From contig NZ_CACWPP010000001.1 in the NCBI RefSeq assembly GCF_902762735.1, positions 1 to 34,612 of the forward strand: DNA of 34,612 nucleotides. The letters are read 5' to 3'. This DNA comes from an uncultured Ruminococcus sp. Lineage in GTDB: Bacteria > Bacillota > Clostridia > Oscillospirales > Ruminococcaceae. Positions 1 through 34,612 of this stretch are shown here, piece after piece (the stretch's first letter is position 1; every line of letters begins with the position of its first letter). Under the pieces are notes generated by a model that saw only the letters and a program-made list of their open reading frames with translations, was not told where the DNA came from and made no database searches. The position numbers were made by a program, and so were the translations under genes.

Positions 1-1
1 G

Positions 2-667
2 TTCAGAAAATCGCTGAAAGATGACTGGGGCATCGAGACCGATGACGAGGTAAAGGACGGTGCGCTGGTATTCCACACTGAGGGAATGGTGGTAGCTTGT
101 TCGCTGATGCCAAACCCTGTACCAAACAAAGAGGCTGAGGAATGCGCTAAAAACAACATAATGTGGAAAGACGGCGCAGAGGAAGTCGCAAAACATCAGG
201 CTCACGTTATGATGGCTGTTATGAACAAGTTCGATGCGATGGAACAGGCTCTTCTTTTTGCGAAGATAGCTTACAGTCTGCTTAAACTCGACAACGCCAT
301 CGGTATATACAAGAACCCCACTGTTTACGAGAAAAAGTTCTACATGCAGTTCGCTGAGAGCATAAAGCAGGGCGAGATGCCTGTGCCGATAATGCTCTAC
401 ACTGGCATGTATCTGGCTAAGGACGGTCTTTGCGCTTTCACGCAGGGCATGACTTTCTTCGGTAAGAACGAGCTGGAAGTGGTTGACAGCAAACAGCAGC
501 CCGACAAGGTCATCAGCTTTATGTTCTCGATAGAAGAGTATGTGCTGAGTGAAGATGTTGAGCTGAAAGACGGCGAAACTATCGGCTTTTCCGAAGAGCA
601 GAAACTCCCCATCAGCGTTGGAGACGGCATAAGCGTAAAGGGCATTACCGCAAAGATAGGGTTCTGA
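2..667 (+). CDS. DUF4261 domain protein, 5'-truncated
   Basis: The reading frame is open from base 2 through the left edge and ends with TGA at 665-667, so the true start lies outside the window. The visible part is about 221 residues. Its pattern (MPNPVPNKEAEE, then WKDGAEEVAKHQAHVMMAV, then a glycine-rich C-terminal third) matches what I know of DUF4261 proteins, which have no established activity. No signal peptide or membrane segment is visible in the part present. An internal ATG at 86 exists but has no ribosome site, and the coding pattern continues upstream of it, so I do not use it. The next gene starts one base after the stop, which suggests translational coupling. The family call is recognition from memory of conserved phrases, moderately sure. 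Confidence 0.75.
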   Translation, partial: FRKSLKDDWGIETDDEVKDGALVFHTEGMVVACSLMPNPVPNKEAEECAKNNIMWKDGAEEVAKHQAHVMMAVMNKFDAMEQALLFAKIAYSLLKLDNAIGIYKNPTVYEKKFYMQFAESIKQGEMPVPIMLYTGMYLAKDGLCAFTQGMTFFGKNELEVVDSKQQPDKVISFMFSIEEYVLSEDVELKDGETIGFSEEQKLPISVGDGISVKGITAKIGF

Positions 668-668
668 C

Positions 669-1322
669 ATGAATATCACCGAATACAAGGCGGCTATCTT
701 CGACCTTGACGGCACGCTGATACGCTCAAACGGTGTGTGGAGCGAGATAGACCGTGAATTTCTGGGCAAGCGCGGATTTGAAGTGCCTGCTGACTACTAC
801 AAAGCGGTGTCCACCAAAAATTTCCGCACTGCGGCAGTTTACACAAAGGAGCTTTTCGGGCTTTCTGACAGTATCGAGAGCATCATGCAGGAATGGCAGG
901 ATATGGCAGTCTACGAATACACCCATGTCATCGGTGAGGTAGACGGCGCGGTGGATTATCTGCGTTATCTTGCTGAAAAAGATGTGAAACTGGGGCTTGC
1001 AACTGCAAGTTCGGCAGCGCTGTATGCGCCTGTTCTGAAAAGGCTGGGCGTGTACGATCTGTTCGGCTTTTTTGCGACTACCGAGCAGGTCAAGCGCGGG
1101 AAAGGCTTCCCTGATGTGTATGAGCTTGCCTGCGAAAAGCTGGGTGAAATGCCCGAAACTTCGGTAGTGTTCGAGGACATCATTGAGGGCATACGAGGTG
1201 CAAAAGCGGGCGGTTTCAAGGCTGTCGCCTGCCTGAACGACCACTATGCCGCTGACCGCGATGCGCTGATAGCAGAGTCGGATATGCACTTTGAAAGCTA
1301 TCGGGAATTGCTTAAAATGTGA
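669..1322 (+). CDS. HAD-superfamily hydrolase, beta-phosphoglucomutase/phosphatase type
   Basis: A 217-residue cytoplasmic haloacid-dehalogenase enzyme, probably a small-molecule phosphatase or phosphoglucomutase-like protein. All four HAD motifs are visible: motif I FDLDGT with nucleophile D12 and acid/base D14; motif II around T112 in GLATAS; motif III K145 in RGKGFPDVY; motif IV E169-D170 in VVFEDI. A helical cap of about 75 residues sits between motifs I and II, as in subfamily IA. The substrate cannot be read from sequence. The ATG lies one base after the upstream stop, with no clear independent ribosome site, so translation is probably coupled to the DUF4261 gene. No clear terminator follows before the tRNA-Arg promoter. 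Confidence 0.88.
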   Translation: MNITEYKAAIFDLDGTLIRSNGVWSEIDREFLGKRGFEVPADYYKAVSTKNFRTAAVYTKELFGLSDSIESIMQEWQDMAVYEYTHVIGEVDGAVDYLRYLAEKDVKLGLATASSAALYAPVLKRLGVYDLFGFFATTEQVKRGKGFPDVYELACEKLGEMPETSVVFEDIIEGIRGAKAGGFKAVACLNDHYAADRDALIAESDMHFESYRELLKM

Positions 1323-1349
1323 ACTTTTTGTTAAATGTCATTTTCCCTA

Positions 1350-1378
1350 TTGACATCTCCGCTTATATATGCTATAAT
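1350..1378 (+). promoter_or_regulatory. Consensus sigma-A promoter of tRNA-Arg
   Basis: TTGACA at 1350-1355 and TATAAT at 1373-1378 are separated by exactly 17 bases, a full match to the sigma-A consensus. The start point would be near 1385, about 18 bases before the mature tRNA 5' end. Confidence 0.9.
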
Positions 1379-1402
1379 ATCAGAGTTGTAAGAATTCAAC
1401 AC

Positions 1403-1476
1403 GCGCCAGTAGCTCAGCTGGATAGAGTGACTGGCTACGAACCAGTAGGTCGGGGGTTCGAGTCCCTCCTGGCGCG
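1403..1476 (+). tRNA. tRNA-Arg (anticodon ACG)
   Basis: A complete cloverleaf folds by hand. The acceptor stem GCGCCAG (1403-1409) pairs with CTGGCGC (1469-1475). The D stem is GCTC/GAGT, the anticodon stem ACTGG/CCAGT holds the loop CTACGAA, and the T arm carries TTCGAGT. The anticodon ACG at 1437-1439 reads CGN arginine codons, with A34 expected to be edited to inosine. The discriminator is G1476. The 3' CCA is not encoded (CTTG follows), so it must be added by nucleotidyltransferase. It has its own promoter and terminator. Confidence 0.96.
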
Positions 1477-1486
1477 CTTGATGAAT

Positions 1487-1524
1487 ACAGGCACTTTGAA
1501 GTATTTCAGGGTGTCTGTTTTTTT
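1487..1524 (+). terminator. Intrinsic terminator after tRNA-Arg
   Basis: A 14-pair stem (1487-1500 with 1505-1518, including three G-T pairs) with a 4-base loop is followed directly by a run of T to 1524. It lies 10 bases past the tRNA. Confidence 0.85.
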
Positions 1525-1756
1525 ATGCTTGCCGTTCAAATGCAAGTCTAATGTAACGGGCACTGCTGTATCATCATTGAAAATAGCATCGCGCATCTCC
1601 CACGTTATCAAATTCACAAATTCGAAATCTTATCATCCAAGCTGTCAGCCGTATGTGAAAGCGGGCATTATCGGGAGTTTACAGCAGTCAACTTTAATAA
1701 CTGTCGGTCAGGTTTATTAACAATAAGTAAACTTTGATTTTTTGCAATAAAACCTA
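1525..1756. other. Intergenic stretch between tRNA genes
   Basis: No convincing gene, RNA or repeat seen. A short ORF running through the tRNA-Arg into this stretch has no ribosome site and is rejected. The stretch becomes AT-rich towards the tRNA-fMet promoter. Confidence 0.5.
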
Positions 1757-1785
1757 TTGACAATCAGCAAATGTTGTGCTATAAT
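1757..1785 (+). promoter_or_regulatory. Consensus sigma-A promoter of tRNA-fMet
   Basis: TTGACA at 1757-1762 and TATAAT at 1780-1785, 17-base spacer, perfect consensus. The tRNA begins 45 bases past the -10 box, so a 5' leader must be removed by RNase P. Confidence 0.9.
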
Positions 1786-1829
1786 ATACAAGTACTCAGC
1801 GAGAGGACAAAACAAAAAAAACAAAATAT

Positions 1830-1903
1830 CGCGGGATAGAGCAGCTTGGTAGCTCGTCGGGCTCATAACCCGGAGGCCGCAGGTTCAAATCCTGCTCCCG
1901 CAA
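1830..1903 (+). tRNA. Initiator tRNA-fMet (CAT)
   Basis: The anticodon CAT is at 1864-1866. Features specific to the initiator are visible. The first acceptor position is an unpaired C1830 opposite A1902 (the C1-A72 mismatch that allows formylation and blocks EF-Tu). The anticodon stem carries three consecutive G-C pairs (GGG/CCC) used for P-site selection. The remaining acceptor pairs GCGGGA/TCCCGC are intact. The discriminator is A1903 and CCA is not encoded. The body closely follows known bacterial initiator tRNAs. Confidence 0.97.
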
Positions 1904-1911
1904 TACATGTT

Positions 1912-1947
1912 ACGGCATCTGATAATTTCAGATGCCGTTTTCTTTTT
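1912..1947 (+). terminator. Intrinsic terminator after tRNA-fMet
   Basis: A perfect 11-pair stem (1912-1922 with 1928-1938), loop TAATT, then TTTTCTTTTT. Textbook Rho-independent terminator. Confidence 0.92.
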
Positions 1948-2183
1948 AACAGAATTATTCTCAATGAAAGTGCCGCGCCAAACCTGCTGACAGTCCATGA
2001 GCATTTTTATCAACAGAGATATTCGTGAGATACCGACTTGCGCAGAACGTTTTGAAGTCGGGCGCTTATCGGAGAAAAAAATCGCACATCTATACACAGA
2101 GAAACGTTCAGCTGTTCCGGTACAACATCTATGCCCTCATGCCTGCGGACGACCCGCTGAGAAAAAAGGTATATGATATAATG
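1948..2183. other. Intergenic stretch with possible decayed coding sequence
   Basis: No intact gene with a ribosome site. A 59-codon frame from ATG 1999 and an overlapping frame ending at 2237 both look partly protein-like (for example EKKIAHLYTE in one and DDPLRKKVYDIM in the other). This could be a small frameshifted remnant. Neither frame resembles a family I recognise, and chance is equally possible. Confidence 0.3.
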
Positions 2184-2222
2184 CAAAAAAAGAGAAAGCC
2201 TGCATACACCGTGTATGCAGGC
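2184..2222 (-). terminator. Terminator of the pilin-like gene
   Basis: A near-perfect palindrome at 2198-2222 (GCCTGCATAC arms, 10 or more pairs). Read on the minus strand, it is followed by TTTCTCTTTTTTT (2197-2184). It sits 46 bases after the stop of the minus-strand pilin-like gene. Confidence 0.88.
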
Positions 2223-2267
2223 AATACCCTTTCATAATATCTATAAAAATCTTCACCCTATACAATA

Positions 2268-2912
2268 TCAATAACCTGCGGGAGGACTCGGCCACAGCCT
2301 GTAACTCATGCCCGAGCCGTATTGACCGCTTGAATCTCCTGCCCAGACTTCAACAACATCAGTTGGCTTATTTTTGCTGTCAAGACGATATGCCACAAAC
2401 CATCTGTCGGTATTTTTGCCCTTGAATTCAGAGCTTCTCATGGGCGCTATCAGAAGTTCCCTATCGCCGCCATTTCTGGTGTTGCGCTTGTTTGCGCCCA
2501 TTATCATGTGTTTATGCGCATTCATAGCATCAGCAAAAGGTTCGGTCTGACGCTGAACGCCCTGCCACTTAGAACCGCCCAGACTGTTGCCCGACTTGTT
2601 GTTAACGTTTCCGTCAAGCCTTACCACCAGCCAGATGTCATATGTCTCTCCGTCCTGAGTAACTGTTTTCTTTGATGAGCTGCTGTGCATGTTGTAGAAA
2701 GATGCCTCAGCATCTGGGTCTTCCAGCATTATCTGCATAGCGCACTGCCCTATCAGCCTTGCTGTTTCTATATCGGCTTTTCGGTTCGCCTTTTTTACGT
2801 AATCAAGAACCGTTGGCACTATCACTGCCGCCAGCGCACCGATTATCCCGATAACAACTACAAGTTCAACTAATGTAAAGCCTTTTCGATTATAAGCATT
2901 TCTTTCCATCAT
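2268..2912 (-). CDS. Type IV pilin-like / pseudopilin protein (orphan)
   Basis: A 214-residue protein with a class III prepilin signal: a short basic leader ending in RKG, then FTLVELVVVIGIIGALAAVIVP with the invariant Glu at position +5 of the mature chain. Prepilin peptidase would cut after the Gly and methylate the Phe. The hydrophobic helix (about residues 12-38) is followed by a globular C-terminal domain of about 170 residues ending in a glycine- and proline-rich tail. No prepilin peptidase, assembly ATPase or other pilin is nearby, so it must use machinery encoded elsewhere. It has its own promoter and terminator, so it is a single-gene unit. Two adjacent ATG codons (2912 and 2909) could each start it. 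From established knowledge, related Pil-type proteins of Ruminococcus albus have been linked to cellulose adhesion, but that role here is inference. Confidence 0.85.
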   Translation of the reverse strand: MMERNAYNRKGFTLVELVVVIGIIGALAAVIVPTVLDYVKKANRKADIETARLIGQCAMQIMLEDPDAEASFYNMHSSSSKKTVTQDGETYDIWLVVRLDGNVNNKSGNSLGGSKWQGVQRQTEPFADAMNAHKHMIMGANKRNTRNGGDRELLIAPMRSSEFKGKNTDRWFVAYRLDSKNKPTDVVEVWAGDSSGQYGSGMSYRLWPSPPAGY

Positions 2913-3011
2913 AGTGATTCCCCGCCTTCACACACATTCAAATTACCATGTTTTGTAAACTATCGAAACTAATCCAACGATCATTTTTCTTTTGTTTTTT
3001 ATTATAAACAT

Positions 3012-3040
3012 ATTATACACTTTTTGTTAGGATTTGTCAA
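3012..3040 (-). promoter_or_regulatory. Consensus sigma-A promoter of the pilin-like gene
   Basis: On the minus strand, TTGACA (3040-3035) and TATAAT (3017-3012) are spaced by 17 bases. Transcription would start near 3005 and leave a leader of about 93 bases before the pilin ATG. Confidence 0.85.
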
Positions 3041-3254
3041 GTATATAGCTTATATACACAAATTTAACTATTATTTTTGTATATCCGCACAAATACTCGT
3101 TTCATATTTCACGCCAACTATCCAAATATTTAGTTTATTTAACGAAACTAATCCATGCTTTCAGCACTTGGCAAAGCAGAACAGAACAATGTTCATATTG
3201 TAAAAACGATAAACAATATAAAACGGCGTGACTTTAAGACGTGTACCCATATAG

Positions 3255-3292
3255 AAGATTTGCCCCGAAGCGTTCAAAAGCGCTTCGGGGCA
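3255..3292 (-). terminator. Strong hairpin, probable terminator of the acetyltransferase gene
   Basis: A perfect 12-pair stem (3261-3272 with 3281-3292) around an 8-base loop, built on GCCCCGAAGCG. It lies about 80 bases downstream of the minus-strand GNAT stop. The tract after the stem on the minus strand (AATCTTCT) is only weakly T-rich, so termination efficiency is uncertain. Confidence 0.5.
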
Positions 3293-3373
3293 TTCGCATT
3301 ATATACAGTAGCTAAGCTGATCAGAATTTGCGGTCGCAACAAAAAGCGATAGAAATTCCAATTTATGAAAAAT

Positions 3374-3892
3374 TTAATCTCTCACAGGGCATATCATCTG
3401 AAGGTCAAACGGTTCCTCTTCAGCAATTTCTTTTATAGGGTCACTTGCCAGGTTACTCCCCATTGCTCTGTAAAATGCGATCGTCTCCTCTGAAGAACAA
3501 GCAGATATGTACAAAGCTTCTGCACCGTTTTTTCTTGCTTCATCTTTCCCTGCTTCAAATAATCGTCTGCCAATGCCTTGTCCTCTGCATTCAGAAGACA
3601 CCTGCATCATATCAAGGATCATGTACGGACCATTTAGCTGCTTTAACAGACCTATAAAACCAACAACTTTATCATTTTCTAATGCTATGTATGTAATATG
3701 ATCATCGCTGCTTATTTGCTTTGCTACAGATCGCTTTTTGTTCAGATCCCAATCCTCGGTATATTTGCATTCAACCAATGAAAAGTCTCCGTCTATTCTG
3801 CGATATACCTTATTTACATCCTGTTTTCTGTTATATAAATCCAATGATTCTATACAGAAATTTGTATCTGATAATAATTCAATTTTAATCAA
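3374..3892 (-). CDS. GNAT-family N-acetyltransferase
   Basis: A 172-residue cytoplasmic acetyltransferase. The acetyl-CoA pyrophosphate-binding motif A is clear: R103-GQGIG-108, preceded by the beta-4 strand YMILDMMQVSSECRG and followed by the helix RRLFEAGKDEAR. A later strand/helix ALYISACSSEETIAFYRAMG fits motif B. The acceptor substrate cannot be read from sequence. The start codon is TTG at 3892-3890, chosen because a perfect AAGGAGG (3907-3901 on the minus strand) lies 8 bases upstream and no better ATG exists. The gene has its own consensus promoter just beyond the pnkp terminator. Confidence 0.88.
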   Translation of the reverse strand: MIKIELLSDTNFCIESLDLYNRKQDVNKVYRRIDGDFSLVECKYTEDWDLNKKRSVAKQISSDDHITYIALENDKVVGFIGLLKQLNGPYMILDMMQVSSECRGQGIGRRLFEAGKDEARKNGAEALYISACSSEETIAFYRAMGSNLASDPIKEIAEEEPFDLQMICPVRD

Positions 3893-4002
3893 ATGATAAA
3901 CCTCCTTATGTTATATGCTTTACTTTTTGGATTCATTTGCATTATTATCGTTTTCATACGCAACACCTCTTTCACGTTCGTAGCCGATTTATGTTAGTGA
4001 TG

Positions 4003-4031
4003 ATTATAGCACAATAACGCTGCGATGTCAA
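4003..4031 (-). promoter_or_regulatory. Consensus sigma-A promoter of the acetyltransferase gene
   Basis: On the minus strand, TTGACA (4031-4026) and TATAAT (4008-4003) with a 17-base spacer. The -35 box abuts the T-tract of the pnkp terminator, so the two transcription units are packed back to back. Confidence 0.85.
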
Positions 4032-4076
4032 TAAAAACACCATAGTATTTCTGACTTGAGATCAGAAATACTATGG
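4032..4076 (-). terminator. Intrinsic terminator of pnkp
   Basis: A perfect 15-pair stem (4040-4054 with 4062-4076) with a 7-base loop. On the minus strand it is followed by GTTTTTATT. It lies 70 bases after the pnkp stop. Confidence 0.85.
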
Positions 4077-4146
4077 CTTAATACTTCTATATCAGCGCCG
4101 CATATATAAGCCACGCCGTTTTGCATTCAAAATATCTATCCGAATA

Positions 4147-6720
4147 TCACAGTCTCGGGTCAACAGGCTCGCTCTCAAACGCAAGCACACCAAACGCACA
4201 TTCATGTACACGGTAGAGCGGTTCGCCCTTGACAAAGCGTTTCAGCGACTCTATTCCCAGCGAGAACTCCCTAAGTGCCAGCGAACGCTTGCGGTTCAGC
4301 GAGCGGACACGCAGTCGGGTCAGGTGAGCGGGTTCAAGGTATTCGGGACCGTAGATGATACGCAGATACTCTCTTCCGCGACACTTTACCGCAGGCTGGA
4401 GCAGTCTGCCGCCCTGCCGTGCGGTGTAAGTCTCGGGCTTGACCACCATGCCCTCACCGCCCGATGATGTCAGCGACAGCCACCAGTCAACACCTGCCTG
4501 CACACTTTCCTCATCTTCGGTATCAACGCAGAGATAGGGTGTTTCCATAAAAACAGGGTCTATGCCCGTTATGTACTTTCTTATATTCTCCATGTGCCAT
4601 ACATGCTTTTCCTCCGAGAACACCTTGCCCTCGACTGCAAGAATGTGGAACGGCGCGATGCGGAAGTCGTCGATGCTCTTCACCGTCCAGCAGTACTCGC
4701 GGTATGCCTTTACATAGCTGTGCATGTCGGTCAGCTTAGTCTTGTAACGGTCAAGCAGTTCGGCGGGGTCAACGTTCTGCCCCGATACTCTGCTGTCGAC
4801 TTCCCTTTCGAGGTTGACGCGCGTGCAGGCTTTTTCAAGAGCTTCAACCGCCGCCGAAAGGCTGTGTACGCCCGCGTTGCCTGTGGGGGCGTACTGCGAA
4901 CGTATAAGCCCCTGCGCCTTCTCAGACCAGGGCATGAGTTCAGTGTCAAGGCACACCCAGTCGGTATCAAAGTCAGCCCAGAAGCCTGTCTTTTCAAGTA
5001 CAGCGGCGAGCCTGTCCAGCAGAGCCGTTTCGATGGAGAGGTCATCAAAAAAGCGCCTGCCTGTGCGTGTGTAGATGATGCCCCTGCTCCCGTCCGTAAT
5101 GCCGAAGCGTTTCAGCGCAGTTTCGGCAGACCTGCAAAGCACTGTCACCGAACGTGAGCCCATGTGCTTTTTCTCACAGACCACATTCCTTATCCCACGA
5201 CTGCGGTAATACTCAAACGCTTTCAGCGGGTGTTCGAGGTATCCGTCAACATCGCTGGTTTCACACGGCGACATTGTGGGCGGCAGATATATCAGCCAGT
5301 GAGGGTCAGCCGCAAAGCGGGACATAGTTTCCAGCGCCGCCGCCGCATTGTTCTCCTGAATATCTATCGACGGGATAAGCTCGGTATTTATGTGGAGCTT
5401 TTTATTGAAGTCTCCTACTGTCAGCATATCGCCCATATCTTCATCAACAGGCTCATCAAGCGGTTTCACGGGCTCATAATACTGCGCCTGTGCGTCCACC
5501 GAGACTGTTTCCTTTTCGGGATAGCGCATAGCCGTCAGCTTGCCGCCGAACACACAGCCCGTGTCGATACAGAATGTGTTGTTCAGCTGTCTGACCTCTT
5601 TTCCTGCCACATGACCGTATACCACCATCGCTCTGCCGCGATAGTCAGCCGCCCAGTCAAGGCGCACGGGCAGACCGAAGCTATCCACCTCGCCTGTGGT
5701 ATCACCGTAAAGGCAGAATTCGCGCACCCGCGCAGAACCTCTGCCGATATACTCCTGTTTAAGACCTGCATGGGCGATCACCAGCCTGCCGTCATCGAGG
5801 ACATAGTGGCTTATCAGCCCGTCAAGAAACTCACAGACCTCATTTCTGAACTCCTCACTGCGTTCTTCCAGTTCAGCCACTGTCTTGTCAAGCCCGTAAG
5901 TCAGGTTTACATTCTTGCCGCGCAGGTACTTGACCAGCTTAACATCATGGTTGCCCGGAACTGCGATGGCATTTCCGCTCTTCACCATATCCATCACAAT
6001 GCGAAGTACATCGGCACTGCGTTCTCCCCTGTCGCAGAAGTCGCCTAAAAATGCGGCTTTTCTGCCCTCAGGGTGAGAGTATACACCATCTGTTCTGACA
6101 TAGCCCAGCTTATCAAGCAGAAGTTCCAGTTCGTCACAGCAGCCGTGAATATCGCCTATAATGTCGAAAGGACCATGTTCATCGCGCTTGTCGTTCCAGA
6201 GTTTCGTGCGCACCACTTCGGTATTTTCAAGCTGTTCGGGAGAGTTTATCACATACACAAACCGAAAGCCCTCGCGTTTCAGCCCTCTGATACTGCGTTT
6301 AACTTCGCGGCTGTGCTGGTGTATGACCCTTTCGGGCAGGTTTCTGTCGGGACGGGCTTTGTTGCGTTCAAGCATGACATCTTCGGGCATATTCAGCACT
6401 ATCGCCGCCGCGTGTACATTCTGCGAACGCGCAAGCTCGATGACCTTTTTGCGGTCATTCTGCCTGATGTTGGTGGCATCTATCACAGTCAGCTTCATGT
6501 TGGCAAGACGCTTTTCTGCCGCATAGTAAAGCAGGTCAAAAGCATCGCCCGAAGCGTTCTGATCGTTTTCGTCATCGCTGACCATTCCCCTGAAAAAATC
6601 GGAGGAAAGCACTTCTGTGGGCTTGAAATGTTTCAGCGCAAAACTGCTCTTACCCGAAGATGTTCCGCCCACCATAGCCACAAGGCAGGTCTCGGGTATC
6701 TCTATCTTATATTTATCCAT
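4147..6720 (-). CDS. pnkp: Polynucleotide kinase-phosphatase-ligase Pnkp (RNA end healing and sealing)
   Basis: An 857-residue three-domain RNA repair enzyme. N-terminal 5'-OH kinase: P-loop G18-x4-GKS25 and D41/R44 in SSDFFRG. Central metallophosphatase for 2',3'-cyclic or 3' phosphate removal: D190/H192 (GDIHG), D227 (GDFCDRG), N257/H258 (GNHD), H317 and H370. C-terminal adenylyltransferase: K518 in EKKHMGSR as the nucleotidyl-accepting lysine, GGEGMVVKP and QPAVKCRGREY as later motifs. Length and motif spacing match Clostridium thermocellum Pnkp, which needs Hen1 for ligase activation. I start at ATG 6720 because GGAAGGAAA lies 8 bases upstream. A GTG 39 bases earlier has no ribosome site. 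Downstream partner of hen1 (same strand), separated by 348 bases that include a mobile-type repeat. Confidence 0.97.
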   Translation of the reverse strand: MDKYKIEIPETCLVAMVGGTSSGKSSFALKHFKPTEVLSSDFFRGMVSDDENDQNASGDAFDLLYYAAEKRLANMKLTVIDATNIRQNDRKKVIELARSQNVHAAAIVLNMPEDVMLERNKARPDRNLPERVIHQHSREVKRSIRGLKREGFRFVYVINSPEQLENTEVVRTKLWNDKRDEHGPFDIIGDIHGCCDELELLLDKLGYVRTDGVYSHPEGRKAAFLGDFCDRGERSADVLRIVMDMVKSGNAIAVPGNHDVKLVKYLRGKNVNLTYGLDKTVAELEERSEEFRNEVCEFLDGLISHYVLDDGRLVIAHAGLKQEYIGRGSARVREFCLYGDTTGEVDSFGLPVRLDWAADYRGRAMVVYGHVAGKEVRQLNNTFCIDTGCVFGGKLTAMRYPEKETVSVDAQAQYYEPVKPLDEPVDEDMGDMLTVGDFNKKLHINTELIPSIDIQENNAAAALETMSRFAADPHWLIYLPPTMSPCETSDVDGYLEHPLKAFEYYRSRGIRNVVCEKKHMGSRSVTVLCRSAETALKRFGITDGSRGIIYTRTGRRFFDDLSIETALLDRLAAVLEKTGFWADFDTDWVCLDTELMPWSEKAQGLIRSQYAPTGNAGVHSLSAAVEALEKACTRVNLEREVDSRVSGQNVDPAELLDRYKTKLTDMHSYVKAYREYCWTVKSIDDFRIAPFHILAVEGKVFSEEKHVWHMENIRKYITGIDPVFMETPYLCVDTEDEESVQAGVDWWLSLTSSGGEGMVVKPETYTARQGGRLLQPAVKCRGREYLRIIYGPEYLEPAHLTRLRVRSLNRKRSLALREFSLGIESLKRFVKGEPLYRVHECAFGVLAFESEPVDPRL

Positions 6721-6801
6721 TTGTTCATTTCCTTCCGTTGTACTTCGGCTTTTCAGCACCGAACGCCGCGATGATTTCGCTTATCAGCCGAGTATTTATA
6801 T

Positions 6802-6985
6802 ATGTGATTATCCCGCTGATACACCAAAATAAACGATGTTATATCGGGAATTGAATACAGTTGGCGGTTATCTTTCCCCCGCCTGCGGCGGGGGAAAGAT
6901 TGCGGCGGGGGAAAGATAACATCAACTCAGTTTTTCCTCATTGATAAAGGTATTTTGCAGTGGTGTGTTAAGGGGATAACCACAT
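6802..6985. repeat. MITE-like inverted-repeat element, copy A
   Basis: Imperfect 24-base terminal inverted repeats (6802-6825 and 6962-6985, 19 of 24 positions match) bound a 184-base element. Both ends and about 35 internal bases after the left end resemble the element at 26185-26264. TTATAT flanks both ends (6796-6801, 6986-6991), a candidate 6-base target duplication. The interior has an added GC-rich segment (6867-6920) absent from the other copy. It contains no coding capacity for a transposase, so if mobile it is non-autonomous. Family unknown. Confidence 0.6.
6867..6920. repeat. GC-rich hairpin with duplicated 3' arm
   Basis: The arm 6867-6883 (GTTATCTTTCCCCCGCC) can pair with either of two tandem 17-base units (6884-6900 and 6901-6917), each carrying GGCGGGGGAAAGAT. 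The outer pairing extends to 6920 for a 17-pair stem. It lies inside repeat copy A in the hen1-pnkp gap. No T-run follows on either strand, so it is not an obvious terminator. Confidence 0.7.
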
Positions 6986-7068
6986 TTATATATCATATCG
7001 GTCCATCTGAGATGTGATCGGGGAAAATTCAGGAAACAGGCGCAAGATCGGCGTTTGCATCCGTATGC

Positions 7069-8457
7069 TCACCCCGCTTTTGTAAATACCGCCATCTGTG
7101 TCGGTGTACCGAGTTTTTCATCATTTGTACCTATCCCGCTTATCTCGCAGGAATAACCGAACTTTTCACAGATGTGCTCTGTCCATGCACGAAACTCTTC
7201 CCGCGTCCACTCAAAGCGGTGGTCGCCGTGTCGGAGGGCGTTTTCCTCCATATGTTCGTAATTTGCGTTATACTCGCGGTTGGGCGTGGTGAGTATGACA
7301 GTTCGCGGTGCGGCAAACTCAAATACCGCACGTTCAAATGCGGGTATTCGCATCGGTTCGATATGTTCTATGACTTCCACCACGCAAGCGCAGTCATAGC
7401 CCTCAAAGCGCTTGTCGCGGTAGGTCAGCGATGCCTGCATGAGCGTCAGCTTATTGCGGCGGGCAGGCTGCATTCTGTCGAGGTGCAGGCGCTGTGCCGC
7501 CTTTTCAAGCACACTGACAGAAACATCGCAGGCAGCCACACGCCTTATCTGCTGTTCATTCAGCAGCAGCGAAGTCAGTCTGCATTCTCCGCAGCCCATG
7601 TCGATAACGCTTGCCGCACCGCTGGCGAGAACAGCATCACGTACAGTCTCCATTCGCTGTGTGTTAAGGGGCGTGAACACTTCCTTTTCAGGAGTTTCCT
7701 GCTCTTCCCCGACAGTATCAGCGCCCTCGTTTTCATTAAGTATATCCATCGCGCGGCGGGCATAACTCCTGCGTGCGGTGAAATAGCGGCGGGTTATCTT
7801 TTCTTTCTGCGGGTGGTCGGCAAGCCAGCCCTCGCCGTGTTCAAGCAGCTTCTTTATCTCGTCCTCAGCCATGTAGTAATGCTTCTGCTTATCGAAAACA
7901 GGTATCAGCACATAGATATGGTTGAGCAGTTCGCTCAGCTTCACCTTGCCGCTGATGGTAAGGTCGATGTAAGGCGAAATTCCCCATTCGGGGAATTTTT
8001 CGTCAAGCTGTGTGCGGCTGACTGTGACTGTATAGCCCAGCGGCTCGAAAAGCTGTTTGGCAAGTTCAGCGTCGCCGTTGTCTTTAAGAGATGCCAGCCG
8101 CGCTGTCAGGTCGAGGGGTGTGTCAGCCAATTTCTGACGCTTATCGCACTTGCCGTTCATGGCTGTGCCGAAAATGCGCACCATCGCGGTACTGAGAAAA
8201 GATGTGGCTGCGTATGGGCGGTCGTTGACATAATCGAACAGCCCGCCGTCACGGCTGCCGACTTTGCCGCGTGCAAGGTCAAGGGGGTCAATATCGAGAA
8301 GCAGTGCTGCTGTGGTGCTTTCATCGCTGACCTCAGGGTAGAATACATACGCTTTGCCGTATGCCAGCTCGAACTGCTGTGCGCGGTCGGGGTTCTTATG
8401 CAGCAGGAAGCCGAGTTCCTGCGTGTTTTTGCCTTTATAAGTGATCGTCAGTAACAA
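7069..8457 (-). CDS. hen1: Hen1, 3'-terminal RNA ribose 2'-O-methyltransferase
   Basis: A 462-residue partner of Pnkp. The N-terminal half (1-about 240, starting MLLTIT and LGFLLHKNPD) is the bacterial-specific module that activates the Pnkp ligase. The C-terminal half is a SAM methyltransferase: DMGCGECRL (286-294) binds SAM, and E361, E364, H365 (EVIEHIE) with H413 (HGDHRF) form the expected metal site for 2'-O-methylation at the RNA 3' end, followed by TTPNREYN. The methyl mark is known to protect repaired RNA from being cut again at that site. The start is TTG 8457 with AAGGAG upstream. The first residues match the family beginning exactly. It has a consensus promoter with a leader of about 87 bases. 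Confidence 0.96.
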   Translation of the reverse strand: MLLTITYKGKNTQELGFLLHKNPDRAQQFELAYGKAYVFYPEVSDESTTAALLLDIDPLDLARGKVGSRDGGLFDYVNDRPYAATSFLSTAMVRIFGTAMNGKCDKRQKLADTPLDLTARLASLKDNGDAELAKQLFEPLGYTVTVSRTQLDEKFPEWGISPYIDLTISGKVKLSELLNHIYVLIPVFDKQKHYYMAEDEIKKLLEHGEGWLADHPQKEKITRRYFTARRSYARRAMDILNENEGADTVGEEQETPEKEVFTPLNTQRMETVRDAVLASGAASVIDMGCGECRLTSLLLNEQQIRRVAACDVSVSVLEKAAQRLHLDRMQPARRNKLTLMQASLTYRDKRFEGYDCACVVEVIEHIEPMRIPAFERAVFEFAAPRTVILTTPNREYNANYEHMEENALRHGDHRFEWTREEFRAWTEHICEKFGYSCEISGIGTNDEKLGTPTQMAVFTKAG

Positions 8458-8485
8458 TCCTTATCTCTCCTTTCCGTTGAAACAA

Positions 8486-8514
8486 CTTATCTGCGGGCTT
8501 TTCGGGCAGATAAG
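8486..8514 (-). other. Hairpin in the hen1 leader
   Basis: CTTATCTGC (8486-8494) and GCAGATAAG (8506-8514) form a perfect 9-pair stem in the predicted 5' leader of hen1, about 20 bases upstream of its ribosome site. No T-run, so not a terminator. It may affect mRNA stability or translation. Confidence 0.5.
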
Positions 8515-8550
8515 CACCGCCTCAAAAAAGCACAAGCTATATAACTTTAT

Positions 8551-8579
8551 ATTATATCATATTCTTTATGTTTTGTCAA
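8551..8579 (-). promoter_or_regulatory. Consensus sigma-A promoter of hen1-pnkp
   Basis: On the minus strand, TTGACA (8579-8574) and TATAAT (8556-8551) with a 17-base spacer. Predicted start near 8544. No second consensus promoter was found between hen1 and pnkp, so both genes probably share this one. Confidence 0.88.
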
Positions 8580-8850
8580 CCACATTTATAGTGAGAGATT
8601 TTGAAATTATTAGCATTATTACAACAAACTTTCTGTTAATAGCGCCGAAACGTTTCTTTCCCGAAATACAGCCTGTTCAGTCGCATATATTTTCTGAGAG
8701 AGCGTTTCACAGATTAAATTTAAAGTTAATATTAGCCAATTCGCAGCTTAATCTTAGCATGATATTGTAGGAAATCACAATAAAAAATCGTCAATGTGAA
8801 AGCAACGTGAAAAAAATTTTGTACAAAACGATATAATTTGCTAAAGGTGA
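8580..8850. other. AT-rich divergent intergenic region
   Basis: Lies between the divergent promoters of hen1 and the hydrolase-like gene. No gene, RNA or convincing operator seen. Confidence 0.5.
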
Positions 8851-8879
8851 TTGACTAATCTTATCATTTATGGTATAAT
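8851..8879 (+). promoter_or_regulatory. Near-consensus sigma-A promoter of the hydrolase-like gene
   Basis: TTGACT at 8851-8856 (one mismatch) and TATAAT at 8874-8879, 17-base spacer. Leader of about 80 bases. Confidence 0.8.
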
Positions 8880-8966
8880 ATATACAACATAGATGTGTTT
8901 AATTGTCAGTTTTTTATAACATATAAATAGGCTAAATCATTATACTATAATTGAAGGAGAATGAAT

Positions 8967-9758
8967 ATGCGATTTAATACATATGGCAACAGAAATAATC
9001 CCATCATAATCATGCTGACCAGTTCTTTCTGCTCTGCTGAATCTCTTTCGTACCTTTACGAGGAGTTAAATAACGAATACTTTATTATTGTACCCGAGTA
9101 CAACGGTCACTATGAAGGCAGTGAAGATTTTACCTCCAGCAATAAAGAGGCTAAGGAGATAGTCGGCTTTCTCAAAGAGAACGGCATAAACGATGTCTGT
9201 CTGATATACGGTCAGGCTATGGGTGCTGAGATAGGCATGGAGATAATCTCACAGTCGCTGAGACAGCACATTTCCATCGGCTCGGCTTTCTTTGACGGCG
9301 GCACTTTCCTCAAACAGCCTAAGCTCTACAAGGCTATAATGGGCTTCAAACACAAGTCGATGATGAACAAGATGAAAAATCAGAGCGTTGATGAAGTTGT
9401 CAACTGGAAGTCTGTTGACCAGTTCACAAAAGACGACACCGAGACCATGCGCCCTGTTATCGAGTCTATGGTAAAGACTGCGCCCGTCATCACTGACGGC
9501 AGTATCAAGAATGAGACTGAGGCGAGATACACATTCAACTTCCCGCCACTGCCCGATGAGATACAGGAGAATATCTTCTTCGTCTACGCATCTGACGAGA
9601 AGAATTTCAAGTCATGCTTCAAACACCTGATAGACGCTTATCCTTCTGCGAATTTCAAGACGCTGAGGGGCGAGGGTCATCTGACCTACTCAGTCAGAAA
9701 GACAGATGACTATCTCAAAGTTATCAGAGCCATCTGCAACAGGAACAACGAAAGTTAA
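8967..9758 (+). CDS. Alpha/beta-hydrolase-fold protein lacking the usual nucleophile
   Basis: A protein of about 263 residues with alpha/beta-hydrolase layout: an early strand IIIMLTSSFCSAESL, a nucleophile-elbow region LIYGQAMGAEIGM, a late Asp in FVYASDEKN and a C-terminal His in RGEGHLTYS. The elbow reads G-Q-A-M-G, with Ala (GCT) where family members have Ser. The Asp and His partners remain. It is therefore either catalytically dead, a binding or sensing protein, or uses another residue. No signal peptide. I choose ATG 8967 over 8961 because AAGGAG at 8954-8959 is 7 bases from the former and only 1 from the latter. Monocistronic, with its own promoter and terminator. Confidence 0.8.
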   Translation: MRFNTYGNRNNPIIIMLTSSFCSAESLSYLYEELNNEYFIIVPEYNGHYEGSEDFTSSNKEAKEIVGFLKENGINDVCLIYGQAMGAEIGMEIISQSLRQHISIGSAFFDGGTFLKQPKLYKAIMGFKHKSMMNKMKNQSVDEVVNWKSVDQFTKDDTETMRPVIESMVKTAPVITDGSIKNETEARYTFNFPPLPDEIQENIFFVYASDEKNFKSCFKHLIDAYPSANFKTLRGEGHLTYSVRKTDDYLKVIRAICNRNNES

Positions 9759-9767
9759 GATCATTTG

Positions 9768-9794
9768 AGCCGACTGTAAAATGTCGGCTTTTTT
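9768..9794 (+). terminator. Intrinsic terminator of the hydrolase-like gene
   Basis: AGCCGAC (9768-9774) pairs with GTCGGCT (9783-9789), followed by TTTTT. Confidence 0.85.
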
Positions 9795-9806
9795 GTCTGC
9801 CGACAG

Positions 9807-9847
9807 CAAAAGCCCCCGAACTGCAAACGCGCGTTCGGAGGGCTTTT
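9807..9847 (-). terminator. Terminator of the large arabinan operon
   Basis: AAAAGCCC-CCGAAC and GTTCGGAGGGCTTTT (ending at 9847) form a stem of 14 pairs with one bulged base. The A/T ends give it a T-tract on either strand, so it can work both ways. It lies 30 bases after the msmX stop. Confidence 0.8.
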
Positions 9848-9876
9848 CTGAGTTTATCATGGAAAGACTGTTGCAC

Positions 9877-11052
9877 TTAGTTTACTATGGTTTTCTCGGT
9901 CTCCTTGTCGAATACATGTATCTTGTTCGGGTCAAGGGCAAGGGTGATAGTGCTGCCGTAACGCGCAGTGGTAGCGGCATCTACTTTTGCCGTCCAGTGT
10001 ACTTTCTTGACGTTTGCATAAGCATCATCGGTGAACTGGCGCTGTATCTCGGCAGGCTTCTCATTCAGCAGGTTGAAGTACAGCAGGACTTCCGAACCCA
10101 GCAGTTCATAACCGTTGACAGTCACCTCTATCTTGCAGTCATCAGGGAATACAGACATCGCGTGTTCGCTCTCGAATATCTTCTCGGGGCGTATGCCCAT
10201 GATGACTTCCTTGCCGATGTAGCCGCCGTTTCTCAGCGCATCGCCCTTAGGCTTCGGCAGTTTTATGCTGAACTTGTCAAAATCAAGGCATACATCATCG
10301 CCCTCAGCGCGGCATTCAGCGTTTACAAAGTTCATCTGCGGCGAACCGATAAAGCCTGCCACAAAAAGGTTATCGGGCTTATTGTAAAGGTCGCGCGGAG
10401 ATGCCACCTGCTGTATCACACCATCTTTCATAACAACGATACGTGTGCCCAGTGTCATAGCTTCGGTCTGGTCGTGAGTAACGTAGATTATGGTAGCCCC
10501 CAGCCTCTGGTGGAGCGCCGATATTTCGGTACGCATCTGCACACGCAGTTTTGCATCGAGGTTTGAGAGCGGCTCGTCCATCAGGAAAACTTTCGGCTCG
10601 CGCACTATGGCACGCCCCATCGCAACTCTCTGGCGCTGACCGCCCGAAAGAGCCACAGGCTTGCGGTCGAGCAGTTCGCTTAAATCGAGTATTGTTGATG
10701 CATCGCCGACTTTCTTCTTTATCTCATGTTTCGGGGTCTTGCGCAGTTTCAGACCGAACGCCATGTTATCTCTCACCGTCATGTGCGGGTAAAGCGCGTA
10801 GTTCTGGAAAACCATCGCGATGTCGCGGTCTTTAGGCTCAACATCGTTCATTATCTTGCCGTCGATCATAAATTCGCCGTCGGATATATCTTCCAGCCCC
10901 GCTATCATTCTCAGCGTGGTGGATTTGCCGCAGCCCGACGGTCCGACAAATATGATGAACTCCTTATCCTCTATCTCAAGGTTGAAATCCTTGACAGCTT
11001 CAAAGCCGTTGGGGTATATTTTATAGATATGTTTCAAAGACAGACTTGCCAT
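9877..11052 (-). CDS. msmX: MsmX/UgpC-type ABC transporter ATP-binding protein
   Basis: A 391-residue ATPase of CUT1 sugar importers. Walker A GPSGCGKS (37-44), Q-loop Q83, signature LSGGQ (135-139), Walker B VFLMDE (155-160) and the switch H193 are all intact. The C-terminal third (from about 235) is the TOBE regulatory region typical of UgpC/MsmX/MalK proteins. It works at the inner face of the membrane, docking on permease EAA loops. It is the only ATPase gene in an operon with two permease pairs, so it probably energises both, as MsmX does for several importers in Bacillus (established knowledge; the application here is inference). ATG 11052 has AGGAGGG 6 bases upstream. Last gene of the operon, 14 bases after the GH43 gene. 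Confidence 0.95.
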   Translation of the reverse strand: MASLSLKHIYKIYPNGFEAVKDFNLEIEDKEFIIFVGPSGCGKSTTLRMIAGLEDISDGEFMIDGKIMNDVEPKDRDIAMVFQNYALYPHMTVRDNMAFGLKLRKTPKHEIKKKVGDASTILDLSELLDRKPVALSGGQRQRVAMGRAIVREPKVFLMDEPLSNLDAKLRVQMRTEISALHQRLGATIIYVTHDQTEAMTLGTRIVVMKDGVIQQVASPRDLYNKPDNLFVAGFIGSPQMNFVNAECRAEGDDVCLDFDKFSIKLPKPKGDALRNGGYIGKEVIMGIRPEKIFESEHAMSVFPDDCKIEVTVNGYELLGSEVLLYFNLLNEKPAEIQRQFTDDAYANVKKVHWTAKVDAATTARYGSTITLALDPNKIHVFDKETEKTIVN

Positions 11053-11066
11053 TACAGACCCTCCTA

Positions 11067-12029
11067 TTAGTTGTCGGTTACATTATCAAAGCTGAACACA
11101 GGCTTGCCATCGACCCATTTTATCGGCATCAGCATCGCGTGCCTGTTGGGGTCGTAAAGCGGGTCACCCACTATCTCAGCGTAAGTCCTTGCGTGGTAGA
11201 CCAGTATATCTCTGCCCTCACTGTCGGTGGTAAAGGAGTTATGACCCGGTCCGTAGACTTCCCTGCTGCGGTCGGTCTTTAATACAGGGTATCTTTCCTT
11301 AGTCCAGCTTCTCGGGTCGAGCAGGTCGGCATTCTCGTCAGCCGTCAGCATGCCCATGCAGTATGCTTCGCCTGTATCACTGGCTGAATAGGTCAGGAAT
11401 ATCTTGCCGCCGCGCTTTATCACCGCAGGTCCTTCGTTCACCCAGAAACCGTGTCGCTCCCAGTCATAGTCGGGAGTGGTCAGCAGTACCTGTACGGTAT
11501 CGAGAGTATATCCGTTCTTCATGCGGGCTATGTAGAGGTTTGAGATCATCTTGCCGACACCGACTTTCTCAGCCCATACATAGTAATTCACACCGCCGCA
11601 TTCAAACACAGTAGCGTCCAGCGAGAACGCTTCACATGCGAACTCGTCCTCCTCAGCGCGGGTCATCTTGCCCTTTTCGACCCACTCGCCTGTCATCGGG
11701 TCATCACCCTGACATTCCAGCACGTATGGACGTATCTTCCATATATCCTCCACCTCGCCGCCTGCAAAGTAGATGTACCATTTGCCGAATACATAATGCA
11801 GTTCGGGTGCCCAGATATGCTTGCTCATAGGACCGTTCGGGTGGCAGTTCCAGATGACTTTTTCCTCCGCATCGGGCAGGGCTGAAAGGCTGTCTGCCCT
11901 GCGCAGCACTATCCTGTCATATTCGGGCACAGAGGCTGTGAAGTAATAATTTCCGTCAGTGTGGCGGTAAACATACGGGTCAGCCCTCTGCAATATCCAG
12001 GGTCTGTTGAAGATCAGTTTCTCGTCCAT
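11067..12029 (-). CDS. Cytoplasmic GH43 family glycosidase, probable alpha-L-arabinofuranosidase
   Basis: A 320-residue single-domain GH43 five-bladed propeller with no signal peptide, so it acts inside the cell on imported oligosaccharides. The three catalytic acids are visible: general base D17 (LQRADPYVY), pKa modulator D138 (FSLDATVF) and general acid E199 (WVNEGPAV), with HIWAPELHYV and YGPGHNSF as the other family signatures. It lacks any carbohydrate-binding module. Alpha-1,2/1,3 or 1,5-arabinofuranosidase activity is the likeliest given the locus, but beta-xylosidase is possible since GH43 includes both. It has an AAGGAA site upstream and follows a strong hairpin pair that separates it from the LamG lipoprotein gene. 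Confidence 0.9.
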   Translation of the reverse strand: MDEKLIFNRPWILQRADPYVYRHTDGNYYFTASVPEYDRIVLRRADSLSALPDAEEKVIWNCHPNGPMSKHIWAPELHYVFGKWYIYFAGGEVEDIWKIRPYVLECQGDDPMTGEWVEKGKMTRAEEDEFACEAFSLDATVFECGGVNYYVWAEKVGVGKMISNLYIARMKNGYTLDTVQVLLTTPDYDWERHGFWVNEGPAVIKRGGKIFLTYSASDTGEAYCMGMLTADENADLLDPRSWTKERYPVLKTDRSREVYGPGHNSFTTDSEGRDILVYHARTYAEIVGDPLYDPNRHAMLMPIKWVDGKPVFSFDNVTDN

Positions 12030-12070
12030 AACATCAAAATTCCTTTCGTGATCTTATCGTCGCGGTGTAT

Positions 12071-12133
12071 CCACTTTTCGGGGGACATAAACAGCCTTTA
12101 TGTCCCCCGAAAAGTGGGGCTTTTCAGCCCCAC
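12071..12133 (-). other. Two overlapping, mutually exclusive hairpins between operon genes
   Basis: A perfect 21-pair stem (12071-12091 with 12097-12117, loop 5) overlaps a 7-pair GTGGGGC/GCCCCAC stem (12114-12120 with 12127-12133). They share 12114-12117, so only one can form fully. On the minus-strand transcript the small hairpin comes first and is followed by TTTT, then the long stem. This could be a partial terminator, an RNase barrier that stabilises upstream binding-protein mRNA, or a switch between the two. Confidence 0.75.
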
Positions 12134-12146
12134 ACGGCTATCAGCG

Positions 12147-13196
12147 TTATTCAGCTGCGGTCGGTGAAGGTGCGACCGGTGATTCAGGCGGATTGCCCTG
12201 CTCGAACAGTCCCTTTACCATGCCGTCAGTCAGCGCATCATCATATACATAGAACTCGTCTATGAAGCCCTTGTAAACGGTATCCCAGTAGTTGATGCCG
12301 ATATGACCCTCAGTGTTCTCACCTGCGAATATCTCAGGCGAAAGACCCTGATAGTACATGTTATCAGCGTTAGCGTCCCACATCAGCTCGCCGTTGATAT
12401 AGAACTTTGTCTGTATTCTCTCCATGCCGTCATCAGCGGTATATGTCTTGCCGTCAGCAACTACCGTTACCATGCACCATTCACGCTTGCCATGTTCCAT
12501 ATCGTCCATAGCGTAGATCCAGGGCCATACGCCATCCTCTGATACTTCTGTGCCGAGTGACGAGTTTCTGTTCCATGCCACAGGGAAGATAGCTGCGCTG
12601 TCAGTGCCCCAGTCAGTCTTGGTGAAGTTGATCCAGGTAACAGGTGTTGACTCGTTATTTGCCATGCCGATATTTCTGCCCATCTGTACAACAGGTCCGA
12701 AAGAAGCAACACGGTCAGCATTGAGCCAGAAAGAAATAGTATAGCTGTCATCGTCGATCTCAGGCATATCAAAGTCTACGCCGTACTTACCGTCAATGTA
12801 CAGCGAGTTGCCGACAGCGCCCTGACCCTCTGCGATCATTATCTCATGTGTGCTGTCCTGGATACCGAAGCTGGCACCTGTCAGCGCACCGACCTGTTCT
12901 GTCTGCTCAACAGCTTTCAGACCTGATGCGTCCTCAAAGCCGAGATATACCAGTGGTTTAGCTGTGATAGCCTCTGCTTCGACAGCTGAGGGTGCATCTT
13001 CAGCAGCAGACTCAGCAGGTGCAGCATCGCTGCCTTCTTTCGCATCTTCGGCTTTGCTTGTTTCAGCACTGTCATCAGCCTGTGCAGCTGTTGTTGTGGT
13101 CGTCTTTTCGGATGAGCTGCTGCTTTCGTCGCTGCCGCATGCTGCCAGTGACATAGTCAGAACAAGTGCAGCTGTCATTGCTAAAAACTTTTTCAT
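12147..13196 (-). CDS. Secreted lipoprotein with LamG/concanavalin-like domain
   Basis: A 349-residue lipoprotein. A signal peptide ends in the lipobox SLAAC (C20). A low-complexity Ser/Thr/Ala/Glu linker (about 21-80) then leads to one jelly-roll domain (about 85-335) with LamG-type phrases: LVYLGFEDASG, NSLYIDG, YTISFWLNAD, KFYINGEL and FIDEFYVYDDAL. Domains of this type bind carbohydrates in many secreted proteins. No catalytic motif is seen. I start at ATG 13196 because AAGGAG lies 6 bases upstream and the signal peptide begins there. It directly follows the solute-binding protein gene, so it may capture or present glycan for that importer (inference). Confidence 0.85.
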   Translation of the reverse strand: MKKFLAMTAALVLTMSLAACGSDESSSSSEKTTTTTAAQADDSAETSKAEDAKEGSDAAPAESAAEDAPSAVEAEAITAKPLVYLGFEDASGLKAVEQTEQVGALTGASFGIQDSTHEIMIAEGQGAVGNSLYIDGKYGVDFDMPEIDDDSYTISFWLNADRVASFGPVVQMGRNIGMANNESTPVTWINFTKTDWGTDSAAIFPVAWNRNSSLGTEVSEDGVWPWIYAMDDMEHGKREWCMVTVVADGKTYTADDGMERIQTKFYINGELMWDANADNMYYQGLSPEIFAGENTEGHIGINYWDTVYKGFIDEFYVYDDALTDGMVKGLFEQGNPPESPVAPSPTAAE

Positions 13197-13210
13197 GGTA
13201 AACTCCTTTC

Positions 13211-13233
13211 TGTTTTGCTCATACGGCAAAACA
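13211..13233 (-). other. Hairpin just upstream of the LamG lipoprotein ribosome site
   Basis: TGTTTTGC (13211-13218) pairs perfectly with GCAAAACA (13226-13233). On the mRNA it sits directly before the AAGGAG site. It may mark a processing or translation-control point inside the operon. Confidence 0.4.
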
Positions 13234-13312
13234 CAAACATATTATATATTACCGGCTCTGATGCGGCATATATACGTCCTTTCTCCTGCTGCCGCAGTCT
13301 CAGCCCATAGTG

Positions 13313-14932
13313 TTACTGATTGTCAGTCACCATCTGCTGGTACTCTGACTGCTCAGACTCACTAAGTACATTATAGCCTGTTGGACCGAAATAGTCAAGC
13401 ATTGCCTGAGCATGATAGTAATTTGCCTTGCGATTTGCTTCATCAACATAGTCAGCCGCCTGTGCTGTGCCGTTGTCAACGAGGTCGTGGATACCGATGG
13501 AGTTGAAGTATTCATCGCAGAAATTCCAGTAGCCTGCAATATTTGTCCAGCCGTAGGAGATAGGCTGCATGCAGGAGTTGAAGTAATCTCTCCACAGCTG
13601 AACATGCTCATCGTCCATACCTGCGCAGAATACCTCTATATATGCGTCCCATACGCCCTGATCCTTAGTGATCGGCACAGGCATGACATCATATTTCAGT
13701 GCAGTGCCCGAAGCGTTGGTGATGCTCTCATCGCCGTATATCTCGCATCTGGTATGCCAGCCGTCTACACCGAAGGACATGAACTTCAGCAGTTCGTAAG
13801 CCTCACGGGGATATGCGCAGCTGGTGGTTATTCCGCCGTAGTCGATAGTAGCTATGGAGTGGTGATCTGAGCCCGCATCGGCATCTGATACAGCAGGGAT
13901 AACATAAGGCACGATGTCCATGTTGAAGTTCTCCTTGTAGCCTGGAGTGTTCCAGGTATTCTGGAAAGTCCAGAAAGCCTCAGTGAATACTGCGCAGTGG
14001 CTCGATGCACCTGCCCAGCCTTCCCAGTCGCCCATCCAGTCCTCCATAGCCTGTGTCTCGGTCTGAGGAGCTATGTAGCCGCCGAGTTTCAGGTTTGAGA
14101 ACTCCTGCTCGCCTATCGCCCATTCGCTCAGGTCGAAGGTCTTGCCTGTAAAGCCGAACTCACCGATAATATCCTGTCTTGCGGCTATGCCGTAGTATGA
14201 ATCAAGTCTGTTATAATATCCCAGACCGTAGTAAGCCATACCGTCAGGCGAGTTGAGAACTGTTGCGTCCTTGATGAGCTGTATCATATCAGACCATTTC
14301 CACTGCTGTGTAGGTATCTCAAGGTTCAGTGTCTTTAAAACGTTTCTGTCAACGAACACAGCACTGGGAAAGAACTTTACAGGCACGCTGTAACGCTGAC
14401 CGCCCTCAAGGTGGTATGTGCCCAGCTGAGCGGAATTGACTGTATCAGCGAGTCCTTTTGTCTCATCATCGCTGTTCCAGTAGCTTGAAATATCAGCCAG
14501 TAACTGGTTGGACAGTGCATAGTCGCAGTCAGAGTGCATGATGATGTCGGGAGTCTCGCCGTTGCTTACCAGTGTACCCAGTGTGGTGTTATAGTCAGCT
14601 ACCTTCTCGAACTTGACATTTACGTGGATATTTGGATATATCTGCATAAATCTTTCAGCCAGCCGCTGAACGGTTTCGTCCTGATCGAAGTGGAAGTAGG
14701 TCAGCTCGATCTCCTGGTCTGTGATGTCCTTAGCCTTCTTGTACTCGTAGCTGCTGCCGTCAACAGTAACGCTCTCGTACTCGTTGCTTACGGTATCAGC
14801 AGCAACATAGCCCTCTACCGCAGGCTTTGCACCGCCGCCGCCTCCGTTGCCGCTGCCGTTTCCGCCGCAGCCTGCGAACGATGCAAGTGTCAGACAAAGT
14901 GCTGCGGTCATTGCAAAAATCTTCTTTTTCAT
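13313..14932 (-). CDS. ABC transporter extracellular solute-binding lipoprotein (family 1)
   Basis: A 539-residue periplasm-equivalent sugar-binding lipoprotein. The signal peptide ends with SFAGC (lipid-modified C22), followed by a Gly/Asn-rich linker. The mature part has the family 1 SBP pattern: ELTYFHFDQDETVQRLAERF, then YPNIHVNVKFEKV, TPDIIMHSD, and VPVKFFPSAVFVDRNVLKTLNLEIP. It is longer than the usual 420-450 residues and rich in Trp/Tyr, which fits an oligosaccharide ligand. ATG 14932 has AAAGGAGG upstream. It lies directly after the second permease pair, so it most likely serves that pair. The arabino-oligosaccharide ligand is inferred from the locus only. Confidence 0.93.
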   Translation of the reverse strand: MKKKIFAMTAALCLTLASFAGCGGNGSGNGGGGGAKPAVEGYVAADTVSNEYESVTVDGSSYEYKKAKDITDQEIELTYFHFDQDETVQRLAERFMQIYPNIHVNVKFEKVADYNTTLGTLVSNGETPDIIMHSDCDYALSNQLLADISSYWNSDDETKGLADTVNSAQLGTYHLEGGQRYSVPVKFFPSAVFVDRNVLKTLNLEIPTQQWKWSDMIQLIKDATVLNSPDGMAYYGLGYYNRLDSYYGIAARQDIIGEFGFTGKTFDLSEWAIGEQEFSNLKLGGYIAPQTETQAMEDWMGDWEGWAGASSHCAVFTEAFWTFQNTWNTPGYKENFNMDIVPYVIPAVSDADAGSDHHSIATIDYGGITTSCAYPREAYELLKFMSFGVDGWHTRCEIYGDESITNASGTALKYDVMPVPITKDQGVWDAYIEVFCAGMDDEHVQLWRDYFNSCMQPISYGWTNIAGYWNFCDEYFNSIGIHDLVDNGTAQAADYVDEANRKANYYHAQAMLDYFGPTGYNVLSESEQSEYQQMVTDNQ

Positions 14933-14996
14933 AAGATCCTCCTTTGATAAACTCAGTTCATTTTCTGCTTTTATGTTTTCCTTTTTATATTTCGGT

Positions 14997-16019
14997 CTAT
15001 TCGCCTGTGATACCTGTTCTGTCGATACTCTCGACGAAGTGTCTCTGGAGAACGAAGTACAGTATCATCAGCGGCAGTATACTCAGCAGAGTACCTGCCA
15101 TATTTATCGACTCATTAAGATCAGTTGCCGCGTTGGTGGCTGTCTGCTGGTAGCTCGAATAGTTATCGGAGAAGTTATCCAGCTGTATCACCAGCGTTGT
15201 CCAGTTTGAATCGCCGTAGATGCCGTGTACGTACAGTTCTGTCAGATAAGACTCGTTCCAGTACCACACGAAAGAGAACAGCGCCACTGTTATGAATGCG
15301 GGTGCTGCGCTGGGCAGTGCCACTTTGTAGAATGATTTGAAGTATCCCGCGCCGTCAATTCTCGAAGCCTCTATCAGCACTTTCGGTATCTGGCGGAAGA
15401 ACTGCCGGAATATCAGTATGAATATCGGTGCATTGAAGCCCTGACCGAACAGTGCGGGCAGTACGAACGCCCATATGGTGTTCTGTATGCCGAGATTTGA
15501 GTAAAGCACGTAGGTCGGTATCATAGTTATCTGGCTGGGCAGAACAAAGCTCAGTATAATGATGCCCATGACTATCTTTTTTCCCGGGAAATCAAATCTT
15601 GCAAGACCGTAGCCGATCACAGAACAGGACAGCAGATTGCAGATAGTCGGCACACCTGCCAGCACCACGCTCTGCCACAGTGCCCGCCAGAAATCCATGC
15701 TGGCGGCAGCCTGCCTGAAATTTTCGAGGTTGAAGGAACTTGGCAGCCATTTGATGGAAGAGTCGAGCAGGTCATCAAGGGTCATCAGACTGCTTGAGAT
15801 CATGTGGAGTATTGGGTACAGATAGATAAACCCGATACAGATCAGCAGTGCGTAGACCGAAAACTGTTTCAGAAATCCCTCGCGGTCCTTAGTGCCCATC
15901 ATAATGCGGCGTACCTTGTCTTTGGTAATGCGCTGAGAGAGGGGCTTAGTAGTCGCTTCGGCTTGTGGTATGTGTTGTGATCTTTCCTTTCGCTCTTTGC
16001 TTTTCGATCCTCTTGGCAT
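14997..16019 (-). CDS. Carbohydrate ABC transporter permease, MalG-type (second pair)
   Basis: A 340-residue inner-membrane permease with a charged N-terminal extension of about 48 residues, longer than usual, then about six membrane helices starting at YALLICIGFIYLYPILHM. The EAA loop EASRIDGAGYFKSFYKVALP docks the ATPase. CUT1-type, partner of the following overlapping permease. The start at ATG 16019 has AAAGGAGG 10 bases upstream, giving a 74-base overlap with the previous gene. ATG codons within the overlap-free part (MMGTKD) would give a more typical length but lack such a ribosome site. The C-terminus ends in RTGITGE. Confidence 0.92.
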   Translation of the reverse strand: MPRGSKSKERKERSQHIPQAEATTKPLSQRITKDKVRRIMMGTKDREGFLKQFSVYALLICIGFIYLYPILHMISSSLMTLDDLLDSSIKWLPSSFNLENFRQAAASMDFWRALWQSVVLAGVPTICNLLSCSVIGYGLARFDFPGKKIVMGIIILSFVLPSQITMIPTYVLYSNLGIQNTIWAFVLPALFGQGFNAPIFILIFRQFFRQIPKVLIEASRIDGAGYFKSFYKVALPSAAPAFITVALFSFVWYWNESYLTELYVHGIYGDSNWTTLVIQLDNFSDNYSSYQQTATNAATDLNESINMAGTLLSILPLMILYFVLQRHFVESIDRTGITGE

Positions 16020-17034
16020 TTCGGCTGTTCCTCCTTTCTATCCTCTTTAAGTTTCTCGCCTCTTTCTTCTTCAGCTTCTTGCTGCGCTTTACCTGCTTTT
16101 CGTACTGATCTTTTCTCGTCGTCAGCAGCAGTGTGAAAAGTCCCACCAGAAGCAGTACCACCACCGAGTACAGCCAAGCCATCGCAGATGCGTAGCCGTA
16201 GCCTTTCTCTTTTGTGCCTGAGAACATCGAATTCTGTATCAGCACTATTATGGGGTTCTGACTGTTTGAAGAGATGAAAACGATGGTATAGATGGTATTG
16301 AGCAGTATCATCGACTTCAGGTTCGGCAAAGTTATCTTCCAGAAGCATTCCCAGCCCGAACCGCCGTCTATCTTTGCAGCCTCGTACATCGACTTGTCTA
16401 TCTTTTGCAGACCCGACAGGAAAATGAGTATCTGCACGCCCGAATACCAGAGGGTCGTTATCATGTTGCTGAAAACATCCGAGATAGGCTTTGCCAGCAT
16501 CGAAGGCAGGACCGAACCTATCGCCGCAGTCAGCGACTGGACATCTATCGCAGAGATACTGCCTGCGCCCTCAGCCGTCAGCATTTTAAGTATAGGGCCG
16601 CTGACGATTATGACGGGCAGGAAGAATATCAGCCGGAAGAAGCCCTTGCCCTTTATCCGCATGTTCAGCATCATCGCTATCAGCAGTGCGAACACCACTA
16701 TGATAGGCGTTGAAAGTATGGTCGAAGTCAGATAATCGACCAGCTGTACAAGGAAATCGGGGTCTTGTATGAGTATCTGTGTGAAGTTTCCCTTACCGAC
16801 AAACGTGAACACTCTGCCGAGCGGAGTTATACGGATATTGTTCAGTGCATACCAGAATGAACTTATCAGCGGATATGCAAGAAATACGCCCGCACCGATA
16901 AACCAGGGTATCATAAACAAATATCCCATGCGGGCATATCGTTTTTCGAGCTTGCCCGATCTGAGATGTTTCATGCGCTCTTTCAGCGCTTTCTTTTCTT
17001 TTCGGGTCAGTTTAGTCGTTTCTGCCATGTTCAC
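15946..17034 (-). CDS. Sugar ABC transporter permease, MalF-type (second pair), with basic tail
   Basis: A 362-residue CUT1 permease with about six membrane helices (first at LFMIPWFIGAGVFLAYPLI) and EAA loop EAAKIDGGSGWECFWKITLP. After the last helix (ending LFTLLLTT) there is an unusual cytoplasmic tail of about 55 residues that is extremely Lys/Arg-rich (for example KRSKKLKKKEARNLKRIERR). The tail's coding sequence overlaps the next gene by 74 bases. The start is GTG 17034, overlapping the previous TGA as GTGA, or ATG 17028, both with GAGGAAA upstream. The tail might bind phospholipid head groups, RNA or the neighbouring Yip1-like protein's cytoplasmic face; this is speculation. Confidence 0.92.
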   Translation of the reverse strand: MNMAETTKLTRKEKKALKERMKHLRSGKLEKRYARMGYLFMIPWFIGAGVFLAYPLISSFWYALNNIRITPLGRVFTFVGKGNFTQILIQDPDFLVQLVDYLTSTILSTPIIVVFALLIAMMLNMRIKGKGFFRLIFFLPVIIVSGPILKMLTAEGAGSISAIDVQSLTAAIGSVLPSMLAKPISDVFSNMITTLWYSGVQILIFLSGLQKIDKSMYEAAKIDGGSGWECFWKITLPNLKSMILLNTIYTIVFISSNSQNPIIVLIQNSMFSGTKEKGYGYASAMAWLYSVVVLLLVGLFTLLLTTRKDQYEKQVKRSKKLKKKEARNLKRIERRNSRNAKRIEKQRAKGKITTHTTSRSDY

Positions 17035-19292
17035 TCACTTTCCTCGTAGGACAGCGCCTGCACCGTCAGTCCGTCGGCGCTGAGCTTCGACTCGGTGTAA
17101 TTTACATATATCTTGACACCGTTATCGTAGGTCACTTTAACAAGTCCGTTATCAAGTATCTCGTGATCGGTGATGCAGGCATCTCCTGTTTTCTGAGCCA
17201 GCGCTCTCAGTGCCGCATCATATTCCGCGATCGTTTCGCGGTAGCCCGAATATTCCAGCGAATAGAGATCGTTGGAATTGGTGTAGAACAGCTTTGAGGG
17301 ATCCTCAGCTGTAACATAGAACGAAGGATATACGCCCGACTCCACCATTTTAAGGAAGTTCTCGGTCTTGTTAGCCTCGAAGTTCACATACTCCGAATAG
17401 GTGGGGACGATGCCTTTGAGCACCATAGACAAGAACGGTATCTCCTCATCGAGGTAAAGGTAATCGGAAGAACTCAGCGGCATATCAAGGAAAGCGTCCG
17501 CGCTGTTCCAGAGATATGCGTTGGGCTTTTCAGCCAGCAGCGAGCAGTTCTCATCTGCCATGCTTATCGCATCGCTGTAAATATCCATCGTATCGGTGCG
17601 CGAATAATAATTGCCTTTGAAGCTGTATGAGAACAGCGTATCTGTTATGCCTGCCACCGCTATATTTCCGATCTCGTCATCGTTCATATCATCGGTCAGT
17701 CTGTCAAGATCGGTACTGCTCCTGCCAGGCATCAGGTAGTAGAACAGGTCATAGACCTCGCCGTTCACCTCATTTTTAAAAGTCCTCTTGTTGACCATCT
17801 TCATCACGTTGTAGGTGGTGCTGTTGGTATCGGCATTTACAGACAGCGCATCATCATAAAGATATATGCTGTTGCCGTTCGCCGCCTGATCCTTTATCAG
17901 ACTTTTCAGTGCGCCGTCGCCGCCTATATGACTGTCGGCATTGTAAGAGGTTATGGGCACATTGTAAAGACCGCCCTTCTGCCAGCCCTTGTATACCGAA
18001 AGTATACTGCCCACGCCGTCAGCATTCAGCTCTTTGAGAATGCTCTCCGCCTGATCGGTGTCAGTCATGGTGACGGCTTTTGTGCCCATCAGGAACTCCT
18101 CACGCTCAGTGCCGAGAAAATCGACCCTTGTGTTATAGCTGAGATCGCGCTTGCTTATCCTGCCGCTGTCCAGCAGATAGTTCCTGTAAGCATTAGCCAT
18201 GCCCGAATAGTCTGCGTCTTTGCCAGAAAGCAGGCAGTATCTCACCGAAAGGTCTGAATGCAGCCTGTCCGCTTCGACTGCGGGCACAGTACCCGAATTA
18301 GACTGATTGAGCGGCTGAGTGAAAACATCTCTCAGCAAAAATTTAGCGAAGCATCTGTTGTAGTTTATCATTACGCCGTTGGGCACTACTTCGATACTGC
18401 ATCTTTCATCGCCCGACTCAACTATGCCGAGATAAGCCAGTTCATCTTTAAGGTGTGCCATACCGAAAACAGGTGCAAGCACGCTGTTCGATGCGGTGAC
18501 TGTCTCATACTCTTCCCAAAGTGTCGAGGAAGCTGTGCGGTTGGTCATGCCGTCGTCGATGCCGTAGATAAGTCCCGAAAAGCCTGTGGCATATCTGCCC
18601 TCTTTGTCATCGAGGCAGATAAGTGCGCCGTTTCCGTCAGGTACCAGCATGTAGCCTTCCTGTTCATCGAGATAAGTACTGCCCATCATCGGGAAGAGGC
18701 TGACTGTACTGATATAAGTTCCTTTTTTGTTCTCTTTTATGGACTCATCGGGAACTCTTACCACCAGTTCATCGCCGTCGAGTTTTACCTCAACGCCTAT
18801 CTCGAAATTATAATTGCCGTTAAACTTTATCTCGGCGTAGATGCCGTTGTCTATGCTGTGTGTGGTTATGGTGTTAGGGACAGTCAGCATATCCACCTGA
18901 TAGGTGTTGACTGTTCCGATGACAGCACTCAGCACGATGCCGCTTTTCATGTAGCCTGTCCATGCTTCATTGTTCTTGCCATCGTCCTTGTCATCACTGA
19001 CCACCGACTCGATGACCTTGCCCGTATTCTTGTTTTCAAGCCTTATGGCGAACTGCGGCTCGCAGTAGTAGAGTTTGTAAGTGTCGCTCTCAGCTATCTG
19101 CACATAATCTTCTTTGGCGTTTACTGCCGCACCGAGAGTCGGTATGGCGCTTGTGTGCTGATGTGTGCCTTTAAGCACATCTTTTCCCGAACCGCCCGAC
19201 AGGAGTACAGCGACCAGCACCACAGCTATCACAAGAATGACCGCGCCCGCTATGATGAACGGCAGTGCTCTTTTCAGCTTTTTAGTTGCCAA
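17031..19292 (-). CDS. DUF5696-type membrane-anchored extracellular protein
   Basis: A protein of about 753 residues: a short basic N-terminus, one membrane helix (about residues 10-33, FIIAGAVILVIAVVLVAVLL), then about 715 residues outside. The body shows phrases I associate with DUF5696 (FPMMGSTYLDEQEGYMLVPDGNGALI) and alternating strand/helix blocks in the second half that could be a barrel (LNADGVGSILSVYKGW, GNSIYLYDDALSV). No assigned function. I prefer TTG 19292 (TGAGGGGG upstream, overlapping the previous stop by 11 bases). An earlier TTG at 19334 has no ribosome site. Set between an NHL/Yip1 protein and two permeases in one operon, it probably acts in sugar capture or processing at the membrane (inference). 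Confidence 0.85.
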   Translation of the reverse strand: MATKKLKRALPFIIAGAVILVIAVVLVAVLLSGGSGKDVLKGTHQHTSAIPTLGAAVNAKEDYVQIAESDTYKLYYCEPQFAIRLENKNTGKVIESVVSDDKDDGKNNEAWTGYMKSGIVLSAVIGTVNTYQVDMLTVPNTITTHSIDNGIYAEIKFNGNYNFEIGVEVKLDGDELVVRVPDESIKENKKGTYISTVSLFPMMGSTYLDEQEGYMLVPDGNGALICLDDKEGRYATGFSGLIYGIDDGMTNRTASSTLWEEYETVTASNSVLAPVFGMAHLKDELAYLGIVESGDERCSIEVVPNGVMINYNRCFAKFLLRDVFTQPLNQSNSGTVPAVEADRLHSDLSVRYCLLSGKDADYSGMANAYRNYLLDSGRISKRDLSYNTRVDFLGTEREEFLMGTKAVTMTDTDQAESILKELNADGVGSILSVYKGWQKGGLYNVPITSYNADSHIGGDGALKSLIKDQAANGNSIYLYDDALSVNADTNSTTYNVMKMVNKRTFKNEVNGEVYDLFYYLMPGRSSTDLDRLTDDMNDDEIGNIAVAGITDTLFSYSFKGNYYSRTDTMDIYSDAISMADENCSLLAEKPNAYLWNSADAFLDMPLSSSDYLYLDEEIPFLSMVLKGIVPTYSEYVNFEANKTENFLKMVESGVYPSFYVTAEDPSKLFYTNSNDLYSLEYSGYRETIAEYDAALRALAQKTGDACITDHEILDNGLVKVTYDNGVKIYVNYTESKLSADGLTVQALSYEESE

Positions 19293-21330
19293 GTCTGTAT
19301 ACCCCCTCACCGAAGAGTGCGTAGATGAACTCAAATACCTGAGCCCACAAAACGTAGATCATGAATATCAGCAGTGCCAGTATCAGCGCCGCGAATGCTG
19401 TCAGGAAGATTACCTTGAAAGTCTGCCCCATCGTGAAGTTATTGACCTCTTTAAGACCGATGACTGCTATCACAGCTATCCAGCCGTAGGTCAGTATGCT
19501 GACCATAGTGGTCAGGAATATCTCATTATTTGTCAGCACATGTGACAGTATATAGACTATGGGCATGAACACTATGTAAGGCATAAGGCTGTAACAGAAG
19601 AATGTGTATATCTTCTTGACAGTGCCCTCGCCCTCGTTTATGGTGCATACCAGATAGGTGCAGGCAGTCAGTGCGATGATACCGATGATGATAGTGCCTA
19701 TATCGCTCATTATCTCGTATCTGCCTTCCATGACTGTCTTTGCGAGGAAGCCGCAGGTGTACTTGCCTATAACGAATTCAGCTATGAATATCACAAGCAG
19801 GAATGTGGAAGCCGCCCAGTTGTCACGCCCCTCAGCGGCGATGCCGTAAGCACCGTCAGAGGGCTTCTTCATAAAGTAGCCCGCATACGCCACATCTGAA
19901 ACGAAACTCTTTTTCCTGAACTTCTTTAACGCCTTTTTCTGTTTTTTGAATATCTGTTTTTTGCCGTCCAGCGTTTTCAGCACCCTGACAGCTATGACCA
20001 GCAGTACTATGACCAGTATCAGCGTCATTACATTGTTTTTCAGCCAGACGTTCCTTATCTCCCAGAAAGCGTCGGAATAGCCCGAATAGTCCTTAGCGAG
20101 CCTTGCATAGCGGAGTGCTTCCTTGTAGTTCTCCTCCCGAAAAAGGCATCTGCCCATCGCTTTGTTGGCGTAGTCGAACATCGAGTTCATTTTGAGTATC
20201 TTTGTCAGCGGTTCTTTCGCATCTGTATATCTGCCCTTTGAGTAGAGGTACAGTGCGCTGTGGAGCAGATCGGTGAACTCTGTCGGTTCATAGACCTGCA
20301 CCTGTGCCTTGTCTGAGTCGAGAACGAAGATCCTGTCCTCAGAGTCTATGGCGATACCGCTGACCATCGTTGACAGCCCCACGCGCTGTGTGCCGTCATC
20401 AGGTCCGCCGAACACGAAAAGCATCTCGCCCTCATTGTTGTACTCGAAGATATAGCCCTGCTGGTCAGCCACATACACGTTATCGTGGTTGCCTGCCGCC
20501 ACAGCCGACGGAGTATCGGCGTATGTCCTGTCGTGATTGCTTATCATGTTTGTGCCTGCGATATTCAGGCGCTTGAGGGTATCTGTTTCGTTGCCGCGTG
20601 TGACAGTGAATATCAGACCCTTTTCATCTATCGCCAGATTTGTAGGCGTTGCGGGGATATTGCTGACCATCTTTGCACGCTGCTCATCGGTCAGGATAGC
20701 CCTGTAAATTACAGTTTTAAGATCAGTCGCCGCATAGTTCGTACCGAAATAACCGAGAAATGTGCCGCCGTCGGTGGGCGAGATCTCAACTATGCCGTTG
20801 GTGTTCGACTCGCACACCACGAACATTATGCCCGCGTCGTTAACAACTATCTTTATGGGCAGAAAGGAAACTTCGTCGCCGTAAAGAGGGCTTTTCGGCT
20901 TGCCGTACTCGTTTATAAGAGCGCCGTCACTGCCGAAGATGAATATCTTGCCCGCATCACGGTCAGCCACATAAACATCGCCGTTTTCTGTGACATACAC
21001 TCCGCGCGGATCTTTAAGTGTACCCTGTCCGATGACTTTCACCAGTCCACCATCGGGTGTGCCTACGACTATCCTGGCGTTGCCCGAGTCGGCTATGTAG
21101 ATAAGCCCGTCCTCTGACAGGCATATGTCGCTCGGTTCTGCCAGCGCTTCGTCATCGAACTTTGTGATGGTGGCATAAGCGAGGTAAGCCGACTGTGTCT
21201 GCCTTATCTGACCGTAGCCGTCGATGGTGTAGGTCACATATGGGGTGTCTGCGAGGGCTGTGACAGGCAGCATCATTATACAGATGACTGCAAGCACCAG
21301 CGCCGACGCAAGGCGTTTCAGCTTTTGCAT
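19282..21330 (-). CDS. NHL-repeat / TPR / Yip1-like multi-domain membrane protein
   Basis: A 682-residue three-part protein. Residues 1-27 are a Sec signal or signal anchor (ALVLAVICIMMLPVTALA). Residues 40-350 are NHL propeller repeats (DGLIYIADSGNARIVV, NGDVYVADRDAGKIFIF, DNVYVADQQGYIFEYN, DRIFVLDSDKAQVQVY). Residues 355-425 are TPR-like helices (ALYLYSKGRYTDAKEPLTKIL). Residues 434-450 are a membrane helix, followed by a very basic cytoplasmic stretch (458-475) and a Yip1-like bundle of about five helices (505-675). The propeller and TPR would be outside, the basic loop inside. It lies between permease genes of two importers. No enzyme motif is visible; a scaffold or sensor that ties surface proteins to the transporters is inference. 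Confidence 0.88.
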   Translation of the reverse strand: MQKLKRLASALVLAVICIMMLPVTALADTPYVTYTIDGYGQIRQTQSAYLAYATITKFDDEALAEPSDICLSEDGLIYIADSGNARIVVGTPDGGLVKVIGQGTLKDPRGVYVTENGDVYVADRDAGKIFIFGSDGALINEYGKPKSPLYGDEVSFLPIKIVVNDAGIMFVVCESNTNGIVEISPTDGGTFLGYFGTNYAATDLKTVIYRAILTDEQRAKMVSNIPATPTNLAIDEKGLIFTVTRGNETDTLKRLNIAGTNMISNHDRTYADTPSAVAAGNHDNVYVADQQGYIFEYNNEGEMLFVFGGPDDGTQRVGLSTMVSGIAIDSEDRIFVLDSDKAQVQVYEPTEFTDLLHSALYLYSKGRYTDAKEPLTKILKMNSMFDYANKAMGRCLFREENYKEALRYARLAKDYSGYSDAFWEIRNVWLKNNVMTLILVIVLLVIAVRVLKTLDGKKQIFKKQKKALKKFRKKSFVSDVAYAGYFMKKPSDGAYGIAAEGRDNWAASTFLLVIFIAEFVIGKYTCGFLAKTVMEGRYEIMSDIGTIIIGIIALTACTYLVCTINEGEGTVKKIYTFFCYSLMPYIVFMPIVYILSHVLTNNEIFLTTMVSILTYGWIAVIAVIGLKEVNNFTMGQTFKVIFLTAFAALILALLIFMIYVLWAQVFEFIYALFGEGVYRLGN

Positions 21331-21346
21331 ATTCCCGATGCCCCCC

Positions 21347-22213
21347 TTACTTGATGCCTGAACTTGCCATCGTGTTCATTACCTTATTCTGTAAGATTAT
21401 AAAGAGTATCAGGTTCGGCAAGAACATTATCAGCGAGGCTGCGGCAGACATGCCCTGACCTGCGACTGTATTGTTCACATTGACAAGGGTGTTCATGTAG
21501 AATGTCAGCGTTTTCATGCTGTCATCGCTGAAGAAGTAGCTGGAAGTTTCCATGTTAGTCCACACCTGCTGGAATACCAGTATGGATGCTGTCGCAACTG
21601 CGGGTCTTATCATAGGCATGATGACTTTCAGGTAAACATCGAGGTCGGTCGCACCGTCCATGTAAGCCGCCTCAAGCAGTGAATCTGGCACCTGCTCAAC
21701 GAACTGCTTTACCAGAAACAGTGCCACAGGCATCGCCACCAGCGGCAGAACGTGTGCCAGCAGGTTATCTATCAGCCCCAGCTGACAGATAACGAGGTAT
21801 CTCGGTATCAGCACTGCGGTGCTGACGAACATGATAGCTATCTGGTTTATACGGGTCAGCATATTGCGTCCCTTGAACTTTATCTTTGCCAGCGCGAATG
21901 CCGACATCGTGGTAAGCAGCAGTGCCATGCCCACTGTTAAAAGTGTTACCACTATGCTGTTGAACAGGTAGCGGCTCAGCGGTATGCCGCCTGAATTTGA
22001 GAAGCGGATCAGCTTGGTGAAATTTTCAAGCGTTGCTCTTCTCACGAAAAATGTTGGCGGGAACGCGAACAGCTCTTCCATCGGCTTAAAAGCGTGGTTG
22101 ATGATAAAAACTATCGGCATGCCCATGAATATGACCAGCGGAAGTATCAGAAGAATTATCTTTAGCTGACCTATCTCAAATTTCTTGGGATTTATCTTTC
22201 TGCCCTTATTCAT
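21347..22213 (-). CDS. Carbohydrate ABC transporter permease, MalG-type (first pair)
   Basis: A 288-residue permease of standard length with about six membrane helices (first at [20 protein letters not shown]) and EAA loop [23 protein letters not shown]1 family. The start ATG overlaps the upstream permease stop by 8 bases (ATGAATAA) and has a GAGGAAG run upstream, so the pair is translationally coupled. It most likely forms a heterodimer with the preceding permease and takes substrate from the large CBM-SBP fusion protein. Confidence 0.94.
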
Positions 22214-23195
22214 CTTCCTCTTCCACTCCTTTCTTGCCGTAGGGGTCTTTGTCGGTGAGCAGCATATCAGCTCCCTTGCTGAAGAACTGCACTATAAGCA
22301 GCAGCACAACAGATATAGCCGCCGCATAACCCATCTCGTAACGCAGGAAACCGTAGTCCTCGATGTGGTTGACAAGCAGCTGTGAGGCGTATCCCGGTGA
22401 GGGGTTGCCCACCAGCATCGAAGTTATCATACCGTTCTGGAAAGCGCCTACTATCGCCATAACTGCGGCGAAGAGCATCTGCGGCTTCATCTGGGGTATG
22501 GTGATATAGATCATCTCCTGAAAACGGTTTGAAACGCCGTCGATAGATGCCGCCTCGTAAAGCGAAGCATCTGTGTTGAGTATACCTGCTATCATGCTGA
22601 GGAAGCCGATACCCATTGACGACCACAGACCGATAATAATAACTATCGGCAGCAGGAAGCGGGTGTCTGTCAGCCAGATGACAGGTTCGGTTATAACGCC
22701 CAGTTCCATCAGCCAGCTGTTGAGAAGCCCCGACTGGTCGCCCGAGAAGATGACCTTCCACAGAACCGTCATAGCAACGCCCGTTGTCATACTGGGCGAA
22801 TAGAGTATCAGCGCAAAGACAGTCCTGACGGGCTTTGTCAGGTTGCACAGCGCCCACGCCAGCAGGAAGGACAGCACATAGCCGCCTATACCTACGACCA
22901 CCGCATATATTATCGTGTTGGGCAGCACATACTTCATAAATTCCGCATCATTCGTGAGTATGGTTATGTAATTTAGGAAACCCACGAATTTCGGGAACTG
23001 TATGGCATTGAAGTTAGTGAAGGACAAGATGACCGCAAGGATAACAGGGATCAGTATGAAGATCGAAAAGATCAGCGCATAAGGTCCGATGAACAGCCAG
23101 CCATGCCAGTTGTTTTCGCGGCGGGAGATCTTGTTCCGCTTCCTTCGTGTTTTTATCTTATTTGTTTCTTCTGTTTTATTAGCTTGTAATGCCAT
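22206..23195 (-). CDS. Sugar ABC transporter permease, MalF-type (first pair)
   Basis: A 329-residue permease with a basic N-terminal tail ([10 protein letters not shown]), about six membrane helices (first at [20 protein letters not shown]) and EAA loop [21 protein letters not shown]. It starts 14 bases after the large SBP gene with an AGGTGA site, so it is cotranscribed with it. Its acidic C-terminus (GVEEEDE) is in clear contrast to the basic tail of its counterpart in the second pair. Confidence 0.94.
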
Positions 23196-23209
23196 TGATT
23201 TTCACCTGA

Positions 23210-26167
23210 TCAATTTCTACCAAGTATCACCTTGATGCTTTCAATATCGGGGATAACGTAATCTTTAACTGTGTTGCCCTCGCTGTCGGTGTAGCCGAAT
23301 TCTTCCAGCTTTCGGTCGATCTCGCGGTTTATGACCTTTACCGCTTCGTCTATGCGCGAGCGGGCGTTGTCACCGTCAACGACTATCGAGTTGAATGCGT
23401 TGGACATCTCGCGTTCCAGCATGTAAGTACCGGGTACGCGGGCAACATCAACAACGTTCTTTGCAAATTCAAGCACTACCTGCTTGTGGGCATTGTCCAT
23501 CGGCAGCTGAGCAAAGGCTTCCACATTCGCGGTCGTCCACATATACTCATCGCCGTAGGTTATCTGAATGGTCTGACCGAACTCAGCCTGAACTTCGGCA
23601 GATGACCACCACTTCACGAACTCCCACGCTTTCTGCTGGCGCTCATTATCGCTCTTGAAAATGACTGTCGATTCAGCACAGCCGCAGGTGCTTCTGTCTA
23701 TTGTGCCGTCAGCCTGTTCTGTACCAGGAACTACCTTTATATCCCACGAACCTGCCAGTTCGGGAGCGGCGTTGCTTATAAGGTTATATGTGCCGTAATC
23801 GCAGATACCTATTGGTATATCGCCGTTTCTGAAATGCTGATAGAAGTTGTCGATGTCAACGGGCATATCATAAACGGTGAACAGGTCGGTCAGCTGAGTG
23901 AAGCCGTTTACAGATGCCTCACTTCCCAGCGTAGTGCCTTCCTGCGCAGTACCTGAGTAGAGCGCACCGCCGTTCTGCACCAGCAGGGGTGTCGTGCCGT
24001 GAAAGTTCCTCATGGCTCTCATGCCTGCTGTGGGGTAGTAGAAGTTCAGACCTCTCATCTGGAGTTCGGGCAGCATGTCTATCACGTCCTGCATGGTGTC
24101 GGGTGCTTCGATACCCAGCTTATCCAGCACATCTGTCCTGTACACCAGCACCCAGAAGTTCATTGTTTCGGGCATCGAGTACACCGAATCACCGATAGTT
24201 CCCGTCAGGAAAAATCCAGGCTCGTAGGCAGATGCGGTCTGCCTGAAATCATCATACTGTGCCATATCTACCAGAGCGCCTCTTATAGCCAGCTCATAAG
24301 GGATAGTGTAGTTTATGCCCGTAGCCACATCGGGCGCGTTGCCCGATGAATTTGCCAGCACCAGCTTATACTGGTCGGGCATTATGCTTATATCGACATC
24401 TATGCCCGTTTCGGGGGTAAAGTATTCGTCTATCATCTTCTGCATCACCTGAACGTACTGGCTTGAGCGGTTGACCCACACCTGTAAATGCTCAGGCTCG
24501 ATATTCGATGCAGAGTAAGATCTGTCAAAGAATGATGCAAAGAAGCGCCTAATGTTCAGCCATATCGTTTTGAAGAATCCAGGTGCTTCGGGAAGTTGGG
24601 CATCTTCCTGATACACCCACACCCTGTCTATCGAAAGACCGTTTTCAAGCAGCAGGTCGATGGTGTTGGCGAGATACTGGTTAACGGAGTTTGTGCCCGA
24701 AGTCAGCTCACCGATACGGTAGGGTATCTCATCGGGGTTTTCTGCCAGCGACTTCAGCTGATTTGCCGCTATCAGCATCGAAGACATCACCGCAACGTTC
24801 CTGTTGTTCACAGTGAAGTGCCTAGCGCTCGATTCAAGCGCTGTCAGTTCATCGGCGTAGCTGTTTAGTGTATCCTCCAGACCCAGAATGTATCTTGACA
24901 GTTTCAGATCCCTGTACTTGTCTGAATTTGTGCCTGCGACTTTTGTTATCTCCAGCGAGAGGTCGTTGACACCTGCCATTATCTCTTCCACCGACTCGAT
25001 GACATAGCATATCGGGTCAAGGGTGATCGTGTAAGTCAGTGTATGCTGACCTTTTTCAAGATACACCGACAGCTTTTCATGGCTGTCATCTGTCATGGTG
25101 CTTACCTTGTAGTTGCTGCAATAATCCAGCTGATAAGCCTGATAAGCGGTGTTTGGTATCTTTCCGTCAACCGCCACATCAACAAAAACAGGGAAATCGT
25201 TCTTGTCGGACTGGCGGTAATTCATCGCTATATAATAGTTGCCCGCCTGCTCCACATCAAAAGTGTAGCTTACGCTCTGCCCTGCCGTGTCGAATGCTTC
25301 ATGGTCGATGGTATTGAGTTCCGAATCCTGCACCTTGTAGGGTGTTACTCTGGGGTCTACCTCCGCGATGGCGTGTACCGATGACTCGTTGGAAAATGAA
25401 TAGTCCTCACCCTCGATCTCTATCAGCGCACTGCCAGATGCCGCAGACGTACCTTTGTATTCTTCAACGCTCTCAGGTGAAGAAAGTGTCATGCCGCCCA
25501 GCAGGAAACTGCCGCTCTTCACCGAGATGCCTATATCGTGGCTGCCCGCTTTCAGCTGTAACAGCAGCGCATCCGAATGACGGTAGCTGCTGTCTTTGAA
25601 ATAGCTGTGTTCCCACTGTATCAGCTTATCGGGTACTGTCACCACTTCATCGTTATATCTGTCAACTGAGGTCTCCGCTTTGGGCACCCATGTTGATCTC
25701 AGTTCAACGCTGCGGCTTTCGTAGAAGGGGTATTCACCGTCCACCGACATCGCAAACTCTATGGGCAGCACCGAATCATCGTATGAAAGATGATCAAAGC
25801 TGACCGCATAAAGACCGTCCTGCGGCACATTTAATTTAAGTGTGATCTCATCGCCCGCCGCTGCATCTATTACGCATTCAGCCTGCGTGAAGCCTTTTGT
25901 GTCGGAAGTCAGTTTTCCGCCGCTTGCTGAGGAAAATGGGAAGAACAGGTCGCCGCCCGAATATTTTGACAAAGTGTAGCCGCTGCTCACGCCCGTATAA
26001 TTATCGGATATACGGTCGCTCTTGAACTGTGTATAAGCCGCAGATGTTCCCACTGCGGCAGCATTATCCGCCGTTACAGCAGCATCGGGTATAGCTGCAA
26101 GCAGTGTCACTGCCAGCGCCAGAGAAAGGATCTTCGTCAGCCTTCTCCTTGTATTCCTTGCACCCAT
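23210..26167 (-). CDS. Large secreted fusion: carbohydrate-binding-like modules plus ABC solute-binding domain
   Basis: A 985-residue protein, about twice a normal solute-binding protein. A Sec-type signal (basic MGARNTRRR, then LSLALAVTLLAAIP) has no lipobox cysteine. Two beta-sandwich modules follow, about 60-230 and 250-400, with CBM6/35-like phrasing (IEIEGEDYSFSN, AGNYYIAMNYRQS, LEKGQHTLTYTI). A helical linker (about 410-560) contains an aromatic/basic stretch (FFKTIWLNIRRFFASFF). The last about 410 residues are a family 1 SBP (YFTPETGIDVDISIMPDQY, PDVATGINYTI, WVLVYRTDVLDKLGIEAPDT). I start at ATG 26167 because AAGGAGG is 5 bases upstream. How it stays at the cell without a lipid anchor is unclear; the aromatic stretch may insert in the membrane. 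It precedes the first permease pair. Confidence 0.88.
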   Translation of the reverse strand: MGARNTRRRLTKILSLALAVTLLAAIPDAAVTADNAAAVGTSAAYTQFKSDRISDNYTGVSSGYTLSKYSGGDLFFPFSSASGGKLTSDTKGFTQAECVIDAAAGDEITLKLNVPQDGLYAVSFDHLSYDDSVLPIEFAMSVDGEYPFYESRSVELRSTWVPKAETSVDRYNDEVVTVPDKLIQWEHSYFKDSSYRHSDALLLQLKAGSHDIGISVKSGSFLLGGMTLSSPESVEEYKGTSAASGSALIEIEGEDYSFSNESSVHAIAEVDPRVTPYKVQDSELNTIDHEAFDTAGQSVSYTFDVEQAGNYYIAMNYRQSDKNDFPVFVDVAVDGKIPNTAYQAYQLDYCSNYKVSTMTDDSHEKLSVYLEKGQHTLTYTITLDPICYVIESVEEIMAGVNDLSLEITKVAGTNSDKYRDLKLSRYILGLEDTLNSYADELTALESSARHFTVNNRNVAVMSSMLIAANQLKSLAENPDEIPYRIGELTSGTNSVNQYLANTIDLLLENGLSIDRVWVYQEDAQLPEAPGFFKTIWLNIRRFFASFFDRSYSASNIEPEHLQVWVNRSSQYVQVMQKMIDEYFTPETGIDVDISIMPDQYKLVLANSSGNAPDVATGINYTIPYELAIRGALVDMAQYDDFRQTASAYEPGFFLTGTIGDSVYSMPETMNFWVLVYRTDVLDKLGIEAPDTMQDVIDMLPELQMRGLNFYYPTAGMRAMRNFHGTTPLLVQNGGALYSGTAQEGTTLGSEASVNGFTQLTDLFTVYDMPVDIDNFYQHFRNGDIPIGICDYGTYNLISNAAPELAGSWDIKVVPGTEQADGTIDRSTCGCAESTVIFKSDNERQQKAWEFVKWWSSAEVQAEFGQTIQITYGDEYMWTTANVEAFAQLPMDNAHKQVVLEFAKNVVDVARVPGTYMLEREMSNAFNSIVVDGDNARSRIDEAVKVINREIDRKLEEFGYTDSEGNTVKDYVIPDIESIKVILGRN

Positions 26168-26184
26168 TGTGTCCTCCTTAGAAA

Positions 26185-26264
26185 ATGTGGTCATCCCGCT
26201 GATACACCATAATAATAGGTGTTATCCGGCACTTACAGTCGGTGTGCTAAAGAGATGACCATAT
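26185..26264. repeat. MITE-like inverted-repeat element, copy B
   Basis: An 80-base element with 24-base imperfect terminal inverted repeats (26185-26208 and 26241-26264, 17 of 24 match), sharing ends and the core AATAA-x3-TGTTAT-x-CGG with copy A (6802-6985). It lies inside the operon between the small membrane protein gene and the CBM-SBP gene, ending about 7 bases before that gene's ribosome site. It can fold into a hairpin in the mRNA. No clear target duplication. Confidence 0.6.
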
Positions 26265-26274
26265 AGTAAAATGC

Positions 26275-26586
26275 TCAGTAATAGAATTTTCTGTGTACCA
26301 GTATGCCCGCATAAGCGGCTGAACTGATACCGCAAAGAACGCCCGCGTAGATAAGCAGCCTTACCAGCGTGACTTTCCAGACATTTAGCAGAAGTATCGA
26401 AAGCAGGAGCAGCATAGCCGCCCAGTAAATGTACAGGAAAGCCGTCCCGCAAAGCCACTTGAACACCGTCTTTGATGTGTCAATGGCTATCTCCTTTTTT
26501 GTCATGCCTGCGTAGTAAGGATTTATCCTGCGCCTGAACCCCTCGCGGGGCGGCTTTCTTTTAGGGGAAACTTCCTCATTCGGCAT
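26275..26586 (-). CDS. Small two-helix membrane protein
   Basis: A 103-residue protein with a basic, proline-rich N-terminal half (KRKPPREGFRRR) and two membrane helices (about residues 45-67 and 72-95), so both ends are probably cytoplasmic. I do not recognise the family. ATG 26586 overlaps the end of the GH43 gene by 11 bases with GGGGTG 7 bases upstream, a coupled start. An upstream ATG at 26610 lacks support. Small membrane proteins next to CUT1 importers can be transporter accessory subunits, but there is no direct evidence here. Confidence 0.75.
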   Translation of the reverse strand: MPNEEVSPKRKPPREGFRRRINPYYAGMTKKEIAIDTSKTVFKWLCGTAFLYIYWAAMLLLLSILLLNVWKVTLVRLLIYAGVLCGISSAAYAGILVHRKFYY

Positions 26587-28186
26587 ATTTAACACCCCAC
26601 ACGCTCTCATTCTTGCCTACCGCCGAGAAAGACATGACAGGTGTACCTGCTTCGTCCGTCATCGCGCAGAAAACTCCGCTGTAAGTGGTATCTCCCAGTG
26701 TGACTGTCATGTAGTAACTGCCATCTGTCATTTCCCATGTGCCTGTTTCCTTTTCGGTAACAGCATTTCCGTTCGGGTCGAGGTAGAGTATGACAGGCTC
26801 TGCGATCTCAGCATTTATCTCAGTACCCTGGTTTATAAAATAGTATCTGCCCGCGACTTCGTCCATCGAGTAGCCTGTTTCGCTGACAGTTTCGCCCTGC
26901 GTCTGATAAGGAAGCATGCAAGGCCAGCCCTCAGCATTCACAATAAACTGGTGAACTCTCGGCGAGTGCGCCTCCGAGCCATTGTCGAAACGGGTGTGAT
27001 ATACCACGTATTTCTTTCCGTCATCATCGACCAGCGCCGAGTTATGACCTGTTGCCATGTAAGCCTGTTTCAGGCTGGGCAGCATGTAGTTGCCCGAAAG
27101 TTTCAGTCCGAAGTAGGCGTTGTTCACCTTCTTTTCCAGTTCACGGTCATACATGTCAACATACTTGCCGTCAGGCTTGTCACTGCGGAAAACTCTTATC
27201 TGATAGCCGCCCTCGCGGTTGAGTCCGCCGTAGGAAACGAACAGATAGTAATAACCGCTGTCCTCGTCCCAAAGGATATACGGCGCTTCCATCGACTCGT
27301 GACCGCCGCCCGCCAGCTTTCTGCCGAAATAAGGGTCAACGTTGTTGTCGGGGTCAGCCTCAGGGTGTATGACTCTGCCTGTTGCTTCATCGACTTCCAG
27401 CAGGAAAATGCCGCCGCTCCACGAACCGTAGACCAGCCACATCTTGCCTTCGCCGTCATAGAATATCGCGGGGTCGATGGCGTTGGGGCAGTCATCAAAA
27501 TTGTACTTGCCGCCCTTTATGTAGTTCTTGGACGCATAGTCCTCATCAACATAGTCGTAAACATCGGTAGCTTCGATATTTGACATATCAAATCCCGAAT
27601 AGATCAGCGCACCCTGCCACTCGAAAGGACCTTCGGGGGTATCGCTGATACCGTAGCAGAGATTAGATGCGTTCCATGTGGAAGTCGTGCAGTAGTACAT
27701 AACGTACTTCCCCATCGCCTTATTATAGATGACATCGGGTGCCCACACATGTTCACCGCCGCGCCCCGCATCATCTGTCGGTATAAGGCTTGTGGGTGCG
27801 CCCGCGTAGGCGAACGCATCATCGTATACCGAATATATCTGTCCGAAAACCGAATTTTCAGCGCGGTAGCCGTTCGCCATGAACTTCCAGTTCAGCAGGT
27901 CATCACAGGAAGCCGCCGCCATATGAGAACCATATATATAGTACTTGCCGTCGGCTTTCAGTATCGAGGGATCATGCACCGAAGTGCCCGAAGATACCTG
28001 CCCGATGTCATAGCCGCTCATATCCACCGTAAAATCATATTCATAGGAAGGCTCTTTGCTGACCGCTGCACTGCTCTCGGTGGTGTCTGCCTTGCTGCTG
28101 TCATTTGCCTTAGCACTGCTGCAAGCCGACATCATCACAGTGACCGCAAGCAGCGCCGAAGCTGCCGAAAGAACTCTTTTACGCAT
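26576..28186 (-). CDS. Extracellular GH43 arabinanase-like lipoprotein
   Basis: A 536-residue surface enzyme. Lipoprotein signal MMSAC (C22), a Ser/Lys/Ala linker, then a GH43 propeller (about 60-400) with general base D72 (VHDPSIL), D238 (NAIDPAIFYD) and general acid E300 (GGHESMEAPYI). GEHVWAPDV, LVYGSWSGGIFLLEVD and MATGHNS are typical of endo-1,5-alpha-L-arabinanases of the B. subtilis AbnB/Abn2 type. The C-terminal about 120 residues form an extra beta-rich domain (TGTWEMTDGSYYMTVTLGDTTYSGVF), as seen in that group. It would cut arabinan chains at the cell surface into oligosaccharides. GAGGAGG lies upstream of the ATG. Second gene of the operon. Confidence 0.92.
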   Translation of the reverse strand: MRKRVLSAASALLAVTVMMSACSSAKANDSSKADTTESSAAVSKEPSYEYDFTVDMSGYDIGQVSSGTSVHDPSILKADGKYYIYGSHMAAASCDDLLNWKFMANGYRAENSVFGQIYSVYDDAFAYAGAPTSLIPTDDAGRGGEHVWAPDVIYNKAMGKYVMYYCTTSTWNASNLCYGISDTPEGPFEWQGALIYSGFDMSNIEATDVYDYVDEDYASKNYIKGGKYNFDDCPNAIDPAIFYDGEGKMWLVYGSWSGGIFLLEVDEATGRVIHPEADPDNNVDPYFGRKLAGGGHESMEAPYILWDEDSGYYYLFVSYGGLNREGGYQIRVFRSDKPDGKYVDMYDRELEKKVNNAYFGLKLSGNYMLPSLKQAYMATGHNSALVDDDGKKYVVYHTRFDNGSEAHSPRVHQFIVNAEGWPCMLPYQTQGETVSETGYSMDEVAGRYYFINQGTEINAEIAEPVILYLDPNGNAVTEKETGTWEMTDGSYYMTVTLGDTTYSGVFCAMTDEAGTPVMSFSAVGKNESVWGVKYAE

Positions 28187-28252
28187 ATAATATCCTCCTC
28201 AGAATATGCCGATATATTTAAACTATCATTATGCTCCATTTGTATGCTCCAT

Positions 28253-29866
28253 TCACGCATCATCAACATCAAAGCTGACAGCCTGCGGGTCAGAACCGTC
28301 CGTCAGACTTGCCGCACCGCCCGAAAGCGTCAGGTACATGCCAGGTTCAGCCATCGACTCAAAGGAAACGCCCTCGCCTGACAGCCCTGTGACCGTCCTG
28401 AAAGTCTGCGCCTGCGACATGCTGTTGTCATAGTCCTGACTCAGCACCACGCCGCCGTCTTTTGCCGTAACGTAAAGTCCCGCCTTGTTGTTCGATTCTA
28501 TCGAGACTGCGTAAGGGTCGTTCTTATCGGACTTTCCCTGAACTATCGCCCACTGCTCATCAAGCTCACTCGTCTTTTCAAGACCGCTCCCCAACGCCAC
28601 ATCTGTGTAGGGGTAAGCATCATCTGCCAGAGAATTGTTGAACCACTTATGTGCCAGCTTTTCGCCGTTCTGCGCGGTAAGCACCGATGCTGTACCGAAT
28701 GCGCCCGCCGCTGTTTCTTCCAGATAATCAACAGCGCCGTCATCGAAAAATTTTAGTTCTTCAACGCAGGCAACTCTCCTGAAACCGCTGCCGCCCGCCA
28801 GTGAGCCGTTATGGTAGATGAACCATGTTTTTCCCAGGAAATCGAACACCGCCATATGATTAGTATTCGAGGTCGCAGAGGCTTTCATTATAACGTCCTG
28901 ATAATCGAACTTGCCCTCCATCAGGTCATCTGTGGTGGCGTATGCCATCTGCTCACGCCAGCCGTAGGCGTAGAACAGGTAATAATCGCCGTAATATTTG
29001 CCGTTCTCGTCCTGTCTGCGGTATATCCAGGGCGCTTCAGTGTATGATGCGGGCGGCATCTTCGCCACGACATCTTTTTTAAAGGTTATATCGCCGTCAC
29101 CGTCATAGTCCTTGACCGAGATCATATCTTCATTCAGTTCGCATACATACAGCTTTGAGTTGCCCCACGCAAGATACCTGTGTTCTTCCCCATCATCGCC
29201 GTTTTCTATCCAGACAGTGGGGTCGATGTCGTTCCAGTCAGAGGTCTGTTCTTCTGTAAAAGAACCCTTGACCAGCGCCTGCCCGATGTTCTCAAAAGGA
29301 CCTGTCGGGCTGTCAGCCACCGCAGCGCCGATGGACTGTTTGCCGCTGTCAGTGCTGTCCCACGAGCAGTAGTAGAAGTAGTACTTATCCTTCCCTGCCG
29401 TTTCATCATAGTGCCTCGCGACCTGCCCTGCCCATGCGGAATTTTTTTCAGCCCACTTGACATCTGCCATTTTCAGCACCGAGCCTTCATATTTCCACTC
29501 CTTCATATCCTTAGTGGAATAGCAGAGGTATTCGGGTATAACATAACTGTCATTAGTGGAGGTGTCATGCCCCACATACAGATATAAAGTATCACCGACC
29601 ACCAGCACCGACGGGTCGCCGCCGTAGGTAAGCTCACCCTTATCATCAAAGCCCGCTATGGGATTTCCGACACATTTTGTCAGCTCAACAGGTGTACCGC
29701 CCGCTGTGTCCTCATCGGTGCTTTCGCCGCCGCTCGCCGTCTCACTCACCTGCCCTGCCTGTGAGCTTTGCGCTGTGTTTGCCGCCCCACCTTCTTGTCC
29801 GCTGCCGCAGGAGACCATCGCCGCCGCCAGCGCCAGCGAGACAGCAAGTGCCAATATCCTTTTCAT
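28253..29866 (-). CDS. Extracellular GH43 lipoprotein with AbfB/CBM42-like C-terminal domain
   Basis: A 537-residue surface enzyme. Lipobox AMVSC (C20), low-complexity linker, then a GH43 propeller (about 60-390): general base D84 (YGGDPSVLV), D215 (DWNDIDPTVWIE) and general acid E277 (SYTEAPWIY), with HMAVFDFLGKTWFIYHNG completing the metal/His region. Residues about 430-537 look like an arabinose-binding AbfB/CBM42-type beta-trefoil (KAGLYVTAKDGG, then GLSGEGVSFESMAEPGMYL). The best guess is an arabinofuranosidase or arabinoxylan arabinofuranohydrolase acting on side chains. First gene of the long operon, with AAGGGG before the ATG and a leader of about 200 bases from the nearer promoter. 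Confidence 0.92.
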   Translation of the reverse strand: MKRILALAVSLALAAAMVSCGSGQEGGAANTAQSSQAGQVSETASGGESTDEDTAGGTPVELTKCVGNPIAGFDDKGELTYGGDPSVLVVGDTLYLYVGHDTSTNDSYVIPEYLCYSTKDMKEWKYEGSVLKMADVKWAEKNSAWAGQVARHYDETAGKDKYYFYYCSWDSTDSGKQSIGAAVADSPTGPFENIGQALVKGSFTEEQTSDWNDIDPTVWIENGDDGEEHRYLAWGNSKLYVCELNEDMISVKDYDGDGDITFKKDVVAKMPPASYTEAPWIYRRQDENGKYYGDYYLFYAYGWREQMAYATTDDLMEGKFDYQDVIMKASATSNTNHMAVFDFLGKTWFIYHNGSLAGGSGFRRVACVEELKFFDDGAVDYLEETAAGAFGTASVLTAQNGEKLAHKWFNNSLADDAYPYTDVALGSGLEKTSELDEQWAIVQGKSDKNDPYAVSIESNNKAGLYVTAKDGGVVLSQDYDNSMSQAQTFRTVTGLSGEGVSFESMAEPGMYLTLSGGAASLTDGSDPQAVSFDVDDA

Positions 29867-29898
29867 TTTTACAACCCCTTCAGCCGATCCAAAAATGT

Positions 29899-29912
29899 CC
29901 GTACACCGTACA
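29899..29912. promoter_or_regulatory. Tandem 7-base direct repeat in the operon leader
   Basis: CCGTACA occurs twice head to tail (29899-29905, 29906-29912), 33-46 bases upstream of the first GH43 ATG. AraC-family proteins often bind direct repeats, so it is a possible operator or an RNA element; weak evidence. Confidence 0.25.
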
Positions 29913-30019
29913 AAGTTGAAAAGACAACAAATCCGAGTAAAAAATAATCACATATCGTAAAATTTGTTATAACATTATTTTTCACAAAAGTAATGCCTTT
30001 AATTCGGGCTAAATCGAAC

Positions 30020-30041
30020 ATATTGTCTTTTGTCACAATAT
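30020..30041. promoter_or_regulatory. Candidate operator palindrome downstream of the operon start
   Basis: ATATTGT (30020-30026) and ACAATAT (30035-30041) form an inverted repeat about 27-48 bases inside the predicted transcript. Its position would suit a repressor roadblock, but the region is AT-rich and the match could be chance. Confidence 0.25.
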
Positions 30042-30074
30042 TGACCGACTTTCACAACAATCTTTACTTGAAAT

Positions 30075-30103
30075 ATTATACACTTTTTTCATTTGAATGT
30101 CAA
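30075..30103 (-). promoter_or_regulatory. Operon promoter P2, consensus sigma-A
   Basis: On the minus strand, TTGACA (30103-30098) and TATAAT (30080-30075), 17-base spacer. Predicted start near 30068, about 200 bases before the first GH43 gene. Confidence 0.85.
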
Positions 30104-30134
30104 GTAAAATATGGAATTTGCCTAGCTTGTCATT

Positions 30135-30163
30135 ATTATACAGAATTTCCCCTTTTCTGTCAA
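30135..30163 (-). promoter_or_regulatory. Operon promoter P1, consensus sigma-A
   Basis: A second perfect site exactly 60 bases upstream of P2: TTGACA (30163-30158), 17 bases, TATAAT (30140-30135). Both promoters have TG immediately before the -10 hexamer. Confidence 0.85.
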
Positions 30164-30255
30164 TGCTTATTCTGCACAAATTGTTAGAATATATAATATT
30201 AAACATTCACAAATTGTAATAACAAGTTTCCATATACTTCCAACTATAAACGATT

Positions 30256-30429
30256 TTATCTGTCATCTGCATAAAAAACAAACACCGCAGACAGCCCGAA
30301 AACGATTGTCATTACAAACATCTCCGCAATAAATGCAAGAGCATCTGCAAATTTGTTCTCATATAAAAATACCTGTATCGTTGATTTGACGAAACACTTT
30401 TCAAATGTCAGACAAGTATAATTATCCAT
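30256..30429 (-). CDS. Possible 57-residue single-helix membrane peptide
   Basis: Starts 16 bases after the AraC gene stop. From ATG 30429 it encodes a polar N-terminal half followed by one convincing membrane helix (ALAFIAEMFVMTIVFGLSAVFVF) and a charged end ADDR. No good ribosome site is visible and AT-rich DNA often encodes hydrophobic chains by chance, so this is a tentative call. Confidence 0.3.
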   Translation of the reverse strand: MDNYTCLTFEKCFVKSTIQVFLYENKFADALAFIAEMFVMTIVFGLSAVFVFYADDR

Positions 30430-30445
30430 GTCATTATGACTAACT

Positions 30446-31294
30446 TTAATACTCAGCTTTGACAGAAGTTCTGTACTCAGACGGTGACTGCCCCTCACAG
30501 CTTCGGAAACAGCGCGTAAAATAAAGAGGATCGCTGTAACCGACAGCATTTGCGACCTCGCGCACAGGCATGATGGTGGAGCGAAGCAGATAACAAGCCC
30601 GCATCATACGGCATTTTGTATGATACTGCTGCATCGTCTCACCGCGCTCGGATTTGAACACTGCCGCCATACGCTTGTAGCTGAGAAAAAATTCCTTTTC
30701 CAGTCTCGCCGCAGAAAACGGCTCTGTACAATGTGCGCCAAGCCATGCGCAGATGCGATCTGACAAGCGCGGAGAGCTTTTATCGCTAAACCTGACCAGT
30801 GCTATCTCAGTAAGCAGGCTCTGGAGCATGGTGTTTATGCGAAGCCTTTTATAAGGGTCTTTACCGCAGCTGTAACACACCATCTCTGTGAACAGCTTGT
30901 GTATCTGTCCGTTTTTTGCCACACTTATCTGCTTTGGCAAAACTGTTTTCAGCTCAACTCGCTCGTCCGTGCCAATAGGGTCAGCATCGGGCATAAAATC
31001 AGGCTGAGCTTCATCAGGCTCATCTAAATAAAAATGAGCATAGTACCACTTTGTCCCTCGTGAGATCATCTTTTTGCCAAAATGGTGCATCCCCTTTTTC
31101 AGGAACAGCAGTTCACCCTCGCCAACTTCATAGTCAATGTCGCCTTCGGTGACATACATCCTTCCCTCGACCACATATATAATGACATTGAAATCCGGTG
31201 TTCTTTCTATATGGCAATATGGTTCTGTCAGCGCGATATAGTCACAGCCGCACATAACAGGCTGTCTCATTGTTGATAAAACGATCTCGTTCAA
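30446..31294 (-). CDS. AraC-family transcriptional regulator of the arabinan locus
   Basis: A 282-residue regulator. The N-terminal half is a cupin-type sensor (NVIIYVVEGRMYVTEGDIDYEVGEGELLFLKKGMHH) and the last about 95 residues form two AraC helix-turn-helix units (FSAARLEKEFFLSYKRMAAVFKSE, then PVREVANAVGYSDPLYFTRCFRSCEGQSPSEYR). I start at TTG 31294 because GGAGG lies 6 bases upstream; the open frame extends to 31375 but that part overlaps the promoter. It is placed between the abfA-araA genes and the long operon, so it most likely senses arabinose or an arabino-oligosaccharide and controls one or both (inference). Confidence 0.92.
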   Translation of the reverse strand: MNEIVLSTMRQPVMCGCDYIALTEPYCHIERTPDFNVIIYVVEGRMYVTEGDIDYEVGEGELLFLKKGMHHFGKKMISRGTKWYYAHFYLDEPDEAQPDFMPDADPIGTDERVELKTVLPKQISVAKNGQIHKLFTEMVCYSCGKDPYKRLRINTMLQSLLTEIALVRFSDKSSPRLSDRICAWLGAHCTEPFSAARLEKEFFLSYKRMAAVFKSERGETMQQYHTKCRMMRACYLLRSTIMPVREVANAVGYSDPLYFTRCFRSCEGQSPSEYRTSVKAEY

Positions 31295-31346
31295 GATAAT
31301 CCTCCATATCATCAAGTGTATTGTCCATTGACTTTTTACTGATAAC

Positions 31347-31375
31347 ATTATAATATGTATGTATAAATTTGTCAA
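31347..31375 (-). promoter_or_regulatory. Consensus sigma-A promoter of the AraC regulator gene
   Basis: On the minus strand, TTGACA (31375-31370) and TATAAT (31352-31347) spaced by 17 bases. Start near 31340, leader about 46 bases. Confidence 0.85.
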
Positions 31376-31429
31376 GACTTTTCTATTTGTAATTACATAT
31401 TTTCTTTTGTTATGAGGGTCTGACAGTTG

Positions 31430-31450
31430 TACAGACGGTGTTTACAGCCG
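31430..31450. promoter_or_regulatory. Candidate regulator half-sites upstream of abfA
   Basis: TACAGACG (31430-31437) and TACAGCCG (31443-31450) are direct near-repeats 13 bases apart in the divergent region between the AraC gene and abfA. The spacing is close to one helical turn plus, as in some AraC-type operators. No consensus -35 is seen here, which suits an activator-dependent promoter. Confidence 0.3.
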
Positions 31451-31510
31451 ACAACATGTACGCACAATAGGTCTGCTGATACTTTTAGTCTGTATCATTG
31501 AACATCATAG

Positions 31511-31524
31511 TGAAAACGCTGAGT
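31511..31524 (+). promoter_or_regulatory. Candidate catabolite-responsive (cre) site before abfA
   Basis: TGAAAACGCTGAGT matches 12 of 14 positions of the Gram-positive cre consensus (TGWAANCGNTNWCA), including the whole TGAAAACGCT core. It lies 37 bases upstream of the abfA ATG, a plausible place for CcpA repression. The final CA is missing. Confidence 0.35.
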
Positions 31525-31560
31525 AAAGGCACACACAAACCGTATTCCGGAGGTAAAAAA

Positions 31561-33030
31561 ATGAAAAAACTTAAAGCAGTTGTAAACACGCTGGACAAAA
31601 GATCGCATATCAACCGCGAGATATACGGACATTTCTCCGAACATCTGGGCAGGTGTATCTACAACGGAATATTTGTAGGCGAAAATTCTGAGATACCGAA
31701 TACAAATGGTGTCAGGAACGATATAATCGAGGCTTTCAAAGAGATAAAGATGCCTGTTCTGCGCTGGCCCGGCGGCTGTTTTGCCGATGAGTACCACTGG
31801 AAAGACGGCATCGGTGAGAAGAGTGAACGTCCCAAGATGGTCAACACTCACTGGGGCGGCGTTACCGAAGACAATTCTTTCGGAACGCACGAGTTCTTCA
31901 ACATGTGCGAAGAGCTGGGCTGTGAGCCTTATCTGGCAGGCAACGTGGGCAGCGGCACTGTCGAAGAGCTGGCTGACTGGATAGAGTACATCACTTTTGA
32001 CGGCATATCGCCGATGGCAGACCTGAGAAGAAAGAACGGCAGAGAAAAGCCCTGGAAGCTCAAATATCTCGGTATCGGCAACGAAAACTGGGGCTGCGGC
32101 GGCAACATGCGCCCCGAATACTATGCCGATCTTTACAGGCGCTATTCGACCTATTGCCGCAATTTCAGCGGCAACGAGCTTTACAAGGTGGCAGGCGGTC
32201 CTAATGTTGATGACTACAACTGGACCACAAAGCTGATGGAGGGCATCAACGACTTCCACGCAAAGGCAATCTCACTGCACTATTATACCATACCTTCGGG
32301 TGATTTCTTCAACAAGGGCAGCGCCACAGATTTCACTGATGAAGTATACTATCAGACGATCAAGAACGCCATGCACATCGGCACACTGATAGAAAAGCAC
32401 AACAATATCATCAAACAGCACAGCGACAACATGAAGCTGATAGTTGACGAGTGGGGCTGCTGGTTCGATGTTCAGGAGGGTACAAATCCCGGTTTCCTCT
32501 TCCAGCAGAATACCATGCGCGATGCGATAGTTGCGGCTGTCAGCCTGAACATTTTCAATGAGCATTCGGATATTGTGGCTATGGCTAACCTTGCACAGGC
32601 TGTTAATGTTCTTCAGGCGCTTCTGCTGACTGAGGGCGAAAAGCTGGTCAAGACCCCGACCTACCACGTTTTCAACATGTACAAGACCCATCAGGACGCT
32701 GAACTGCTTTACAGCTACTGCGAGAACGAAGAAGCAGGCGAAAAGATCCCCGCTGTCACGAAATCAGCGTCCATTGACAGGGACGGTCATGTGACATTGA
32801 CGTTCTCAAACGCATCTCTTGAGGAAGATTTTGAGATAGAGTGCGAAATGGTGGGCGGCAGTTTCACTAAGGCAGAAGCGCAGGTGCTGACTTACGGCGA
32901 TGTTCATGCTTACAATGACTTTGAGGACGGCGAGAGGATAGTTCCCGCTGAACACAAAGCTGAGATCACTGAAAAAGGCGTAAAATTCACACTGCCAAAG
33001 CTGTCGGTAGTAAGCGTAAGACTGTTTTAA
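31561..33030 (+). CDS. abfA: GH51 alpha-L-arabinofuranosidase, intracellular
   Basis: A 489-residue GH51 exo-enzyme that removes terminal arabinofuranose from oligosaccharides. No signal peptide, so cytoplasmic. General acid/base E175 lies in [11 protein letters not shown] and nucleophile E297 in [23 protein letters not shown] (about 69-80) and the late [19 protein letters not shown] are family signatures, with the beta-sandwich domain at the C-terminus. Size is normal for the family (about 490-500). ATG 31561 is chosen for GGAGGT 6-11 bases upstream; the open frame begins 63 bases earlier without a ribosome site. Followed by araA on the same strand. Confidence 0.96.
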
Positions 33031-33093
33031 AGCGGTCAATGATAAATATGCTTTTCCTTTAGCACGCAGGCTGAAGATCAGGTAAACAAAAGG

Positions 33094-33142
33094 ATGCGCC
33101 AAAGATCTTCCCGTGCTGTGTCGTGAGGAAGATATGCGCCAA
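33094..33142. repeat. Direct repeat flanking an inverted repeat in the abfA-araA gap
   Basis: ATGCGCCAA occurs at 33094-33102 and 33134-33142. Between them ATCTTCC (33105-33111) can pair with GGAAGAT (33127-33133) around a 15-base loop. No T-run follows. It might attenuate or separate the abfA and araA messages; nothing else is seen in this 195-base gap. Confidence 0.4.
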
Positions 33143-33225
33143 CCACTTTATATCCCGCAAAAGCACCGTTTTTTGTTATGTTACGGCGTGATAGCCACGA
33201 TGATAAATATAGAATGGAGTTCATT

Positions 33226-34612
33226 ATGAAAAAGATTTATTTTTTAACAGGCAGTCAGGATCTGTACGGCGAGGAGACTCTCGCGCAGGCTGAAAAGGAC
33301 AGCTTTGAGATGGTACAGTATTTGAACGAAAAGATCGGAGATATAGCCGAGATCGTTCACACTCCCATCGTCAAGACTTCAAACGAGGCAGAGGAACTTT
33401 GTGTAAAGGCAAGCGCCGACAAGGACTGCATAGCAGTCGTCATGTGGATGCACACTTTCTCACCCGCGAAGATGTGGATAAGAGCGCTGAAAGCTCTCAA
33501 AAAGCCCATGCTGCACCTGCACACACAGTACAACGAGAAACTGCCGTATGACAGCATCGACATGGATTTTATGAACCTGAACCAGTCGGCACACGGTGAC
33601 AGAGAGTTCGGTTTCATCTGCACAAGACTTGGCATAAAGCGGGAGGTCGTTGCGGGCTATTACAAGCATGATGATGTTATCGCGCAGATACGCCGTTTCG
33701 CTCACGCGGCTGAGGGCGTGGACTTCTGCAAGGGTATGAAAGTCGCTATGTTCGGCAACAACATGCGCGATGTTGCAGTTACTGACGGCGACAGAGTTGA
33801 GAGTGAGATCAAGTACGGCTGGAATGTCAACTACTACGGTATAGGCGATCTGGTGAAGATCGTAAACACAGTCACCGATAGCGAAACAGATGCAAAGATG
33901 GCTGAGTACACCGACAAGTACGAAATGGACACCGAAAACAACGGCGCTGTAAGAGAACAGGCAAAGTACGAAGTCGCACTGGACAAGTTCCTTGCTAAGG
34001 AAAATGCGGCTGCTTTCACAGATACTTTCCAGGATCTTCACGGGCTTGACCAGCTGCCCGGCATCGCGGCACAGAACATCATGGCTAAGGGCATCGGATT
34101 CGGTCCTGAGGGCGACTACAAAACTGCTGCACTTGCGGCTGTCCTGCAAAAAATAGCCGCAGGCAGAGATGGAGCAACAGGCTTCATGGAGGACTACACC
34201 TACGACCTGACAGGCGGCGAAGAACTGGAGCTGGCTGCTCACATGCTGGAAGTTTCTCCTGTTTTTGCGGCTTCCAAGCCAAAGATACAGGTACACCATC
34301 TGGGCATCGGCAACAAGAACGATCCCGCAAGACTGGTATTTGACGGTATTGTGGGCGAGGGCATAGCAGTTTCGATGGTAGACATGGGCGACCGTTTCAG
34401 ACTTGTGTGCGCAAGGATAGACCTTGTAAAGCAGCCGAAAGAGATGCCCAAACTTCCCGTAGCAAGGCTGATGTGGAAGATAGTTCCCGATTTCAAGACA
34501 GGTGCGGCTGCATGGATATACGCAGGCGGCGCACACCACGCCGTAGTTTCCACAGCGCTGACCACCGAAGACATCAGGCTGTTCGCGAAGCTGACAGATA
34601 CCGAGCTGGTCA
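33226..34612 (+). CDS. araA: L-arabinose isomerase, 3'-truncated by window edge
   Basis: An open frame of 462 codons with no stop before the edge. The enzyme converts L-arabinose to L-ribulose, the first catabolic step. The start MKKIYFLTGSQDLYGEE is typical. Metal and substrate residues align with E. coli AraA: E295 (GFGPEGDYKTAAL), E322 (GFMEDYTYDL), H339 (AAHMLEVSP) and H437/H438 (GGAHHAV), with the same 27- and 17-residue spacings between the first three. Full length is about 490-500, so only the last few percent are missing. ATG 33226 has GGAG 6 bases upstream. Further arabinose genes (kinase, epimerase) may follow outside the window. Confidence 0.96.
   Translation, partial: MKKIYFLTGSQDLYGEETLAQAEKDSFEMVQYLNEKIGDIAEIVHTPIVKTSNEAEELCVKASADKDCIAVVMWMHTFSPAKMWIRALKALKKPMLHLHTQYNEKLPYDSIDMDFMNLNQSAHGDREFGFICTRLGIKREVVAGYYKHDDVIAQIRRFAHAAEGVDFCKGMKVAMFGNNMRDVAVTDGDRVESEIKYGWNVNYYGIGDLVKIVNTVTDSETDAKMAEYTDKYEMDTENNGAVREQAKYEVALDKFLAKENAAAFTDTFQDLHGLDQLPGIAAQNIMAKGIGFGPEGDYKTAALAAVLQKIAAGRDGATGFMEDYTYDLTGGEELELAAHMLEVSPVFAASKPKIQVHHLGIGNKNDPARLVFDGIVGEGIAVSMVDMGDRFRLVCARIDLVKQPKEMPKLPVARLMWKIVPDFKTGAAAWIYAGGAHHAVVSTALTTEDIRLFAKLTDTELV

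Follow-up and report, generated by a model that had tools for sequence, protein, structure and literature searches.

Gut and rumen Bacillota are major fiber degraders, and to our knowledge the uptake of long glycans is less understood in Bacillota than in Bacteroidota. The Gram-positive polysaccharide utilization loci described so far carry, as far as we know, one permease pair and one solute-binding protein (SBP) per system. One operon of an uncultured Ruminococcus sp. (contig NZ_CACWPP010000001.1, analyzed over a stretch of 34,612 nucleotides, the window) encodes two complete CUT1-type permease pairs with two further membrane proteins between them. The closest named genome to the source is that of Ruminococcus albus 8 (97%).

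Organization of the operon

The original prediction described two CUT1 permease pairs, each with its own SBP nearby, flanking an NHL/TPR/Yip1-like protein and a DUF5696 protein. Pfam identifies BPD_transp_1 in all four permeases, SBP_bac domains in both binding proteins, and NHL plus Yip1 and DUF5696 in the two proteins between the pairs (Table 1). The window protein itself has no Pfam TPR match; the TPR part is recognized by Pfam in its homologue from the second cassette (L104:12076-13680) and by PDB searches with the aligned family, which matches both NHL and TPR structures. The recurring order of the cassette, across the surveyed DUF5696 loci, is SBP1–F1–G1–NHL(TPR)–Yip1–DUF5696–F2–G2, in which we refer to SBP1-F1-G1 as module 1 and to NHL-TPR, Yip1, DUF5696, F2 and G2 as module 2.

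Table 1. Genes of the operon and its surroundings in the window.
Feature	Position	Strand	Evidence
SBP1, 994-aa binding protein	23210..26194	-	Pfam SBP_bac_8/SBP_bac_1
F1, CUT1-type permease, MalF/UgpA side	22206..23195	-	BPD_transp_1; NCBIfam GlcT/UgpA-like, under cut-offs
G1, CUT1-type permease, MalG/UgpE side	21347..22213	-	BPD_transp_1; NCBIfam UgpE/MalG-like, under cut-offs
NHL beta-propeller (+TPR) fused to Yip1 membrane domain	19282..21330	-	Pfam NHL, Yip1
DUF5696, N-terminal TM anchor and GH129/GH101-fold ectodomain	17031..19292	-	Pfam PF18952, E 4.6e-178
F2, CUT1-type permease	15946..17034	-	BPD_transp_1; EAA loop
G2, CUT1-type permease	14997..16019	-	BPD_transp_1; EAA loop
SBP2, lipoprotein solute-binding protein	13313..14932	-	SBP_bac_1
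Lipoprotein, concanavalin/laminin-G-like fold; arabinan-branch associated gene	12147..13229	-	Laminin_G_3
GH43 without signal peptide	11067..12029	-	Glyco_hydro_43; sequence start
MalK/UgpC-type ATPase	9877..11052	-	ABC_tran + OB_MalK; NCBIfam NF008653 475 bits (cut-off 432)
Small protein, two hydrophobic segments, between GH43 and SBP1	26275..26583	-	tblastn relatives
GH43 + GH43_C lipoprotein, endo-arabinanase AbnB-like	26576..28186	-	Pfam; NCBIfam NF053746 323 bits (cut-off 750)
GH43 + AbfB-domain lipoprotein	28253..29866	-	Pfam; lipobox by eye
AraC-family regulator	30446..31375	-	Pfam; NCBIfam AraC-like, under cut-off

All four predicted gene overlaps were recovered from the open reading frame coordinates: 8 bases between F1 and G1 (22206-22213), 11 between NHL-Yip1 and DUF5696, 4 between DUF5696 and F2 (17031-17034) and 74 between F2 and G2. 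DUF5696 probably starts with the TTG at 19292, downstream of a GAGGGGG; its mechanical reading frame is open further upstream, to 19334. A start-codon artefact as the source of the 74-base overlap was rejected, since AGGAGG lies ahead of the G2 ATG at 16019.

By its genes alone, the window has what defines a CUT1/type I importer, namely a BPD_transp_1 pair, EAA loops, a sugar-type SBP and an OB-domain MalK-type ATPase. With AraNPQ-MsmX of B. subtilis, a CUT1 system of the MalFGK2 type (PMC5730181), the cassette has in common MalF/MalG-type pairs with EAA loops, SBP_bac_1/8 proteins, a MalK/UgpC-type ATPase and an arabino-oligosaccharide context. It differs from CUT1 importers in its two permease pairs, in an SBP whose arms resemble carbohydrate-binding modules (CBMs) and which is mostly devoid of a lipobox, and in the two extra membrane proteins (NHL-TPR-Yip1 and DUF5696) present in nearly all surveyed loci.

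Permease coupling and ATPases

The EAA coupling loop is visible by eye in all four window permeases. Across the survey, a relaxed pattern recovered it in 76/77 F1, 75/76 G1, 81/96 F2 and 95/97 G2 proteins, and a strict pattern in 68/96 F2 and 51/97 G2. The proteins missed by the relaxed pattern in the F2 and G2 alignment carry variants such as EVA..EG or a swapped final proline. The idea that module 2 has lost its coupling to the ATPase was rejected, as the loop persists in this alignment, with DAA and EVA..EG among its variants.

The MalK/UgpC-type ATPase is presumed to power both permease pairs. The operon does hold only one ATPase, as had been noted, but this carries little weight as evidence, because a MalK-length ATPase is rare nearby (8 of the 80 closest loci, in stretches of 4.8-22 kb) and one ATPase can be common to several sugar importers. 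Some cassettes have two ATPase genes in place of the single MalK-type gene. Those of the source genome's second cassette (ABC_tran without OB_MalK) lie directly upstream of it and resemble LolD/MacB in that their best NCBIfam match is LolD; the scores, however, are under the LolD cut-offs, and the next genes encode SBP1 and MalFG-type permeases.

Conservation of the cassette

We examined 98 loci out of 112 strong DUF5696 places. In 96 of these the gene immediately ahead of DUF5696 is NHL/Yip1, the remaining two being at contig ends; F2 adjoins DUF5696 in 96/98, and F2-G2 comes next in 95/98. SBP1-F1-G1 is found upstream in 70/98 loci and only downstream in 4/98. The SBP2 gene directly follows F2-G2 in 66 of 80 close relatives, with any gene there in 71/80, and a lipobox pattern is present in 68 of 71 SBP2 homologues. 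The arrangement is far beyond chance. The prediction that DUF5696-Yip1-permease sets recur in Firmicutes thus holds, in this neighborhood survey and in two named Bacillota examples. The accessory genes of the surveyed loci accompany sugar-type permeases, as the position of F2 shows, and are not mostly far from sugar importers, the first outcome that would have counted against the prediction.

Complete module 1 is absent from the examined stretch in 24/98 loci, and module 2 is for this reason the tighter unit. In some of the 24 the cassette is truncated by a contig end or by gene-calling, others, L073 and L074 among them, lack module 1 nearby, and all 16 genomes holding these loci encode the N-terminal part of SBP1 (SBP1-N) somewhere.

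Co-occurrence was assessed with DUF5696 (E<=1e-50 in the family survey), NHL-Yip1 and SBP1-N as markers. Among 148 genomes of the family, 45, 44 and 45 encode DUF5696, NHL-Yip1 and SBP1-N, respectively, with all three in 44 and a union of 46; the two exceptions are both low-completeness genomes. The hypergeometric probability of 45 and 45 sharing 44 among 148 is 2e-35, a value that ignores relatedness. Among 398 genomes of the phylum, the markers were found in 37, 38 and 38, with all three in 36 and a union of 40, leaving four exceptions. SBP1-N occurs without the other markers in G466, G104 and G154, NHL-Yip1 is partial in G243, and DUF5696 stands alone in G431. Distance matrices of seven protein units from 70 loci correlate at 0.85-0.95, which is weak evidence, as shared descent alone would give this. 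One scan for viral carriage of the cassette returned no relative.

These data bear on a possible, if rather unlikely, alternative: that a pair of conventional CUT1 importers, each taking up its own kind of arabinan fragment (e.g., linear or branched), lie side by side in the operon and share one ATPase, with NHL-Yip1 and DUF5696 belonging to the second only and the first being a co-regulated neighbor. Each permease pair of the window has an SBP of its own, MsmX of B. subtilis powers several sugar importers (PMC5730181), and module 2 is tighter, module 1 being incomplete nearby in a quarter of the loci though encoded in those genomes. Against this, the three markers are seldom found apart in either genome set, and the order of the cassette is the same in 70/98 loci despite differing enzymes, which substrate-by-substrate pairing would not predict.

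DUF5696 has a predicted glycosidase fold and an unconserved nucleophile position

The AF2 model of DUF5696 (pLDDT 85.5) matches GH129 chains in Foldseek with TMt 0.69-0.76. Profile searches gave ZgGH129 (E 2e-10) and NagBb (E 9e-7 and 2e-6), and hhalign against four GH129-family proteins, a fifth being excluded as a broken fragment, reached 99.0% (E 8e-18). A narrower DUF5696 alignment (A3) found no GH129 in the PDB, and with hhalign only its C-terminal part aligned, at 82%; hmmscan of the window protein alone returned DUF5696 only. On this profile and model evidence, DUF5696 is a homologue of GH129/GH101 glycosidases. It shares with GH129 (NagBb, ZgGH129) and GH101 the fold and a detectable sequence homology, and differs from them in its N-terminal membrane anchor, its unconserved nucleophile and its permease neighbor in 96/98 loci.

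The catalytic nucleophile of NagBb is D435 and its acid/base is E478; an Asp is indeed present in the NagBb sequence at the nucleophile position. The nucleophile-equivalent column of DUF5696 holds D/E in 10/98 sequences and A in the window protein, a mapping that may shift by a residue owing to a one-residue gap in the hhalign alignment nearby. The acid/base-equivalent column holds D/E in 50/98 (E602 in the window). No acid is invariant in the barrel, and only columns 570, 629 and 665 reach 55/98. Because the nucleophile position is not conserved, DUF5696 is probably a pseudoenzyme, one that would hold glycan.

That DUF5696 is instead an active membrane-anchored glycosidase, trimming incoming chains with catalytic residues placed elsewhere than in GH129, seems improbable. 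The GH129/GH101 homology is clear, position 570 is D in 84/98 and E in 4/98 sequences, and the acid/base-equivalent position 602 is E in the window; the absence of an invariant barrel acid, the Y at position 570 in the window protein and its relatives L110 and L111, and the Ala at the nucleophile equivalent argue against activity.

The putative capture protein and scaffold

SBP1 comprises a CBM35/CBM6-like beta-sandwich region, a helical region and a C-terminal sugar-binding SBP domain, the last of which matches Lin1841 in the PDB. The start of the window protein resembles a signal peptide without a lipobox, and a lipobox is mostly absent from its homologues. An AF2 model of residues 50-570 (pLDDT 89.9) matched CBM35 2w1w with TMt 0.76; most Foldseek matches were long and partial, with TM values near 0.2, and were disregarded in favor of those of CBM35/CBM6 size (TMt 0.52-0.76). 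Within the helical region, a stretch at about residues 539-557 is conserved and amphipathic by eye.

Hydropathy analysis of the NHL-Yip1 protein gave an N-terminal hydrophobic segment (7-25), one at 433-451 and five more after residue 500, as well as a weak segment inside the propeller (154-172). In 53/98 surveyed loci the NHL and Yip1 parts are encoded separately.

Another reading assigns transport to the permeases alone and has the NHL-TPR/Yip1 and DUF5696 proteins act as sensors or as surface attachment proteins signaling the presence of bound polysaccharide. The window operon has an AraC-type regulator next to it, one other cassette adjoins a two-component system, and SBPs can serve sensing, as in the case of CuaD (PMC10384115). 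With no cytoplasmic signaling domain found by Pfam in either protein, and with permeases as their fixed neighbors, we consider this very improbable.

Glycosidase context

The local operon is of arabinan type, with three GH43 genes, of which 26576-28186 is closest to AbnB, under the cut-off. The GH43 at 11067..12029 is probably cytoplasmic, the two GH43 lipoproteins look like cell-surface enzymes from the lipoboxes seen by eye, and the AraC-family protein is a possible regulator of the operon. This combination of predicted surface enzymes, ABC importer and cytoplasmic enzyme in one operon recalls Gram-positive polysaccharide utilization loci. The laminin-G-like lipoprotein gene was matched in 45/80 close relatives. 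The small protein at 26275..26583 has tblastn matches in 19 stretches, representing 18 distinct places (L111 and L263 are one and the same place), and by these matches is conserved in the arabinan branch.

The arabinan context of the prediction applies to this operon and not to the cassette itself, which is not dedicated to arabinan: relatives lie near GH95, GH26, GH31, GH5, GH10, GH42, GH130 and other genes, and this diversity led us to reject an arabinan-specific device. On one Paenibacillus plasmid (P. cellulosilyticus), the cassette is surrounded by LLM-type oxidoreductases, and the 30 kb displayed around it contain no annotated glycosidase; the cargo of some cassettes may therefore be something other than a glycan.

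A model for a composite glycan importer

The reading towards which we lean, if only slightly, is that the cassette forms a single composite importer of glycans, used in this operon for arabinan, whose parts would assemble physically. Modules 1 and 2 would cooperate on the outer side of the membrane. Surface-anchored endo-arabinanase (the GH43 lipoproteins) would cleave arabinan, and SBP1, through its CBM35-like arms, would hold the chain near the membrane together with the non-hydrolyzing GH129-fold DUF5696. The NHL-TPR/Yip1 protein may act as a membrane scaffold that gathers capture proteins and permeases. SBP1 and SBP2 would load the two permease pairs, both powered through their EAA loops by one MalK-type ATPase, and the imported oligosaccharides, which may be large, would be finished by the cytoplasmic GH43.

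A bolder version, which we hold to be doubtful, is a new ABC importer architecture: a single complex in which the propeller-Yip1 scaffold bridges two CUT1 pairs together with a pseudoenzyme of GH129 fold. The latter would hold or thread the polysaccharide while both pumps, driven by one MalK-type ATPase species here or by the LolD-like pair in the second branch, draw the chain in. It would be a Gram-positive functional counterpart of SusCD.

A full-text search of open-licence PubMed Central returned no paper on DUF5696, and no description of the whole cassette was recognized there; the eight-part membrane machine is apparently undescribed in that literature. If the composite reading is true, a two-core cassette recurring near many sets of glycosidases would amount to a general platform for uptake. 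DUF5696 and the NHL-Yip1 proteins of bacteria thereby gain a testable role, and new glycan loci a genomic marker; the second branch poses a question of its own, namely whether LolD-like ATPases can drive CUT1 permeases.

Gene Organization of the Cassette

The ORF coordinates and protein families of the original prediction agree with the ORF positions in the window and with Pfam matches of the window proteins. The most likely starts are TTG 19292 for DUF5696 (PF18952) and ATG 16019 for G2, the second protein of the CUT1 permease pair F2/G2. These starts yield the predicted overlaps of 11 bases (NHL/DUF5696) and 74 bases (F2/G2); those of 8 bases in the other permease pair (F1/G1) and 4 bases (DUF5696/F2) are borne out by the coordinates alone. 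Ruminococcus albus 8 was the closest named genome in a scan that possibly excluded the window's own genome (97% identity over DUF5696).

The solute-binding protein SBP1 (residues 50–570) was modeled with a pLDDT of 89.9 as beta-sandwich domains followed by helices, and the small domains of the model matched CBM35 and CBM6 structures. A conserved F..SF pattern stretch (residues ~539–557) appears amphipathic by eye. A permissive lipobox pattern was found in 14 of 136 long SBP1 homologues, vs. 68 of 71 for the second solute-binding protein, SBP2.

Conservation of the Cassette

PF18952 matched in 57 of 148 family genomes (55 above cut-off) and in 46 of 398 phylum genomes (39 above cut-off). Strong DUF5696 places (E ≤ 1e-50) numbered at least 112 in 80 genomes, and may exceed this since the phylum search scored at most three candidates per genome. 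We surveyed the gene neighborhoods of 98 of these places, including the window; the other 14 were in G323, G344, and G204, genomes of one genus, and at eleven further places, mostly short contigs or partial. Two loci with weak relatives (L158, L159) and one without a recognized DUF5696 (L160) were excluded from the counts.

NHL/Yip1 lies directly upstream of DUF5696 in 96 of 98 loci; in L117 and L143, which make up the rest, the contig breaks off there. NHL and Yip1 were two adjacent matches in 53 loci; the other 45 had one match, or no match where the contig ended. Downstream of DUF5696, F2 is present in 96 loci and F2-G2 in 95. Module 1 (SBP1-F1-G1) was found upstream in 70 loci and only downstream in 4; in 24, the stretch surveyed lacked a complete module 1. 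As the survey profiles were built on window proteins, whether a permease was labeled F1 or F2, or G1 or G2, was decided by the best-scoring profile. Over 70 loci, mean identity was 0.52 for F1 and 0.47 for G1, vs. 0.41 each for F2 and G2. F1 and G1 are more conserved than the permeases of module 2 (NHL-TPR, Yip1, DUF5696, F2, and G2), even though the enzymes encoded nearby differ; module 1 may have a more generic role.

In a reverse test, profiles of NHL-Yip1 (A8) and the SBP1 N-terminus (A7) were searched in the same genomes (E ≤ 1e-20). The family genomes contained DUF5696 in 45, NHL-Yip1 in 44, and SBP1-N in 45, with all three in 44; the exceptions were G431 (70% complete; DUF5696 only, at the contig's first bases) and G466 (78% complete; SBP1-N only). 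In the phylum genomes the counts were 37, 38, and 38, with all three in 36. Here, G103 has DUF5696, NHL-Yip1, and a partial SBP1-N match below the cut (1.6e-17), G243 a lone partial NHL match, and G104 and G154 SBP1-N alone. Sixteen genomes account for the 24 loci that lack a complete module 1 beside them, and every one of these genomes encodes SBP1-N somewhere. Given these counts, the three markers behave as one system, even with the modules apart.

DUF5696 Resembles GH129 Enzymes

The DUF5696 model (pLDDT 85.5, pTM 0.86) best matched GH129 enzymes (5opq, NagBb; TMt 0.69–0.76), followed by GH101 and then GH36/GH31. A profile of 33 diverse members retrieved GH129 chains at 2e-10 to 2e-6, and its alignment to four GH129-family proteins had a probability of 99.0%; a narrower window-clade alignment was far less informative. 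The stand-alone proteins of L158 and L159, outside cassettes, match DUF5696, GH101, and GH129 models (GH129 below cut-off in one of the two), and may link these families. Among the 98 DUF5696 sequences, the nucleophile-equivalent column is D or E in 10 and the acid/base-equivalent column in 50, no barrel acid is invariant, and the tryptophan of the Y.GW..GG motif is retained in 88. We infer that DUF5696 is a putative glycan-holding pseudoenzyme on a membrane anchor.

Energy Supply

The ATPase-coupling EAA loop is present in all four window permeases and is kept, with variants, in F2 and G2 of the survey alignment. By NCBIfam, the ATPase of the window is a member of the UgpC subfamily, with a score above cut-off. 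Two adjacent ATPase genes lie directly upstream of SBP1 in 13 of 13 loci extended upstream, a count that describes this branch and is no frequency, as these loci were picked after an ATPase match beside SBP1 was visible. Both ATPases carry the signature pattern SGGE in 12 of the 13 (one differs in L253). No upstream pair was found in four other extended loci (L259, L260, L262, L264), and in L263, a close relative of the window, just one ATPase gene lies upstream of GH43. One of the 13 is the second cassette of the window's own genome (L246, contig C5), where a MazE/AbrB-like domain at the C-terminus of the longer ATPase scores slightly above the Pfam cut-off, and a Cthe_2159-type carbohydrate-binding protein and a diacylglycerol kinase lie beside the cassette.

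Coordinates of features in the window and in surveyed loci
Feature	Location	Coordinates	Strand	Remarks
Protein with prepilin-type N-methylation motif	Window	2268–2912	-	
Bacterial Pnkp and Hen1 RNA-repair pair	Window	4147–6759 and 7069–8457	-	Both far above NCBIfam cut-offs
Small protein, two hydrophobic segments	Window, between GH43 and SBP1	26275–26583	-	19 tblastn matches; conserved across the arabinan branch
ATPase pair	L246	3273–4220 and 4213–4983		LolD best NCBIfam match, below cut-offs; sole pair of 13 classified
Weak DUF5696 relative	L158	8297–10216		
Weak DUF5696 relative	L159	9009–10886	-	

Genomic Context and Proposed Working

In 74 of 97 loci, DUF5696 is followed downstream by a same-strand gene that is 180 aa or longer and outside the core labels. 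Among the 25 of 55 families listed, the first such genes encode solute-binding proteins (23), GH95 (7), GH26 (3), GH31 (2), and GH5 (2), the others being single cases. Further downstream (n = 101; 25 of 134 families listed) we found GH43 (5), GH26 (4), GH42 (3), GH10 (2), and GH130 (2). By the families listed, in raw counts with no background frequency, the majority of these downstream genes are not glycosidases. In the 80 closest loci, GH43 of the window's types occurs in 56 and SBP2 directly follows G2 in 66.

Cassettes are also present on plasmid pNP243 of Butyrivibrio fibrisolvens, with a two-component system and GH43, and on a Paenibacillus cellulosilyticus plasmid (L267), with UgpC, multiple LLM-class flavin-dependent oxidoreductases, and two additional solute-binding proteins. 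No annotated glycosidase lies in the 30 kb shown around the latter, where the gene table is possibly incomplete; its cargo may differ. A contig labeled as an Anaerolineaceae MAG (L227) has the same cassette, which could mean that the cassette has spread into a second phylum or that the contig was misbinned. In the window, the RNA-repair pair adjoins the arabinan operon.

Within the literature consulted (PMC5730181, PMC10384115, PMC4300822, PMC6344614, PMC8106489), the R. albus 7 transcriptome paper describes four ABC operons induced on cellulose; the words "NHL" and "Yip1" are absent from its main text and from that of the Butyrivibrio paper.

Two GH43 proteins of the window and SBP2 appear to be lipoproteins at the cell surface, and one further GH43 lacks a signal peptide. 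In the simplest working picture, of which we infer the physical assembly and cargo size, the glycan would first be cut at the surface and captured by the SBP1 arms and DUF5696. It would then be delivered to the two permease pairs, seated on an NHL-Yip1 scaffold, imported, and trimmed in the cytoplasm.
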